From: a virus
DNA length: 54,456 nucleotides
IMG/VR virus record: IMGVR_UViG_3300027898_000010
Location: 1-54,456 of that record
Direction: 5' to 3' (one strand)
The position numbers and the translations under genes were made by a program. Below the pieces are notes generated by a model. The model worked only from the letters and a program-made list of their open reading frames with translations. It made no database searches and was not told the origin of the DNA. Below, in pieces: positions 1 through 54,456 of this stretch. Every line of letters begins with the position of its first letter. Position 1 is the stretch's first letter.

Positions 1-61
1 CGTTGTCGGATGCGAGCATGCCGCAGATCTGGGCGAGTTTCTGGCGATTGAGCGCCGTCAT
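1..61 (-). CDS. Small protein, N-terminal part cut by window edge
   Basis: The frame starts with ATG at 61-59 and runs off the left edge after 20 codons; the start MTALNRQKLAQICGMLASDN is reminiscent of short phage proteins of unknown function. Its ATG overlaps the TGA of the upstream minus-strand gene (ATGA), typical of translational coupling. If the window is circular, the frame continues without a stop into 54456-54281 and gives a 78-residue protein. No function can be assigned. Confidence 0.6.
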   Translation of the reverse strand, partial: MTALNRQKLAQICGMLASDN

Positions 62-318
62 GCGTGCCCTACCCAATCCGACAACACGTCGTAGCGGAAT
101 AGCCGAAGCTCGGCGCCATGCCGGATGGGGCGCCAGCCATAGTGGATGAGGTACATGACTGCGTCCCAGCCGTACAAAATGCCGTCACCCGTGTCGGCCT
201 CCAGCTGGTCCCAATAGATCTCCTTGGGATGCGGACAGCAGAATACGACGACGTAGGGCTTGCGTGGGCGCCGACGGTGATTGACGCGGCGGATTGGCGG
301 GAGTGTACTGTCGAGCAT
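58..318 (-). CDS. Hypothetical protein, 86 aa
   Basis: A complete small frame with ATG at 318-316 and TGA at 60-58. It is rich in aromatic and basic residues and has a Cys-Cys-Pro-His stretch near residues 27-30. No family is recognised and no membrane segment is evident. It sits in the leftward early unit, downstream of the membrane protein gene and a strong hairpin, and its stop overlaps the next start by four bases. Reality is supported by coupling and strand agreement rather than homology. Confidence 0.6.
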   Translation of the reverse strand: MLDSTLPPIRRVNHRRRPRKPYVVVFCCPHPKEIYWDQLEADTGDGILYGWDAVMYLIHYGWRPIRHGAELRLFRYDVLSDWVGHA

Positions 319-355
319 TGAGGTCTTTCAGGGTCCATCTGTTGAGACTTCATAA

Positions 356-386
356 GAGCCGGCGGTGCTACCAACACCGCCGGCTC
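356..386. terminator. Strong inverted repeat, possible terminator
   Basis: A perfect 12-bp stem (GAGCCGGCGGTG with CACCGCCGGCTC) with a 7-base loop lies between two minus-strand genes. The run of five T (392-396) follows it on the plus strand, so it looks like an intrinsic terminator for plus-strand transcripts. Read on the minus strand it is preceded by an A run and followed only by TTATG, so it would be weak or bidirectional. It may attenuate the leftward early transcript. Confidence 0.6.
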
Positions 387-394
387 CCGTGTTT

Positions 395-1489
395 TTAACC
401 TACCGCGCGCCGAAGGCGGGTGCGCTCAAGACGATCAAGAGCGAGCCCGAACGGGTCCAGCGTCTGCGCCTGCTCCACCGCGACGTGAACGTGCTGCGGC
501 TGCTGCGGGCGGGCGTGAACCACGCGGGTATGGGTTTCCGCGATCGGGCGCGGCATAGACCCCCGGGCCTCCTCGTCGATACGCTCCGGAGCGCCAGCTG
601 AGATCAGCCCGAGCAACATCAGGAACATCTGCATGATCACGGACGGCAACCCGGCCTCGATGAGATCGGCCTCCTCGTTCTCCAACCCCGTGTAGCGGTG
701 GATAGACCGCACGAAGGGAGACACCTTGCTGGTAACCGGAGGAGCCAGGGCAACCGCGGCGGCAGCAACGTTCAAATCACCCTCGGCCGCGGCCAGCCCC
801 GCCTCGGCCTCCTTGAGCGAGGCCTCGTCCTTGGCACGAGCGGTCAGCGCCGGGATCGCAGCCGAAGCCTCACCAAGCTCCTTGCAGAACTTCGACGTCT
901 TCGGACCCGTGGTGTTGGTGCAGCTATCGGTCATCGCGTAATAGCGATCGGCCTTTGCCGTTTTAACCAACTGCTCGGCAGCCGCCACGGTGGTCACGGG
1001 CCGGTCGCCAACCATGGGCACGGACGCCGCCAGCCCAGCGCGAAGAGCAGCCACGTTCTTCTGCCCGTCGGTCACTTTGGTTTGAGCCTTGTCATGCGTA
1101 GCGCGAGCGTCGGCATACGAGTTGGACTTGGCCGTCGTGGCAGCCGTCACCTGATCGAGATTGCTGGTTGCCGAATTGAAGGTGGCAAAGCTCGACAGCA
1201 CGAGCCCGAGAACACCAACGGTTCCAGCCAACGCGGACAGGCCGAAGTTGCCGTGCCGCCATTCGTGAACGGCCTTCTTGACAGCGCCGAACTCGACGCA
1301 GACCACGGCGATGGCGAAGAATGCCCAGGAGAGCCGGTATGGCAGCGTGGCTCCGCGAGCCCAACCGTTTGTAACGCCAAGCAAAAGCGCGACGGCGAAC
1401 GTGATGGCGAGGGCCACGATAAGCGACTTGTCAGCCAAACGCTGAATCGTCTCCGCCACCGATGGGCGGGTATTGGCATGGGGGTGCAT
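395..1489 (-). CDS. Multi-spanning membrane protein with coiled coil, 364 aa
   Basis: The N-terminal 110 residues hold about three hydrophobic segments (near 24-40, 54-70 and 86-103). A long Ala/Lys/Glu-rich stretch follows, likely coiled coil and extracytoplasmic (about 110-250), then another hydrophobic segment (about 283-300) and a polar tail. A GGAG-like ribosome site precedes the ATG. It lies directly downstream of the Cro-like gene in the leftward early unit, where exclusion or host-takeover proteins are often found; that role is inference and no family is recognised. Confidence 0.7.
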   Translation of the reverse strand: MHPHANTRPSVAETIQRLADKSLIVALAITFAVALLLGVTNGWARGATLPYRLSWAFFAIAVVCVEFGAVKKAVHEWRHGNFGLSALAGTVGVLGLVLSSFATFNSATSNLDQVTAATTAKSNSYADARATHDKAQTKVTDGQKNVAALRAGLAASVPMVGDRPVTTVAAAEQLVKTAKADRYYAMTDSCTNTTGPKTSKFCKELGEASAAIPALTARAKDEASLKEAEAGLAAAEGDLNVAAAAVALAPPVTSKVSPFVRSIHRYTGLENEEADLIEAGLPSVIMQMFLMLLGLISAGAPERIDEEARGSMPRPIAETHTRVVHARPQQPQHVHVAVEQAQTLDPFGLALDRLERTRLRRAVG

Positions 1490-1569
1490 AAGGGTGCTCC
1501 GAGACAGAAAACGACCGCCTTGTACGCAACCCAGACCCCCACACGGGGCAACGCGGGAACGAAACTGTG

Positions 1570-1854
1570 TTAGGCGCTCGCGACGGCAGATCCTCTGCCG
1601 GTGCGGCGCTGATGCATTTCCCGACGACGAGCGCGGCCTTCAGGATCGCGGAGCGCGGCGTCGTTCGCAGCTAGGATGTCTGCCGGCCGGATCTTCGCCA
1701 GCCGCTGGACCAGCGTGATGTGCTCAGTCGGGATGCCGTACTGCCGCCATTTACGGACAGCACCAGCAGAGACAGGATCGCCCGTTGCCTGCGTGGCGTT
1801 GGAGATCACGTCCAGCCCAATACCGTCAATGATTTCACGCAAGGTTCGTTTCAA
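1570..1854 (-). CDS. Cro/YdaS-like HTH protein, 94 aa
   Basis: Residues 1-55 resemble a small helix-turn-helix of Cro/YdaS type; the segment GAVRKWRQYGIP looks like the recognition-helix region. I chose TTG at 1854-1852 because GGAGG lies 6 bases upstream. The longer frame opens with GTG at 1917 inside the operator and lies upstream of the expected transcript start. It is the first gene of the leftward unit, divergent from the repressor, the place expected of a Cro-type anti-repressor. A basic tail (REMHQRRTGRG) follows the domain. Confidence 0.7.
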   Translation of the reverse strand: MKRTLREIIDGIGLDVISNATQATGDPVSAGAVRKWRQYGIPTEHITLVQRLAKIRPADILAANDAALRDPEGRARRREMHQRRTGRGSAVASA

Positions 1855-1895
1855 GTTGGGCCTCCATAAGAATGGAATATCGTCGTTGAAAATCA

Positions 1896-1924
1896 GTTCT
1901 ATGGAAGTTAGTTCCACTTTTCAA
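1896..1924 (-). promoter_or_regulatory. Leftward early promoter with operator in spacer
   Basis: On the minus strand TTGAAA (1924-1919) and TAGAAC (1901-1896) are separated by exactly 17 bases. The spacer contains the palindrome TGGAA-N5-TTCCA (1902-1916). The Cro-like gene starts about 40 bases downstream. A repressor bound here would cover the spacer between -35 and -10. A lone TTCCAC half-site lies at 1934-1939. The promoter call is by eye. Confidence 0.65.
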
Positions 1925-2012
1925 GCCCTAATCTTCCACTGGTGCTCAAAGGCATCGCGAGTGCAAATAGCGCACAAAGTCCACACCCGTTAGTCCTTGG
2001 GACAATCATCCG

Positions 2013-2670
2013 ATGACGACGCAAAAAACGCAAACCTGCATCCAAAAAGCACTGGTCGCAGCGGCTCGATGAGAAGCGGCGCGAAAATGGCTGGGGATGG
2101 CGCGAATTAGCCCGTCGCGCGGGCGTTCCACACGAGGCGCTATACAAGTGGTCGCGCGGGGATATTGAGAATCCCGAGGCAGATCGACTGGAAAAAGTTG
2201 CCGCCATACTAGGCGTTTCCAGACTTTGGCTCCTTCACGGTATTGATGTTGTTCCAAATGAAGCGTACGACTTCCGCCTTCGTCGTATTCCACTTTTGCA
2301 AATTTCGGACGTGGGGAACATGCTGGACCAGGCGGGATGGAGCGGGCCGACAGTTGTAGCGCCTGACGAGGTTGGTCCCGCTGCATTTGCGCTGGTAGTA
2401 CCGGATCACGCCCTCCAACCGGACGGTATTTTACCCGGCGATATCATAGTGATAGATCCCGATATTGCGCCAATGCCCGGCAAGCCGGTGGCGGCCCTCG
2501 TAGGCAATCCCCAGCGAGCCGTGCTGCGGAAGCTCCGGCAGCTTGTCGCCGACAGCATGGACGGCGCGGAACTAACGGCCAGTCATCCTGACTACGCGAC
2601 GGAAACCATCAAGAAGAAGCGCGGCGACATGATCGTCGGGGCCGCTACCCATCACATTCGACGCCTGTAA
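2013..2670 (+). CDS. CI-type repressor (HTH + S24 fold), apparent frameshift
   Basis: The frame ending at 2670 encodes a helix-turn-helix (WRELARRAGVPHEALYKWSR) joined to a LexA/CI S24-like C-terminal domain with the motif GDIIVID. The HTH part has no ATG, GTG or TTG in frame: it is preceded by TGA at 2014, and the first usable codon is TTG 2296, after the HTH. ATG 2013 lies one base out of frame; dropping one A from the six-A run (2023-2028) would join it to the HTH frame. Where LexA-type proteins have Ser-Met after Asp, this one reads DHALQP, so the nucleophile seems absent and self-cleavage unlikely. Leaderless translation from ATG 2013 is possible. Either a sequence error, a broken gene, or a frameshifted one. 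Confidence 0.75.
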
Positions 2671-2700
2671 CCGCTCCGGAACGCCGCCGGACGCAAAAAG

Positions 2701-2709
2701 TTATCCACA
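2701..2709 (+). promoter_or_regulatory. DnaA-box-like 9-mer TTATCCACA
   Basis: A perfect match to the classical DnaA box TTATNCACA, 31 bases after the repressor stop and 3 bases before the first rightward operator. The phage also encodes a protein with a DnaA-type DNA-binding domain (6670-7125). Function is inferred; the operator half-site is similar in sequence, so the match could be partly coincidental. Confidence 0.4.
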
Positions 2710-2712
2710 GAA

Positions 2713-2727
2713 TGGAAATATCTTCCA
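2713..2727. promoter_or_regulatory. Operator TGGAA-N5-TTCCA (upstream right operator)
   Basis: Palindrome TGGAAATATCTTCCA just upstream of the rightward early promoter, 40 bp centre to centre from the next copy. About four helical turns separate the two, compatible with cooperative binding of repressor dimers on one DNA face. Confidence 0.7.
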
Positions 2728-2735
2728 CCCTCTCA

Positions 2736-2768
2736 TTGACTGGAATCGAATGTGGAAATATGTTCCAC
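2736..2768 (+). promoter_or_regulatory. Rightward early promoter overlapped by operator
   Basis: TTGACT (2736-2741) and TATGTT (2759-2764) are 17 bases apart. The 17-bp palindrome GTGGAAATATGTTCCAC (2752-2768) covers the -10 element. It points at the plus-strand early operon starting at 2853. Repressor binding here would block RNA polymerase directly. Confidence 0.75.
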
Positions 2769-2852
2769 ACTCAGGCGGCGGGGTGCTGCTGCGAGGCTGG
2801 CGACGGGTAGAGGGCACGCGCCAGCCTCGCTTTCCACCAAAGGAGCGAGCAC

Positions 2853-3848
2853 ATGGGTCAGCCAGCCACAACGGTTGCAAACGACGACCAGCGGTCTTCT
2901 AGCGACGACTACAAGTACTGGAAAGAGACGCTCGCGGGCCGCAGGCACCCGATGACGGAGACGCCCTCCCCGGGGTTCTACCGGGTTGGGTTTGGCGAGC
3001 ACGAGGGGCAGCCGGTCGCCATCTGGCGGGAGTTGAACAGGACGGTGATGCTCTGCGGAGAGCGCATCATCGACGCCGCCGCGGCCCAAAGCGAGATTTG
3101 GATCAACTGCGCAAAGGGTGCCATCCGAGAGGAGGCCTACGACTTCCGCATGGCCACCGGCAAGTGGGGGGATGAGGTCAGGACGGCCAGCGAAGCTGCT
3201 CCGGCATCGAACATGCCCACCGACCCATTGGAGCGCGCCAAGGTCGACATCGCCGGGCTTGTTGAGAGAGCCGACGAACTGCTCCGCAAGGGCGAACTGA
3301 AGGACCAGACCACTGCGGATACTGCCGCCAACATACGCGACCGCCTGCTCGCGCTCGCCAAGGAGGCCGACGAGTTGCGGAAGGCGGAGAAGCGCCCGCA
3401 CGACGAGGCCGCCCGGCAGGTTCAAGCCAAGTACGTCCCGACCGTTGAGGAGGCAGAGAAGGGCGCGTTTCGGCTTCGCTCAGCCCTTGAGGTCTTCCTG
3501 CGCCAACAGAAGGAAGCTGAACGCCTCCGCGTAGCGGAAGTGGCCCGCATCCGGCGGCAAGAGGAGGAAGCGGCCCGCAAGTTGGCTCCTGACAACGTCG
3601 CCGCGGCAGAGCACGTCATCACGCAACCGCCGCCCGAGGAAAACAAAATCCGCGTCGGAGGCGCCTACGGTAAGCGCACATCACTGAAAGAGAAAACGGT
3701 TGTGCGGATTGACGATCGAGCCGCGGCGCTCTCAGCTTTGAAGGATCACCCACTCATCATCGAGGCGCTGCAGAAAGCGGCCGAACTGATGATCAAGGCC
3801 AAGCTCACGGTCCCGGGCGTCTCCACCTACACCGAAGACAAACTCTAA
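2853..3848 (+). CDS. Early protein with coiled coil, 331 aa
   Basis: First gene of the rightward operon, with AAAGGAG ahead of the ATG. Residues about 130-240 are rich in Glu, Lys, Arg and Ala in heptad-like order (for example RQQKEAERLRVAEVARIRRQ), indicating a long helix or coiled coil. The N-terminal part has aromatic residues around 50-75. Proteins of this build commonly precede RecT-type annealing genes in phages. I do not recognise a defined family, and a partner role in recombination is inference from order only. Confidence 0.75.
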   Translation: MGQPATTVANDDQRSSSDDYKYWKETLAGRRHPMTETPSPGFYRVGFGEHEGQPVAIWRELNRTVMLCGERIIDAAAAQSEIWINCAKGAIREEAYDFRMATGKWGDEVRTASEAAPASNMPTDPLERAKVDIAGLVERADELLRKGELKDQTTADTAANIRDRLLALAKEADELRKAEKRPHDEAARQVQAKYVPTVEEAEKGAFRLRSALEVFLRQQKEAERLRVAEVARIRRQEEEAARKLAPDNVAAAEHVITQPPPEENKIRVGGAYGKRTSLKEKTVVRIDDRAAALSALKDHPLIIEALQKAAELMIKAKLTVPGVSTYTEDKL

Positions 3849-3882
3849 GGCACGGCAACCCCAAACCAGCACGGAGCACACC

Positions 3883-4893
3883 ATGCACGAACAGGCCAAC
3901 CTTACCCCAGCGCTGCGGGAGCCACCGCAGGCGGTCATCGCGCACCCGCGCATGTCCAGCAACACGGTGATCCCGATCTATGACCCGACGCGCTTTGCGC
4001 ACATGAAGGAGATCGCCATGATGATGGCGGGTGCTCCCCTGGTGCCGGACCACCTGCGATCAGGCAGCCAGACGCAAGCGATGAGCAACTGCTTCATGGT
4101 CGTCAACCAAGCCTACAATTGGGGCATGGACCCATTTGCGGTCGCGCAATCCACCTTCGTGACCAAGGGCAAGATTGGGTTTGACGGGAAGTTGATCAGC
4201 GCGGTCATCACCGCCAAGACGGGCATCGAGCTTCAATATAACTTCTTCGGAAAAGAGGGTACGCCGGGGCGCGGGGTGGTCGCCACCGACGGGCGCCGTG
4301 AGGTTAAGGGCACGGTCGATGAATGGCGCACGCCGAACTCGATGTGGGACAAGCAGCCTGACGACCAGTTGATCTACCGGGCATCGCGCCAATGGGCTCG
4401 CCGGTACGCTCCAGGCGTTATGCTCGGGGTCTACTCGAATGACGAGGTCGAGGCATTCCGAGGCGAGGCGGCGCGCGATATCACGCCGGCAGCCAGAGCA
4501 CTCCCCGAGCCTGAAGCGCGGACGGCACCAGCACAAGAACTGCTTCCGCCAGAGCCTAAGAAGGCGGCCGCAAAAACGGCAACCAAGGCCGCAGCAAAGG
4601 CCCCCGAGAAGGCCCCCGAGCCGGAAGCAATGGCCGATAGCGAAAATCCTGAACCCGGGGCCACAGAGCCGGAAGATCATCCTGCCGGAGACACGATGCT
4701 GACGGCGGATGCTGCGGAAGAATTTCTGATGCGCTTCGAGGATCAGCTTCAAGCTTGCGCCGATAAGCCCTCGGTCCTGGCGCTTCTGAATGCCAATAGC
4801 GGGTTCATTTCCAGCCGCCTGAACGACGAGCATACGAAGCGCGCCCAAGGGGCCGCATCGCGCCACCTGAAGCGAACGCGGGCAGGTACCTGA
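3883..4893 (+). CDS. recT: RecT-family ssDNA-annealing protein
   Basis: Residues about 40-190 match the RecT/phage annealing type: the stretch NWGMDPFAVAQSTFVTKGKI followed by the segment GFDGKLISAVI is characteristic. After about residue 190 comes a low-complexity Ala/Pro/Lys/Glu linker and a short helical C-terminus, giving 336 residues. RecT proteins anneal single strands during phage recombination and replication. No YqaJ- or RecE-type exonuclease is adjacent; the VRR-NUC protein at 23235 is far away. Ribosome site GGAG precedes ATG. Confidence 0.85.
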   Translation: MHEQANLTPALREPPQAVIAHPRMSSNTVIPIYDPTRFAHMKEIAMMMAGAPLVPDHLRSGSQTQAMSNCFMVVNQAYNWGMDPFAVAQSTFVTKGKIGFDGKLISAVITAKTGIELQYNFFGKEGTPGRGVVATDGRREVKGTVDEWRTPNSMWDKQPDDQLIYRASRQWARRYAPGVMLGVYSNDEVEAFRGEAARDITPAARALPEPEARTAPAQELLPPEPKKAAAKTATKAAAKAPEKAPEPEAMADSENPEPGATEPEDHPAGDTMLTADAAEEFLMRFEDQLQACADKPSVLALLNANSGFISSRLNDEHTKRAQGAASRHLKRTRAGT

Positions 4894-4895
4894 CG

Positions 4896-5390
4896 ATGAG
4901 AGTTGCGAGCGAGCATCATTGCCGGTGCTGCGGGGCTGATGAGGCCTTCGCGACATCAGACAAGCCTCGCTCGCACCCTCACACCGCGAGATTTTTCGTG
5001 AAGCTAAAGCTCTTGTTTTCCAATTGGCCAGCTTTCAACTCCGAGACTGGAGAGCTCATCCAATTCCAGCCAGATGATCCGGTCCAGATGAGAAAAAAGC
5101 TACAGATACTAGCGGGTTACGACCAAGTGGCGCGGATCACGATCGCGGAGACAGCGGCCGTTGCCGCGTCGGTGATTGCCACCCGGGAAGCGCTGCGGGT
5201 GCTTGGCGAGTACGGAGAGATCGAGGTCGATGGCAACGTCATCACCATCCGCAGATCGAAGTCGATCCGATACGAGGCGATGGGCGCAAAAGCGTTCACG
5301 AAACTAGACCAGACCATCAATGAGGTTGCGTACGCGATGACGGGAATCGACCCGGAAGAACTGATCATGACAGGAGCACCAACACGATGA
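4896..5390 (+). CDS. Hypothetical early protein, 164 aa
   Basis: Begins two bases after the recT stop. It has Cys-x-Cys-Cys near residues 9-12 (CRCC), then a mixed helical region with ETAAVAASVIATREALRVLG near 85-105. The central part could bind nucleic acid, but no family is recognised. Stop overlaps the next start (ATGA at 5387-5390). An internal GTG near 4999 would remove the Cys-rich leader; the true start is not certain. Confidence 0.7.
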   Translation: MRVASEHHCRCCGADEAFATSDKPRSHPHTARFFVKLKLLFSNWPAFNSETGELIQFQPDDPVQMRKKLQILAGYDQVARITIAETAAVAASVIATREALRVLGEYGEIEVDGNVITIRRSKSIRYEAMGAKAFTKLDQTINEVAYAMTGIDPEELIMTGAPTR

Positions 5391-5719
5391 GCAAGCCTTT
5401 TTCAGACGTACTCAGGGAAATCCAGGACGGCGGATTCGTCGATGAGCTAACACAGAAACTTTACGAAATGGTCCAGGCGGTTCGCGAGGTCCGCAAGCCG
5501 GGCGTCATGACCATCAAGCTCGGCTTCGAGCCGACGGGCAAGGGCACCATCACGCTCCACACGAAAGTGGAGGTCAAGGTACCCCAGCATGAAAATATCC
5601 CGACAACCTTCTTTCTGACGCCGGAGAACACGCTGCTGCGCGACGACCCGCTGCAGGAAAAGCTGCCGCTGCGCGCGGTGGAGGATCGGTCCGAACCACT
5701 TCGAACGGTCGGCCAGTAG
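5387..5719 (+). CDS. Hypothetical early protein, 110 aa
   Basis: Coupled to the previous gene by ATGA. The sequence predicts an N-terminal helix and then alternating beta strands (for example GVMTIKLGFEP and TITLHTKVEVKVP), followed by a polar C-terminus. Short proteins of this build occur between recombination genes and DUF2303 genes in related phages, but I cannot name a function. Confidence 0.75.
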   Translation: MSKPFSDVLREIQDGGFVDELTQKLYEMVQAVREVRKPGVMTIKLGFEPTGKGTITLHTKVEVKVPQHENIPTTFFLTPENTLLRDDPLQEKLPLRAVEDRSEPLRTVGQ

Positions 5720-5755
5720 GGCGTCCACGACAACCATGGGAGCCAGGAGCACACG

Positions 5756-6604
5756 ATGATTGACGAAACGAAATTGACGCTGACTTCAGCTTACGATGCC
5801 GGTAGAGAGCAGGGGGTGCTCCGGCCAGAAGTGACGGACATTCCCAACGGGCGTGTGGGCATGCTCGTCCCCAATACGCACGAACTCCAGATCATCCGGG
5901 ATGACGTATACGAACTGCCACTGAAACGCATCGACCAGCGCGTATCCTTGCACGATCGCGACAGCTTCATCGCCTATGTCAACCGCTACAAATCGACCAA
6001 GACACGGATCTTCGCCGAAGCCGGTTTCCTGCGCTCCGACGGAAAAGCGCGGGTGATCGCGGTCTTCGACTATCACCTGAATAGCGATGAACCCCAGCGC
6101 TGGAAGCACGTCGCCACCTACTCACCGCGCTACTCCGATACGTGGGAGCGTTGGGAGACGCTCTGCGAGAACCCGATCAAGCAGGCAGAGCTTGCTGAGA
6201 TTATCGAGGAAAACCGGGTCGACATCGTGGACCCGAGCGCTGCGAGCCTTCTCGACATCATCAAGACTTTCAAGGCCAGCCGGAAGGTGGAGTTCAACTC
6301 GCTCACCTACCAGCCCGACGGCGGCGTGATCCTGAACTACTCGGAACAGGCCAACGCCAGCGGGCAATCGACGGTGATGCCGGAGAAGATCCAGGTCGGA
6401 ATGCCGGTCTACTTCCGCGGCACGAAATACGCGGTCGACGTCTGGGTCCGCTACCGCGTCGGCGGAGGCGGCGTCACATTTCAGCTGAAGCGCGACCGAC
6501 CCGACGTCATCGAAGACGAGGCCTTCGACGAACTGACGGTCGCCATAACGACGGGAACTGAGATCGAGGTCTACAGCGGCCTGATCGAGGGATCGAGCAC
6601 TTAA
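5756..6604 (+). CDS. DUF2303 (YfdQ-like) protein, 282 aa
   Basis: Length and pattern fit DUF2303: conserved segments VSLHDRDSFIAYVNRY, AVFDYHLN and WERWETLCENPIKQAELAEI are all present. The family is widespread in early operons of temperate phages and in E. coli prophage CPS-53 (yfdQ), with no defined activity. AGGAG lies 8 bases ahead of the ATG. Position between recombination and replication genes suggests a role in phage DNA metabolism, as inference. Confidence 0.85.
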   Translation: MIDETKLTLTSAYDAGREQGVLRPEVTDIPNGRVGMLVPNTHELQIIRDDVYELPLKRIDQRVSLHDRDSFIAYVNRYKSTKTRIFAEAGFLRSDGKARVIAVFDYHLNSDEPQRWKHVATYSPRYSDTWERWETLCENPIKQAELAEIIEENRVDIVDPSAASLLDIIKTFKASRKVEFNSLTYQPDGGVILNYSEQANASGQSTVMPEKIQVGMPVYFRGTKYAVDVWVRYRVGGGGVTFQLKRDRPDVIEDEAFDELTVAITTGTEIEVYSGLIEGSST

Positions 6605-6669
6605 CCACGAGCACGACCCGGCCGCCTGTGTGGGGCGGTCGGGACCAAACTAGAAACAGGGGAACGACG

Positions 6670-7125
6670 ATGAAAACGCCGTTAGTCGGAAAAATTATCG
6701 GGGTGGTCGCCGCGGTCACGGGGATCTCCAAGCTCGAACTTCTAGGGCCATGCCGGAGCGCCAGAATTGTGCCAGCGCGGCAGTTGCTGATGTGGCTCGC
6801 GGTGCGAGAGTACGGGCACGGAATTGCGCCGACCGCTCGCCTCCTCAACCGCGACCACACGACGGTTATCCACGCACTGAATGTTTACCCGGATCGCAAG
6901 GCGCGGTCCCCCGCGCTCCAGCTTTGGGAAGCGCGCTGCCTGGAAATTTTGATCAGCGCAGCTTGTTGCGAGGGCGCCATGACTGGCGTAGATGGCCACG
7001 GACATCGAGCAGAGTTCAGGGCGTGGTGCAAGGCGGGCGACGACGCATTCTGCAAGGACATGCTCGAGGCCGGATACAAGATGACGGTCCAGGCATTGGC
7101 AGGGCGCCAGCGGGTGGCAGCATGA
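6670..7125 (+). CDS. DnaA-type HTH (domain IV-like) protein, 151 aa
   Basis: The segment PTARLLNRDHTTVIHALN matches the DnaA signature helix that reads DnaA boxes. There is no AAA+ ATPase domain, so this is a free-standing DNA-binding module of about 80 residues plus a C-terminal extension. I start at ATG 6670, preceded by AGGGGA; a GTG at 6628 extends the frame but has no good ribosome site. Such proteins may direct initiation at phage DnaA boxes or compete with host DnaA. Confidence 0.8.
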   Translation: MKTPLVGKIIGVVAAVTGISKLELLGPCRSARIVPARQLLMWLAVREYGHGIAPTARLLNRDHTTVIHALNVYPDRKARSPALQLWEARCLEILISAACCEGAMTGVDGHGHRAEFRAWCKAGDDAFCKDMLEAGYKMTVQALAGRQRVAA

Positions 7126-7394
7126 CGGGCAAAACCGCCGGACCACAAATGCATGCCGGAGTGTGCGCCCATGTCGTCCGGCACTCGATCGAGGCCGCGC
7201 TGATGGCTTTATCAGCCGGTCCCGACATCAGGCCGCTCATGTCGGCCAGCCTTCTCCTCTCTCAGGCGCTGGCGGAGATCAACACCTTCATCCGGGACGA
7301 TGATCCGGCTGAGCCAGAGGGCCGCGATGAACCGACCGACTACACAAAACCAATCGACGATTATTCACTGTTTCCGAAGCCGCCCCATGGATAA
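7122..7394 (+). CDS. Hypothetical protein, 90 aa
   Basis: ATG 7122 overlaps the stop of the DnaA-like gene (ATGA). The first 55 residues form an amphipathic helical region and the C-terminus is acidic with Pro (DDDPAEPEGRDEP). No family recognised. Frame continuity upstream into 6750 is a shadow of the previous gene and is ignored. Confidence 0.65.
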   Translation: MTGKTAGPQMHAGVCAHVVRHSIEAALMALSAGPDIRPLMSASLLLSQALAEINTFIRDDDPAEPEGRDEPTDYTKPIDDYSLFPKPPHG

Positions 7395-7509
7395 GCTGCT
7401 CACGGTCGCAGAGGTGCGCGAAAAACTGCCGCTCAAGATCAGTGAGCGGGCCTTGCGCCAAAGGTTGCGCGCAAGCGGGGTTGCCATCGAGCATAGTGCC
7501 CTGGCGTGA
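7387..7509 (+). CDS. Short HTH protein, probably frameshifted
   Basis: MDKLLTVAEVREKLPLKISE resembles the start of excisionase/MerR-like HTH proteins of phages. The frame stops after 40 residues, before the wing. The +1 frame continues with the segment WRDLSLTAEQALA and a basic tail to 7657, which looks like a natural continuation. The gene may therefore really be about 90 residues with an indel near 7490-7500. It overlaps the end of the previous gene by 8 bases. Confidence 0.5.
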   Translation: MDKLLTVAEVREKLPLKISERALRQRLRASGVAIEHSALA

Positions 7510-7671
7510 TTTGAGTTTGACCGCAGAACAAGCCTTGGCCACTCCGGCAATGGACGGCTGGGCGAGGCGATCAGCGTACCAGCCGCGAAGCGAAGGCGGC
7601 CTCGGACCTAGAAACACTGCACGCGGCGCCAAGGTTGGCAGACCGCGTGGGAAATGAGGAGCCAGCGATAG

Positions 7672-7899
7672 GTGTCTCGCAGATTAGAAGCGCGCAGAAC
7701 TCACGGCTCATTCGCTGATCTCGTGGGAGGCCGAGCTGTCGTCATTGACGCGACGTGTGAGCGATGCGGTATCAAGATCGGAAGCAAAAAACGTTACTGC
7801 GCTCCATGTGCTGCTGATCGTTACGAAGAGACGGTGGCCGCGAATAAGGCCAAGTACAAAGCGCAGCGCGAAGCTGCAAAACGAACTGCAAAAGGATGA
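7672..7899 (+). CDS. Zinc-ribbon protein, 75 aa
   Basis: Four cysteines in the order CERC and CAPC (about residues 29-50) form a short zinc-ribbon-like site, followed by a Lys/Arg/Ala-rich helix. I use GTG 7672, with GGAG about 13 bases upstream; a GTG nearer the first CxxC is also possible. Such small proteins often bind nucleic acid or host polymerase, but nothing specific is known here. Confidence 0.6.
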   Translation: MSRRLEARRTHGSFADLVGGRAVVIDATCERCGIKIGSKKRYCAPCAADRYEETVAANKAKYKAQREAAKRTAKG

Positions 7900-8141
7900 G
7901 GCCGCAAATGCAGTTGATGTGCTGCGAGCAAGTGATTGAGAACGAGATCAAGCATGGCGTGCGGCGCAAGGATGTGGCCATAACGTACGCGATGACGGTG
8001 CGATCCGAGGCCATGGGGCGCAAGACGAATTGGAAGCGGATCAACGCGGCCATACTCGCGAAGTGGGGCAGGCGCGGGCTGATGGCTGTCAAGAACCGTG
8101 CGCATGGAATTTTGGAAGGCCGGATAGACCCGTCGTCATAG
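7896..8141 (+). CDS. Basic hypothetical protein, 81 aa
   Basis: ATG 7896 overlaps the TGA of the zinc-ribbon gene. Residues about 15-70 (GVRRKDVAITYAMTVRSEA and then a Trp/Arg-rich segment) look like a small helical DNA-binding protein. A second ATG lies four codons downstream. No family recognised. Confidence 0.65.
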   Translation: MRPQMQLMCCEQVIENEIKHGVRRKDVAITYAMTVRSEAMGRKTNWKRINAAILAKWGRRGLMAVKNRAHGILEGRIDPSS

Positions 8142-8153
8142 GAGGAGCCAACC

Positions 8154-8426
8154 GTGGCCGATCTTCGAGACATGACGCATGATGAGGCGGAGCGGCAAAG
8201 GCATCGCAGCCATGAACGCCGCGATGCGGAATGTCATCAGTGCCCGTACTGCGATGCGTTGTCCGGCGTATCGTCGGGCACTCCTGACCCGGCCGTGCTG
8301 CGCTGTCACGATTGCGGGAGGAGCGTTGCCTTGGCCGACAGCGAGACGGTGTTGCGCTCGAGACGGACGAGGATTGGTCGGATCTCGCGCGTGACGTCAT
8401 CGCCGGTCTCAATAGCGATGTTCTGA
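8154..8426 (+). CDS. Zinc-ribbon protein, 90 aa
   Basis: GTG start preceded by GGAGGAG. Cys pairs at CPYC and CHDC (about residues 31-53) fit a zinc ribbon. The C-terminal 30 residues are unusual (many Ser, Arg, Thr), while the -1 frame over the same bases (ending TGA 8462-8464) encodes the more protein-like segment TDEDWSDLARDVIAGLNSDV. A frameshift or an overlapping small gene is possible. It is the last gene of the rightward early operon and converges on the late strand. Confidence 0.6.
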   Translation: MADLRDMTHDEAERQRHRSHERRDAECHQCPYCDALSGVSSGTPDPAVLRCHDCGRSVALADSETVLRSRRTRIGRISRVTSSPVSIAMF

Positions 8427-8469
8427 CCGACGCCAGGTTCGTGACGAACGCCAAGGCACAATGAGGCTT

Positions 8470-8607
8470 CTACAGCGGCTTAGGCGCCGGCTTCCACAGC
8501 AAGCTCGTCAGCGTGGCGTCAGGTGCCGTCCGGCCGTGGAGACTGGCGACGATTGATCCGCCCAAATAGGCTGCCGCGCACATCACGATGACGCGCCCGC
8601 CGATCAC
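8470..8607 (-). CDS. Small membrane protein, 45 aa
   Basis: GTG 8607-8605 overlaps the TGA of the upstream gene (GTGA). Residues about 3-21 are hydrophobic (RVIVMCAAAYLGGSIVASL), one membrane segment, with a short polar tail. Last gene of the late block, next to other small membrane proteins; a holin-type or accessory lysis role is possible but unproven. Confidence 0.55.
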   Translation of the reverse strand: MIGGRVIVMCAAAYLGGSIVASLHGRTAPDATLTSLLWKPAPKPL

Positions 8608-8867
8608 CACCCAAGGAGTTTTAGAACGGCCTCGACCTTGGCCGCGAGCAGGCACAGCACCACACCCGCACCGATCGTGTACTTCGCTTCCCCCGTGTCC
8701 GTATCCCCCTCTTCGAGTTGGGGAAGGATCGATGACGACGCGGGGCTCGGATGATGCCCTAGGTGAATGTGCAGGTCCCGACCGACATGCAGCCGAATAT
8801 TCACGCGCTCTCGCCAAGATGGCCGGGGCGTCGGCAATGAGGCTGGAAAGTCGGGAAGCTCTGTCAT
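8604..8867 (-). CDS. Membrane-anchored small protein, 87 aa
   Basis: Polar N-terminal region with VNIRLHVGRDLHIHLGHHP (about 22-40), an acidic loop, then a C-terminal hydrophobic segment (IGAGVVLCLLAAKVEAVLKL). One membrane segment near the C-terminus. Frame overlaps the following 45-aa gene by four bases. A longer frame on the same strand over 8608-8880 is a shadow. Could be a holin or a virion-associated small protein. Confidence 0.6.
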   Translation of the reverse strand: MTELPDFPASLPTPRPSWRERVNIRLHVGRDLHIHLGHHPSPASSSILPQLEEGDTDTGEAKYTIGAGVVLCLLAAKVEAVLKLLGW

Positions 8868-8896
8868 TGATCATGGTCATCCGACATCTAGCCTCC

Positions 8897-9400
8897 TTAC
8901 GGGGCGATCGTTTTTAGGAACGTGTCGATCGGGTCAACGGGAGCCGGTGCGGGTGCCTTCTTGTGAGCGCGCCGCAGCACGGGGGGAGCCACCACCGGAG
9001 CCGGATCTGGGGCCGGAGCGACGATCGACGCCGGAGGCTGCTGGGGATCAAGCTTTCCGATCGCTGTCTGCACAAGGCCCTGCGTCTGCGAGCCCTGGTC
9101 CAGTAGGACCTGTAGCTTCGCAATGATCGCGTCAAAGTGAGCGTCCGAAATCGGAGGCGGGATCGCCTTGACTTCCTCGTGCGGCGCGGAAACGCTGGCC
9201 TTTACATGCCTCGAAAAGGCGTAATCGAAATACGCATCGACAGCCCAGGCGATCGATGCGAAGCCGAGAAACACAGCGAGGGCCTGGGCAACCCATTTGG
9301 GCATGGCGGCTGCAATCTTGACGCCCATGCCCGAGAGCCAGCCTGTGACAACGCCAGCGACGGTCGCCGTGGACGGCGGAACCTGGGTGGGATCGCTCAC
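8897..9400 (-). CDS. Membrane protein with Pro/Ala-rich tail, 167 aa
   Basis: I start at GTG 9400-9398, which overlaps the upstream TGA and follows AAGGAGC. One hydrophobic segment (about 35-60, WVAQALAVFLGFASIAWAV), then a helical region (SDAHFDAIIAKLQVLLDQ) and a Pro/Ala-rich basic tail. Topology suggests inner membrane with a long exposed tail. Holin-like topology is not convincing; function unknown. Confidence 0.65.
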   Translation of the reverse strand: MSDPTQVPPSTATVAGVVTGWLSGMGVKIAAAMPKWVAQALAVFLGFASIAWAVDAYFDYAFSRHVKASVSAPHEEVKAIPPPISDAHFDAIIAKLQVLLDQGSQTQGLVQTAIGKLDPQQPPASIVAPAPDPAPVVAPPVLRRAHKKAPAPAPVDPIDTFLKTIAP

Positions 9401-9972
9401 GGCAGTGCTCCTTCGATGGACTTCACAACCTTGCGGACCCGCGCGCGAATCGGACTGGCGGCCCTGTCGATCGATGATGTCTCGATGCCGCCGGCCACAG
9501 TGCAATCGGCGTCGAAAAGGATATCGGACGAGTGGATGCCGAGCCGGAGGAGCGCCGGGGCTTCCATGGGGATCAAGAATGCGGCGTCGCGGACCTCGAT
9601 CACCTTGGCTGCGCGCGCCGACGACCCGCTCTTGATCTCGTAGGTTTCGATCTGGCCGCCGGCAAGGACACCCGTCGCGACCTTACCGGACGTCACGCTG
9701 TTCTCGTTGCGCTCGATGAGGTCCATGCTCGCCACCGATCGGATGCCGCCGGTGTTGCCGTTGATGACGTGAGTGCGGCCCTTGAATGCCCCGTCAGCCC
9801 GGAAGGCAAGGATGCGGTCGGATAGCTCCGACTGCATCGTCTTGAGCCAGATATCCTGGCTTTCGGCATTCCAGCCGGCGAACGACCGGACATTGCTGAT
9901 CGAGCATTCAACGCGCCCGTCGGCCAAAGCCGGGCTCGCAAGTAGTAGGGCCGCCAGAAGGACGCGCATCAT
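9397..9972 (-). CDS. Exported protein with signal peptide, 191 aa
   Basis: The start MMRVLLAALLLASPALADG is a typical Sec signal peptide with cleavage after ALA. The mature part has two cysteines (about 24 and 159), possibly a disulphide, and beta-rich segments. The ATG at 9972 has AGGG 8 bases upstream; a TTG two codons earlier is not needed. A periplasmic protein made late may protect or modify the envelope. No family recognised. Confidence 0.65.
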   Translation of the reverse strand: MMRVLLAALLLASPALADGRVECSISNVRSFAGWNAESQDIWLKTMQSELSDRILAFRADGAFKGRTHVINGNTGGIRSVASMDLIERNENSVTSGKVATGVLAGGQIETYEIKSGSSARAAKVIEVRDAAFLIPMEAPALLRLGIHSSDILFDADCTVAGGIETSSIDRAASPIRARVRKVVKSIEGALP

Positions 9973-10071
9973 GTTCAATTCCCTTTATGCTTCCGCTTCT
10001 GGGCCTCGGGGGCCTCCTTTTCGACGATGACAAACCAAGGCGCCGGGGCGCCCTGGCTACTCTCGCGGCGC
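9973..10071 (-). other. 99-base gap with a start-less open frame
   Basis: A minus-strand frame ending TGA at 9977-9975 runs open through the gap and encodes KEAPEAQKRKHKGN at its end, but it has no start codon after the end of the upstream gene. No terminator hairpin is obvious. It may be untranslated leader for the exported protein gene. Confidence 0.3.
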
Positions 10072-10605
10072 TTAAACGACCCCAGCCAGGGCCTTAGCTG
10101 CGCCAGCGTCCTTAAGGACGGTGACGTAGGCTGCGGTGTTGCCGTTGTGGAGGAGGGCGTGGAGCTTGGCCAGATTGACCAGCAGGAGAGCGCCAGCACC
10201 AACGCTAGCGGCAGTAGCACCACTGGAGCGAAGCGGATCCAGAAAGGCCTTCAGCGTATCCGGGGCCGTACCGCCTCCCGCCTGCAGCTTCACATTCAAC
10301 TCGTTGAGCATCTGATCCACAGTGGCATCGCCAGTCGGGGTCAGCACGAAGGCGTTCGGGCTGACGACGGTGACGTTGGTCCCGTCAAATTTGATAGTGC
10401 CAGCCGACACGAGCGCATTGATGGCGTTCGTCAGCGCCGGATCGGGAGAGCCGGGCGTGGCGGGGATGCTGGCAGAGTTGCCGGGGGTACCAAGACCGGT
10501 GAAGGCGATCAGCTGATCCTGCGTCGCCGTGGAATTCGGCTGGGCATTCGAGAAGATCAGGATGGCATCGTTTAGGATGGTTGCGTCGAAGTTGGCGGTA
10601 GCCAT
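10072..10605 (-). CDS. Hypothetical late protein, 177 aa
   Basis: ATG preceded by GGAGCACACGACA. The composition is Ala, Thr, Asn and Leu rich with predicted helices (LAKLHALLHNGNTAAYVTVL near the C-terminus), no signal peptide. It lies after the tail-fibre and 74-aa genes, so it is likely structural or an accessory to the virion. No family recognised. Confidence 0.65.
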   Translation of the reverse strand: MATANFDATILNDAILIFSNAQPNSTATQDQLIAFTGLGTPGNSASIPATPGSPDPALTNAINALVSAGTIKFDGTNVTVVSPNAFVLTPTGDATVDQMLNELNVKLQAGGGTAPDTLKAFLDPLRSSGATAASVGAGALLLVNLAKLHALLHNGNTAAYVTVLKDAGAAKALAGVV

Positions 10606-10645
10606 TGTCGTGTGCTCCTTGCGTGGGTTTTAAGTTAGGGGTGCG

Positions 10646-10870
10646 TCAGGCGCTCTCGGCCGCAGGCTCGACCAGCGTCGGCTTCGGGCGCTCGGCCTTC
10701 GCTTGTTCTGCATCGGCTGTTTCGACGGCCTTGGCCGCGTCGAATAGGCCGCGGATTGCGGAATAGGCGTTCATGCCAGAATCGAACTGATCGCCCGACA
10801 TCGTTTTGAGCCCAGCCTGCATCAGCAGGATGCAGTTACTCGCAAGTGGGTCGGTGAATTGCACCTTCAT
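10646..10870 (-). CDS. Hypothetical late protein, 74 aa
   Basis: ATG at 10870 has AAAGGT 6 bases upstream; a TTG at 10885 is less likely. Helical middle (AYSAIRGLFDAAKAVETADA) and a Pro/Glu-rich C-terminus. It follows the S74 tail fibre gene closely, as small fibre-associated or chaperone proteins often do; that role is inference. Confidence 0.6.
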   Translation of the reverse strand: MKVQFTDPLASNCILLMQAGLKTMSGDQFDSGMNAYSAIRGLFDAAKAVETADAEQAKAERPKPTLVEPAAESA

Positions 10871-10881
10871 AGCGTGACCTT

Positions 10882-12528
10882 TCAATTGATCGGTTTGCCT
10901 TCGGCAAGGGCTGCCTCAAGCGTGATCGGTTCGGCAACGAGTGTGATGGTCTTTCCTTCAAGGCGCTCGATGCGCTGCACGAGGTCCTGATTGGCGGCCC
11001 AAAGAACAGCCAACATCGTGTCCTTGTCCAGGAAGTGGAAGTCGGACCACACACGCCCGTCCGGCGTGGTCTGGGGAATAGCGACGACAGCCTCGCCCAA
11101 TCCCGCATTACCCACATCCTGCGAGTAGAAGCCGATTTTTGGGCTGGTGTCGGCGCGACCGTCGTTCCACTGGTACATGACAGTGGGAACTTTCATAACC
11201 ATCGCGGAGGCATCGGCCGGATTCATCACACCGTTGTGGGTCTTTGCGCGACGATCCGAGTTAACGTCGATCTCGCCATGGCACGCGATGCGGTTGTCTA
11301 CCTCCATTCCCCAATAGCCATTCGGGGCGGTCGTGATGCCGAGCGCAGCGGTCCCGTTGTGATATGAATAGTTGCCGGACAGCGTGGCACCGTCGGCACG
11401 CGAGAAACGGCATTTGATCGTGCCGGGAGCGGTCGGGCCAACACCAAAGGCACCGGTCACATTCGTTGTAGAACCCGTGCCACCCAAGTTGATCGTGCCG
11501 CCCGTCGCGCCCTGATCGATGTTGATCGTCTTGGCAAACGCGGTGCTGCCGATATTGATGCCGCCGGTGCCGCAATTGACCGCGACCGATGTGGCGCCGG
11601 TCGTGTTGCCGATGGTGATCGGCTGTGCAGATGCGGCCGTGCCAATATTCAAAAAGCCCGTGGGGCCACAGTTTACACTGACGTTTGTGTTGATCGTCGT
11701 ATTGCCGATGTTGATGGTCTGAGCGTTTGCGCTCGTACCGATGGCAATGTTCGTTTGCGCGCTGTCGCCGATGATGACATTGCCGCCGGTCGGGGCGCGG
11801 AGATAGACGTTTCCGGTGCCCGCCTGAATGACAACGCTTGATGCGCCAGTCTGATTGCCGATGGTGATCGTTTTGGCGACAGCGTTGGAGCCGAAGCCGA
11901 GCGAGTTCGTGCCCAAGCTATCGAAGACGGTCGGACCTTGCCCGGTGAACGTGGCCGTCGCGCTATCCACTTGGAAGCGGGCGACGTTGTTCGTGACGAT
12001 GTTCAGCAGATTGGCGTCGGCCGTACCCAGCACGCCGGTCGCGGCGAAGGCGTTGCCACCCTGGTTAAATGTGGTCGAGCCACCAAGGCCGATGGCGGCC
12101 TGATAGAGACCGACGATAGCGACCGCGGGGGCTGCCACGTTGGTGACAATGGCAAAATATTCACGGGCAAACCCGGGCGAGACTTGAGTGGTGCCAGACA
12201 GCGTGACACCAGCGCCCGCACCGATGGTCAGAACGCCAGAATTGCTGTTCTGAATGGTAAGGTCGATAACGGTGCCGACGACGGCACCCGGAATGGCCGC
12301 TATGATGTTGGCGGCCGTGTCGGTGGTATCGGTGACGGATGCCGCGGCGGAGCGACTGATGACGCCACCGTAAATTTGTGCGGCAGTCAGCGTCACTCCG
12401 GCAGCGTTCGCGATGGCCGCCAGCGAGCCAATCAAGCCCGAAGCCGCAGGACCGATGATCGTATCGGTCCCCGCCTTCAGGTTCGTTGGCACGCCGGCAT
12501 TATTGTAGATCGGGGTGCGTATGGCCAT
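10882..12528 (-). CDS. Tail fibre with S74 autocleaving chaperone
   Basis: 548 residues. The middle (about 215-350) has imperfect repeats of the form T-I-x-I-G-N-x-T-G with VNCG or GTGG turns, typical of a trimeric beta-helical or beta-prism fibre. The C-terminus is an intramolecular chaperone of peptidase S74 type: NSDRRAKTH places the expected Ser-Lys pair at S424 and K429, then GFYSQDV and a coiled-coil end. S74 domains drive trimer folding and cut themselves off. Receptor binding is the expected role. Confidence 0.85.
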   Translation of the reverse strand: MAIRTPIYNNAGVPTNLKAGTDTIIGPAASGLIGSLAAIANAAGVTLTAAQIYGGVISRSAAASVTDTTDTAANIIAAIPGAVVGTVIDLTIQNSNSGVLTIGAGAGVTLSGTTQVSPGFAREYFAIVTNVAAPAVAIVGLYQAAIGLGGSTTFNQGGNAFAATGVLGTADANLLNIVTNNVARFQVDSATATFTGQGPTVFDSLGTNSLGFGSNAVAKTITIGNQTGASSVVIQAGTGNVYLRAPTGGNVIIGDSAQTNIAIGTSANAQTINIGNTTINTNVSVNCGPTGFLNIGTAASAQPITIGNTTGATSVAVNCGTGGINIGSTAFAKTINIDQGATGGTINLGGTGSTTNVTGAFGVGPTAPGTIKCRFSRADGATLSGNYSYHNGTAALGITTAPNGYWGMEVDNRIACHGEIDVNSDRRAKTHNGVMNPADASAMVMKVPTVMYQWNDGRADTSPKIGFYSQDVGNAGLGEAVVAIPQTTPDGRVWSDFHFLDKDTMLAVLWAANQDLVQRIERLEGKTITLVAEPITLEAALAEGKPIN

Positions 12529-12561
12529 CGCTCTCGCTCCAGTGTTCGCGCTACGGCGCTA

Positions 12562-13041
12562 TTAGTTTGCGAAGAACGGACCGACACTGGTGTCGACCTT
12601 CAACGTGGTGGTGTCGATGGCGATACCAATCGGCGCCTGATACGAGCCCGACGCGGTCGGAGCTACGGTGGTCAGCTTGCCGGCCGTGGTCGGGTCGACG
12701 TAGTAGAGCGAGCCCGGAGTGAGCGCGGCTGACCCGGTGATGGTGAGCCACGTACCAAGGTTGATGTTACCGTAGGTTATAATGCGACCGACCGCGGCAG
12801 CCGCGATCGAGGCGTCGAACACCAGACCGATGGTCCGTGCGGTGCCAAGAGCCGACGCAACAGCAAGGTTCACGGAGTCGGCGCCGGAGATATACACGGC
12901 CTGCCCCTGCGTGATCGCGGCAGCATTCGCGTTGGACATGTTCTCGATGTCCTGCGCCACCATCGGGACGGCCAGGGTGTCGGTCGACTTCATGTTGCCC
13001 ATGATGCCGTTGTAATTGATGACGGGATTTACCTGTGCCAT
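12562..13041 (-). CDS. Fibre/structural protein, paralogue of next gene, 159 aa
   Basis: The C-terminal 110 residues share a pattern with the neighbouring protein at 13052: G-Q-x-V, ASA-G-AR-I-G, W-T-I-G-x-A-x-L-x-P-G-x-x-Y, then G-x-L-T-T-x-x-P. A beta-rich collar or knob domain is likely. It sits between the S74 fibre and spanin genes. Duplication of the domain probably produced both genes. Function inferred from context. Confidence 0.65.
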   Translation of the reverse strand: MAQVNPVINYNGIMGNMKSTDTLAVPMVAQDIENMSNANAAAITQGQAVYISGADSVNLAVASALGTARTIGLVFDASIAAAAVGRIITYGNINLGTWLTITGSAALTPGSLYYVDPTTAGKLTTVAPTASGSYQAPIGIAIDTTTLKVDTSVGPFFAN

Positions 13042-13051
13042 TGACGTGCTC

Positions 13052-13618
13052 CTAGTTCATGAACGGGGGCTGGATATCCAGCGCGAGGGTTGAGGTCGAA
13101 GCGGCCACGCCGATACGCAACTGCACGGTGCCGGCCGCCGTCGGAACCGTCGTCGTAAGTTGACCCGGAGCGGATGCCGATAGCCAGTAGACGGCGCCAG
13201 GCACAAGACTGGCGGCGCCGGTGATGGCGGTCCAATCCGTCAGGGTCAGAGACTGAGGCGTTGCCTGGCCAGGGAACCCCGGAGACGCCGCCGATTCCGC
13301 CAAGCCGATGAGCCCAACGGCATTTGCGTAGCTGTCGGCCTGAGCAACCTGCATCTTGCCGGAATTGTCGATCCGCACGGGCTGCCCTGCCCCGATCGCG
13401 CTGGCGCCGACAGCAGCCGTCAAAATGGATGCGCTGGCACCCATGGGCTCCCAGGAGAAAGTTACCGGGTTCCAATCGTAATCCACCCCACCAGCGAAGG
13501 CGGTCCAGCCGGGCTGACCCGAGGGAATAGCCGTCTGCAGCGCGGCCAAAGAGGCGAACTGGCCAATATAGCCAGATGATCCGCCGGAACCCGATCCACC
13601 GTAAATTCCTACTGGCAT
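13052..13618 (-). CDS. Fibre/structural protein, paralogue of 12562 gene, 188 aa
   Basis: Start at ATG 13618, just after the upstream stop; an ATG 12 bases earlier would overlap that gene. A Gly/Ser-rich N-terminus (YGGSGSGGSSGYIG) and an ASLAALQTAIP segment precede the beta-rich domain shared with the 159-aa neighbour. Likely an exposed virion or fibre-tip component. Confidence 0.65.
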   Translation of the reverse strand: MPVGIYGGSGSGGSSGYIGQFASLAALQTAIPSGQPGWTAFAGGVDYDWNPVTFSWEPMGASASILTAAVGASAIGAGQPVRIDNSGKMQVAQADSYANAVGLIGLAESAASPGFPGQATPQSLTLTDWTAITGAASLVPGAVYWLSASAPGQLTTTVPTAAGTVQLRIGVAASTSTLALDIQPPFMN

Positions 13619-13619
13619 A

Positions 13620-13892
13620 TCACGGCCCATACCAAGCGTTGACGTTCCCGGGCATGTCGAAGGTGCTCTTCACGAAGATGAGATCGCCCGCCGACGTGGT
13701 GAGCTGCGTTTCAAGATCCGGAAGCAGCTTCTGCGTGTTGTTGTTCTGTGCGACGGGCGGCATTGCCGCGCCGACGAAAATGAGCACCGGGAAACGCCCG
13801 GTGTTCGAAAGCACGGTGGGGTTAAGCGCGCCGTTGTTGATCTGCACCCAAACGTTGGGCGGCAACGGGTAATCGATCATCGTCGAACCCAT
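13620..13892 (-). CDS. Hypothetical late protein, 90 aa
   Basis: The ATG shares one base with the stop of the o-spanin-like gene (TGATG), so the genes are coupled. Beta-rich sequence with VWVQINNGALNPTVLSNTG and a C-terminal WYGP. No family recognised; possibly a tail or fibre accessory. Confidence 0.6.
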   Translation of the reverse strand: MGSTMIDYPLPPNVWVQINNGALNPTVLSNTGRFPVLIFVGAAMPPVAQNNNTQKLLPDLETQLTTSAGDLIFVKSTFDMPGNVNAWYGP

Positions 13893-14242
13893 CAGCGAGT
13901 CTCCCCGTTGGCGGTTTTGACGATGGTTTTAAAGGTCGCCTCGCGCGCAACGACGTCCGACTGCAAGTTGGTCAGAGTGGCGATGGCATCGCCCTCGGAC
14001 CTCTCCTTGCAACCGTAGCCGTCCTCAAGCTCGTGCACAGAGTAGAACTGCCCGCGCTTGCGCTCGGGCAGGCACTTTGCCGGCACTTTTTTAACCAGCA
14101 GATTCGGAGCGATCGGCGCCGGCTCAATGACTTTTGAGAGGTGCACTTCCTGGGCGGGGTGTGAGCACGCGCTCAACAGGAATGCGGCAGCTGCTGCAAT
14201 CAGCGGGAAGGGGCTTCTCTTCTCGTGCGGCTTGTACGGCAT
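13892..14242 (-). CDS. Outer-membrane spanin (Rz1-like lipoprotein)
   Basis: Residues 12-28 form a lipoprotein signal with lipobox LSAC (Cys about 26), followed by a Pro-rich mature part and two more cysteines. The first 119 bases overlap the i-spanin gene in another frame, the classic Rz/Rz1 architecture. o-spanins sit in the outer membrane and join the i-spanin to fuse the membranes at lysis. Confidence 0.85.
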   Translation of the reverse strand: MPYKPHEKRSPFPLIAAAAAFLLSACSHPAQEVHLSKVIEPAPIAPNLLVKKVPAKCLPERKRGQFYSVHELEDGYGCKERSEGDAIATLTNLQSDVVAREATFKTIVKTANGETR

Positions 14243-14546
14243 TCAGCTGCTCCTGGAATTCACGCTTGGTCTGCTCGAGCGTTTCGGCATGCTGCTTATC
14301 GGCAGCCGCTACGCGGGAACGCGCGGTCTGTTCTGATTTTTCGAGCGCCGCATTGATCGCCGCTAGCTTCTTCTGCCATTCGGTGTCGCGAGCCCCTTCG
14401 GCTGCGATGACGGCGGAATGCACGAGCGAGACATGGACGGTTACGAGCGAGGCGGCAGCTACGCCGATCGCAATCAGGGCGATGCCGATTTTTCCACCGG
14501 GAACGACCCCGGTAATCGCGTCCCCAATCGTGCTCCCGATCGACAT
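14124..14546 (-). CDS. Inner-membrane spanin (Rz-like)
   Basis: One N-terminal membrane segment (about 19-42, KIGIALIAIGVAAASLV) and then a long helix with heptad spacing (WQKKLAAINAALEKSEQTAR) ending in a Cys pair (CSSC). Topology fits an i-spanin anchored in the inner membrane with a periplasmic coiled coil. It precedes and overlaps the o-spanin gene and follows the endolysin. Confidence 0.85.
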   Translation of the reverse strand: MSIGSTIGDAITGVVPGGKIGIALIAIGVAAASLVTVHVSLVHSAVIAAEGARDTEWQKKLAAINAALEKSEQTARSRVAAADKQHAETLEQTKREFQEQLNAVQAAREEKPLPADCSSCRIPVERVLTPRPGSAPLKSH

Positions 14547-14556
14547 GGCATGCTCG

Positions 14557-15642
14557 CTATCTGCTCAAATCTAACCCGAGTTGATGCTTCAAAACCCGTC
14601 GCGCTTCCCGGCTATGCGCCAGGTGCCAAAGCCATGAGGCGAAGGCGAACCCGGCAATATAGAGGAACACGCGCTGCGACTGGCTGCTGCTGCTCGGAAG
14701 GCCCACGCGAGACATGAGGGATGTCGCTTTGTCAGCGGTAGCTAAAAGGCCGTCAATCGCACCGCCGTTGAAAAAGTGATCGATGGTGGCCAAAATGCTG
14801 CCGCCAGCCATAACCTGAGCCGCCGTCTTTTGTGCGCGGGCATCCCTGACGTCGGTGGAACCCAAATCGGCCAAGTCGTCTGACGTTGCATTGGCGCGCG
14901 ATTCCGGGAGGGGGAAGCGCTTTGCGTCGGGGGAGTGGAGGGTATCCCGGGTCGCCGGATCGATGACGCCGGTGACCGGAAGGTTATGCTGATCCTGGAA
15001 CGTCAGAACGGCAGATCGCGTGATTGCCCCATGATCGCCGTCCTCGGCCCCAGCGCGATAACCAAGCTCGTTCAGCCGTACCTGCGAGAGGCGGCAAGCG
15101 TGCTCCTTGGCTTCGATGCAGACCTGGGCCGTGCGGTTCTGCCAGCCGTGCAGGAATTCACGGTCCTTCGGGCGTCGCTCGGCAAGGGTGACACAGAAGC
15201 TAGAGCGCTGCTCGGCGATGTTGTCGACGACGGAGGGAATGTCGGCGCCATTCGCTGCGGCCACGTCGTCGTCGTTAAGGTGCCCCGTGTCAGGACGCCC
15301 GAGCGATCGCTGCAGGAATAGCGTGGCCTGCTTGATACCGAACAAGGTGGCGCTATCCACGGCGATCAGGTCGATTCCAGGCGGCAAGTCATCGCCGCGA
15401 ATCGGCGTCCACTTTCTCGCCATGTAGTATTTCGATAGCTCGTCGCGCGTGACGCGCCGGAGCTTTGCCACGATAGCTGGATCCCAATTGCGATCCTCGC
15501 ATTGAGGCAGACCGTGGAAGGCGCAATATTCGTTGTAAGTATAACCACTTAGGGTTGGTCCGCCGCTGTCGGCGGGGTTGTTGTCCCAACCGCCCTCCTT
15601 CTCCAGGATGGCGGCAAAGGCGATCGGCCAGGCGTCCCTCAT
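14557..15642 (-). CDS. Endolysin: GH108 muramidase with peptidoglycan-binding and membrane segment
   Basis: Residues 1-175 match glycoside hydrolase family 108: ILEKEGGWDNNPADSGGPT carries the catalytic Glu (E16). Residues about 190-240 form a PG_binding_1-type repeat (QVRLNELGYR ... GVIDPATRDTL). Near the C-terminus is a hydrophobic segment (FLYIAGFAFASWLWHLA). At 361 residues it is longer than most GH108 enzymes. The membrane segment could tether or delay the enzyme. Start overlaps the upstream TGA. Confidence 0.9.
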   Translation of the reverse strand: MRDAWPIAFAAILEKEGGWDNNPADSGGPTLSGYTYNEYCAFHGLPQCEDRNWDPAIVAKLRRVTRDELSKYYMARKWTPIRGDDLPPGIDLIAVDSATLFGIKQATLFLQRSLGRPDTGHLNDDDVAAANGADIPSVVDNIAEQRSSFCVTLAERRPKDREFLHGWQNRTAQVCIEAKEHACRLSQVRLNELGYRAGAEDGDHGAITRSAVLTFQDQHNLPVTGVIDPATRDTLHSPDAKRFPLPESRANATSDDLADLGSTDVRDARAQKTAAQVMAGGSILATIDHFFNGGAIDGLLATADKATSLMSRVGLPSSSSQSQRVFLYIAGFAFASWLWHLAHSREARRVLKHQLGLDLSR

Positions 15643-16649
15643 GATGCCCCCCCGCGCACATCGGCGGCGAACTCCGCCAAGACGGCATCCACGTTGGCCC
15701 CTGAGCCCAAGGCATCGAGGGCGCGGCTCTTGGCCCCGTCGATGGCGAGGATTTCGTGATGAGCCGCGGCGCGGCGCACCAGAATGTCGGCTCGATAGTC
15801 ATCGAGCGATAGTCCGGCAGCCGCGGCGCCGTCACGAAGCATGTTCAAAGACGCATCGCTGCCCCGGATTGAGCGCGTGGCGGCCTCGGCGCGAACCTCG
15901 TCGGCCTCCGACCAGAGAGCCTTCGTTGCCGCCGTGGCTGCCTCCAGGACCGCCTGCGCCGCATCGCGAGCGTCAAAGACCGGCCGCACGGGAGAAGTAC
16001 CCCCGGCACCCTGCGGAGCGGTCACTGCCGCAGGGGCCGGGAGCGGTTGGCCCAGCACGCCGGGGATAGCCGACGAGGTGTGGTCCAGGCCAATTCTGTT
16101 GATGGGGACGGGCTGAGCCGTGGAAGGATTTTCCACATTCGGGGCCTGCTGACTGGGGGCGCCGTAGATGGTGACGTGGTGCGAAGCGGTGGCGGGCGCA
16201 GCCGGAGGGCTCTGCACGACGACAACGGTTGGCTGCGCCGCAGTGGGCGCGGCGGCGGAGGGCTGGCTGGCAACGCGGGGGCGGGCCTTCCACCAGCGAT
16301 CATCACGGAAGTCCGCTGGAATCGGCGCCATGACGGACAGCGCCCGAGAGCACGCGCGCAAGGCATCGATCTCGTATCCCATCTGATCGGCCGCAGATCC
16401 TCCCTCGCGGAGTAGCGTCATCTGCCGGTGGGCCGGATAAAGCGCAAGTATGCGTCGGCGGCATTCGTCTTTGACCGCAGCCTCGGTTGGCGCGGCCGAA
16501 GTCTGCAAGAGCGATCCGTCGGCGCCAACGGCCATGCCAGCGACGACGGTGCCTGCTGGCGCTTGGCGCGTATCTGCGTCGGCAGGAACTCCGTGCCCCC
16601 CGCGCCAAACGTGGGAGACGGCGCCATTCAAGACAAGGAATTGGTCCAT
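15639..16649 (-). CDS. Hypothetical late protein with Pro/Ala linker, 336 aa
   Basis: Residues 1-125 hold RRRILALYPAHRQMTLLREG, similar in style to fibre-associated or assembly proteins. The middle (about 125-215) is a Pro/Ala/Gln linker, and the C-terminal 110 residues are helical (RADILVRRAAAHHEILAIDG). The gene lies between tail spike and endolysin. A fibre-assembly role is possible but weak. One operator-type palindrome lies inside it at 16121-16135. Confidence 0.6.
   Translation of the reverse strand: MDQFLVLNGAVSHVWRGGHGVPADADTRQAPAGTVVAGMAVGADGSLLQTSAAPTEAAVKDECRRRILALYPAHRQMTLLREGGSAADQMGYEIDALRACSRALSVMAPIPADFRDDRWWKARPRVASQPSAAAPTAAQPTVVVVQSPPAAPATASHHVTIYGAPSQQAPNVENPSTAQPVPINRIGLDHTSSAIPGVLGQPLPAPAAVTAPQGAGGTSPVRPVFDARDAAQAVLEAATAATKALWSEADEVRAEAATRSIRGSDASLNMLRDGAAAAGLSLDDYRADILVRRAAAHHEILAIDGAKSRALDALGSGANVDAVLAEFAADVRGGAS
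16121..16135. promoter_or_regulatory. Intragenic operator TGGAA-N5-TTCCA
   Basis: TGGAAGGATTTTCCA, followed by CATT as at several other copies, sits inside the coding sequence of the 336-aa gene, far from any obvious promoter. Resembles stoperator-type repressor sites that silence prophage transcription. The function is inferred. Confidence 0.5.
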
Positions 16650-16651
16650 GA

Positions 16652-18083
16652 TTACCCCAGTGAGATCGTAGTTATTTCAACCATGCCGTAGACCTCGTTG
16701 ACGCCCGGAAGCGACGCGGCCAAGCCCAAGATGGTCGCGCTTGTGAAGCCTGCAATGATGAAGTGAAGCTCGAACGGCGTGCCGGCGGCAGGCGACGTCA
16801 CAACGCCGCGAACCTCAAGCCATTCATCGTCGCCAACCGTGCCGCCGTCGGTGACGATGGGATTGCCGGTCAGCGCCGCAACGGCAACGTTCGTCGATAC
16901 GAACTTTGCGACTGCGCCAGTAAATGACCCCGTAACTTTGCGCTTGGCCCGGATCAAGAATTTGCCCTTCGGCAGCATGATCTGGTTGCCGGCGAGCGTC
17001 AGTCCGGCGATGTTGGAAAAGTCGATGGTGTTGAGGTTAGCGCGCGTCTCGACACCGGATGAGGGTGTCGATCCATGTGCCGTCAGAGACGCAGTTCCCG
17101 AGACGTACTCGTCGCGAATAACGGCAACGCTAGCGAGCGTGCTTGTCGAGCTTGCCGAGACTGCAGATGCAATCAGATCCTTGATGATGTCGAAGCGGTT
17201 CACCCATTGCGTGCCGGAATAGATCAGAGTGCGGGGCGCCGACGTTGAGACCCCCGCCGCATTCGTCCCCGTCTCAAGCTCATCGAGAACAACGCATTCG
17301 TCTCCGGTGGATGGCCGATGCACGGTAAAAGTCCCGTCTCCCCGGCTCGTATAGATGGCATCGACCAGGAACCCGGTCGCGGCAGTCGACGGCATCAGGT
17401 AGGACAAGCCGACGGCAGCAGCGGGCGGGGGCGTCGTCTGCTGCCGGGTTTGAGCCACATAGTAGCTGGGGGTTGGTGCCGTTTGAGCAATGACCCGATA
17501 GCCAGCGCCAGTGGCCAAGATGAGGGTCGTTGATCCGCTGCCGGTAATGGCGATCGCGCTCCCTTGCCCCGCGATGGGCAGCGCGACGACACCGCCAGGG
17601 CCATCGCTGGTGATGCCGATGATCCGACCAGCCGTAACAGTGCTGATGTCCGGCAGCTGTGCGATGACAGCCGCCGATGACGACGGAATATCGATCACGG
17701 AGCCAAAATCAGCCGGAGCGATCGAGACGGACGTGCCGGTCCTGGACGTCACCGAAAACGACGGGGCCGCGAAGGCGGAAGCCGAAGCCACAGCATCGGG
17801 AGAGGCGAGCACGAGGCCATCAATCGTGCGCGTGGTCCCGTTCGGCCAGGTGATGGTGGCCCGATAGGAGCGTCCGGTGGGGGTAAGCCAGAGCGGCGGG
17901 AGGCGGCCAAAGCTGTCGGCCGCGACCGATGTGCCCCATGCCGCGAGTGGATCAAGGGCGGGGGATTTGAAGGCGGTCAACGGGAGATTTGTCTGGCCGT
18001 CGGTGAACGCAACAGACCAGCCTGAGAGCGGGCCGCTGTGGTCGACGAACTGCGTGATCGGCAGGATGAACGGCGCGGACATG
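16652..18083 (-). CDS. Tail spike/fibre with N-terminal attachment domain, 476 aa
   Basis: I start at ATG 18083 (MSAPFILPITQFVDHSGPLS); the upstream extension is a shadow of the Pro-rich gene. Residues 1-90 resemble head- or tail-binding N-terminal domains of podovirus spikes: GRLPPLWLTPTGRSYRATI is the typical end of that fold. The rest is beta-rich with many Ser, Thr and Ala, fitting a trimeric spike. No obvious depolymerase motif is visible. Follows the Pro-rich gene on the same strand. Confidence 0.75.
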
Positions 18084-18131
18084 AGTATCCCGTGGGTGGG
18101 GGGCGGATACGCACGCGACAAAGGGAGAGGA

Positions 18132-18470
18132 TTACGACGGCAGACGAGGTGGGCGCGGATCGCGGAAGGCGTTAGGCTGCATTTCGTTGCGGTCACCGCC
18201 GGAGAGAATGCCAGACTGCTGCTCCATCTTCTTCTTGAGCAGGGCCTGCTGGTAGAACGGCGACGCGAGCGGCGTTAGTTCCGCCGGGATGGCCTGCGGA
18301 GGAGCCGGCATTGGTGGAGGTGGCATCATCGCTCCAGACTGCGGCCCCATCGGAGGGCCGCCGGGAGGAGGGCCAGACGGGTGCATCATGGGCGGACCAG
18401 GGGCCGGGCCACCAGGACCGCCGGGACCAGGCGGGCCACCAGCAAAGGCATTCATGCGGGGGTCCATCAT
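18132..18470 (-). CDS. Pro/Gly-rich, collagen-like protein, 112 aa
   Basis: Residues 10-60 are made of PGPGGPGGP-like and MPPPPMPAPP runs, then a helical C-terminus (QQALLKKKMEQQSG). The ATG overlaps the stop of the 711-aa ejection-type gene. Similar Pro/Gly stretches end the portal and fill the 81-aa protein at 36442. It may be a flexible virion linker. Confidence 0.6.
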   Translation of the reverse strand: MMDPRMNAFAGGPPGPGGPGGPAPGPPMMHPSGPPPGGPPMGPQSGAMMPPPPMPAPPQAIPAELTPLASPFYQQALLKKKMEQQSGILSGGDRNEMQPNAFRDPRPPRLPS

Positions 18471-20602
18471 TGCGGGTAACCTTTCGGGTAGCGCGGGGCA
18501 CCGTTGAACTGGCCGCCGCCGGACCGCGGCTGGAAGGTGGAATGGTGGGCCGGTTGACTGGAATTATTTTCCACGCTATTATCCTCCCTGAAGGCGTTGG
18601 TGGCAGCGCCTGCTCCGACCATCATAGGAACAGCCAGCGTGCCCTTGCCAAACATACTCTGCCATTCGGCCTCGGTCCTAGGTGGGCGTCCGTTGGCAGC
18701 GACAAAGCTGTCTACGTTTTTGTTGGTTTGGGATGTTCGTCCGTTGATATTTTTGATTGAGCCACCAGCAGAGCCGACTGCGCGCTGAATTGTATCGTTG
18801 AAAGCTGTCGTTGGAATTCTTCCGCCAGCTTGTTGAATCTGATCAGCATACTTCATGCGGATCATTTCCCGGAGAGGATCGGATGGACCAGGGTAAGCTG
18901 CACCAAGTGAGGGACCGGGCGTCTGAGTTGACTGTTGATTTGATAAATCTCCTTGAGTCTGTGTCGCCTGACCTGCGCCGGGAGCTACTGGAGGAGTTCC
19001 TGGACCATTTGCTGGAGGTGATCCCGGACCTTGATGCGCCGCCGGAACCACCGAAGAACTACCGCGTTGACCCTGACCCGACGGCACCACGTTGGCCACA
19101 GCAGGTTTAGGATTATCTGAAGGCCCTGACGCCTGACCAATTCGCGTTTGAGATTGCGCGGCTGGAGACCCAGCTTGGCCCGGATGAAGACGAGGATCTG
19201 GAACCTTGCTTCGAGCGACAGCCGCTTCTGAGTGCGCATCCCATGCGGCGGCAGGCTTGACCATCCAATCGCGGAGCTTCGCGCCAGCAACACCCTCCAG
19301 GCCGCCGGTTCCGGCTGCTACTGCCAATCTCTGAAGTCCCGTTACCCCTAGAACGGCCTCCATGGCTCGGCTTTGAACGGAGTCTTTATCGCTGCCGAGG
19401 CTATCCGCGTAGGCTTTGGCTTGCGCCTTCTCGTTCCCGTCAGGAAGCAGGGCGGCGTATTTTTCGTAAGCCTTTTTATCAACGTTGTAGTTTGGCCCGA
19501 CAGCCATATTCACGCCCTCGGGGAACTGCTCTGCGAGGTACATCGCCCCCGTACCGGCAGCCGCTGGCATGACATACTTGTCGACGACCAAATTGGTTGG
19601 ACCCGATGCAGCCCGCGAAGCATACCCGAGCCCAATGGCAGCCGGAACACCAGCGACAAGCGGACCAGCGATCTCCCCGTAGGTTTTGCCAAAGTTCGTC
19701 TTCTTGAAATCGAAGTTGTTTTTAAGCTCGTCGTCGCGTGCAGTTTCCGCGACGCGGACTTGTCGCTCCCTGGCTGCCTTCGCCGCCTCTCGTTCATTGC
19801 CACCTTTCGCCGACTCACGGTCAACAACCGCCTTGGCAATGGCAGCGGCATCATCATGCCAGCCCTTGCGCTGCAACGTCGTGATGCTGCTGTCTGCCGG
19901 CTGATTGAACTGCTGCATGAGATAGCGATATTGCGTGTTCTCGGCAGGCGTTGCGCCAGGAAGATCGGGGATGCCGCTTGGCGCTTGGGGTGGTTGCTTT
20001 TTCGACGTATCCGCAGCGGCGGATGGAGCGATGCCACCGAGGTCTTTGACGCCTGCCGCAGCAAGGCCAGTAGCCCCAATCCCGAGCGCCGCCTTATATG
20101 CACCCAAGGAAGGAACCGTCATGGCGGTGTTGACGCCGGCAGCCGTTAGGTTGGGAATGGATGGATCTTGATAGGCGCGGTGAACCGACCCAACGACGTG
20201 TCCAAGATGGTCGTACTCGGCAGAGAGCACAGCAGACGCTGCGTTTTCTCCACGATTGGTCAGGCGCTGCTCAAGAGTGTCGTAATATCCTGCAGCTTTA
20301 AACGGATCGCGGCTCTCGCCGGGACCAGTACCGCGAAGCTCGGCCTGTCGCGGGCCGGGCGCCGGCAAGCGGTCGGGCGTCGCCTCCGACACGTCCGGAA
20401 AGCGCGGCTGGTTGCCGCCGTAGCGGTCCACCATCTCCTGTCCCGGAGATGCAGCGGGCGGCAAGCCACGCTCCGCACGCATCGCGTTGATGCGGTCGTA
20501 GTTGTCGGGAGGGTTCGACTGATCCTCCGCCATGTGCTGCGCGTGAAGCTGCGTGACGGCGTCGGCGAACCCGGGCCTGATCTGGGGAGACAAGTCAGCC
20601 AT
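18467..20602 (-). CDS. Probable internal virion (ejection) protein, 711 aa
   Basis: Long, mostly helical protein with Ala-rich hydrophobic helices around 190-200 and 305-345 (YGEIAGPLVAGVPAAIGLGY), a charged region (AAKAARERQVRVAETARDDE), and a Pro/Gly/Gln linker after residue 480. The build is that of podovirus ejection proteins, which leave the head and cross the envelope with the DNA. Gene order (878-aa gene, 711-aa gene, both after lysozyme and other core genes) supports this. Overlap with the 878-aa gene is one base. Confidence 0.65.
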   Translation of the reverse strand: MADLSPQIRPGFADAVTQLHAQHMAEDQSNPPDNYDRINAMRAERGLPPAASPGQEMVDRYGGNQPRFPDVSEATPDRLPAPGPRQAELRGTGPGESRDPFKAAGYYDTLEQRLTNRGENAASAVLSAEYDHLGHVVGSVHRAYQDPSIPNLTAAGVNTAMTVPSLGAYKAALGIGATGLAAAGVKDLGGIAPSAAADTSKKQPPQAPSGIPDLPGATPAENTQYRYLMQQFNQPADSSITTLQRKGWHDDAAAIAKAVVDRESAKGGNEREAAKAARERQVRVAETARDDELKNNFDFKKTNFGKTYGEIAGPLVAGVPAAIGLGYASRAASGPTNLVVDKYVMPAAAGTGAMYLAEQFPEGVNMAVGPNYNVDKKAYEKYAALLPDGNEKAQAKAYADSLGSDKDSVQSRAMEAVLGVTGLQRLAVAAGTGGLEGVAGAKLRDWMVKPAAAWDAHSEAAVARSKVPDPRLHPGQAGSPAAQSQTRIGQASGPSDNPKPAVANVVPSGQGQRGSSSVVPAAHQGPGSPPANGPGTPPVAPGAGQATQTQGDLSNQQSTQTPGPSLGAAYPGPSDPLREMIRMKYADQIQQAGGRIPTTAFNDTIQRAVGSAGGSIKNINGRTSQTNKNVDSFVAANGRPPRTEAEWQSMFGKGTLAVPMMVGAGAATNAFREDNSVENNSSQPAHHSTFQPRSGGGQFNGAPRYPKGYPQ
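18559..18573. promoter_or_regulatory. Intragenic operator TGGAA-N5-TTCCA
   Basis: TGGAATTATTTTCCA lies in the last 5 percent of the 711-aa gene, with a TTGACT immediately upstream on the plus strand. No plus-strand gene follows, so the site may silence rather than regulate a promoter. Confidence 0.5.
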
Positions 20603-23238
20603 CAGCGTGCTCCCTGCAAATCTTCGGTGGATCGTCGCGACGCGATAGGAACCCCGTAGGTCAGCGCCGGGTTGCGGGTGAACGGGTCGATCCGCTGCGT
20701 CTGCTGCCGGTTCGCCTGGAAACCGTCGAAGATGCGCCGCAGCTCGTCAATCCCCTGGCGGCTCATCAGGTTGTTGGTGGCGTCGTTGCGTTGCCGCTGC
20801 GCCTCTCCGGAAACCATTTCAACCAAGTGCTGACCCGCCTCGCCGAAGCGGCCATGGAGGAGCGCTCCGCCCGCGTTGATGGCGGCGTTGCCCTTGGTCA
20901 TGCGGGCGATATTGTAGGCGGTATCGGAATTGCCATAAAGCGTGTTGCCGAGCTGAGTTTGAAGCTTCACGTTATGGAGCGCGCTGATCACGTTGGACCC
21001 GGCATCCCGCCCGAGCACGGTCATCAGGCGAGCTTTGCCCTCGGCAGAGAGAAGCTGATTGATGACGCCGGACGGGTTGCCGTTGGGCGCGCGGTAGATC
21101 GCCTGCGCGATGGCCTCGCCCCACGAGGAGCGGAACTCGTTGACGATCTCTCGGGAATTGGTGGCTCGCGCCTCGGCTTGGTTTAGGTCAGCACGGCTAG
21201 GTCGATCGGCGATTGAGCCGTTTTGAAACCGGGCCTGAGCCGCATTGAACCGCATGGTCTCGCGGCGCATGTCGAGGTCGGTCTCGCGGAGGCGCTGCTG
21301 GGCCTGCTGATAGAACTGCAGGCTCGGGTGGTTGCGGTCGCCTGCTGTGACGGGGAGGCTTGCTCCCTGTTCGGTCGCGTCCATGATGCCGCGGATGCGC
21401 GCGAAATTGGTCCGCAGCTCATGGTGGGGGGCGAGGAGCTGATCGGCCTGGCCGGAGAACCACTCCTTCAGCTGGCGGGCCTGCAGGGCGATGCTCGGGT
21501 CCTGGCCCATCTGCGGCTTTGAGTTAAGCACCAGGTCGTGGTGGATGTCCACGAGCTGGCGCGGCGTTAGGTACTGCTGTCCCTCGGTCGAGGCGGTGCC
21601 GTCAGACGGGCGCCACGCCGGCCGGCCGGCACCGCCGTTGCGGATCTGCTCGGCATTTGCCGCGTACTCTAGTGCCCGCCTGAAGACGGGGTTCGTTTCC
21701 ATCCCGCCGAAGCTCGGAACGTTGACCATCGGCTCACGGGCTGTCGCGTCGTTGTATGCCTGCTTGGCGGCGTCCAGACGGGACCCGAGCGCCCTCTGGT
21801 CACCCATGCGGTCCTGCGAACCAAGTGCCGTCTCAACGCGGTCGGCGACTTGCTGCCCGAGTTGGTCCTTGCGCTCCATGAAAGCGGCACGGGCCTCGTC
21901 GGCTCCTGCACCATCCTGGCGAGCTGCATCGCGGGCGACGCGCTCCATGTTGGTGGCTGTGCGGACCTCGGGGCGCATCTCCACGGTCTGGCGCGCGAGC
22001 ACGTTGGCGGCAGCAAGGCGATTAGCGCGCGAAGCGACTGCGTCGGTCTGCCCGGCAATGGCGTCGACGTGGGAGCGGTCGATCAGTGGAGCGTTGGGGT
22101 TCGCTGGATCGACCGGAATCGCCCGCATCCGGCTCGCTACCTGGGCCGGGCTCTCCCCTTGGGCTAAGCGGTCAGCGATCAGGTTCGCGACATCCCCGTG
22201 CATCGTGTAGAGCGGGTTGCCCGTGGCCGGGTCTATATGAACGGGCGCCTGAACCGGAACCTCCGCTGGCAGGCGTGTGCTCTGCCGCACGGGACCGGCC
22301 TTGATGGCCTCCAACGGGTTCAGGTTATCGTACTGCGCGCGGATCGCCTGGTCCTGCGCGCCGATGTCGGCGACGTGCTCGGGGCGCACGGACGCCGAGC
22401 GTTGTGCGTAGTCGGCATGGATGGCGGCCGGGTCCTCTCCTGCCTGCAAGCGGTCGGCGATGTCGCGCGCCTCCTCCGGGCGCAGGCCCGAGTTCCGGGG
22501 CGGCTGCACGTTGACGCGCTCTGCCATTTGCGATGGCGTGACGCCGTCGTAGTCCATGGCGCGCATGACGGAATCGGTCGCGGCGCCACCCGGGTTGCGG
22601 AAGTCGGCGAGCGCTTGATCGGCGCCGGGTAAAACCTTGTGGTAAGCCCAGTTGGTGAGCCGCACGCCGTTGTGGATGACGGGCCCGAGGATGGCGCCGG
22701 TTGCGGCCCCCGTGACGCCCTCGCTGAACGCTTGGCCTGGGATGTCGGCGAGCGTCTTGTCGGGGTTCGTGATCGTGTCGCCGATGCCGTGGGCAAGCCC
22801 TTGAGCGCCTCCGACTTTGGCGCTGGTACGGGCGACCTGACCAAGCGTGTTCGCCTCCAGGTTCGGCAGGAGGGCCGTGCGGGCGGCCGCACGGACCGGG
22901 TTGGCGTAGCGCGCGAGCGCCGCGGGTCCAGCGACCTCGGGGACGGACGCAAGTGCGGCGCCCTGCCCAATCACACCCAGCGCATCGCCAGCAAACGCAC
23001 TCCAGGGGTTCTGATCGCGGCCGGCGTTCAGGCGTTCGCGGCCAAGCGCGCCGTTGGCGAGCCCGAAGGAGCCCGTGTCGGCGGCGGCACGTCCAACGGT
23101 CTCCAGCATGCCGACCTTGGGCTGGGCAGGTGCCCCGAGGCCGCTGGCATGCGACATGACCTCGTGGATGGTGTCGGTATCGGTGTTGTCGGGGAAGTTG
23201 ATGGTGAGACCGTTCGGCCCGTTGACGGTGATGGTCAT
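20602..23238 (-). CDS. Probable internal virion (ejection) protein, 878 aa
   Basis: The N-terminus (about 1-30) looks like a beta-rich cap with TITVNGPNGLTINFP. Residues about 45-190 are Gly/Ala-rich and partly hydrophobic (DALGVIGQGAALASVPEVAG), compatible with membrane entry. The rest is helical and charged. Size and place among head-proximal genes fit a podovirus inner-core or DNA-ejection protein. No lytic domain seen, but lysozyme is supplied by the gene at 26283. Confidence 0.65.
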   Translation of the reverse strand: MTITVNGPNGLTINFPDNTDTDTIHEVMSHASGLGAPAQPKVGMLETVGRAAADTGSFGLANGALGRERLNAGRDQNPWSAFAGDALGVIGQGAALASVPEVAGPAALARYANPVRAAARTALLPNLEANTLGQVARTSAKVGGAQGLAHGIGDTITNPDKTLADIPGQAFSEGVTGAATGAILGPVIHNGVRLTNWAYHKVLPGADQALADFRNPGGAATDSVMRAMDYDGVTPSQMAERVNVQPPRNSGLRPEEARDIADRLQAGEDPAAIHADYAQRSASVRPEHVADIGAQDQAIRAQYDNLNPLEAIKAGPVRQSTRLPAEVPVQAPVHIDPATGNPLYTMHGDVANLIADRLAQGESPAQVASRMRAIPVDPANPNAPLIDRSHVDAIAGQTDAVASRANRLAAANVLARQTVEMRPEVRTATNMERVARDAARQDGAGADEARAAFMERKDQLGQQVADRVETALGSQDRMGDQRALGSRLDAAKQAYNDATAREPMVNVPSFGGMETNPVFRRALEYAANAEQIRNGGAGRPAWRPSDGTASTEGQQYLTPRQLVDIHHDLVLNSKPQMGQDPSIALQARQLKEWFSGQADQLLAPHHELRTNFARIRGIMDATEQGASLPVTAGDRNHPSLQFYQQAQQRLRETDLDMRRETMRFNAAQARFQNGSIADRPSRADLNQAEARATNSREIVNEFRSSWGEAIAQAIYRAPNGNPSGVINQLLSAEGKARLMTVLGRDAGSNVISALHNVKLQTQLGNTLYGNSDTAYNIARMTKGNAAINAGGALLHGRFGEAGQHLVEMVSGEAQRQRNDATNNLMSRQGIDELRRIFDGFQANRQQTQRIDPFTRNPALTYGVPIASRRSTEDLQGAR

Positions 23239-23672
23239 TTGAGCGCCCCCCAGCCCTTTAGCAGGATGCGCACGTCTTCAACTGAGCGAGCGAGAGCATA
23301 GACGCCGCCTGCCTGCACCCAGAGCTCGGCAACATCCCACTGGACATCCGAGACTCGCCCCTTGGTGGTTTTAAGCTCGATGCCATGCGCGCGACCGTTG
23401 ATGATAATGACGAGGTCCGGAATGCCAGCAACAACGCCCATGGCCTTGAAGCGAGCGCCCTGCGCCTTGGATCTGGCCCCTCCATTGGCAGGATGGAACA
23501 CAAGCACGTCCTTGCGCACAGCAGCCGCGACGAAGCGCATAACGGCGATTTGCAAGTCGTCTTCTTCGTGCCGGCGGGGCTTCTTCGGCATGCGCGTGAT
23601 GTCACCCAGCGCAGTCTTGATGCGCTTAGCAAAGCTCGAGTTCGGATGGATATCCTCCAGGTTGACCCTCAT
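23235..23672 (-). CDS. VRR-NUC family nuclease, 145 aa
   Basis: Residues about 58-140 match the VRR-NUC (PD-(D/E)xK) pattern: PANGGARSKAQGARFKAMGV, then GIPDLVIII with the catalytic Asp and GIELKTTKG with Glu and Lys, and a Gln in SDVQWD. These are Holliday-junction or flap-type nucleases, usually near helicase or recombination genes. Here it is coupled by 4-base overlaps between two virion genes, so it may be a packaged or late-acting nuclease. Confidence 0.9.
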   Translation of the reverse strand: MRVNLEDIHPNSSFAKRIKTALGDITRMPKKPRRHEEDDLQIAVMRFVAAAVRKDVLVFHPANGGARSKAQGARFKAMGVVAGIPDLVIIINGRAHGIELKTTKGRVSDVQWDVAELWVQAGGVYALARSVEDVRILLKGWGALK

Positions 23673-25345
23673 CGCTCAAGGGTTCCTTCAGCCCGGACGG
23701 GTTGTTGCCCCTGAGCGCCGTACATGAGTTCATGTATTTTGCGTTGCACGGTCGTCATCTTGCTTCGGTCGGCGCCGCGCGTGAACGCTGCGGTCGGGTC
23801 TGCGGCAGGTGGCGCCGGGCCGGGAGCGGTGGTGGCGCCTGCCGTTGGGGCAGGTGCGGCCTGGCCTGGGCTCCAGTCGACGATGGTATTGCCCTTGTCG
23901 TCCTTGCGGGCGTTGGTAAAGCCGCCGGGGCCGGCATAGGCCTTTGCCTCGCCTGCGGGGGCTGCAGGCGAGGCTGGTGCGCCAGGATGCGCCAGCTGAT
24001 GGACGCCCTGATAATTTTGGGTCGTCAAGTGGTGGGTCAGCGAGAAGCTTTCTATAGCATCATCGAGCACCTGCGCCGCTTTATCCCGGTTCGACGCGGT
24101 CATGAACAGGCCCGCTGCGCGACCGGCGATGGCCTGCGACGTATCGGAGCCGCCAGAACCACGTGACGCCATCTGCAGCACTTCAAGCTGGTGCTGCAGG
24201 CGGAGCCCAAGCTGACGCGCTTCAGCGGCTCGAGTGCCCCCGAGCTTCTCCATGACGGCCTGATAATTCGGATTCGATGCGATATAGCCGACTGCCGCGT
24301 TGGCGACATCGGGGGGAGCCTCGGCGAGAATACGCTTCAAGCTTTGAAGCACGGCAACCTGCTCGCCGCCGTGGACCTGCTCGATCTCAATGTCGCCGTC
24401 CTTTTTGGCCGCGTTGACGTCCTTGGCCTTCTGGTAGGCCGTAACCGTGTTGATCACGTCGGGGTGCATCCCGTAGGCATCTCCGATCATGGCCATGCGG
24501 CCGGCCTCAGTGATGGCGGGCGGGCGTTGGCCGCGACCTGGCGCAATCGCGCCGCCGATGGCCGTCGTCGATCCAGGTGGGGTTGGGTCCGGCGGGAACG
24601 GGCTCGTTGCAGACCCGGTTGGCGCGAGCGTGATGCCGGGAACACCCGAGGCCTGCGCGGTTGCTGGCGGGCGTACAACGGACGCACCAGGCACGCCGGA
24701 AGGGGCGCCCTGCGACCGCAAAAGGTTGTCGAGGTAGGCTTGGTTCTGGTTCGGGGGCACGTTCACGCCCATCGCGGCCAAGCCCTGTGTCTTGAGGGCC
24801 TGCGCGAGGATCGGGTTTTCCTTCAGGGCCTTTGCATTGGTCTCGCCGATATCGGCGCGGCCCTTTTCGAGCGCCTGCTTTTGAATCTCATAGTTCGATA
24901 GCATCTGCGCGCGCTTCTGCCCCGTCTGCCAGTCCTCGCCGGGCTGCTGGAACGTCGACGGGTCGACACCGGCTGCCTGAGCGCGCTGTAGCGCGAACTG
25001 GTACTCGTCCGGGTTCGCGGCGCGCGAGACGACGCCAGCCCACTGGTTCTGCCGCTCGCTGCTCTTGGCGGCAACGCCGAAGCCAGCGTCAAGCTGACCT
25101 CCGGAGAACAGCGCGTTTTGGGCGCCCGAGAAGTCACCCTTGGAAGCGAGGCGCCCGGCCTCCTTCGTGTTGGCGTAGACTTCGGCCTCGCGGTCGGCCT
25201 GCACTTGCGCGCGGCTGTCTGCGTGGTTGGCACGGTCATTCGCCTGCGAGGCGTTGAAGGCGGAGTTGAAGTTTTGAGCGGCGTTGGAAGGTTGGATCGT
25301 GCCGACGGTGGGGCCAGCGTGCCAATCCGTGCTGATGTCACCCAT
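23669..25345 (-). CDS. Probable internal virion protein, 558 aa
   Basis: Helical, Gln/Ala/Asn-rich (RANHADSRAQVQADREAEVY), with a Pro/Gly/Ala-rich linker around 220-280 and 460-525. No signal peptide or catalytic motif. GAGGGATG precedes the ATG. It overlaps the VRR-NUC gene by 4 bases and follows the 248-aa gene, so it is likely part of the ejectosome or inner head core. Confidence 0.6.
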   Translation of the reverse strand: MGDISTDWHAGPTVGTIQPSNAAQNFNSAFNASQANDRANHADSRAQVQADREAEVYANTKEAGRLASKGDFSGAQNALFSGGQLDAGFGVAAKSSERQNQWAGVVSRAANPDEYQFALQRAQAAGVDPSTFQQPGEDWQTGQKRAQMLSNYEIQKQALEKGRADIGETNAKALKENPILAQALKTQGLAAMGVNVPPNQNQAYLDNLLRSQGAPSGVPGASVVRPPATAQASGVPGITLAPTGSATSPFPPDPTPPGSTTAIGGAIAPGRGQRPPAITEAGRMAMIGDAYGMHPDVINTVTAYQKAKDVNAAKKDGDIEIEQVHGGEQVAVLQSLKRILAEAPPDVANAAVGYIASNPNYQAVMEKLGGTRAAEARQLGLRLQHQLEVLQMASRGSGGSDTSQAIAGRAAGLFMTASNRDKAAQVLDDAIESFSLTHHLTTQNYQGVHQLAHPGAPASPAAPAGEAKAYAGPGGFTNARKDDKGNTIVDWSPGQAAPAPTAGATTAPGPAPPAADPTAAFTRGADRSKMTTVQRKIHELMYGAQGQQPVRAEGTLER

Positions 25346-25357
25346 GGTTCACATCCC

Positions 25358-26104
25358 TCATAGAAACGCCGCAAGGAACGAGGCTGGGTTGCTGCCGCCG
25401 CTCGAACCACCAAGGCCGCTGGCAAAGTCACCGAGGCCGCCCATGAAGGCATTCGCGCTGTTGATCGTTCCCGCAGCCTGCGCGTTCGCGGAGCCGATAT
25501 GGGAGCTAGCCAGGCCGCCGGTCAGGTTGTTCTGGTTGCCGATGAAGGCATTACCCGTCGTCCATTGGTTCGTGGCGTCAGCGCCGCCCTGGCTGGTATA
25601 TGAGCCCGCTATCCCCTTCGTCGCGTCAAGCCCGGCGTTCACGATCGGCGCCATGCCTTGCAGCTGTGCGGTCGTGTATTGCTGGCCGTAGCGGTTGGCG
25701 TTGTCTTGCAGCGCGCGAGCCTCGGCGCCAGACCCGAGCTTGCCGTCGCCGTACTGTGCGGTGGTCGAATCCATGGCGTATTTGTTGCCGGCCTGGAAGA
25801 TCGGCGATTGCATCATCGCTGTCTGCGCGGTCGATTGCGCACCCGAGCCGTTCGCGCCCGAAAGGTTGGCATAGTTGGTGAAGGCCGTCTGACCGGTATC
25901 GGCGACGGGCTGCATCGTTCCGCGGTAGTTCGAAAATCCGTTGTCGAGGTAGTTTAGGGCCTTTGCCGATGTGTCCTTGATCGTGCCCTGGTTGGCATCG
26001 AAGCCCTTCTGATAATCGCCGGCAGCTTGCTGATAGCCAGCCGACTGCTGGGCCGCGGCGTCGCTGGCCGCGTTGCTGCCAAAAAATGCGTCGAACAGGC
26101 CCAT
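25358..26104 (-). CDS. Probable DNA-transfer/virion protein, 248 aa
   Basis: Begins MGLFDAFFGSNAASDAAAQQ, a short amphipathic start like that of phage DNA-transfer proteins, then Gln/Asn/Ala/Gly-rich low-complexity sequence and a Gly/Ser-rich end. The position after the lysozyme and 60-aa genes and before the larger internal proteins fits an ejected protein. Homology not certain. Confidence 0.6.
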   Translation of the reverse strand: MGLFDAFFGSNAASDAAAQQSAGYQQAAGDYQKGFDANQGTIKDTSAKALNYLDNGFSNYRGTMQPVADTGQTAFTNYANLSGANGSGAQSTAQTAMMQSPIFQAGNKYAMDSTTAQYGDGKLGSGAEARALQDNANRYGQQYTTAQLQGMAPIVNAGLDATKGIAGSYTSQGGADATNQWTTGNAFIGNQNNLTGGLASSHIGSANAQAAGTINSANAFMGGLGDFASGLGGSSGGSNPASFLAAFL

Positions 26105-26107
26105 GGC

Positions 26108-26290
26108 TCACCCTACCTTCTTTTGCAGAGCGGCGACCTGATCGCTGAGCGTGTTGATCGTGGTGGCCATGCGGGTGAAAAGTCCGAGCCACGCCTGATT
26201 GAGATTGCCGTCTGGCCCGGTCACCTTGAGGTCGTTGGGAACCACAAGGCGGGTGCCCCGCGCAAGTGCGGCGGAGGTCGGATTAGCCAT
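26108..26290 (-). CDS. Small coiled-coil virion protein, 60 aa
   Basis: ATG at 26290 overlaps the end of the lysozyme gene by 8 bases. The last 25 residues (MATTINTLSDQVAALQKKVG) form a short parallel coiled coil, typical of trimer stalks or adaptor proteins. Function unknown. Confidence 0.65.
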   Translation of the reverse strand: MANPTSAALARGTRLVVPNDLKVTGPDGNLNQAWLGLFTRMATTINTLSDQVAALQKKVG

Positions 26291-27020
26291 AGGGGCCTCG
26301 CTGGGTGAATGCGGAGAAGTTCGGCGCGGCAGCCGTCTGGTTCTGCATCTGATAGATTGGCGACGAGGGCTGCTGCGCCAGCGGCAGCGGCTTCTGCTGC
26401 TTCTTCGGGTCGCTCGATGACGGAGATCGGAACGCATTGTCAGCCTGCGTCTGGCCGCCGTTCTGCCAAGGCAGCGTCTCGGGCGAAGGCGAGTTGCCGT
26501 AGGTCGGCAAGGACAGCGTCGGCAGCGTGCCATCGGAAGCGACGGTGCTTTGTCCCACGTTGCTGATGTCGCCAAGGCTAAGCAGCGCTTCGGGGTCCAT
26601 GCCCGTTCCTCCAGAGGTTGGGTTGCTGAACCAAGAGGCCTCAGCCACGCGGCGATTATGCAAGCCCGGCAGCACATCGCCTCCGGCCTTGTCGTATTGG
26701 AGGAAGCGCTGTCGAGCGGCATCGTAGTCACCCGACTGAACGGCCTGCCCGAGGCCGCCATTCGTCCACTTGGTGCCGGAGTTGTAGGTCAGTGAGGTCA
26801 GCGCCTGCTTAACCCCCTCGGGGGCGTTGGGAGCGAAGCGCTCGACAGAAGATCGGGCATTCGCGATCTCGGCCTGGAAGCGACGCTCGGCCTCGGCGCG
26901 ATCAATGACCTCGCCAGGGTAGCGGGCCTTGGTGCCGTAGCCGTTTGAGTTCTGGGCATAGTCCCACTGCGCGCGGGGCGCAAACCCCTCGAACTGCTTG
27001 ATCTGCCCCAAATAGTTCAT
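26283..27020 (-). CDS. Virion-associated lysozyme (GH24-like), 245 aa
   Basis: The N-terminal 150 residues follow the T4/P22-type lysozyme pattern: IKQFEGFAPRAQWDYAQ with E11 and D20, GYGT at 27-30, then SLTYNSGTKW and LQYDKAGGDVLPGLHNRRVA. The C-terminal 95 residues are a Gln/Pro/Ser-rich tail not found in endolysins. Because it lies between the gp10-like gene and the ejection genes, it probably opens the cell wall during DNA entry rather than at lysis. Confidence 0.85.
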   Translation of the reverse strand: MNYLGQIKQFEGFAPRAQWDYAQNSNGYGTKARYPGEVIDRAEAERRFQAEIANARSSVERFAPNAPEGVKQALTSLTYNSGTKWTNGGLGQAVQSGDYDAARQRFLQYDKAGGDVLPGLHNRRVAEASWFSNPTSGGTGMDPEALLSLGDISNVGQSTVASDGTLPTLSLPTYGNSPSPETLPWQNGGQTQADNAFRSPSSSDPKKQQKPLPLAQQPSSPIYQMQNQTAAAPNFSAFTQRGPYG

Positions 27021-27032
27021 CTGCCCGCTGCC

Positions 27033-28448
27033 TCACGAAACTCCCGGTTGCCCGTTCACAAGAGCCGCCATCACGCACCGCGCGACGGGGGCTGGAATGG
27101 AAAGCTCGACCGTGCACCCCGCCCGTTGCCAAGTCCCAAGCTGCCTCCAGATGACCCGGCGTGTCTGGCCAGATCGTCCTAGGCTTTGGGGGACCGGGCC
27201 AAACCAAGTCCGGCCGCCGTCTTCGCTCAATCTGAGCATCACCACCGGCTCGTCAATCTCACCCTTGCCGGTATTCTGGCCAACTGCGGTAATGATGTCG
27301 GCGTGCAGCGAGTAGATGGTAAGCGGAGCCGGCCAGGGGTGGTCGATGTTCGTAACGAGGCGCATCACGAGCGGCTCGTCGCCGTCGTAGCCGTAGTCCT
27401 TGTCGAGCGCGTAAAGCTGCCCCGTCGCGATATCGCCGACAACGAGCTTCCCGCCGAACTCGACGGCGCCAACGCCACGCCAGCGGTTGCGCAGGTGCGT
27501 CTTGCGCTCGGTCCATTGCTGGGTTTCGAGGCTGTAGCGCAGGGTGAACGACGACCCGCTGACCTCGTAATAGGCCTGACCCGCGAGCGTGTAGGCCTGC
27601 GCCACGAGAGACGACTTGTCGGGCTCGGCTTCGATCATGCGCGACACGAAGGGCGTCGAAATATCGACCGGCTCGTAACCCTGCGCCATGCGCACGTTAT
27701 TCTCGTTGTCGACCCAGAAGATGCGGTCCTTCACTTCTGCAATCGAGGCCGCGGAATAGGTGCCATAGGGGCGGGAGCCACCGCCCTGACGCGAGAAGGG
27801 GTCGTCGGTGTTGTCGGTCGGCGACCACACCTCAACCGAGGTCGCACCGATAAGCCAGACCTCGGCGCGGCGGGTCCAGATCCCGACGATGCCGTCAGGG
27901 GCACCCTCGTCGTTGTAGAACGATAGGCCGCCAACGTTCATTGAGTTGATGTCGGAGTAGGTAAACCGGCCATCCGAGTGCACGTACACGAAACGGCCGC
28001 GCACAAACGCCACGTCGACCGGGGGCGGCAGGGCGTCGGAAACGTACTGCGTCAGCACGCCATTCTTGAGATACCAGACCAGCCCCTCGCTCACGATGAC
28101 GACGTCCGGCACTGCCAGCCGGTTCAGGGCAAACCGCACATGGTCGAAGCCCGGCAGGATTCCTACCTCTCGGAAGCTCCAGTTCGGATTGATCGCATAG
28201 AGCGCTTGGCCAGACACGACATAGAGCACGTTGCCGATCTTCTTCGAGCCCCGGTAAGGCCCCGTTGGCAGCAACGGCATGCCGGTGGGGTTGAGGCCGG
28301 GAGCCGCATAGAGGGCAACCGGGTTCTTCGCGTTCTTGCCCAGCGGCTCGGCATAGGCATTCTCAACGCTGCAACTATTATCCAACAAAAATCGACCTCT
28401 GTTTGAACTGAGGCCGAAACTTAGCGGGATGGGAGCGATGCCTTCCAT
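27033..28448 (-). CDS. P22 gp10-like packaged-DNA stabilisation protein
   Basis: 471 residues, close to P22 gp10. Conserved-looking parts include the start (LSFGLSSNRGRFLLDNSCSV with AEPLG shortly after), PTGPYRGSKKIGNVLYVVSG, and DNENNVRMAQGYEPVDIST. These proteins form the tail hub under the adaptor ring and plug the portal after packaging. The gene follows the gp4-like gene and a 28-aa peptide. GAGGA precedes ATG. Confidence 0.85.
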   Translation of the reverse strand: MEGIAPIPLSFGLSSNRGRFLLDNSCSVENAYAEPLGKNAKNPVALYAAPGLNPTGMPLLPTGPYRGSKKIGNVLYVVSGQALYAINPNWSFREVGILPGFDHVRFALNRLAVPDVVIVSEGLVWYLKNGVLTQYVSDALPPPVDVAFVRGRFVYVHSDGRFTYSDINSMNVGGLSFYNDEGAPDGIVGIWTRRAEVWLIGATSVEVWSPTDNTDDPFSRQGGGSRPYGTYSAASIAEVKDRIFWVDNENNVRMAQGYEPVDISTPFVSRMIEAEPDKSSLVAQAYTLAGQAYYEVSGSSFTLRYSLETQQWTERKTHLRNRWRGVGAVEFGGKLVVGDIATGQLYALDKDYGYDGDEPLVMRLVTNIDHPWPAPLTIYSLHADIITAVGQNTGKGEIDEPVVMLRLSEDGGRTWFGPVPQSLGRSGQTRRVIWRQLGTWQRAGCTVELSIPAPVARCVMAALVNGQPGVS

Positions 28449-28470
28449 TACCGTATCCTCACTGGTTCAG

Positions 28471-28557
28471 TCAGGGCTCGATCCGTAGACCACCCGGCAC
28501 TAACGCGATGCCAAAGAGTACCCATGCGGATGCCACGCTCGCGGGCCCATTCGGCAT
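28471..28557 (-). CDS. 28-aa hydrophobic peptide
   Basis: ATG overlaps the stop of the gp4-like gene (TAATG). The peptide has one hydrophobic stretch (VASAWVLFGIALVPGGL). It fills most of the gap before the gp10-like gene. Coupled start and hydrophobic content favour a real small gene, but it is short. Confidence 0.45.
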   Translation of the reverse strand: MPNGPASVASAWVLFGIALVPGGLRIEP

Positions 28558-28931
28558 TACAAAAACTCTCCCCTCAACGTCTCGTACGTGGCATCCTTGC
28601 TCACGTGATCCCTGAGCCAGCGCCGGATCGTATCGCGCCCAACGTCGGCATCCGGGGTCGCGAGCGCCAAAAGCAGGACGGGCAACGCGCCGAATGCGGG
28701 CGCGACCTGAATGGCGACTAGCCATGCGACGCGCTGGAACACGGCCAGCGGGATCTCCTCTTGAGGCCAGTACGCAAGCCGGTCCTCCAGCAACTCTGCG
28801 TACTGCTCCTCATATGCCTGCTCGATCTGCGATTGCATCGAAACAGGCAAATCCTCCCCCGGGCGGAGGAGGTTCATGCTGGTCGCCACCCGCAGAGCAA
28901 GCTCGGCTGGCGTACGGATGGGACCGGCCAT
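28557..28931 (-). CDS. P22 gp4-like head-tail adaptor, 124 aa
   Basis: Helical protein of the right size and place for an adaptor between portal and tail hub. LEDRLAYWPQEEIPLAVFQR and IRRWLRDHVSKDATYE look like the adaptor helices. Shorter than P22 gp4 (166 aa) and without the lytic activity attributed to that protein. Assignment rests on order (head genes, this gene, gp10-like) and fold-like pattern. Confidence 0.65.
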   Translation of the reverse strand: MAGPIRTPAELALRVATSMNLLRPGEDLPVSMQSQIEQAYEEQYAELLEDRLAYWPQEEIPLAVFQRVAWLVAIQVAPAFGALPVLLLALATPDADVGRDTIRRWLRDHVSKDATYETLRGEFL

Positions 28932-28939
28932 GGGCTACC

Positions 28940-29506
28940 TCACTTCTTCTTCTGGTTGGGGACTGCGGGCGCCTTAACCGGCGCGGGGTCCGGCTCCGGT
29001 ATCGATGCCGCCGCTACCTGTGGAGCAACCGGACGCACATCAGGGACGGGCGTCGGCGCCTTGGGCTGCTGGATGGCCTGAGACGAGGCCAGCTGCGCCT
29101 GCGTAAGCTCGGCTCGCTTCTTCGCGCGCTCCTGCTCCTCGGAAAGGCGCCTGGCCTCTGCCGCATTATGGGTCGCGAGCGCATCGCCGACCAGCGCGGA
29201 CGTTTTCGCCTGAGCGGCCTGACGCGCCTCGCTGATGCGGCGGTTGAAGTCGGCATCCGCCGTGCTGACACGGGTGCGGGCGGATGCAAGAATTTGCTGG
29301 TTCTCTTGGGCGATGTCGATGGGCGGCAGGCCGTCGACCTTGAACGACGGATTGCGGCGAAGCTTCTCGATGATGGGATCGCCAGCGCCACCCGGAACGG
29401 GTAGCGGCACGTTCAGTTTGAAGTGATGCCCGAGCGTTTGAACCTCGGGGGGCGTGCTTCGATCGCCAGCAATGCCGACGTAGGTAACAGTGGTTTGGTT
29501 CGTCAT
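28940..29506 (-). CDS. Hypothetical head-associated protein, 188 aa
   Basis: N-terminal 60 residues are beta-rich (TVTYVGIAGD ... HHFKLNVPLPV), followed by a helical segment (RVSTADADFNRRISEARQAA) and a Pro/Ala/Lys tail. It lies between the HNH gene and the adaptor gene. The tail resembles a flexible virion linker. No family recognised. Confidence 0.65.
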   Translation of the reverse strand: MTNQTTVTYVGIAGDRSTPPEVQTLGHHFKLNVPLPVPGGAGDPIIEKLRRNPSFKVDGLPPIDIAQENQQILASARTRVSTADADFNRRISEARQAAQAKTSALVGDALATHNAAEARRLSEEQERAKKRAELTQAQLASSQAIQQPKAPTPVPDVRPVAPQVAAASIPEPDPAPVKAPAVPNQKKK

Positions 29507-30177
29507 GGGAGTGACCGCTCCTTTTTAGGCTTGGGTCCAGTTGGACCCGCCGGTTCCGTAAGGGCTCGCGCTACTTGCCAGCCCGCCTTCAAACGCAACG
29601 ATATAACGGCTTGAGAAACGCCAATTTCACGAGCCCAAGCCGCGATCGTCTGCGACTTGCCTTGATACTGAAGGACGCGAGACGACCGGCGGTTGATGGC
29701 CTGCCCATTAGGCGTTGACCACGATACGTTACCTGGCTCGTACCCGCGCGAGTTATCGCTGCGGTCCACCGAGTAACCAGGTCCTGGCTTAGGACCAATG
29801 TGGTCGATGAATCGCTGGAAGCCTTCCGGCCCATGCCACTCTGGACACACCTTGATTCCGCGACCGCCATATCTCCCGTAATCCTTACTATTAAGGTTGT
29901 GACACCGGGCAATCATGCCAAGCCACGTGTTGTACTCAGAAGTGCGCTTACCCTTGCGACCATGGCCATGAACCGTGTGAGCCGCACTGTTGCGATCGAA
30001 CAGATCACATCCACAGCTTACCGACCTAGGCAGGTTTGAGTGACGAACCTCCTTTGCCCCGCCGCACTCACACCGCACCAGCCAACGCGCCTTTCCGTCT
30101 GGAGCCTTGGGAGCCGCCGCTTCGACCGTTAAGCGCCCGAAGCGGCGACCAATCATGTCTGGTATCGATCTTGCCAT
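29503..30177 (-). CDS. HNH-type homing endonuclease-like protein, 224 aa
   Basis: The pattern YNTWLGMIARCHNLNSKDYG, RYGGRGIKVCPEW, YSVDRSDNSRGYEPGN and WSTPNGQAINRRSS is typical of phage HNH superfamily proteins. The C-terminus (QTIAAWAREIGVSQAVISLR) is a NUMOD-like HTH that would read the target DNA. There is a Cys-rich N-terminus. The gene sits alone between the capsid gene and the 188-aa gene, as a free-standing homing element. Ribosome site GGAGG precedes the ATG. Confidence 0.85.
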   Translation of the reverse strand: MARSIPDMIGRRFGRLTVEAAAPKAPDGKARWLVRCECGGAKEVRHSNLPRSVSCGCDLFDRNSAAHTVHGHGRKGKRTSEYNTWLGMIARCHNLNSKDYGRYGGRGIKVCPEWHGPEGFQRFIDHIGPKPGPGYSVDRSDNSRGYEPGNVSWSTPNGQAINRRSSRVLQYQGKSQTIAAWAREIGVSQAVISLRLKAGWQVARALTEPAGPTGPKPKKERSLP

Positions 30178-30228
30178 TGTGGCCTCCTTCTTAAATCAGG
30201 AGAACACAATGTATATTCCTATTGGGGG
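30178..30228 (-). other. 51-base gap before HNH gene
   Basis: Contains the ribosome-binding region of the HNH-type gene (plus-strand CCTCCTTC near 30182) and AT-rich sequence after the capsid stop. I see no strong hairpin. Confidence 0.4.
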
Positions 30229-31407
30229 TTAGCCAAGCTTAACAAAGGCAGTTACACAGCTATTGTCGATATAGTTTCCGCCCTGCATGTTGCGCTGGAA
30301 TTTATTGCACCCGCGGCATTCCGTGATTCCGATGCCTTTCAGGTGCCCGTAGTCGTCGTCCTTGCGTTCGCGGAAGTCGGCATCCATGCCAAGACCGACC
30401 GCGATGGCCTGCGCGCCGACCAGGATGGCGCGGCCGTAGGCACCGGCAACGCCGGGGATGGTGCCGGCACCGATCGGGGTCATTTCCTGGATCTTACGGA
30501 TGATGCACCCGTTCCATTCCAGGTCGCCGCCGGTGCGCATCGGGTTCTTGTTCCAACCCGAGCCCTCACGAGCCCGCGCGTTCTGATTGAACGCCAGAAT
30601 GTCGGGATCGTACTGCGCCTGAGCGAAGGTAAAGGGATCGCAGAAGATCACCCAATATTCCTCGCCGTCGTCACCGATCTCGATGGGCGTCATGTGCGGG
30701 TTGGCCAGTTCGGCCGCCATCTTCATGCGGTCGACAATGTGGGCGCCGAACATATCGGTCGCCGCGTTCACGTTGCCGATCGAGGTCGCGAAATTGCCGG
30801 CGGCAAGGTTGGTCGAAGCGCCACCGAACACGATGCGGTCGGCGTTGTTCGTGGTCCAGGTGTTGAGCTGGGCGGGAGAGGCCTGGCTCGAGATAATGAC
30901 CGGGGCCGGATCGCCCGGGAGCACCTGCGTCGCATCCGGGTTGACCAGCGACGGCAGGATGGTGACGCCGGGAGAGACGGAGAACATCGCGTCGATAATC
31001 GCGTCGCGAAGCTGCTCCTTCGACCAGGTCATCAAGTGCGGCCGAACCTGCGGCAGCGCCTTGGCGAAGGTCATATGCTCGTCGCGTTCGGTGAGCAGCA
31101 CGCCGTTACGGAAGTACTCAACCGTGACGTTGTGCGAGAACCGCGCCAGGTCTTCTTCACGGCCCGCGAGCGGCATGTTGCCAGCAACGCCGCGCTTCTG
31201 CAGACGGCCCATGATCGGGAAGGTGATATTTTGACCACCCTTCTTCAGCTGCACGTCGATCTGAATGGGCATGGTGGCGTCCATGCCCATATACTTGTTA
31301 AAGCGATTTGTACGAACGTATTCAGTCATATACGTCGTTTTGAACAGCGGCAGATTGAAGCCTGACGGGTTCAAGGATTCAGTGCCGTAGCCTACTGCGT
31401 AAGACAT
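30229..31407 (-). CDS. Major capsid protein, N4-gp56 type
   Basis: 392 residues. LGREEDL-like start of the family is seen as AGREEDLARFSHNVTVEYF, with FNKYMGMDATMPIQIDVQLK and GQNITFPIMGRL near the N-terminus and YWVIFCDPFTFAQ later, the pattern of the DUF4043/N4-gp56 capsid family. It directly follows the scaffold gene. This family occurs in several podovirus groups. Confidence 0.85.
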   Translation of the reverse strand: MSYAVGYGTESLNPSGFNLPLFKTTYMTEYVRTNRFNKYMGMDATMPIQIDVQLKKGGQNITFPIMGRLQKRGVAGNMPLAGREEDLARFSHNVTVEYFRNGVLLTERDEHMTFAKALPQVRPHLMTWSKEQLRDAIIDAMFSVSPGVTILPSLVNPDATQVLPGDPAPVIISSQASPAQLNTWTTNNADRIVFGGASTNLAAGNFATSIGNVNAATDMFGAHIVDRMKMAAELANPHMTPIEIGDDGEEYWVIFCDPFTFAQAQYDPDILAFNQNARAREGSGWNKNPMRTGGDLEWNGCIIRKIQEMTPIGAGTIPGVAGAYGRAILVGAQAIAVGLGMDADFRERKDDDYGHLKGIGITECRGCNKFQRNMQGGNYIDNSCVTAFVKLG

Positions 31408-31436
31408 AGAATGGGTGCTCCCCTAAGCGGTTCAGA

Positions 31437-32429
31437 TTAGGCCGTCTGACGCTGCCCCTGGTCCACGCCGAGCCGCGCGTTCTTGCGCTGATCGAACATG
31501 GTGGCCAGGGAAGCCTTGGTGTCAGGCGGCGGTGCTGCCGGCAGCGTTCCGGTGCGGGGTACGCCCCCGAACGATGGCGGCAAGCGCGGCGGATTGGTGG
31601 GGGGCTGCTGACCGGCCGGAGCGCGCTGCTGCGGTGGTTTGCCTTGGGCCGAAGCGACCAGCTGAGCGAGAGCGTTCGGGTCCTGCAGCAATTCCTGGAA
31701 CACCGCCTGACGCACCGCGTCGGGGGAGCCGCCATATTTCTGCGTTGTGACCTGCGTCTGGTACCACTGACACGCCGCGACGACGGGATTAGGCCGCGCC
31801 ATGAACGAGTCTTTGAGACCAGCCGCCACCGCGGCATGCGTTGCTGCCTTGATGAGATCGCGCCCATAGACCGCCTCCGCGATGGAGTCGGACATATCGA
31901 GCTTGAGGTTTACGATCTCACCGCGGGCCTGCCCAAGCATGCCAACGATCGTGCTTTCAGCTACTTGCCGAACGACAGCCTGGATGGTTCGGGCGTACCC
32001 GAGCGGGTCCTGGATGACGTCCGGGATCTGGAAGTCCGGTGCAGCGGCTGGTGCCGGTTGCTGCCCCTGTGCGGCCCCCTGAACGAAGCCCCGCAGTTCG
32101 GCAATTTGAGCCGCCTGCTGGTTGAGCGCGGCAAGTAGCTGCTGAGACTGCGTCTCTGCAGTACGTGCGCGCTCGGTTGCTTCACGGAGACGAAACGACG
32201 GGACTAGGCCTTGGTCACCACCCTGCTCTTGCGACGGCGCCCCCTGTTGTCCCTGCGGTTGGCCTTCGTACTCCTGCTGGCCAGCGGGAGCGCCAAATGC
32301 GCCGTAGTTGTCATCGGGGGTCGGTGAAGGGCCACTCTGGTGGCCAGCTGGGAGGTTGTCGCCGCCAAAAGCAGCCACAAGGGCCGCCTGTGAAGCTTCA
32401 ACCGAGGGGACGGTGGCAGTTCCGGTCAT
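31437..32429 (-). CDS. Scaffolding protein, 330 aa
   Basis: Starts 30 bases before the capsid gene, the usual scaffold position. N-terminal Gln/Gly/Pro-rich region, a coiled coil at about 80-120 (ATERARTAETQSQQLLAALN), helical centre, and a Pro/Gln-rich part before a basic C-terminus (MFDQRKNARLG), as needed to contact the capsid. It is the first late gene after the 369-base regulatory gap. Confidence 0.75.
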   Translation of the reverse strand: MTGTATVPSVEASQAALVAAFGGDNLPAGHQSGPSPTPDDNYGAFGAPAGQQEYEGQPQGQQGAPSQEQGGDQGLVPSFRLREATERARTAETQSQQLLAALNQQAAQIAELRGFVQGAAQGQQPAPAAAPDFQIPDVIQDPLGYARTIQAVVRQVAESTIVGMLGQARGEIVNLKLDMSDSIAEAVYGRDLIKAATHAAVAAGLKDSFMARPNPVVAACQWYQTQVTTQKYGGSPDAVRQAVFQELLQDPNALAQLVASAQGKPPQQRAPAGQQPPTNPPRLPPSFGGVPRTGTLPAAPPPDTKASLATMFDQRKNARLGVDQGQRQTA

Positions 32430-32619
32430 TTCTCGCGCCTTTCGTTGCGTCGATCACGTCAAGTTTTGCCCCTTCTCGGCGGGGTGCCGTCTTGCTTGGG
32501 GGAGCCCGCTCAAGCGGCGCGGAGCCTCGTGTCGTGAGGCCAGCCCGGATCGGCGACGCATTACATCCAGACACCCGGAGCCGACCGGGTGGAACGCGGA
32601 ACCCAACAAAACGGAAAAT

Positions 32620-32635
32620 TGTTTCATGTGAAACA
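32620..32635. repeat. parS-like 16-bp palindrome
   Basis: TGTTTCATGTGAAACA differs by one central base from the bacterial parS consensus TGTTTCACGTGAAACA. ParB binds parS and spreads on flanking DNA. It lies in the scaffold-helicase gap. No phage ParA/ParB partition pair is seen, so host ParB would be the natural reader. Confidence 0.55.
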
Positions 32636-32731
32636 TCTGCCAGAAACGCGGCATAGCTGAGCAAAATCAGCGCGAGAGAGCAGCGTCAATCCGACGAGAG
32701 TGGAAAAAGCGACAGAGTGGCGGAATAGATA

Positions 32732-32746
32732 TGGAAAATATTTCCA
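32732..32746. promoter_or_regulatory. Operator in front of helicase island
   Basis: TGGAAAATATTTCCA with C on the right, 53 bases before the helicase ATG and 48 bases after the start of the CGTCAATCCGAC block. On the minus strand CTCGAA-17-TATCTA brackets it, comparable to the leftward early promoter. Confidence 0.65.
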
Positions 32747-32798
32747 CATTCGAGTAATGGTCGGGTCGCCACCAGGCACCTAACCAAGGGGATCGACC

Positions 32799-35180
32799 AT
32801 GACGCCAACGAAAGAGCAGAGCGAAGCGCTCGAAAAATTCGCCACCGGCAAGAGCCTGCGCATCGGAGCCTTTGCGGGTTCGGGCAAGACCAGCACGATG
32901 AAGCTGCTATCCCGATCGACCTCGCGTGCCGGGGTGATGATGTGCTTCAACAAGAGCATCGCGGAGGACGCGGCCAAGAGCTTCCCTCGCAACGTTTCGT
33001 GCCAGACGACGCACGGGATGGCTTTCCGCTCCATGCGGGACGCCTACTCCACCGAGAAGCTGACGGGATCGCTGAACGGCGGATTCGTCGCCGCCAAGCT
33101 CCGCATCAACTCGCAGGACTACGGGGCTGGCATGGTGGTTCGTGGCCGCCAGCACGCCTTTCTGATCGTAGAAACCCTAAAGCGCTGGATGCGCTCCGAC
33201 CGCCCCCAGGTGATGTGGTTCGACGTTCCGCTCGACGGCAAGCTTTCCACGTTGACCGATGATCTGGCCAAGCAGGTGGCCTTCCGCATCGCCAAGGACG
33301 CCCGCGACGTTTGGGAGAAGATGATCGACCCCAGGCACGAATTGCCGCTTGGGCACGACGGATACCTGAAGGCATGGGCGATGAAGCGGCCGGAGATCCC
33401 GTGCGACTTCCTGGTGCTCGACGAGGCTCAGGATACGAATCCAGTCGTGCTCGGGATTTTAAAAAATCAGCAGGCCCAGACTGCGTGTGTCGGCGATGCG
33501 CACCAATGCCAACCGGCGGGCACGATGGTGGCCGTTGTCACGAAGAAATCGACCAGTGGAGCCAAGGCCAAGGGCGCGACTTCTGCACGTGCGGAATGGG
33601 AGAGCGTGCCGATCGAGCGGATCAAGAGAGGCGATCGCGTCGTCTCGTACAACATCAGCGGGCGGCATCTGCGGGCCGACGGCGACCTCGTCACCAGGGT
33701 GGCTAGCCGTCAATTTTCAGGCAACCTCGTCCGCGTTTTTGTTGGAGGAAAGGTCATCGACTTCACGCCAAACCACCGATGCGTCGTCAAGATCAATGGC
33801 GGCCTAAAAGGCAAGCACGTCGTCTATTTGATGCGAAAAGGAGGTTCGTTCCGGATCGGTAAATCACAGGCTGGCTACACATCCCAGCATGGGCAACTCG
33901 GATTCATGGCCCGAGCATCTAACGAGGGCGCTGAGAAAGTGTGGGTTCTCAGTATTCACGACAGTGATCGGGAGGCGCGCATCGCAGAGGCGGTCACGGC
34001 TGCAAAATTCGGACTTCCAGTTATCATGTTCAAAGACAGCATGGCAAAGTCCAGATCCGCCAATCGCAACGGCGATCAGGCATACATAGACGCCGTATTT
34101 TCCGCGTTGGGCGATCTCACGCACAATGCCATCGCTGCTCTAAATGCCCATGGCCGGCATCTCGAATACCCAATCTGGAGGAAGGGCGCGGCAAACCTGA
34201 AAAATCGCCGAGTCACCGAAATCCACGCCTGCAATCTTATGGATGGAATGAACTTCATCAGTGGCTCAGAGCGTGGGCACGGGCGCCCGGATATGGCTCC
34301 CATCAAAGTCGAGCGCATCCCGTTTAGCGGCATCGTCTACTCGATCGAGGTTGCCAACGTCAAAACCTACATCGCAAACGGCTTCGTGACGCACAACTCC
34401 ATCTATCAATGGCGCGGGGCGATGAACGCGATGAAGGAACTCCCATGCGAGCAAGAAGCGCGGCTCTCGATGTCGTTCCGCTTCGGGCAAGCCATCGCCG
34501 ACGAAGCGACCGACGTGCTGCGGCTGCTGGGCGAAACGCTGCCCTTGCGCGGCAACCCGAACATGGCAAGCATGGTCGGGCCGGTGGAGCTTCCCGACGC
34601 GGAGTTGTTCCGCACGAATGGCCGCTTGATCGAGGCCCTGATCGACTACATCCAAACCGGCTTGCGGCCGATGGTAGTGGGCGGAGTGAATGATATCCTC
34701 GCCATGGTCGACGGCAGCGAGAAGCTGATGCGCGGCCAGCCGGTAGAGTACCCGCTCGAACTGTTCGGGTTCTCCCACTGGGGTGAGGTTCAGGAGGCCA
34801 GCGAGCGCGAAGACGGCCAGGAACTGCGCCGCTGGGTCCGGCTGATCGACCAGCATGGCGTCGATGGGCTGCGTAAGGCCCTGACGGGGCTCCCGACAAG
34901 CGAAGCCAACGCCAACGTGATCATGAGCACCGGGCACAAATCCAAGGGCCGCGAGTGGGGCAAGGTCCGGCTCGAAGACGATTTCCTGCGCAACGTGACC
35001 ATCGACGGAGAGGCATCGCGAGCAAACTTCGCCGCCGGAAAATTCGATGAAGAACTACGGCTGTTCTATGTCGCGATGACGCGAGCCGAAATGCAAGTCG
35101 AGATCCCGGAAAGCTTAACCGAGAAGGTCGCCGGGCTGAGCGGGATCATGAGGGAGCCAGGATTTAGGAGGGCAGCATAA
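32799..35180 (+). CDS. UvrD/Rep-type helicase with in-frame intein
   Basis: Without the intein the protein has about 496 residues. Motif I GAFAGSGKTSTM (23-34), motif II VLDEAQD (206-212), motif III split by the intein (GDAHQ / SIYQWRGA), motif V-like STGHKSKGREWG and motif VI LFYVAMTRAE are all present. These enzymes unwind DNA 3' to 5' in replication or repair. The intein occupies residues 237-533 and must splice out to restore motif III. First gene of a plus-strand island; stop overlaps the HNH start (TAATG). Confidence 0.9.
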   Translation: MTPTKEQSEALEKFATGKSLRIGAFAGSGKTSTMKLLSRSTSRAGVMMCFNKSIAEDAAKSFPRNVSCQTTHGMAFRSMRDAYSTEKLTGSLNGGFVAAKLRINSQDYGAGMVVRGRQHAFLIVETLKRWMRSDRPQVMWFDVPLDGKLSTLTDDLAKQVAFRIAKDARDVWEKMIDPRHELPLGHDGYLKAWAMKRPEIPCDFLVLDEAQDTNPVVLGILKNQQAQTACVGDAHQCQPAGTMVAVVTKKSTSGAKAKGATSARAEWESVPIERIKRGDRVVSYNISGRHLRADGDLVTRVASRQFSGNLVRVFVGGKVIDFTPNHRCVVKINGGLKGKHVVYLMRKGGSFRIGKSQAGYTSQHGQLGFMARASNEGAEKVWVLSIHDSDREARIAEAVTAAKFGLPVIMFKDSMAKSRSANRNGDQAYIDAVFSALGDLTHNAIAALNAHGRHLEYPIWRKGAANLKNRRVTEIHACNLMDGMNFISGSERGHGRPDMAPIKVERIPFSGIVYSIEVANVKTYIANGFVTHNSIYQWRGAMNAMKELPCEQEARLSMSFRFGQAIADEATDVLRLLGETLPLRGNPNMASMVGPVELPDAELFRTNGRLIEALIDYIQTGLRPMVVGGVNDILAMVDGSEKLMRGQPVEYPLELFGFSHWGEVQEASEREDGQELRRWVRLIDQHGVDGLRKALTGLPTSEANANVIMSTGHKSKGREWGKVRLEDDFLRNVTIDGEASRANFAAGKFDEELRLFYVAMTRAEMQVEIPESLTEKVAGLSGIMREPGFRRAA
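33507..34397 (+). mobile_element. Intein A in helicase motif III, 297 aa
   Basis: Starts with Cys (CQPAGTMV) after GDAHQ, has block-B-like TPNHRC, block F VYSIEVANVKTYIANG and ends VTHN, followed by extein Ser (SIYQWRG). All self-splicing residues are present (C1, block-B His, penultimate His, terminal Asn, +1 Ser). No LAGLIDADG motif. The centre has HVVYLMRKGGSFRIG and WVLSIHDSDREARIAEAV, shared with the intein at 47045. Confidence 0.92.
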
Positions 35181-35530
35181 TGTGCACGGTTGAGCAGAAG
35201 AAGATCAAGAGGATCAGAGAGTTTTGGTATCGGCAGCAGGGGGCGTGCTGCTTCTGGTGTCAGCAGCCGGTTCCGCCCGATGAGGCGACGGCCGACCACA
35301 TCATCGAACGGTCGAAGGGCGGGCGCACCACGATCGAGAACATCCGCATGGCCTGCGCCCATTGCAACTGGCACCGCTCGAACGGGCCGCGCTACGATGC
35401 CCACGTCAAGGCCCGACAGAGGCACCTGGAGGGACTGCGTCCGAATTCCCTGCCCAAGACCATGATCAAAGAAGGCCTTCGCGAGATTGAGCGGCGCAAC
35501 CGAGAGCAGCCGATCGGTGCCAGCCCATGA
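35180..35530 (+). CDS. HNH endonuclease, 116 aa
   Basis: Classic HNH: CCFWCQQPV zinc pair, then TADHIIERSKGG and ENIRMACAHCNWHRS. ATG overlaps the helicase stop. Such small HNH proteins often assist packaging with the terminase, but here it travels with the helicase in a plus-strand island, so a repair or homing role is also possible. Confidence 0.85.
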   Translation: MCTVEQKKIKRIREFWYRQQGACCFWCQQPVPPDEATADHIIERSKGGRTTIENIRMACAHCNWHRSNGPRYDAHVKARQRHLEGLRPNSLPKTMIKEGLREIERRNREQPIGASP

Positions 35531-35787
35531 GGATGCCGAACCTTGTGACCAGGCGTCTCGCGCCGGACCCAGCGCCGCCGGAGGCAGCCAACGGGATCGA
35601 GTTTGAGTCGATGGACGATCTAGCCGACCGCATCGACACGCAGAAGGCTGCCATCGCAAAGACGGTGGCCAAGCTGCAGCAAGAGAACGAGAACCTAGAC
35701 GATCTGATCCGGCAAATGACCACGATCATCGAGGCGCGGCAGGTGTTGAACCGCACAAATCAACCGTACGTTTTCGAGGAAGACTGA
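35527..35787 (+). CDS. Coiled-coil protein, 86 aa
   Basis: ATGA overlap with the HNH gene. Residues 28-72 form a heptad-rich helix (RIDTQKAAIAKTVAKLQQEN). No catalytic motif. Likely an accessory of the helicase island. Confidence 0.65.
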   Translation: MRMPNLVTRRLAPDPAPPEAANGIEFESMDDLADRIDTQKAAIAKTVAKLQQENENLDDLIRQMTTIIEARQVLNRTNQPYVFEED

Positions 35788-35788
35788 C

Positions 35789-35980
35789 ATGCCGACAGAT
35801 GGCTTCACTTGGCTGCGGTTTGTGCCGCACACGCGGGTAGCCGATTACGAGAGCGTCGGCTGGGAGTTGAGCGACGACCTTTCGACGTGCCACCACGGCC
35901 AGCACGCGGTGATCATGAGGTGGGCTGGAGAGGGCTACCCGCGAGCGCCGGTCAACGCGTGGTCCGATCCGCAAGGGTAG
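35789..35980 (+). CDS. Hypothetical protein, 63 aa
   Basis: Starts just after the coiled-coil gene with GGAAGACTGAC ahead of ATG. Aromatic-rich small fold (TWLRFVPHTR, GWELSDDLSTCHHG). Resembles short phage proteins of unknown function. No family named. Confidence 0.6.
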   Translation: MPTDGFTWLRFVPHTRVADYESVGWELSDDLSTCHHGQHAVIMRWAGEGYPRAPVNAWSDPQG

Positions 35981-36032
35981 CCTGCGCCCGGCCGCCGTAC
36001 TACAATGACGACCCCAGCAACGGAGCACCGAC

Positions 36033-36347
36033 ATGAGTATGTCCGACATCCGAACCTATACGCGCCTTGTCGTGCACAAAGCGCGGCTGGACGCCGACGA
36101 CGTGATGCTGGCGGCGATCGATAGAGCCGTCGTGGAAATCATGTTCATGGTCCGCCAGGATGCGGCAACATACCTGAGCGGTGCCGGAGAGTGCTCCGCT
36201 GCCGCTACGCTCCTGGCCATGACGGATCGCCAGCACGAAGGCTTTCAGGCGTTGACGCGAGACGACCTTATGGACGCTCTTCGTCGCCGGGGGGAGGAGA
36301 GCCGTCCGGCAAAGTCCTTGACGCCATCAGATCCCGCTCACCCTTAA
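36033..36347 (+). CDS. Hypothetical protein, 104 aa
   Basis: Mostly helical (LDADDVMLAAIDRAVVEIMF), basic C-terminus. The ATG at 36033 or two codons on (MSMSD) is ahead of a weak GGAG. Ends the plus-strand island. No family recognised. Confidence 0.6.
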   Translation: MSMSDIRTYTRLVVHKARLDADDVMLAAIDRAVVEIMFMVRQDAATYLSGAGECSAAATLLAMTDRQHEGFQALTRDDLMDALRRRGEESRPAKSLTPSDPAHP

Positions 36348-36441
36348 AACAAGAGGCTGAGCGGAAAGGGCAGCGTCGCGGAGCTTTCGTACTGCTCGTC
36401 ATCGCTCCGCGGGCCAAAGAAGGCATTCGCGTCTGCCACGG
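36348..36441. other. Convergent gap with imperfect hairpin
   Basis: Between the plus-strand 104-aa gene and the minus-strand 81-aa gene. CCGCTCA and TGAGCGG (about 36334-36364) form a 7-bp stem with a 17-base loop; no T run. Might be a weak bidirectional terminator. Confidence 0.3.
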
Positions 36442-36687
36442 CTACTTGCCAGGAATCGTCGGTGGCGCCGCGCTTGGACCCGCCCCCGGCGACGGCTTGC
36501 GGAAGGCGTTGTCGACGGGCGAGACGGACGGCGCCGGCAGGCGGAGGCCCTTCATCTTGGCCTTGCCGCCACGCATGCGCTGGTCGTCGTTGTCGGGCGG
36601 CCCGCCGGGATTGCCGACGCCTTCGCCAGCGGGGGGTCCAACCATGGGCTTGGGCTTCGTCGGCTGGCCTTTGAGGGGGGGCTGCAT
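36442..36687 (-). CDS. Pro/Gly-rich protein downstream of portal, 81 aa
   Basis: Pro, Gly and Lys dominate (GPPAGEGVGNPGGPPDNDDQ). GAGCATTCC precedes the ATG. The stop of the portal lies 9 bases upstream. Like the portal C-terminus and the 112-aa protein at 18132 it looks disordered. Possibly a head or portal accessory. Confidence 0.5.
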   Translation of the reverse strand: MQPPLKGQPTKPKPMVGPPAGEGVGNPGGPPDNDDQRMRGGKAKMKGLRLPAPSVSPVDNAFRKPSPGAGPSAAPPTIPGK

Positions 36688-36696
36688 GGAATGCTC

Positions 36697-39024
36697 CTAT
36701 CGGGTTGCGAGTGCGGGTCCAGGCGCGCCAGGGCCATCCTGGGGCGGAACAGGCATGCCGCCGGGTTGGCCAAGGCGCGGCGCCTGGCCGGGAAGAACGG
36801 GTGGGGGCGGGGGCATAGCCGCCCGCGGCAATGGAGGGCCGCCAGATGGCGGTGCAGGACCACCTGGCGGCATTCCCGGGGCGCCAGGAAGGGCCACGCC
36901 CACGGGGTTCATAAAGGCATTCATGGTTGAGTTCGGGTTTCCGGGGCCGCCCATCTGCGAGACGATGGTGGGCGATCCCCAGACGATCGGGAACTCCTGG
37001 AACATCTGCGGCGTGGCCATCGAGGCGACCAGCTGCGCCATGGCGTCGGCGCGCGTCTTCTCGCCCTTGGCAATCTCGCTGTCGACCTTGGCGGCAGCAA
37101 GCAGCGCTTCGAGTTCGGCCATTTTCGCCTGCATGGCGACGGCTTGCGGATTGGGCGCGGTTGCCTCATCGATGAGAGCAAACAGCCGGTCTTTGTTCGG
37201 CACGCCGGAGAGCGTGATCAGGATCTTACCCATCGGGGTCAGCGCGGTCGGCCCCATTTGAGCGAGCTTGTCCATAAGCTCCTCGTTCATGGTGACGGTG
37301 TCGGGGCCTTCCTCGATGATGATATTGACGTCCATTTGAGCAACGTCGTTCCGGATCGTCATCTGGCCGGTCTGGGGGTCCTGCACCGGCTGGTTGATGC
37401 CGATGAACTTGAAGCCCTTGTCGTCGTCGGTGACGGAGAACCATAGCTCTTGGGTCCAGAACTGGCGCACGAGAAGCCAGTTGCGGCGGTAGCTGGTGAT
37501 CTTGAACTCGCGGTGGCGCTCGAAGATCGGCGACATTTCCGTCATGCCGGCATTCTGCTTTGCCAGGATCGCACGGCCAGACTGCGACTCGGTACCCTGA
37601 CCCTCGCCCATCATGGCGGGGTTCGGCCCGTAGTTCGCCATCTGCGAGACAGCGACCTCCAAGAGCTTCGCCTGCCCGGCGATCTCCGAATCGAGCGTGA
37701 CGATTTGGAACTTCTTGTCGATGCCGTCCTTGCCCCTGGGGTTCAGCATGATCACGCCGTCTGGGCGCTTGGCTTGCTCGCGGGCGTGGTTCACGTCGTC
37801 AACGGCGCCCTTATCCGCGATGATCTGCCGGACGGACATCATCCACAGCAGACGCGAGTGGCGGGCGTTGATGGCGTCCTGAATGGGGATCAGGTCCTTG
37901 ACGACGCCGTAGCGCTCGCCGCCCTCGTCGACGTTGCACGAGGAAGCGATGATAGGGCAGTAGGTCTCGCCGTCTTCATCGACGTAGAGCGAAGGCTCGT
38001 CGTAAAGCTTGATCGCGCCGCAGAAGTAGCAGCACCGCCACTGGCCCTTGTACCGATAGTACAGGTGCACGATGCGGACGCGGCCAAGGACCGACGACCA
38101 CCACTCTGACTTGACGCGGGACCACTCGCCTGGAACGCCGCCCGAGCGGGTCGGATCGCCAAGGCCGGAGAGCGAGCGCATCATGTCGGCGCTGTCGGGC
38201 CGCCCGAGCTTGTCGAAAAGCTCCTCGGCGTCCTCGATATCCATCCACGTCCACTCGCCAAGGAACTTGGCGTCGGCGAAGTCCCAATCCATCGAGCGCG
38301 GGTCGTAGATGAACTGGATTGCCGGAATGCGCCGGTTCTTCAATTCGACCTTGTTGGTGAAGCCCTTTTGCTCGGCGCCTTGCCACATAGCGCCAATGCC
38401 ACGAACGAAGAAGTCGCGGCCTGCCTCGCTAAACAGGATCGGCGCGCGATTCTGGTCGTGGACCTCGCGCAAGGCGGCCGTCGCCGCATCGCAGTCGCCT
38501 TCGTGCTTGGGCGTGCGGGGCTGAGCCTTCGGATCGCGCCGAAGGCGTTGCTCGATACCGATGTACGAATCGACCTTCTTGCGCAGCTCGTTGAAATAGG
38601 TTGGCGGTTGGGACCGGCGGGCAAAGATGGCCAGCTGCTCGGGCGTGAACTGCTTGCCGTGATAGTACCGCTCGTACCCCAACTGATTGACCAGCTCAGG
38701 CAGCTTCGTGGCAATCCAGGCCTGATACATTTCGACCAGGCGGGAGCCGGGCAAGCCGTCCTCGCCGCCGGTGTACTGGTTGCCCTTGGCGACCCGGTCC
38801 ATGGCCGCGCCGCTTGAGCCGACAGACGGGCCGCCCTGCGCCTCGATGCCGAACATGCCCGCCACTTCGCTCTGCGGATCAGCATCGGCCATCGGGTCCA
38901 TATCGATGGGGTCGTGGTTGATTCCGGCGGAGGCAAGAGCCTGCTGCAGCTGCGCAAGCGCATCCCCGCCAGACGGTGGTCCCGGCATGGAAGGGGGTTG
39001 CGGCTGTGGCTGCTGATTGAACAA
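36697..39024 (-). CDS. Portal protein, P22-like
   Basis: 775 residues. The segments QAWIATKLPE-type helix, YYHGKQFTPEQLAIFARRSQ and FNELRKKVDSYIGIEQRLRR are characteristic of P22-type portals, as are KDLIPIQDAINARHSRLLWM and ILAKQNAGMTEMSPIFERHR. The C-terminal 90 residues are a Pro/Gly-rich tail. Forms the dodecameric DNA channel. Distance to TerL is about 5 kb because of the methylase and plus-strand island. Confidence 0.88.
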   Translation of the reverse strand: MFNQQPQPQPPSMPGPPSGGDALAQLQQALASAGINHDPIDMDPMADADPQSEVAGMFGIEAQGGPSVGSSGAAMDRVAKGNQYTGGEDGLPGSRLVEMYQAWIATKLPELVNQLGYERYYHGKQFTPEQLAIFARRSQPPTYFNELRKKVDSYIGIEQRLRRDPKAQPRTPKHEGDCDAATAALREVHDQNRAPILFSEAGRDFFVRGIGAMWQGAEQKGFTNKVELKNRRIPAIQFIYDPRSMDWDFADAKFLGEWTWMDIEDAEELFDKLGRPDSADMMRSLSGLGDPTRSGGVPGEWSRVKSEWWSSVLGRVRIVHLYYRYKGQWRCCYFCGAIKLYDEPSLYVDEDGETYCPIIASSCNVDEGGERYGVVKDLIPIQDAINARHSRLLWMMSVRQIIADKGAVDDVNHAREQAKRPDGVIMLNPRGKDGIDKKFQIVTLDSEIAGQAKLLEVAVSQMANYGPNPAMMGEGQGTESQSGRAILAKQNAGMTEMSPIFERHREFKITSYRRNWLLVRQFWTQELWFSVTDDDKGFKFIGINQPVQDPQTGQMTIRNDVAQMDVNIIIEEGPDTVTMNEELMDKLAQMGPTALTPMGKILITLSGVPNKDRLFALIDEATAPNPQAVAMQAKMAELEALLAAAKVDSEIAKGEKTRADAMAQLVASMATPQMFQEFPIVWGSPTIVSQMGGPGNPNSTMNAFMNPVGVALPGAPGMPPGGPAPPSGGPPLPRAAMPPPPPVLPGQAPRLGQPGGMPVPPQDGPGAPGPALATR

Positions 39025-39075
39025 GCGGTGCGGCTCCGATCAGGGATGCCCATGCGTGGGCAGCTTTCGAGCCGT

Positions 39076-39188
39076 CGTCAATCCGACAGCGCCAATTGCA
39101 CGGAAGGGTGTGGCAACGAATATGGAATATTTATCCACATTTGCTGGTGGCGGGCGTTTCTCCAGTTGCAATGTGGAAGGATTTTCCC
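39076..39188. promoter_or_regulatory. Divergent regulatory cassette: block, DnaA box, two operators
   Basis: Contains CGTCAATCCGAC (39076-39087), operator TGGAATATTTATCCA (39123-39137, one change), TTATCCACA (39131-39139), a perfect DnaA-box match overlapping the operator, and TGGAAGGATTTTCCC (39174-39188, one change). Block-to-operator distance is 47 bases, nearly equal to the cassette at 32684. It serves the portal unit on the minus strand and the island at 39236 on the plus strand. Confidence 0.6.
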
Positions 39189-39235
39189 CATCATGGGTGG
39201 GCATCAGGCTACCAAGCCAGACAACGGAGACGAGC

Positions 39236-39472
39236 ATGGCCACGCTAGCGCGCATAGACGACACCCTGATCGCCCGCATCCTGGACATGATCCTCCACGA
39301 TCAGCGCGACGAGATCAACGAGGCTCTGGCCGATCAAGCTGGCGACGAGACAGCACCGCAGATCCAGGGCATCCGCACATTCGAGGAAGTCGGGGTTCTG
39401 ACCACCGACGAAGGCCTCGTGATCCGGCTGAACAACGGCCAGTGCGTCTACCTCACCATTCAGGTCCAATAG
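39236..39472 (+). CDS. Hypothetical protein, 78 aa
   Basis: ATG 39236 with GGAG upstream; the frame upstream is not used because it crosses the operators. Helical N-terminus (DDTLIARILDMILHDQRDEI) and beta C-terminus (NGQCVYLTIQVQ). First gene of the second plus-strand island, under operator control. Function unknown. Confidence 0.7.
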   Translation: MATLARIDDTLIARILDMILHDQRDEINEALADQAGDETAPQIQGIRTFEEVGVLTTDEGLVIRLNNGQCVYLTIQVQ

Positions 39473-39481
39473 GAGCACCCC

Positions 39482-39658
39482 ATGACGCCCCTCCAGCAGC
39501 GCCGCCTGCACGGCATCATCGAGAGCATCTATGCTGACGCCGCATCGAGCCTGCAGAAGCCCCGCGACTTCTCCGCGACGATACTCGATGCGCTGCACAG
39601 CGCGGGGTTCGGTGTTCAGGTCATCGACATCACGGTGCCAAGCGGAGAGCGGCGATGA
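39482..39658 (+). CDS. Hypothetical protein, 58 aa
   Basis: AGGAG precedes ATG 39482. Sequence begins MTPLQQRRLHGIIESIYADA and ends SGERR. Helical first half, short beta segment (FGVQVIDITVP). Coupled to the next gene by ATGA. No family recognised. Confidence 0.65.
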   Translation: MTPLQQRRLHGIIESIYADAASSLQKPRDFSATILDALHSAGFGVQVIDITVPSGERR

Positions 39659-39771
39659 TGAGGCGAATTTTGGCGTGGTTGCGTGAGAGACGGCGGCCGA
39701 CAGGGCACAACACATGTGAGTGCACGTCATGCCGGGAGGATTATGACTATGACAGATGGAGCAGGGACTAA
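39655..39771 (+). CDS. Tiny Cys-containing protein, 38 aa
   Basis: Starts MMRRILAWLRERRRP and has CECTSC near residues 21-26, a possible metal knuckle. Coupled at both ends (start in ATGATG after the 58-aa gene; overlap with the 84-aa gene). Real status moderate because of size. Confidence 0.4.
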   Translation: MMRRILAWLRERRRPTGHNTCECTSCREDYDYDRWSRD

Positions 39772-40003
39772 CATGAGAGTTCGGATAGCGAGCAAGCTCA
39801 AGTGGCTCAACGGCCAGCGCGGCGAATACCTTCACGATGACCCAGATGGCGGAGTGAGTTGGGCCGTCGTCCGGCTCACGAGCGGCGATGTGATCACTGT
39901 ACACAAGCGGCAGATCAGCGAAGTCGATGGCCTGCCGTCGCCAGCGTCAGTGCGCCCGGTGGTGGTTCAGTACAGGCCCAGCCGCGGGAGGGTGAGGGCA
40001 TGA
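39749..40003 (+). CDS. Hypothetical protein, 84 aa
   Basis: ATG 39749 has GGAGGA 8 bases upstream; ATG 39743 and 39773 are alternatives. Beta-rich with LKWLNGQRGEYLHDDPDGGV and SGDVITVHKRQ. Looks like an SH3-like small fold. Its stop overlaps a 15-codon frame (40000-40047), not called. Confidence 0.6.
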   Translation: MTDGAGTNMRVRIASKLKWLNGQRGEYLHDDPDGGVSWAVVRLTSGDVITVHKRQISEVDGLPSPASVRPVVVQYRPSRGRVRA

Positions 40004-40015
40004 AGGCTCCGCGGC

Positions 40016-40420
40016 ATGCAAACATTGCGAGACGAAGCGATGAGTAGGGGAGCAGAAATCGCGGCCCGCTGGATCGTCATGAGCAACAAAGCTGTCGAGG
40101 GCGCTGCCCGTGCCGCGTTGGCCGCGGAAATCGACGTTGCGATAGCTCTGGCCACAGCCCCATTTCGCATCGAATTCCCGCCGGGGCCGGAGCGGAGGCC
40201 AGATCCACACCGCATGGGGCGACGGGAGGCTTCTCAATACTTGCGCGAACGGCATTGCATAAATCTCGGCGTGCAGACGCTGGCAAAGTTAGAGTGCTTG
40301 GGGAAGGGGCCTGCAATGACGAAATCCGGCAAAGCTTGCATCTATACGCCAGCCGACCTCGACACCTGGGTGAGAGCACGCACCGTGAGGGGGAAAGCCC
40401 ATGGCCCAACGCAACTCTGA
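40016..40420 (+). CDS. AlpA/excisionase-like HTH protein, 134 aa
   Basis: The C-terminal 65 residues show MGRREASQYLRERHCINLGV ... TKSGKACIYTPADLDTWV, the winged HTH of AlpA/MerR-like phage regulators. N-terminal half is helical. ATG 40016 is used, though ATG 40040 (MSRGAEIAARW) is plausible. Could act as a regulator or excisionase; no integrase is nearby. Confidence 0.7.
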   Translation: MQTLRDEAMSRGAEIAARWIVMSNKAVEGAARAALAAEIDVAIALATAPFRIEFPPGPERRPDPHRMGRREASQYLRERHCINLGVQTLAKLECLGKGPAMTKSGKACIYTPADLDTWVRARTVRGKAHGPTQL

Positions 40421-40991
40421 CTACGCCCGGAAACCTCTAGATTTGTATTCCACGCCGACCTGGGTGACGCTCGCCCTCATTCCGCACATGCCGGACATCG
40501 AATCGGTGTGGGAGCCAGCCTGCGGTAACGGCGCCATCATCAGAGCGCTCAAGGATCACGGCATCACCTCGGTCGTCGGCACCGATATCGCGATGGGGCC
40601 GGAGTTCGACTTCATGCGGCAGGGACCGCTCAATTCTCCGCTCACCTCGCCGAGCCGAGTCGACATCATAACCAACCCGCCGTACTGCATGGCGCAAGCC
40701 TTCGTCGAGCGTGCCCTCACACTCCAATTCGGGGGCGGTGGCCGGGTTGCCATGCTGCTGAGCAACGACTTCGACCACGCCAAGACGCGCCGGCACCTGT
40801 TCGCAGACTGCCCGATCTTTGCTAAGAAGGTCACGCTCACCCGTCGAATCGTGTGGTTCGATCCAGCGGAGGAAAACGCCAGGCGCAAGGTTGCCGGGCT
40901 CAAGCCGTTGGGCGGACCCAGTGCCATCCATGCCTGGTATCTATGGGACCACCTGCACGACGGAGAGCCGACAATCGGCTGGGGAGAATGA
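40401..40991 (+). CDS. Adenine-type DNA methyltransferase-like protein, 196 aa
   Basis: Motif I-like WEPACGNGAIIRAL (about 37-50) and catalytic-type TNPPY (about 90-94) mark an N6-adenine or related class I methyltransferase. No target-recognition domain is visible, so specificity is unknown. It overlaps the HTH gene by 20 bases. May protect phage DNA or be a modifying enzyme. Confidence 0.85.
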   Translation: MAQRNSDYARKPLDLYSTPTWVTLALIPHMPDIESVWEPACGNGAIIRALKDHGITSVVGTDIAMGPEFDFMRQGPLNSPLTSPSRVDIITNPPYCMAQAFVERALTLQFGGGGRVAMLLSNDFDHAKTRRHLFADCPIFAKKVTLTRRIVWFDPAEENARRKVAGLKPLGGPSAIHAWYLWDHLHDGEPTIGWGE

Positions 40992-40994
40992 CCG

Positions 40995-41156
40995 ATGCGT
41001 GAGTTCTGGCTGAACCTGATCTTCCCGGGGCTGTCGAAGGCACGGTCCGAACGCGAAAGCGCCGCGGCAGGGTTTGATGCCTACCAGCGGCGAAAGGAAG
41101 GACGGCTCCAGCGCCTCCTCAAGTCCCTACGCGATGGGACCATCAGCGAGGGCTAG
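40995..41156 (+). CDS. Basic small protein, 53 aa
   Basis: ATG 40995 follows the methyltransferase stop. Sequence MREFWLNLIFPGLSKARSER is an amphipathic start, then a basic helix (YQRRKEGRLQRLLKSLRDG). Last gene of the second plus-strand island. No family recognised. Confidence 0.6.
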   Translation: MREFWLNLIFPGLSKARSERESAAAGFDAYQRRKEGRLQRLLKSLRDGTISEG

Positions 41157-41189
41157 AACGGCAAGTCCGATGGTGTTCCTTTCGGGTTG

Positions 41190-41435
41190 CTAGTTAGTGT
41201 CGGGGTCGACAAGCTCGCGCCGCTGGTTGCCGACGACGACAACGGCACCGCGCCGGGTGAGACGCGCCAGGCAGCCGTAAGCGCTAGCCTCGTTCTTCCA
41301 GCCCATGTGCAGCGCAATGGCCTTGTTAGACGGGAACCCGCGACCGGCGTCGATCTCGGCGCGAACGAAGTCGAGTACGCGCTGCTGCTGGGGCGGGAGC
41401 AGACCCGATGGACGGCGCAGAAGGGGCAAGCTCAC
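41190..41435 (-). CDS. LexA-type winged HTH protein, 81 aa
   Basis: Residues about 15-75 follow the LexA DNA-binding domain order: QQQRVLDFVRAEIDAGRGFP, SNKAIALHMGWKNEASAYGC, LARLTRRGAVVVVG. There is no S24 domain, so it is a stand-alone repressor-like protein. ATG overlaps the stop of the methyltransferase gene. Confidence 0.8.
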   Translation of the reverse strand: MSLPLLRRPSGLLPPQQQRVLDFVRAEIDAGRGFPSNKAIALHMGWKNEASAYGCLARLTRRGAVVVVGNQRRELVDPDTN

Positions 41436-43264
41436 GGTGCGCTCTCCATCATTTCGATCCGGCGCCCGATCCAGCGCATGACGTTGACAGCCATCGAGTT
41501 ACCGAGCGCTTTGTAGCGTGGGCCATCGGCGGCGGGCTTGCCGCGGTAGGGAACCGCAGAATATCCTCGCGGGAAGCCCTGCAAAAACTCGCACTCTTCG
41601 ACCGTCAATCTTCTGACCTGCCAACTGGTGAGTGTTGATTTACCTTCACTGCTTGCGGGTCGCCGTACTTTTTGAACCGCTGATAGTGCTTGTCGCAGTA
41701 GCCTAACCCCTTCTGCGGCTTCCCACAGATCGTGCATGAGCCTTTCGGCTTGTGCTCCTCGTTGTGACAACTCCGACAAATACGCTCCAAGTTCTCGGGC
41801 GAGTTGTTGAGATGGTTGCCATTCTTGTGGTGGACATCTCTCGCCAAAGGATTCCCGCAGCGATTGCACGGCCCCTGCGGAACGATCTTCCTCGCGTGAT
41901 AATGCGCAGTAGACCACCCAACGTCTGGAGAATGCCGCTGGTCGAAGTTCGCTGCCATGCAGCGCTGATCGCAGAATTTCCGGCGATTGAAGTGTATCAA
42001 GTATTCCAAGTCCCCATTGGGCAAACGCTTCCTCTCCAAGCGCGCTGCGCACTCCACGCAATAGCGCTCCGGAGTCGGTTTGCGATGGGCAGGCATGGCA
42101 TTCTCCCGAAAACTCTAACAACGTAATAGCAGCCGGATCGCTGCCCGTATTCAGGCAATCCGTGACGTCGCCGGTCTCGTAGCAGCCGTCATTCCCCGTA
42201 GTGCGGTAGGCCAGCGTCGGCGCGCGGCCGTGGGCTGGGATCGGATGACACGGATCTCCCTGCGCCGGGTTGCTGCGATTGGCGGCGCTGGTGATCTGGG
42301 TCTCGTCGAAGACAACCGGCAACAGTCGGCCCGCAAACGCATCTTGTGTCGTGCCGCCCTTGTTTCCTGCCGTGTCGAGTGTGCCAGCCACGGCCACGAA
42401 CGTCTCGCTCTCGAAGTCAAAACGCCCCGAGCCGCCGTGCGCGGTCTGCGCGTTCGCTACGTCGATCGGACCGGCTTGGTTGTTACCGCCGAATGCGAGC
42501 AAGCTGTCGCACGTATCAGCGTCGGTGCCATATGGTCTATCACCGCCTGTAGAGTTTCCGCCCGCCCGCAGGCACGGCGCAACATCGCTCGCGATCAATC
42601 CTCCGTCGCAGTCGAAGTCGGTTCCAAGTCCGCCACCGCCCTTAGTGCGCGCGCTAAGAGTGGGGGCAGGGTTTTGCCCCGCTTGGCGGCGCGGCGGAGA
42701 ATTCCCGAGCAGGCTCTCGCGCTCAAATAGTACCGCTGCGGCACGTCGCCAGTCTCCAGCACATCCGACAACGAACACACGCCGTCGTCGTTGAGGGACA
42801 GCCCGGCCAAACCCGTCCACTCGGACAAACTGAGCGTCCAGCACTCGGTAGGCGAGACCATACCCGCATTCTGCCAGCCCTCCGAGGATGGAGGCGAAAG
42901 CCCCTCCCCGGTCCATGCTGAGCACACCGGGGACGTTCTCCCAGATGACCCAGCGGGGGCGCAGGCGGCGAGCCAGGAGGCAAAATTCGAGCGCCAGGTT
43001 ACCACGCTCGTCATCCAATCCGCCTCTGAGACCGGCGATGCTGAACGACTGGCACGGGGTGCCTCCGACGAGAACATCGATAGCTGCATAGTCGTTGGCC
43101 CCAATCGTTGTAAAATCGCCGTGCAGCGGTACGTGCGGATAGTGGTGCTTCAGGACCGCGCGCGGAAACGCCTCGATCTCGCTGAAAAACGCCGGACGCC
43201 AACCGAGCGGATGCCAGGCGACGGACGCAGCCTCGATGCCGGAGCAGACGGAGCCGTAGATCAA
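41432..43264 (-). CDS. dcm-like: C5-cytosine DNA methyltransferase carrying a nested HNH gene
   Basis: Motif I GSVCSGIEA, catalytic GGTPCQS (C71), ENV (109-111), QRRRRVFVVG, then RRLTVEECEFLQGFP and ALGNSMAV at the end: all C5-MTase motifs in order. At 610 residues it is long. Residues about 390-553 coincide with a second open frame coding for an HNH endonuclease (41605-42096), ending where motif IX begins. That insertion keeps this frame open. Whether the enzyme tolerates the extra segment is unknown. Confidence 0.85.
   Translation of the reverse strand: MIYGSVCSGIEAASVAWHPLGWRPAFFSEIEAFPRAVLKHHYPHVPLHGDFTTIGANDYAAIDVLVGGTPCQSFSIAGLRGGLDDERGNLALEFCLLARRLRPRWVIWENVPGVLSMDRGGAFASILGGLAECGYGLAYRVLDAQFVRVDGFGRAVPQRRRRVFVVGCAGDWRRAAAVLFERESLLGNSPPRRQAGQNPAPTLSARTKGGGGLGTDFDCDGGLIASDVAPCLRAGGNSTGGDRPYGTDADTCDSLLAFGGNNQAGPIDVANAQTAHGGSGRFDFESETFVAVAGTLDTAGNKGGTTQDAFAGRLLPVVFDETQITSAANRSNPAQGDPCHPIPAHGRAPTLAYRTTGNDGCYETGDVTDCLNTGSDPAAITLLEFSGECHACPSQTDSGALLRGVRSALGEEAFAQWGLGILDTLQSPEILRSALHGSELRPAAFSRRWVVYCALSREEDRSAGAVQSLRESFGERCPPQEWQPSQQLARELGAYLSELSQRGAQAERLMHDLWEAAEGVRLLRQALSAVQKVRRPASSEGKSTLTSWQVRRLTVEECEFLQGFPRGYSAVPYRGKPAADGPRYKALGNSMAVNVMRWIGRRIEMMESAP
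41605..42096 (-). CDS. HNH endonuclease nested in methyltransferase gene, 163 aa
   Basis: Same strand, different frame from the methyltransferase. GGGAGA lies ahead of ATG. The frame has CVEC, a second CDQRC, CNRCGNPLARDVHHKNGNHL, NNSPENLERICRSCHNEEHK and CTICGKPQKG, i.e. an HNH core flanked by zinc pairs. This is a homing-type gene embedded in its target gene. Confidence 0.85.
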   Translation of the reverse strand: MPAHRKPTPERYCVECAARLERKRLPNGDLEYLIHFNRRKFCDQRCMAANFDQRHSPDVGWSTAHYHARKIVPQGPCNRCGNPLARDVHHKNGNHLNNSPENLERICRSCHNEEHKPKGSCTICGKPQKGLGYCDKHYQRFKKYGDPQAVKVNQHSPVGRSED

Positions 43265-43677
43265 GGTCCGCCCCCTTCATCACCAGCCATGTGCAGGATG
43301 TCGCGCACCTGCCGGGGGCGCTTCAGCGGCACGACGTTGGCGCCGTAGTCCTGCGCGGTAGGCACCGGATCGAACAGGCCATCGAGCCGCAGGAAGCCGT
43401 CACAGCGCCATAGGCTCTCCGGCAGCTGACCATCGGCCATCAGGAACCAAAGTTGCACATGAGCGCCCTCGGAGGCCTCGTGACGAACGGACACCCATCG
43501 GAACCGGACAAGCTGATGGTTTACAGTCGCTGCGGGATCAGCCACCGCAAGAGCGGGTGCCTCCGACAGCATGGGAATGACCACCGGACGAAGCTCCGAC
43601 GGCACGCCGTACCTTGCTGCGACTTGCCCCGCCACCTTCCCAAGAAGCCGGCCAGTTTGGTCGATGATATCGAACAT
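43261..43677 (-). CDS. Hypothetical protein, 138 aa
   Basis: ATG 43677 is preceded by GGAGGG. I reject the longer start at 43761 because it crosses the operator. N-terminus MFDIIDQTGRLLGKVAGQVA, beta-rich middle (HQLVRFRWVSVRHEASEGAH), Pro-rich C-terminus. Stop overlaps the methyltransferase start. Own operator upstream suggests repressor control. Confidence 0.65.
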   Translation of the reverse strand: MFDIIDQTGRLLGKVAGQVAARYGVPSELRPVVIPMLSEAPALAVADPAATVNHQLVRFRWVSVRHEASEGAHVQLWFLMADGQLPESLWRCDGFLRLDGLFDPVPTAQDYGANVVPLKRPRQVRDILHMAGDEGGGP

Positions 43678-43695
43678 GATGCGCCCTCCATTTTG

Positions 43696-43710
43696 TGGAA
43701 ATTTATTCCA
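43696..43710. promoter_or_regulatory. Operator upstream of 138-aa gene
   Basis: TGGAAATTTATTCCA, with G before and C after it (17-bp GTGGAA-N5-TTCCAC), between TerL and the 138-aa gene. Could control the methyltransferase-HNH-LexA unit. Confidence 0.65.
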
Positions 43711-43757
43711 CATTCTCGAGCGCAAGTCGAGGTTCGATCGCCACCCATCCCCAGGCA

Positions 43758-45437
43758 TCACACGGTCTGCCAGTCGTTATCGGGTGCATCGCTACGGCCG
43801 GGCTCGACGTAGTCGTCCAGGTGGTTGACGACGGCGGGCGGGGGAATATGGCCTTCGACCATGGAGTCGAGCAAGCGCCCGACGAGGCCCGAGGCGTCCA
43901 CCTGGTCGTCATGCGCGGCGGTCGGGAATTGGGTTAGCTCGCGCACGTACTCCTCGACCCAGGGGTGGCTCGCATCGACGGAGATTGTCGGCAGGAACAC
44001 GCGCTTGGGGCCGGTGGCGCCGAGGGCAAGCTGGCCCTGGAAGGACCGGGCGCGCATGGCCTTGTCCTGGCGCCCCATCGAGAACTGCTCCATGGCGCCG
44101 TAGATCTTGCGCTCCTCCATCCGGCGGCGGATGAACGGGCCGATCGAGTTGACGATCTGGTCGCGGTCGGTTGCCCAATTCAGGGTGTCGTAGTCGCGCA
44201 TCAGATCGAGCATGGCGTCGACACCGACGTCGGTTGTGCACTGCTGGCGCCAGACTTTGACGATGTAGATGTTTCCCACCGGACACACGGCGAAGACCAG
44301 GTGCACGGTCCAGTCGCCGCCGTTGGACGTGATGGCGAAGTCCGACGCGCCATAGAAGCGGCAGTATTCCGGCACGACGGGATACCAGCCGAACCATTCC
44401 TTCTTGAAGAACAGGCCCTCGTCGAGCGACGGACGCTGTTGGTAGAGCGAGGCCCAATCGCGAGCGCGCGCGGGGTTATCGCGGATCTTGAACATATCCT
44501 CGGCCTTGAACCACTCCGGCCAGAGGAGATCGCCGGGAGCGCGCCCTAAGGGATCGTCGCGGCGCTCGCAAATCATCGGCAGGTTCACGACGTACCAGTA
44601 ATGGCCGTCCTTACAGCGCGCGATGCCGGTGCGTCCGTCGTAGTTGTCCGGAAGAAGCCGCCCAGCGAGATCGAGATGACTCCAGCGCGTCTGAATGAGC
44701 ATCTGCCACGCGTCCGGCTTCAGCCGGGTGAGGAACGACGAGTTGTACTCCTCCCACGTCGCGGTGGAGATCGCCTCGCTGTCTGCGTCAGCACGGTTGC
44801 GCACGGGGTCGTCGATGATGCCGACATCGCAACGGCGGCCCGTGATGCCGGCGCGGATGCCCCGCCCGAGATAGCCGCTATCGTTCTGCAGATCCCACTC
44901 GTCCGCGGCGCTGGTTTCCGCAGAGAGGCCGATGCCGAAGATATCGCGAAAATCCTCGCTCTTCGCCACCGAACGGCAACGGCGGCCGAACGAGCGCGCC
45001 AGAGACTGCTCGAACGAACAGGCCAGGATCTGCTGGCGCGGTTTGCGGCCCATGAAGTACGGCGGGAAGCCAACCGAGGCATACGTGCTTTTGGCCGCAC
45101 CAGGCGGCAGGAAGAACATGACCCGCTTGACGATGCCGCTGGGGGTTTGCACGCCGCCCTCAACCATGGCCTCCATCACGTCGATCAGAAGATCGTGGTG
45201 GGCTGCCGGGCGAATGCGGACGGGGTAGAACGTCTCGCACTCAGGGTCGTCGGGATCGAGCGGAGCGCCCGGGAGGTCAATTGACTTCAGAAATTCCCGG
45301 TAGCTTGCGCGCGCCCGCGTTCTGCGTTCCTCCTCCCACGTCCTCCGCAGGAGAGCCCAATCCGAGGCGTTCAGCGAGCTCAAGCGCTCGGGCGCGATCA
45401 CTCGCGAGAGCCTCGGTGCGGTTTGGTCCGTCCTCAT
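43758..45437 (-). CDS. Terminase large subunit
   Basis: 559 residues. Walker-A-like PPGAAKSTY (111-119), Walker B DVGIIDDP (204-211), and C-terminal nuclease signatures GASDFAI and HDDQVDASG, of the Terminase_6 type. ATG 45437 overlaps TerS by 161 bases; an internal start could shorten the first 30-50 residues, but no clear alternative with a ribosome site is visible. Packages DNA with TerS and the portal. Confidence 0.9.
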   Translation of the reverse strand: MRTDQTAPRLSRVIAPERLSSLNASDWALLRRTWEEERRTRARASYREFLKSIDLPGAPLDPDDPECETFYPVRIRPAAHHDLLIDVMEAMVEGGVQTPSGIVKRVMFFLPPGAAKSTYASVGFPPYFMGRKPRQQILACSFEQSLARSFGRRCRSVAKSEDFRDIFGIGLSAETSAADEWDLQNDSGYLGRGIRAGITGRRCDVGIIDDPVRNRADADSEAISTATWEEYNSSFLTRLKPDAWQMLIQTRWSHLDLAGRLLPDNYDGRTGIARCKDGHYWYVVNLPMICERRDDPLGRAPGDLLWPEWFKAEDMFKIRDNPARARDWASLYQQRPSLDEGLFFKKEWFGWYPVVPEYCRFYGASDFAITSNGGDWTVHLVFAVCPVGNIYIVKVWRQQCTTDVGVDAMLDLMRDYDTLNWATDRDQIVNSIGPFIRRRMEERKIYGAMEQFSMGRQDKAMRARSFQGQLALGATGPKRVFLPTISVDASHPWVEEYVRELTQFPTAAHDDQVDASGLVGRLLDSMVEGHIPPPAVVNHLDDYVEPGRSDAPDNDWQTV

Positions 45438-45891
45438 TGGTGACCTCTACGACGTCCTTCTGCCCGAGGTATTGCTTCCCGAGCCAAATCAAGATGCTGG
45501 CGTTCTTGTCAGCCATCGAGAACTGCTTGCGCCTAATGGAGATACGGAACTTCATCCCGCCGCGTTCGCGGGCCTCCAGAACGCTTTTGTTGGCCTTTAG
45601 AAACGCGTAGAGCGTTGCGGTGCTCACGTTGAGCATCGACGCGATTTCCTCGTCGGTGCTGCCGATGCCCGACAACCCCTCAACCATGGCAATCGTGCTT
45701 TCGTCGGCCTGCAGCTTGGGCGGCCTGCCGGTTTTCTTCGCCTCCAGAACCGCATCTGGCATGCGAGGCGGAGGCGGCTTCTTGTCCAGCTTAGCGCCCT
45801 TCTTAAGGCCGCGCCGCTTACCATCGGCTGGGGGCGTCTTGCCGCCCTGACGGCCATATTCGGCCTGCGTTTTGCGTTGAGGCTTGCTCAT
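45277..45891 (-). CDS. Terminase small subunit-like HTH protein, 204 aa
   Basis: GRPPK followed by GIGSTDEEIASMLNVSTATL and YAFLKANKSVLEARERGG is a common TerS DNA-recognition pattern. N-terminus is Lys/Pro-rich and the C-terminus is acidic. Directly precedes TerL. Binds the packaging site. Start overlaps the upstream remnant gene by four bases. Confidence 0.85.
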   Translation of the reverse strand: MSKPQRKTQAEYGRQGGKTPPADGKRRGLKKGAKLDKKPPPPRMPDAVLEAKKTGRPPKLQADESTIAMVEGLSGIGSTDEEIASMLNVSTATLYAFLKANKSVLEARERGGMKFRISIRRKQFSMADKNASILIWLGKQYLGQKDVVEVTNEDGPNRTEALASDRARALELAERLGLGSPAEDVGGGTQNAGARKLPGISEVN

Positions 45892-46010
45892 GGTTTCCTC
45901 GCATATTCTCCAAAGTAGCGCGCATCGGCTACTGCGCGAGCGGAGGCGGCGGATTCAAGCGACTTGTAGCGCCCGAGTTCAATCAGTTGGCCATCGACGG
46001 CGTCAGCCAC
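45888..46010 (-). pseudogene. AP2-domain remnant, 40 aa
   Basis: GTG 46010 overlaps the previous stop. The sequence IELGRYKSLESAASARAVAD, then RYFGEYARKP, matches the C-terminal AP2 end of the HNH-AP2 protein at 48775 (IALGRFDTIDEAAAARAVAA, RYHGEFARHK). The HNH part is missing, so it is probably a decayed homing gene or a surviving DNA-binding tail. Stop overlaps TerS start. Confidence 0.7.
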
Positions 46011-46197
46011 GACCACCTCCCCAGGCGGCGATGCCGATGCCCCCTGCGATGATGGCGTAGCCCTGGGCCGTGCCGCTGATGTGGATGAACGATAGCGCCG
46101 GCACGAGGTCTTGCAGCCCCTTGATGGCAGCTAGGAGGGCGAACAGCAGCGATACCGTCTGAATGAACGGGCGCATGGCGGTGAGGAACTGCGTCAC
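46003..46197 (-). CDS. Two-segment membrane protein, 64 aa
   Basis: Two hydrophobic stretches (VSLLFALLAAIKGLQDLV and YAIIAGGIGIAAWG) with short loops. ATG overlaps the stop of the 114-aa gene. Size and topology resemble class II holins, but it lies away from the lysis genes. Confidence 0.6.
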   Translation of the reverse strand: MTQFLTAMRPFIQTVSLLFALLAAIKGLQDLVPALSFIHISGTAQGYAIIAGGIGIAAWGGGRG

Positions 46198-46538
46198 GAT
46201 ACGATCTCCGGGGCTGGGCCTGCGAGGCGCTTGATGCGAGCAAGGTTGCGCTTGGCCTGCTTTACGAGGTCGAGCGCGACGTTGAAGCGGTGCTCGGCCT
46301 GCTGCAGGGCCTTTCTGCTGGTCGCAACCCGCTTGTTGATCCGAACTCTGCCGTCGGGCAGATCTTCCATGAGCGGGATACTCCGCACATCGGCGTAGGC
46401 AGCCTTGGCGCTTTCGAGAAGCACCTGGGACTGAGCGCGGTACGCTTCGGCCGTCTTCACGTCGGCAGCAGCGTCGGCCAGCGGGTTAGGCTCAGACGGC
46501 GTGTGTGAGGCTGTGGTGGGCGTGTGGAGCGTGTTCAT
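46194..46538 (-). CDS. Hypothetical helical protein, 114 aa
   Basis: ATG 46538 overlaps the TGA of the ParB-methyltransferase and follows AGAAGG. Long helical region (AEAYRAQSQVLLESAKAAYA and ALQQAEHRFNVALDLVKQAK), likely coiled coil. No family recognised. Confidence 0.65.
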   Translation of the reverse strand: MNTLHTPTTASHTPSEPNPLADAAADVKTAEAYRAQSQVLLESAKAAYADVRSIPLMEDLPDGRVRINKRVATSRKALQQAEHRFNVALDLVKQAKRNLARIKRLAGPAPEIVS

Positions 46539-48778
46539 GCGGCCTTCTCTTTGCGTTTGGGCTTCGCCTTCGGCTTCGGCTCGGGCTTTGCGTCTGGTGC
46601 CCAGCCGCGCTCGGCCACAACGTCGGCATAGGGAACCCGGGTGCCGTCGGGCTTTTCGAGGAACACCTTGTCGTAACCACCAACGAAGGTAGCCCACCGG
46701 TTGAGGGCAACGTCGACGTATGGGGGGTGGAGTTCGACGGCGTAGGCGATGCGGCCGGAAAGTTCGCAGGCCATGATGGTGGTGCCCGAGCCGCTGAACG
46801 GCTCATAGATCGCTTGGCCGGCGGTGGAGTTGTTCTCGATCGGGCGCTGCATGCAGGCGATGGGCTTCTGCGTCGAGTGGCCCGTCTCGGACTTGCGATG
46901 CTCGATGTGCCAGGTGGTCGATTGCTTACGGCCACCATGGTACTGACCCGGGTTACCGTCTTTCACGGCATAGGCGAGATCGTCGTGCTCGACATCGAAG
47001 CGGTCGGTCCATTGGTCCTTGGGGGACTTCGAGGCGAACGCGCAATTGTGAGTGACGATGCCGTCAGCAACGTAGTGCTCGTCTTTATCGACGTCGATTG
47101 AGTAGACCTCACCAACAAAAGGCTCGAACTCAACGCACTCAATGGTGCGCCATTCGAAGTTGTCTCCATCGGTCGGAACTGGAACCTGCATGATGCCAGG
47201 GACCAAATTACAAGCGGCTACACGCTTTGATTGTGAGCGGCTTGACCTCTCTCCATCTGCGCAGATAAGAGGGCGATGTTGGCTGAGGCCGAAATCGCTG
47301 AATAGGCGAGAGACGCCATCAGCAAGGCGATGGTGCCCGATCTTCAAATAGATTGCGGCGACATGATCCTTGTTGCGATGCACGTCGACCTTGTCTGGCT
47401 GACGCGCGGACGCTTCCCAGCAAGTTGTCGGGATGCCGTACACACAGCTGGCGACCTGTTCGGCAACCTGAGCCGACTGCGCGTCATCATGGGCCGACAA
47501 CACCCAGGCCGCGTCCGCTCCTTCTTGGCGACGGCGAACAGCAAGCCCAAATCCCAGAGAGTTGAACAACCGGCAGCGCCCCACTCGCCAACGCTCTCCA
47601 GAGCGCATCAGGTACACAACGTGCATGTCTGCCGCGTCGGGGGAGAAGCGAACCGTGAATGAATGCTCTGCGGTTGCGCGCGTGAGTAGATCGCCGACGC
47701 GGATAGAATGCATGTTCCCGTCATAGTCGCGCCTCACCGCCTTAGTCACGGCCCGGCCGCGCTTGCGAACAACGCTCTCGTAAGCGTTATAGCTAACGAC
47801 ATGATCGCCATCTTTGAGGGTTTCAATTGGGACCAATTCTATGTCTGCGAACGTCCCCTGACGCCCAACCTCAGTCGCGTGAGCTTCTACAACTTTTTGC
47901 ACCAAAGTTCCCGCCGGCTGGCACGGCTCATGCTGCCAATGGTAGTCGCCGCGGCTGATCGCCAGGCGGGGATTCACCCAAATGATCTGGCTCCGGATCT
48001 TGAATTTGCAGGCCTTCAGCGACTGGTAGACGACGTCGGCCATCACGCCAGCGTGCCACACGTAGGCGACGGAGCCGGGGAACAGCGCCCACGCCTCGCG
48101 CCAATCGGCCTGGTCGTCGTTCAACACCTTGCCCTTGGCCGTGTCGGCGCCGTTGGCGAGCCCAGCGCCATCGCGCCACGAAGCGTCGTACTCCACGCCA
48201 TAGGGTGGATCCGTGACCATAAGGTGCGGCTTAACCTTACCCAGCAACCGACCGACGACGTGGGCCTCGATCGAGGAACCGCAGATGATGCGGTGATCAC
48301 CAAGGTGCCATAGGTCGCCGGGCTCGGAGAGCGGGTGCTCGGGCGGTTCCGGAGTGGCCTCGGCGCGCTCCAGGTCGTCTTCCGTTAGGAGGAGCTTATT
48401 CAGTTCGTCCAGATCGAAGCCGGTCATGGCCAGATCGAAGTCGAGCGCCTGTAGCGCCTCCAGTTCGGACGCGAGCACGTCATCGAGCCACTCCGATTCC
48501 TGAGCGACCCGATTATCCGCGAGCCGATACGCTTTCACCTGCGCGGGTGTCAGGTCGTCGCCAACGGTGACCGGCACTCGCTTCAGCCCAAGCTGCTGCG
48601 CGGCCTTGAGACGCGTGTGCCCCGCGATGATCACGCCATCCGCGTCAACCACAATTGCGACGCGGAACCCTAACTCTCTGATGGAAGCCGCAACCTTGTC
48701 GACGGCCTTTGCGCTGATGGCGCGCGGGTTACGATCGTATGGCTTAACCCGCTCGATGTCCCAAAGAGCAACCTTCAT
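46535..48778 (-). CDS. ParB-domain DNA methyltransferase with in-frame intein
   Basis: 747 residues, about 454 after splicing. Residues 1-105 form a ParB/sulfiredoxin-type N-terminal domain (ASIRELGFRVAIVVDADGVI and GHTRLKAAQQLG). Residues 190-198 DPPYGVEYD are the catalytic motif of an N4-cytosine or N6-adenine methyltransferase, with EPFSGSGTTI near the end as the SAM motif. The C-terminus is a Lys/Pro-rich tail. The intein sits at HEP / CAF. ATG overlaps the stop of the HNH-AP2 gene. Confidence 0.9.
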   Translation of the reverse strand: MKVALWDIERVKPYDRNPRAISAKAVDKVAASIRELGFRVAIVVDADGVIIAGHTRLKAAQQLGLKRVPVTVGDDLTPAQVKAYRLADNRVAQESEWLDDVLASELEALQALDFDLAMTGFDLDELNKLLLTEDDLERAEATPEPPEHPLSEPGDLWHLGDHRIICGSSIEAHVVGRLLGKVKPHLMVTDPPYGVEYDASWRDGAGLANGADTAKGKVLNDDQADWREAWALFPGSVAYVWHAGVMADVVYQSLKACKFKIRSQIIWVNPRLAISRGDYHWQHEPCQPAGTLVQKVVEAHATEVGRQGTFADIELVPIETLKDGDHVVSYNAYESVVRKRGRAVTKAVRRDYDGNMHSIRVGDLLTRATAEHSFTVRFSPDAADMHVVYLMRSGERWRVGRCRLFNSLGFGLAVRRRQEGADAAWVLSAHDDAQSAQVAEQVASCVYGIPTTCWEASARQPDKVDVHRNKDHVAAIYLKIGHHRLADGVSRLFSDFGLSQHRPLICADGERSSRSQSKRVAACNLVPGIMQVPVPTDGDNFEWRTIECVEFEPFVGEVYSIDVDKDEHYVADGIVTHNCAFASKSPKDQWTDRFDVEHDDLAYAVKDGNPGQYHGGRKQSTTWHIEHRKSETGHSTQKPIACMQRPIENNSTAGQAIYEPFSGSGTTIMACELSGRIAYAVELHPPYVDVALNRWATFVGGYDKVFLEKPDGTRVPYADVVAERGWAPDAKPEPKPKAKPKRKEKAA
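47045..47923 (-). mobile_element. Intein B in ParB-methyltransferase, 293 aa
   Basis: Starts CQPAGTLV after WQHEP, has TAEHSF (block B), VYSIDVDKDEHYVADG (block F) and ends VTHN before extein Cys (CAFASK). Centre HVVYLMRSGERWRVG and WVLSAHDDAQSAQVAEQV parallels the helicase intein. No LAGLIDADG. Both inteins thus belong to one family placed in two unrelated hosts. Confidence 0.92.
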
Positions 48779-49260
48779 TTATGCCTCGCGAATTCGCCGT
48801 GGTATCTCTCCGCGGCCACCGCGCGAGCAGCGGCTGCCTCATCTATGGTGTCGAATCGACCCAGCGCGATTTTCTTGTTGTTCACGCTGATCATGGCGCA
48901 CCATTTCTGCCTCTCCTCTGACCAGCACACACCTTTGACGCCGGACTTGTTGCGACGCGGAGCTGGGGTGTTCCACCCGTTCTCCGCCTTCGTCGCGAGC
49001 CGTAGGTTGCATATCCGATTGTCATCCTTCACGCAGTTGACATGGTCAACATTGGTGCTCGGCCACTCCCCATAGTGGATCGCCCATGCCAAGCGATGGG
49101 CAGCCACCGTTTTGTAGCGGCCGGAAATTATGAACCCTATGATCTGGTATCCGCGATGCCGGGCGCCAATGATCGGCGTGCTAGATCGCCATACGCCGGT
49201 CTGAGGGTCGTAGCCGATGCAATCGCGCAAAGCAGAGATAGACCACACATCTATCTTCAT
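48775..49260 (-). CDS. HNH-AP2 homing endonuclease-like protein, 161 aa
   Basis: ATG 49260 after GAGGAACCG; an upstream extension is rejected. HNH core: HRLAWAIHYGEWPSTNVDHV, then NCVKDDNRICNLRLATKAEN. The C-terminus carries AP2 (SGVKGVCWSEERQKWCAMIS, LGRFDTIDEAAAARAVAA). Free-standing homing gene upstream of the ParB-methyltransferase, its stop overlapping that start. Confidence 0.9.
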   Translation of the reverse strand: MKIDVWSISALRDCIGYDPQTGVWRSSTPIIGARHRGYQIIGFIISGRYKTVAAHRLAWAIHYGEWPSTNVDHVNCVKDDNRICNLRLATKAENGWNTPAPRRNKSGVKGVCWSEERQKWCAMISVNNKKIALGRFDTIDEAAAARAVAAERYHGEFARHK

Positions 49261-49267
49261 CGGTTCC

Positions 49268-49693
49268 TCACATGAGAGCAGGTGGCCACCCAGCGCTATC
49301 GATCTGCGCCGTGGTGGTGATGGTTGGGGGGACGGCATTGATGCCGGAGAGAACGATTTGCAGCACCGGGCGCGCAAGTGCCGTGTCGGCGCCGGCCGCG
49401 ATCAGGGCACCGTACTTGTTCTTGAGGTAGGTTGTGAGTTGCTCCTTGAGCGGCACGGGGGGCGGCTGCGTCAGGGCCATGGCCTCGGCTGCCGTGATCT
49501 TGGGCAGCGACGCATGGGGCAGGTCGAGACCGCGGTTTATGGCGTTGGCCTGGTCCTGCGCCGAGAGGAAATACACGGTGCCCTTGGCGTCCTTCGTATA
49601 CATATCGGCAAAGGACGAGGCGAGCGCCAGCGGCGCGGGTGGCGGGGTTACAGGTGCAGGGGTAGGGGGAGTAGCGGGCGTTGATATCGTCAT
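49268..49693 (-). CDS. Hypothetical fibre-region protein, 141 aa
   Basis: Pro/Ala/Thr-rich N-terminus (TISTPATPPTPAPVTPPPAP) and a helical C-terminal half (LKEQLTTYLKNKYGALIAAG). Lies downstream of the fibre trio, so a fibre assembly or structural role is possible. No family recognised. Confidence 0.6.
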   Translation of the reverse strand: MTISTPATPPTPAPVTPPPAPLALASSFADMYTKDAKGTVYFLSAQDQANAINRGLDLPHASLPKITAAEAMALTQPPPVPLKEQLTTYLKNKYGALIAAGADTALARPVLQIVLSGINAVPPTITTTAQIDSAGWPPALM

Positions 49694-49717
49694 TGAGTAT
49701 CACTCCTTTCAATTTTA

Positions 49718-50458
49718 TCAGATCATTTCAGTCCACTGGTAGAGCACTTGGGTGCCTCCGCCTGACGTAATGATCGCGGAGTATGTTGCGCCGGATGGGA
49801 CCAGAAATGTCAGGTTGTTCTCATTGTATCCCTGAGCGGAAGCAGTGGAGCCGATAACGAGGCCATTCACCACCGCCTGGAACCCAACGGTTGACTGCCC
49901 AAACGAAACTGAGGTCATGATCATTTTCCCGCTGGTGTTGGTGTACGTAACCCCCATTGCGCGGCTGGCTGCAACGTTCGTCCACGTTGTGCCGAGACCT
50001 CCACCCCCACCCAGGGGCACCGAGGTGCCATCGACGTGTGCGACCAGGGCTGTTCCCGACCAACTGATATCAACGTTGTTCGCCGCGCTGGAATGCACAA
50101 ACGCGTTGCCCATGGCTGAGCGCAGAGACGCATCCGCGGTCGCATCAGCGGCCATGGACGCCGCCAGAGCCTCGATCTGCGCCGCGGACAAATCGTTCAT
50201 CGGCCCGAGCTTCGGGCCTGTCACGGCACCGTTGGCAATACCCGCAGTCCCGATGGGCAGAGTGGGTACAGATGCGACGTCGGCAGGCGTGTAGCCCAGC
50301 GCGCTATCGATCATAGCCGCCGTCAGCACGCCTGTGGCGAGGCCTGCAGCCGTCACTGCGTAGATCTTCCACGCATTGTTCGCCAGCACGTACTGGTATT
50401 CAATTCCGTCCGGGCTCGTATAAACTTGCCCATCGGTAGGGGCTGTCGGGAATGACAT
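49718..50458 (-). CDS. Tail fibre-like protein, 246 aa
   Basis: N-terminus TAPTDGQVYTSPDGIEYQYV followed by NNAWKIYA is shared with the next gene. Middle Ala/Asp helical part, and a C-terminal beta domain (WTNVAASRAMGVTYTNTSGK) typical of fibre tips. Downstream of two other fibre-type genes. Confidence 0.7.
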   Translation of the reverse strand: MSFPTAPTDGQVYTSPDGIEYQYVLANNAWKIYAVTAAGLATGVLTAAMIDSALGYTPADVASVPTLPIGTAGIANGAVTGPKLGPMNDLSAAQIEALAASMAADATADASLRSAMGNAFVHSSAANNVDISWSGTALVAHVDGTSVPLGGGGGLGTTWTNVAASRAMGVTYTNTSGKMIMTSVSFGQSTVGFQAVVNGLVIGSTASAQGYNENNLTFLVPSGATYSAIITSGGGTQVLYQWTEMI

Positions 50459-50470
50459 CGGTTGGTGTCC

Positions 50471-50875
50471 TTATGCGAATTGAATCCAGGAGACGGTGTT
50501 CAACTTGTAGACAGAGCCATCGGCCGTATCGCGCCACTCCTGACCGGCGAACGGAGTGGCCGGAGGGGATGCGGCGCTGACTTGAAACGTCGCCTGCACA
50601 ATGGCGGCGTTGGCCGTCGATTGAGCATTGGACGCGGATGTAGCGGCAGCGGCCTCCGCGGCCTTAGCTCTTGTTACCTCCGCAGCTAGGTCGCTGGCCG
50701 CCTGGCTCGCCGTCGATTGAGCAGCAGCGGCGTTGGTGATAGCTTTGTTAGCCGTCGCCTGAGCGGCCTGCGCATAGAGCACCCAGGAATTGGATGCTGC
50801 CGAGAACTGGTACTGCGTCCCGTCCGTATCGGTGACGATCAGGCCATTCGTTGGGGAGGCTGGAAAGATGCTCAT
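50471..50875 (-). CDS. Tail fibre-like protein, 134 aa
   Basis: N-terminus like the 246-aa gene (DTDGTQYQFSAASNSWVLYA), an Ala-rich helical stalk (about 35-95), and a C-terminal module (PFAGQEWRDTADGSVYKLN ... SWIQFA) like that of the 272-aa gene. A short fibre or adaptor. Confidence 0.7.
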   Translation of the reverse strand: MSIFPASPTNGLIVTDTDGTQYQFSAASNSWVLYAQAAQATANKAITNAAAAQSTASQAASDLAAEVTRAKAAEAAAATSASNAQSTANAAIVQATFQVSAASPPATPFAGQEWRDTADGSVYKLNTVSWIQFA

Positions 50876-50883
50876 TTATCCCC

Positions 50884-51702
50884 CTAGAACAGCTGCACCC
50901 ACGACGTGCCGTTCCACTTGGAAACCTGCCCGTTCGTGGTGTTGTTCCATTCCTGCCCACGAAACGGCGCGGCCGGAGGAGTAGGCGACGCCACCTGAAG
51001 ATCTGAAATGCTCACCAGCGTCGATAGGTCGAGCACGACGCTTGGGCCGCCACCGCTCTCGGTGAATGTCACCTGGTTATTCGCCGCGTTGATGGTTGCG
51101 CCGCTCACATGAATGTCGGGCGCGAGCATCGCTTGGCTGAGGAACAGCTTCTGATCCGAGCCGCGCGTGATGAGGTTGCCGGTCTGCAGCGACGGACCGG
51201 CCGCAGCGATGATCGCATTCACGTCGATCTGGCCGCCTGAAACGTCAATCCAGTAGGCGACGCCAGGCGCAACCGAGGTCGCGATGTACCAGCGATCACC
51301 AACCGGGTCCCACCAGAAGTCGCCGATCTTCGCCTGACCCGGACCGGTACCAATCGTCGGCGCCGTGGTGCCGGTTGTTGAATCGAAGATGCTCTGGCGA
51401 AGTTGGGCCGCAAACCACTGCTTGAACAGCGTCGGCGTCAGCGGAACCCAGACTTGATTGATGGCATCGTAGGTGAAGAACGACCCAGGCACACCGGTGG
51501 GCGGGTTGCCCTGGTTCCACCAAAGCTGGGTGGTGTCGGTCGGCGGCGTCGGCGTAAAGCTGATGTTGTAGATCCCGAGGCGCCCGAGCACGCTCGCAAC
51601 CACGTCCTGGCTCCACGTCGTCACCGCAGTATTCGGCGACGCGCCCGGTAGCGGCGTCATCTGCAGCATTTGCTGCGTGATATCGACGGTCGCGTACAGC
51701 AT
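50884..51702 (-). CDS. Tail fibre-like protein, 272 aa
   Basis: ATG 51702 shares a base with the TGA of the 157-aa gene (TGATG), so I reject the longer start. Trp-rich repeats (QLWWNQGNPPTG, IGDFWWDPVGDRWYIATSVA, PFRGQEWNNTTNGQVSKWNG) look like carbohydrate-binding or collar modules. The C-terminal module is shared with the neighbouring 134-aa gene. Confidence 0.75.
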   Translation of the reverse strand: MLYATVDITQQMLQMTPLPGASPNTAVTTWSQDVVASVLGRLGIYNISFTPTPPTDTTQLWWNQGNPPTGVPGSFFTYDAINQVWVPLTPTLFKQWFAAQLRQSIFDSTTGTTAPTIGTGPGQAKIGDFWWDPVGDRWYIATSVAPGVAYWIDVSGGQIDVNAIIAAAGPSLQTGNLITRGSDQKLFLSQAMLAPDIHVSGATINAANNQVTFTESGGGPSVVLDLSTLVSISDLQVASPTPPAAPFRGQEWNNTTNGQVSKWNGTSWVQLF

Positions 51703-52175
51703 CAGTTCGGTATCCCCCGGCTGAATTGACCCGGCGCCAGATCGTGCTCGGAACCGACGCGGTTGAATTGACGGACCTCGAAGCGCTGCGTCAGCGTGTC
51801 TCCGGACGAAAAGCGGACGAACACCACGGCATTGTGGTGATGCCGCCGGCCAACGCCCATGCCGTCCCCTGCGCAGAGGCCAGTTACATTCGACAGGATC
51901 AGGCGCACGCTGGTCGCATCGTACTGGCACTCGGCCATGCACCCAGCGCCCTTGGCGGTGACCTCAAGGATGCCCTCGCCCGGCTCGAGCCGGTGGGTGA
52001 GGTCCAGGCGCACGGTGAAGATGTCGCCGGGAGCCATGATGATCAGCGGCTCACCCCAAGCGTTGCGCGGAATGGTGCGGAACAGCGGCTCGCCCGACGC
52101 GCCATACACCAGCGTGCGGACCGGACGTTTGGAGCCAGTCTGAGCCAAAATATATGGAATTGGGGCGGTGGCCAT
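51702..52175 (-). CDS. Hypothetical fibre-region protein, 157 aa
   Basis: Beta-rich (IIMAPGDIFTVRLDLTHRLE and LEVTAKGAGCMAE) with three Cys. First gene of the fibre group, coupled to the next. Could be an adaptor linking fibres to the virion. No family recognised. Confidence 0.6.
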   Translation of the reverse strand: MATAPIPYILAQTGSKRPVRTLVYGASGEPLFRTIPRNAWGEPLIIMAPGDIFTVRLDLTHRLEPGEGILEVTAKGAGCMAECQYDATSVRLILSNVTGLCAGDGMGVGRRHHHNAVVFVRFSSGDTLTQRFEVRQFNRVGSEHDLAPGQFSRGIPN

Positions 52176-52244
52176 TGTTCGGACGTGATCCTGATATTAT
52201 ATTCCTGCAACCGGCTCTCATGTGTGTGAGTTTTGAGCCGCATA

Positions 52245-52281
52245 CGCCCAGGTCGTGAGAGTGCTCCCTCACACCTGGGCG
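52245..52281. terminator. Long hairpin, possible terminator
   Basis: CGCCCAGGT and ACCTGGGCG form a 9-bp outer stem, GTGAG and CTCAC an inner one with one bulge. A few T follow on the plus strand and few on the minus strand, so it is a weak intrinsic terminator by eye. It separates the 96-aa gene from the fibre group. Confidence 0.5.
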
Positions 52282-52331
52282 TCATCATTTGAGCCGTCAA
52301 TCACACCGACGGCGAAAATCCACGGACGTGG

Positions 52332-52622
52332 CTATTCGGATATCGGCTCTTCGACGAGAAGACAGCGGCGACGCCGGATCAGTTCCTCGTCGCTCGGACA
52401 GAACCCCACATCGGCGAACGGACTAAGCGAGGGCTTGCGAGGGGAGGCCTTGCCGCACGCTTCCTGCCGGCGGGCCTTGCGGCGGCCCCTCTCAACGCGC
52501 TTGTTCTCCGCGTACGTGCACTCGGGGCAACGCCGCTTCTGCGAGCCGGGAGGGCGGTGGAAGCCCTCGCCGCATTCGCAATAGGCATCGTGTCCCCGAC
52601 GGGATGTGTTGATTTTTAACAT
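52332..52622 (-). CDS. Zinc-ribbon protein, 96 aa
   Basis: ATG 52622 follows AAGGAGC; an upstream start is rejected. Cys pattern YCECGEG and CPECTY (about 14-36) forms a zinc ribbon, then a basic region (RVERGRRKARRQEACGKA). Likely nucleic-acid binding. Lies downstream of the replication genes. Confidence 0.7.
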   Translation of the reverse strand: MLKINTSRRGHDAYCECGEGFHRPPGSQKRRCPECTYAENKRVERGRRKARRQEACGKASPRKPSLSPFADVGFCPSDEELIRRRRCLLVEEPISE

Positions 52623-52700
52623 CGTGTGCTCCTTCGACGTTATCTCGACCAGCGCCCGCGGCATGGCAGGCGAACACACGCAACCAAACGCAACAAATAA

Positions 52701-53279
52701 CTACGGCAGAACCTCTCCATCGGTGACGCGACCGCACCGGTCACGGCGCGCGAGAAGAGAGGCGCCAAGCTTCATCAGCGCCGACTTCGCCGGATGGTTG
52801 GCGCAAGCTAGTGCGGCATAGGTCTCGTCCAGAGACTGAGCCGACAGGCGAAGCGCACCGATCTCATGGTCATTGGGCAAGCGGCGGTGCTTGCGGCAGA
52901 AGCTGTGCAGCCCGAGCACCCAGCCCTCGTTGGCAGCTTGCGATCCGAGAGGACACCGGATCAGCGTGTCGGCCAGCGCGATGGCCTCCTTGGACCACTC
53001 GACGGCCGGGTCGGGCTTTCTGGCGGTCGCCGCCGCACCCTTCAGGCGGGCGGCCTCGGAACGCTGAGCCAGCACGTTCAGGCACGCAGTGCGGCACTCC
53101 GACGGGAGCGGGAACCGGTGATACTTGCCGGTGCGCACAAGGAGCGACATCGCGTCCTCCCAGATCGAGGCGTCGTGCTCGAACTCCTCGATCGCACCCG
53201 CGCACTCGGCGTAGTACGCAACCTCGTCTTCCGACTTGGGCTTGCCGAACGCGATGGTTAAACGGTTAAACTTCAGCAT
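52701..53279 (-). CDS. Hypothetical replication-region protein, 192 aa
   Basis: Overlaps the end of the DUF1376-type gene by 7 bases. Mixed helical, with GKYHRFPLPSECRTACLNVL and LGLHSFCRKHRRLPNDHEIG. Proteins of this kind follow replication-initiator genes in phages and may act as helicase loader-like partners; that is inference. Confidence 0.65.
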   Translation of the reverse strand: MLKFNRLTIAFGKPKSEDEVAYYAECAGAIEEFEHDASIWEDAMSLLVRTGKYHRFPLPSECRTACLNVLAQRSEAARLKGAAATARKPDPAVEWSKEAIALADTLIRCPLGSQAANEGWVLGLHSFCRKHRRLPNDHEIGALRLSAQSLDETYAALACANHPAKSALMKLGASLLARRDRCGRVTDGEVLP

Positions 53280-54127
53280 GAGGCCCCCGCTGATCCGTTC
53301 TGGCGAGCGACCGACTCAGCACGCAGGCGGGCGGAGTGGGCCTTCATTTCGGCTAGCTTCCGAGCGACGGCGTCCTCGTCGTACAAGGGAGCCCCGGCGG
53401 CCTTCGGCGCCCCCTCGGCCTTGAGGCGGCGGGCAATCGACGTCCAGGCGTTGATCGGACGGCTCACGATCATGCCGGTTGACATGTCGGTTTCGAGCTT
53501 GTGGAACGCTTCCGCGGTTGCCGCTTGCCCAAAAAGCTCGACCGTCGATCGAAGCCACTGCCGGGCGTTCAGGGTTGTCATTCCACCCCACCGCTCAACA
53601 GCAGCGATCATTCGATCCGACAGCGAGCCAGCCAGCCCTTCGCTCGGGGCTACGGATTCACTGCTGGCTGGCTGGTGATTCTTCTCTTCACTTTTCTTTC
53701 TGTCCTGTAGTGTAGTGTAGTGTGTGTCGTCGGGCTTTGATTTTTCAGGGTTTTTTGCCGCGATCTCAGAGTGCTCACTGAGTGCTCCCGGAGTGCTCTC
53801 TGACTGATCGGCGACTGGCGCCGCAGTGATCTTGCGCCGCTTTGCGAGTTCGACATCGCATCGGCGGTTGCGGAGCGTGCCGTCGGCGCCGACGTAGAGC
53901 TTCCGCATTTCGATGAGGATTCGCTTGTTGGCTCGCACCTGCCGGATGTCGGTACAGAGCGCGGAGGCGATGAGGCGGTCATCGTTGGGGAGGTTACCGT
54001 CGTACCGATAGATGAGGTTCAGCACCTCCATGTAGAGCAGGCGGACCATGGGCTTAAGGCCGCGCGTTGCGGAGAGGAGATCCTCGGCATAGCAGGCGTA
54101 CCAAGACGGGGCGGGGCGACGGCTCAT
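53273..54127 (-). CDS. DUF1376-like replication protein, 284 aa
   Basis: N-terminus PSWYACYAEDLLSATRGLKP, then VRLLYMEVLNLIYRYDGNLP matches DUF1376 (YdaU-like), a domain common in phage replication-initiation proteins. Residues about 105-160 form a polar low-complexity linker rich in Ser, Glu, Lys. The C-terminal half has LNARQWLRSTVELFGQAATA, a helical domain. The linker coding sequence contains three 8-bp direct repeats like an origin. Confidence 0.75.
   Translation of the reverse strand: MSRRPAPSWYACYAEDLLSATRGLKPMVRLLYMEVLNLIYRYDGNLPNDDRLIASALCTDIRQVRANKRILIEMRKLYVGADGTLRNRRCDVELAKRRKITAAPVADQSESTPGALSEHSEIAAKNPEKSKPDDTHYTTLQDRKKSEEKNHQPASSESVAPSEGLAGSLSDRMIAAVERWGGMTTLNARQWLRSTVELFGQAATAEAFHKLETDMSTGMIVSRPINAWTSIARRLKAEGAPKAAGAPLYDEDAVARKLAEMKAHSARLRAESVARQNGSAGASC
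53769..53798. repeat. Three GAGTGCTC repeats at 11-bp spacing (iteron-like)
   Basis: GAGTGCTC occurs at 53769, 53780 and 53791, one helical turn apart, beside a T-rich stretch (53735-53757). They lie in the linker-coding part of the replication gene, as lambda ori lies in O. Candidate origin of replication. Confidence 0.5.
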
Positions 54128-54177
54128 TGGCAGTCCTCCGCATTGAGCTTTCTGTAGGTGGCAGCCAAGCTTCTCAT
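54124..54177 (-). CDS. 17-aa leader peptide before replication gene
   Basis: AAGGAG lies 7 bases ahead of ATG 54177; the peptide MRSLAATYRKLNAEDCQ ends in ATGA overlap with the replication gene. A GC-rich hairpin (CCGGGA/TCCCGG, about 54192-54206) lies just upstream. Probably sets translation of the next gene; too short for a firm call. Confidence 0.4.
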   Translation of the reverse strand: MRSLAATYRKLNAEDCQ

Positions 54178-54229
54178 AGCGCGCTCCTTGCCCGGGAGAA
54201 TCCCGGAGTGGAGCGACGTGAGCACGGAA

Positions 54230-54266
54230 TGGAACGGATTTCCACTCGAAGTGGAGCAGTTTTCCA
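54230..54266. promoter_or_regulatory. Tandem operators upstream of replication gene
   Basis: TGGAACGGATTTCCA (54230-54244) and TGGAGCAGTTTTCCA (54252-54266, one change) are 22 bp centre to centre, two helical turns. They precede the leader peptide and DUF1376-like gene on the minus strand. Probably put replication under repressor control. Confidence 0.65.
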
Positions 54267-54280
54267 CATTGCGCACATGG

Positions 54281-54456
54281 CTAATCTAACCCCTTTCGGT
54301 GCTTCCTGCGAAGACGCGCGGCATAGTCCATGGCGGTTTGTACCTCATCTCGGCGCTTCTGAGCCGCGTTCGCAGCGGCCTCATGCTGCCTGCGCATAAA
54401 TTCGGCCATGTTGAACGCGCCAGCATAGCGGCGCGGGTCGACGGGGCCACGCGGGT
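54281..54456 (-). CDS. Small basic protein, C-terminal part cut by window edge
   Basis: Open frame from the right edge to TAG at 54283-54281; residues include AFNMAEFMRRQHEAAANAAQ and ARLRRKHRKGLD. If the window is circular it is the continuation of the ATG at 61. Helical and basic. Located just upstream of the tandem operators. Confidence 0.6.
   Translation of the reverse strand, partial: PRGPVDPRRYAGAFNMAEFMRRQHEAAANAAQKRRDEVQTAMDYAARLRRKHRKGLD

Follow-up and report, generated by a model that had tools for sequence, protein, structure and literature searches.

Two homologous inteins in a helicase and a methyltransferase of one phage, very probably acquired separately from an old and widespread family with a nested GIY-YIG-like domain

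Inteins are usually described as faithful to their insertion sites: alleles of the same site are generally close, and inteins of different sites are divergent, too much so for their relationships to be traced (PMC2814812). In 2006, GIY-YIG enzymes were reported to be absent from inteins (PMC1564403); we found no description of a GIY-YIG domain nested in an intein in the open-access literature, and priority is thus not established. Several described systems resemble the two phage inteins reported here, called A and B: i) the intein of the SPO1/CampHawk UvrD-like helicase gp34.33 (KF669649; PMC3868849), annotated as an intein, with its nuclease class unstated in both the annotation and the CampHawk genome paper (PMC3868849), ii) inteins in Streptococcus suis prophage adenine methyltransferases (MN270270, KC348603), deposited as plain methyltransferases with the intein unannotated, iii) an actinophage methylase intein (PMC9957025), and iv) the AceL NrdHF fractured-gene split intein (PMC7891396), which is of phage type and associated with a putative GIY-YIG homing endonuclease. 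The actinophage intein lies, like B, in a phage DNA methylase and has moved horizontally between divergent methylases, but its endonuclease is of the LAGLIDADG type, unlike the nested domain of B. The AceL NrdHF intein, the one other association with such an enzyme that the open-access search brought up, shares with A and B the link to a putative GIY-YIG-type domain; it belongs to class 3 and its endonuclease is a free-standing gene between the split halves, whereas A and B are class-1 inteins with the domain nested in frame.

Both inteins are located in one 54,456-base virus record, hereafter the window. The relevant features are the following:

32799-35180, + strand: UvrD-like (SF1) helicase ORF, 793 aa, host of intein A (PHROG DNA helicase, phrog_1967, E=2.5e-76)
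32799-33506 and 34398-35180, + strand: N-extein and C-extein of the helicase
33507-34397, + strand: intein A, 297 aa (Cys1, block B T87-P-N-H90, H296-N297, +1 Ser), between VGDAHQ and SIYQWRGA (insertion GDAHQ^SIYQWRG)
33810-34199, + strand: putative nested GIY-YIG-like nuclease domain of A, about residues 102-231, delimited by alignments, a structure model (pLDDT 91) and the boundaries of mini-intein L266; conserved Y107, R116-I-G118, R136 and E161
34697-34789, + strand: ARAGORN call of a tRNA-Ala within the coding part of the helicase gene, probably spurious
35180-35530, + strand: HNH-endonuclease-like ORF directly adjoining the host gene of A
46535-48778, - strand: ParB_N / N6-adenine methyltransferase ORF, 747 aa, host of intein B (PHROG DNA methyltransferase, phrog_498, E=3.7e-123, plus a ParB_N domain)
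47924-48778 and 46535-47044, - strand: N-extein and C-extein of the methyltransferase
47045-47923, - strand: intein B, 293 aa (Cys1, block B T84-A-E-H87, H292-N293, +1 Cys; model pLDDT 94), between YHWQHEP and CAFASK (insertion YHWQHEP^CAFASK)
47243-47629, - strand: putative nested GIY-YIG-like nuclease domain of B, about residues 99-227; conserved Y104, R113-V-G115, R130 and E155
48775-49377, - strand: HNH-endonuclease-like ORF directly adjoining the host gene of B

A preliminary description of this DNA had given the coordinates, strands and host genes of both inteins exactly. It was also right that A and B both begin with CQPAGT, finish with VTHN and have HVVYLMR, WVLS[IA]HD and ACNL in common; the WVLSxHD stretch, there taken for a helix, is a beta strand in the structure models. 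Most of these shared motifs occur across the family and are hardly peculiar to the pair. In BLASTP, A and B were identical at 93 of 301 positions over the full length (31%, and approximately 32% in other comparisons; E=3e-42), a likeness which therefore cannot be attributed to chance, and the claim of homologous inteins in unrelated exteins, a helicase and a methyltransferase, holds. Both inteins were also present at 100% identity on a 33,683-base IMG/VR contig, probably of the same virus, and single-protein scans of viral contigs with A and B returned this virus only. Megablast of window positions 1-25000 and 29457-54456 against phages gave no match. A third intein was suspected in the C5-cytosine methyltransferase ORF at 41432-43264 (- strand), since its PHROG match is split; a stretch of about 340 aa separates its conserved halves, but inspection by eye showed no intein ends.

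The complete set of class-1 splicing residues is present in A and B (Cys1, TxxH in block B, C-terminal His-Asn, and Ser or Cys at +1). Both exceeded the cut-off of NCBIfam intein_Cterm, and Pfam Intein_splicing matched both (E=3e-5 and 3e-6) under its gathering score. The structure predicted for B (pLDDT 94) is a HINT fold with an inserted domain, and matched solved inteins and HINT domains with E down to 7e-6. Judging from sequence, A and B are predicted to splice, and would excise themselves by the class-1 pathway, in which a Cys1 acyl shift is followed by transfer to the +1 Ser or Cys and by Asn cyclisation.

Well over 100 loci of the CQPAGT intein family were obtained from viral contigs and bacterial genomes, scanned under the guidance of an alignment, and from plasmid hits. 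Their flanks place them in nine kinds of protein, at no fewer than 13 sites:

SF1 helicase, five positions: GDxxQ^[SC], QIY^[SC], GDx^CQ, DE^CQDA and HD^CYLKMW
methyltransferase: HE[PW]^C
terminase: DELQD^C
further hosts: PD-(D/E)XK exonuclease, C-methyltransferase, clamp-like protein and portal
further hosts: DNA polymerase III alpha and one large unidentified phage ORF

The loci L215-L218 and L267, which add DNA polymerase III alpha as a host and HD^CYLKMW as a helicase position, indicate that the site range of the family is under-sampled so far. In Bacillus phage phiBsKO1-1, a short open frame (L149:2995-3309) holds a nuclease fragment of an SPO1-type intein, possibly a broken or frameshifted copy.

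In the main tree of 84 inteins, all methyltransferase-site inteins formed a single clade (52 rows, support 100/98), with B nested within it and A outside. A fell into another clade (99/94), together with inteins from other helicase positions, terminase, exonuclease and others, and most of the family's sites belong there. A tree re-run with added loci placed A and B in the same way, and when A and B were forced together, the topology was rejected (AU p=0.0016, dlnL 77.5). Trees of the splicing domain and of the nuclease domain, built apart, concurred on the separation of A and B; chimerism by a nuclease swap between inteins, considered as a candidate, is thus unsupported.

These placements bear on the main claim of the preliminary description, that one intein had been transposed between unrelated exteins rather than spread by allelic homing. 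Such transposition is borne out for the family as a whole, by its at least 13 sites, but not for the pair, with the A+B clade rejected. That one intein was copied between the two genes in the lineage of this phage could be suggested by the sharing of one 54-kb genome by two full-length homologous inteins, by the fact that unrelated exteins do host the family, and by the rarity of the situation, as the family profile, run against 53 records, detected two members in this virus alone. We consider such copying very improbable: A and B are 32% identical to each other versus 57% (B) and approximately 42% (A) to inteins elsewhere, the tree separates them, and their two target sites are without DNA similarity. 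A target sequence common to both sites was sought in the surrounding DNA and none was found, as 251 of 300 shuffles gave equally good matches. Co-residence of A and B is therefore unusual (one record of 53), yet it points to two acquisitions, because the tree places them apart.

Intein B is an allele of the HEP^C site, on which its codon, its extein and its closest relatives all agree. It was 45-57% identical to same-site methyltransferase inteins of other phages, and about 32% to A, in conformity with the rule that same-site alleles are close (PMC2814812). The Streptococcus suis inteins are located in the same type of extein at exactly this site (QWQHEP^C), are approximately 41-42% identical to B and contain the same nested domain. 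Greater similarity of each intein to alleles of its own site, which the preliminary description had named as evidence against its reading, was thus found for B, with 57% identity to an allele of its site against 32% to A. For A, there are many inteins elsewhere that resemble it more than B does; the nearest of them sit in other phages or plasmids, though off its exact codon.

Several lines of evidence can be related to movement of these inteins. In pairs from the methyltransferase site, inteins 80-84% identical to each other resided in exteins only about 55% identical. Intact empty sites, a search for which the preliminary description had proposed, were found among relatives of both the helicase and the methyltransferase genes, an example for the methyltransferase being the Aurantimonas phage AmM-1 type. 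In pairs with estimable dS, the dN/dS of the nuclease domain was approximately 0.04-0.16, a constraint similar to that of the splicing domain. The identity gap between inteins and exteins, the empty sites and the nuclease constraint together are the signature of repeated homing; allelic homing, dismissed in the preliminary description, is well supported at the site of B.

The position of A is more intricate. Identities reached 38-42% with inteins at neighbouring helicase sites and in other exteins and 36-40% with those at the same site; no relative exceeded about 43%, and A forms a long branch, so that its exact sister is unsure. The SPO1/CampHawk intein is a full-length homologue (31% to A) with the same nested domain, inserted at the same codon GDxxQ^S, but it is found on a different branch of the tree. 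Indeed, a single clade of helicase GDxxQ^[SC] inteins was rejected (AU p=0.007), from which it follows that A may owe its exact codon to a local shift and not to allelic homing. The exteins closest to that of A (L011, L015 and L103) also contain inteins among the closest to A. The lineage of A thus keeps to one helicase subfamily, yet its occupation of several codons there suggests local site shifts. The intein at L103 (L103:3001-3822, in a helicase of a Thermobispora plasmid) is without the segment beyond the YG of the nested domain, which is perhaps a decaying endonuclease.

Accordingly, A might have come to its codon from a neighbouring one of the helicase gene, for example GDx^CQ, through a short ectopic shift, which would refine the explanation by separate acquisition. 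A groups weakly with the intein of L011 (GDS^CQQIY, two codons off; support 82/87, and 56/63 with added loci) and apart from the other GDxxQ^[SC] inteins, its extein is nearest to those of L011 and L015, and five nearby helicase positions are occupied. Moreover, GIY-YIG homing enzymes such as I-TevI can cut at a distance from the insertion site. The branches concerned are deep and weakly supported, and an unsampled allele of the same codon could be the true sister of A; we therefore give the shift somewhat less than an even chance.

The nested domain matches the core layout of the GIY-YIG fold, i.e. beta-beta-alpha-beta-alpha with Tyr, x-I/V-G, Arg and Glu. The isolated domain of A was modelled as ββαβα plus helices (pLDDT 91), and Tyr in strand 1, R-[IV]-G in strand 2, Arg in helix 1 and Glu in helix 2 (Y10, R19, G21, R39 and E64 of the domain alignment) are among seven residues invariant in 43 diverse members. 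This order of strands, helices and conserved residues is that of the GIY-YIG fold, and Foldseek ranked a GIY-YIG protein first, UPF0213 BH0048 (PDB 1zg2), in a match that was non-significant (E=1.3, prob 0.07). The Tyr of the second motif (YIG) is replaced by Arg, in 43 of 43 members; the T5orf172 sequences compared, which are GIY-YIG relatives, carry Lys at this position. Profile comparisons with T5orf172, MUG113, GIY-YIG and UPF0213 sets were weak or null: hhalign gave a weak in-register match to a 5-row T5orf172 set (p 0.014), which a second set failed to reproduce, and a weak one to UPF0213 (about 0.04 by shuffling). No LAGLIDADG domain appeared among the Pfam matches of the 43 members at E<=10, no known nuclease family of Pfam or PHROGs matched the domain convincingly, and a search of solved-structure sequences with its profile returned no match. 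Owing to the non-significant Foldseek result and the weak profiles, we call the domain GIY-YIG-like and leave it outside formal membership.

That neither family libraries nor profiles identify the domain, and no fold match to it is significant, would also suit an inert or regulatory insert with no endonuclease. We find this unlikely, as the domain occupies the usual endonuclease insertion point of inteins, its Tyr/Arg/Arg/Glu set is invariant across the diverse members, purifying selection acts on it with about the strength seen for the splicing domain, horizontal movement outpaces that of the exteins, and the domain has been naturally deleted in a mini-intein. This mini-intein of the same family (L266:2001-2462, 154 aa) is missing precisely the nested domain, which is hence separable from the splicing part. 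The ORF of L266 also has a second, unrelated-looking intein-like segment, of LAGLIDADG type by eye. The nested domain is therefore likely to be a GIY-YIG-like homing endonuclease, its class and its DNA cutting being inferred.

Taken together, A and B are very probably separately acquired members of an old, widespread phage and prophage family (CQPAGT), each with a nested GIY-YIG-like endonuclease; homology, insertion sites, tree, empty sites and selection were computed, while splicing, nuclease class and DNA cutting enter as predictions. According to this explanation, a GIY-YIG-like homing endonuclease would be nested where a LAGLIDADG domain is usual. B would belong to a site-faithful lineage homing between divergent phage methyltransferases at HEP^C, and A to a site-hopping lineage at neighbouring SF1 helicase codons and in other phage proteins. 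With at least 13 sites, most of them in the clade of A, site jumping must have occurred, though at a time long preceding this phage; equally deep in the family would lie the step between helicase and methyltransferase sites, and this virus would have acquired A and B on separate occasions.

What would be new here is the putative nuclease nested in the inteins, together with their range of sites. On balance, we favour a widespread family with an in-frame nested, divergent GIY-YIG-type homing endonuclease, one branch of which hops between nearby codons and between unrelated proteins while another keeps its methyltransferase codon. The family goes unannotated in many records, such as the Streptococcus suis methyltransferases, and its nuclease lies outside Pfam and PHROGs. 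Because one alignable family covers no fewer than 13 sites, five of them in SF1 helicases, and nine kinds of phage protein, a tree can show by which route inteins come to new sites. Should the nested domain indeed be of the GIY-YIG type, off-site cutting would offer a testable reason for the drift of one branch between nearby codons.

Follow-up and report, generated by a model that had tools for sequence, protein, structure and literature searches.

The DUF1376 gene and its surroundings

The sequence analysed here, called the window, is the whole 54,456-nucleotide IMG/VR virus record IMGVR_UViG_3300027898_000010. Near its right end lies a gene for a 284-aa protein that carries several short repeats (Table 1). 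The protein matched the Pfam family DUF1376 (PF07120) over residues 9-95 with 33.0 bits against a cut-off of 30.1 (E 8e-8), and a phage primosomal protein among the PHROGs (E 4.5e-10). In the Pfam scan DUF1376 was the only family found, with no match to Phage_rep_O (PF04492) or RepA_N. AlphaFold2 predicted a winged-helix fold for the N-terminal domain (residues 10-102, pLDDT >90), followed by a linker of low confidence (residues 103-167, mostly pLDDT <50) and a helical C-terminal part. Judged by this model, the linker is probably disordered. The best PDB match was the N-domain of DnaD, although this match was weak (E 0.03) and the winged helix is a generic fold; a search of the PDB by sequence found no convincing relative. 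The iterons and the pentamers described below both fall within the linker, and the Pfam match and the AlphaFold2 model agree with the original prediction, which had placed the repeats in the linker of a DUF1376-like protein.

The 192-aa ORF that overlaps the 3' end of the gene gave no hit in Pfam and PHROG searches. It occupies the position of the helicase loader P in lambda, but neither a family hit nor its single-sequence AlphaFold model (pLDDT 41, unusable) backs such a role. No DnaB-type helicase or helicase loader was found in the 54-kb window, which also encodes exonuclease, RecT-like and NinB-like genes. A strand-skew plot had been proposed as a check on the origin. GC skew climbs across the whole window and the contig stops about 330 bp before the start of the DUF1376 gene, which left this check uninformative. 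A second IMG/VR contig of 33.7 kb, with 100% identity across the 7.2 kb that were compared, stops at the same base (54456). The shared right end is either a true genome end or the result of one dataset having been assembled twice.

Table 1. Features at the right end of the window
Feature	Position	Strand	Details
284-aa DUF1376 protein, proposed replication initiator	53273..54127	(-)	PF07120, PHROG, AlphaFold2
192-aa ORF, overlaps the DUF1376 gene at its 3' end	52701..53279	(-)	position of lambda P (helicase loader)
Three exact iterons	53769..53798	(-)	gene strand GAGCACTC, 11-bp pitch, codons 110-120
Degenerate iterons continuing the 11-bp register	53802..53831	(-)	copies at 53802 (6/8), 53813 (4/8) and 53824 (6/8)
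AT-rich stretch adjoining the iteron array, candidate unwinding region	53676..53755		60% AT
Pentamer array	53706..53727	(-)	TRF; gene strand (CACTA)n, codons 134-141
11-bp perfect inverted repeat with 26-nt loop, past the AT-rich stretch	53626..53673		weak; synonymous shuffles 2.7%

Two repeat arrays in the linker

Three exact copies of GAGTGCTC were found on the plus strand at 53769-53776, 53780-53787 and 53791-53798, at a pitch of exactly 11, confirming the iterons and the spacing of the original prediction. They had also been described as flanking a T-rich tract, but the array lies to one side of it. Degenerate copies continue in the same register, and a double-iteron pattern is matched by 53791-53809 with 2 mismatches. 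The triple is the only run of at least 7 bases that occurs three times at a constant pitch of 9-30 in the window. It is not a product of chance: order-2 Markov sequences yielded 0.025 such triples of at least 7 bases per window, and 0/40 had one of 8 bases, and synonymous-codon shuffles of the 284-aa gene produced an 8-base triple in 1/4000. Elsewhere in the window GAGTGCTC with at most 1 mismatch occurs at chance level (54 seen against 57 expected). All three copies share the same 8-bp core, but their 3-bp spacers vary (ACT, CCG, TCT); selection on the core accounts for this better than a recent duplication would.

The AT-rich stretch beside the iterons has 60% AT, compared with a mean of 37.7% for the window, and only 0.13% of 80-bp windows rank as high; the enrichment extends wider than the T-rich tract. 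Within it lies the pentamer array, whose self-match at offset 5 was reached by 0/2000 synonymous shuffles. The GTAGT repeat noted earlier at 53706-53722 is present and beyond shuffle chance, but its extent had to be revised to 53706-53727 by TRF. We propose that this (CACTA)n array is the short-pitch second element of an origin. Since the pitches of 11 and 5 are not multiples of 3, the copies fall in different reading frames, and neither array gives rise to a repeat in the protein. The GAGTGCTC array is read in three frames and is thus a feature of the DNA.

Repeats recur in DUF1376 genes

The GAGTGCTC triple was found in no other viral contig except the one identical contig, so selection had to be argued from relatives. 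Bacterial genomes searched with the window protein gave no close relatives, and a profile search from six distant proteins had no conserved stretch to build on. DUF1376 genes were compared for repeat pitch. They were drawn from phages, from alphaproteobacterial and other genomes and from IMG/VR, and formed sets of 89 nonredundant and 61 coarse-nonredundant genes, with 228 neighbouring ORFs as controls. Each gene was tested against its own synonymous-codon shuffles with a per-offset threshold of p<=0.01.

A best self-match at p<=0.01 was seen in 36% of the 89 DUF1376 genes and in 4.8% of the 228 controls; as the controls exceed the nominal 1%, it is the comparison with them and not the raw p that carries the evidence. 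Among the coarse set, offset 11 was significant in 14/61 genes against 10/228 controls (Fisher 3e-5), offset 11 or 22 in 19/61 against 16/228 (3e-6), and offset 6 or 7 in 27/61 against 8/228 (2e-14). Offset 10 showed no excess (0/61). Offset 12 was raised as well (11/61 against 4/228), but we did not lean on it because the signal comes partly from simple repeats that also repeat in the protein. Clusters of ACC[AC] alone were rejected as a signal, being mostly due to protein sequence (p<0.05 in 18% of coarse genes against 1.8% of controls). As a positive control, lambda O gave offset 20 at codons 117-130, inside its annotated iterons.

In the strongest cases the repeats are visible by eye, such as CCGTTGAACGA in L217, CCAACGGCGTT in L218 and ATGCGAACGCA in L215, and in L056 an 11-mer of the CCAACATCTCG type recurs about a dozen times. 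Most offset-11 segments end 65-200 nt past the DUF1376 domain. The order of the elements is fixed: wherever a gene has both arrays (14/14), the 5-7-bp one is 3' of the 11-bp one. By this test the 11/22 signal is significant in only about one quarter to one third of the diverse family members, and we propose 11-bp-pitch linker repeats, which the DUF1376 gene of the window itself carries, as a recurrent but not universal feature of DUF1376 genes. In a gammaproteobacterial set assembled later, the offset-11 rate of 80% is inflated by relatedness and by a query that reached into the linker, and offset 10 was raised too (22%). In the DUF1376 linker of a large phage group (L062, L098, L100 and similar IMG/VR loci), AAGGTTA repeats of about 12-bp pitch precede (TTCATC)n, apparently a variant of the same design.

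Synonymous sites over the repeats are conserved in two lineages

Codon identity between pairs of genes with the same residue was determined along the alignments. In 10 genes from Rhizobiaceae it reached 0.87 across the iterons and 0.93-0.96 across the ACCAGTACCAGAACCA block (ACCA repeats) 3' of them, whereas most of the DUF1376 domain stood at about 0.5 and the C-terminal end at about 0.3. The gammaproteobacterial group (43 genes) reached 0.88-0.91 across the iterons and 0.98-1.0 across AAGAG-type repeats, with most of the domain at about 0.4-0.6, and the amino-acid identity of its linker was far below that of the domain. In both lineages the protein sequence is variable where these repeats lie. 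This set of gammaproteobacterial genes had been fetched with the linker-including query, but its synonymous-codon values do not stem from that selection. Such repeats are under selection at the DNA level in these relatives. A second raised synonymous block (0.81-0.88) was observed in the gammaproteobacterial phage loci L346-L425 at alignment columns 57-68 in the DUF1376 domain, possibly an extra iteron or an operator.

Genes next to DUF1376 in relatives

Downstream of the DUF1376 gene a P-like helicase loader was found in 7/74 cases and a DnaC-like loader in 4/74, and primase was also found; upstream, DnaB was present in 4/57. Several Rhizobiales members adjoin terminase genes instead.

Comparison with known intragenic origins

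Origins inside genes are already known, and for Salmonella phage L one with 11-bp repeats has been predicted. In lambda the iterons lie in the middle of the O gene, with an AT-rich side and the helicase-loader gene downstream (PMC7466680). The window resembles lambda in having iterons inside the proposed initiator gene, adjoining an AT-rich stretch and at about the same codons (117-144 in lambda); lambda O (PF04492) also has an N-terminal DNA-binding domain, the role proposed for the winged helix of the window protein. However, O belongs to a Pfam family other than DUF1376, the lambda origin has four 18-bp iterons at a 20-24-bp pitch instead of 11, and O has no significant 5- or 6-bp array.

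Repeats inside initiator genes are known from lambda, P22 and phage L, those of phage L being 11 bp (PMC8022706). The putative origin in gene 18 of phage L (MW013502, 31649-31725; PMC8022706), a prediction in one phage, consists of 11-bp repeats TGTCCAACGGA at codons 133-158 that are followed, as in the window, by an AT-rich stretch; a DnaB-type helicase gene is next in phage L. In contrast to the window protein, gp18 has no DUF1376 match in Pfam, and its repeat sequence is different. The Rep protein of pSK41 (RepA_N) has a winged-helix N-domain with a DnaD-like fold, and its origin boxes lie inside rep, where they encode a dispensable linker ahead of a separate C-domain (PMC5703833). Unlike the window protein, RepA_N proteins are from staphylococcal plasmids and form a different family, and the C-domain binds DnaG primase.

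Within the DUF1376 family, ydaU of the Rac prophage (E. coli K-12) has linker repeats at offsets 33 and 23, with a sequence unlike that of the window, and is followed by ydaV, which encodes a putative ATP-binding protein. An origin of Rac, oriJ, is active (PMC3945230), and its identity with the ydaU array is a prediction. Within the searchable literature, which takes in little of what is published by subscription, a family-wide origin of two parts in DUF1376 genes seems not to have been described; the papers there that mention DUF1376 name it once each, and no title among them concerns an origin.

A probable replication origin within the DUF1376 gene

Taken together, we consider it quite probable that the GAGTGCTC repeats are the iterons of an intragenic phage replication origin, with origin activity and binding by the winged-helix domain of the DUF1376 protein as its predictions. 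The lambda-O-like origin first suggested for this locus has gained support from the predicted fold, the linker repeats, their recurrence in the family, the conservation of synonymous sites and the replication genes adjoining relatives. We infer that the DUF1376 protein binds the repeats, that the AT-rich side unwinds, that helicase is recruited and that this is the main origin. The N-terminal domain, encoded by the 5' part of the gene, would bind side by side on the 11-bp-spaced iterons; with one helical turn per site all iterons would be on one face of the DNA. The nucleoprotein complex may then strain the adjacent AT-rich stretch with its (CACTA)n repeats until it opens, and the C-terminal part of the protein could help to recruit the host replicative helicase via a loader. 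The origin most likely works like that of lambda, or like the RepA_N system of pSK41; from lambda it differs in protein family and repeat design.

Iteron-binding initiators often autoregulate as well, and the array could instead be a set of operator or partition sites for the DUF1376 protein or another phage protein, with replication starting elsewhere. Such autoregulation, the ParB-domain protein encoded by the window (46535-48778) and the gammaproteobacterial block at columns 57-68, which could be an operator, are in keeping with this. Nevertheless, we regard it as improbable: the array is deep within the gene and not at a promoter, it is paired in fixed order with an AT-rich or short-pitch element, the genes adjoining it in relatives are replication genes, and the rest of the window shows no enrichment of GAGTGCTC.

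Two further explanations, each of which we rate as very improbable, leave the repeats without a role as DNA sites. A probably disordered, poorly constrained linker might tolerate functionless repeats from neutral tandem duplication by slippage, and the trinucleotide-like (TTCATC)n of some family members could arise in this way. A single duplication of 11 bp or 5 bp would shift the reading frame, however, and slippage does not account for identical cores with differing spacers, for the strong conservation of synonymous sites that two lineages show across the arrays, or for control ORFs without the signal. The conserved codons could also reflect selection on RNA or codon usage, such as mRNA structure or translation pausing, as synonymous conservation alone cannot tell selection on DNA from selection on RNA. 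An RNA function gives no reason to prefer an 11-bp pitch, though, and the sharp spacing at 11 and 22 bp with none at 10 fits proteins on the DNA helix. The enrichment of short inverted repeats in linkers (215 observed against 159 expected, as compared to 625 against 702 in controls) was also counted against it.

The intragenic origin would give a concrete job to a widespread phage family still labelled as of unknown function, and sequence alone would predict the replication start in many phages and prophages, including Rac of E. coli. It also suggests a recurring two-part origin written across a coding linker, with a pitch set by the DNA helix and not by codons. More tentatively, this may be a general design of DUF1376 genes, though we think it rather doubtful: iterons of 11/12 bp would bind the protein as double-stranded DNA, and an array of 5-7-bp pitch (ACCAGA, CACTA, AAGAG and TTCATC types), always 3' of them, would serve sequence-specific unwinding or single-strand binding as a phage counterpart of the DnaA-trio, with the mapped oriJ of Rac being the array in ydaU.

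Possible inteins and other inserts in the window

Other genes of the window may carry inserts. The ParB-domain protein is a DNA methyltransferase (46535-48778, minus strand) with an intein-like insert, matching Intein_splicing at residues 316-578 below the curated cut-off, and an HNH and AP2-domain endonuclease ORF (48775-49377, minus strand) adjoins it. A UvrD-like helicase of 793 aa (32799-35180, plus strand) has a long internal gap relative to shorter family members and a weak intein match at residues 503-533, and possibly contains a second intein. A 610-aa ORF for a C-5 cytosine methyltransferase (41432-43264, minus strand) has split family matches, which suggests an insert between residues ~200 and ~540.
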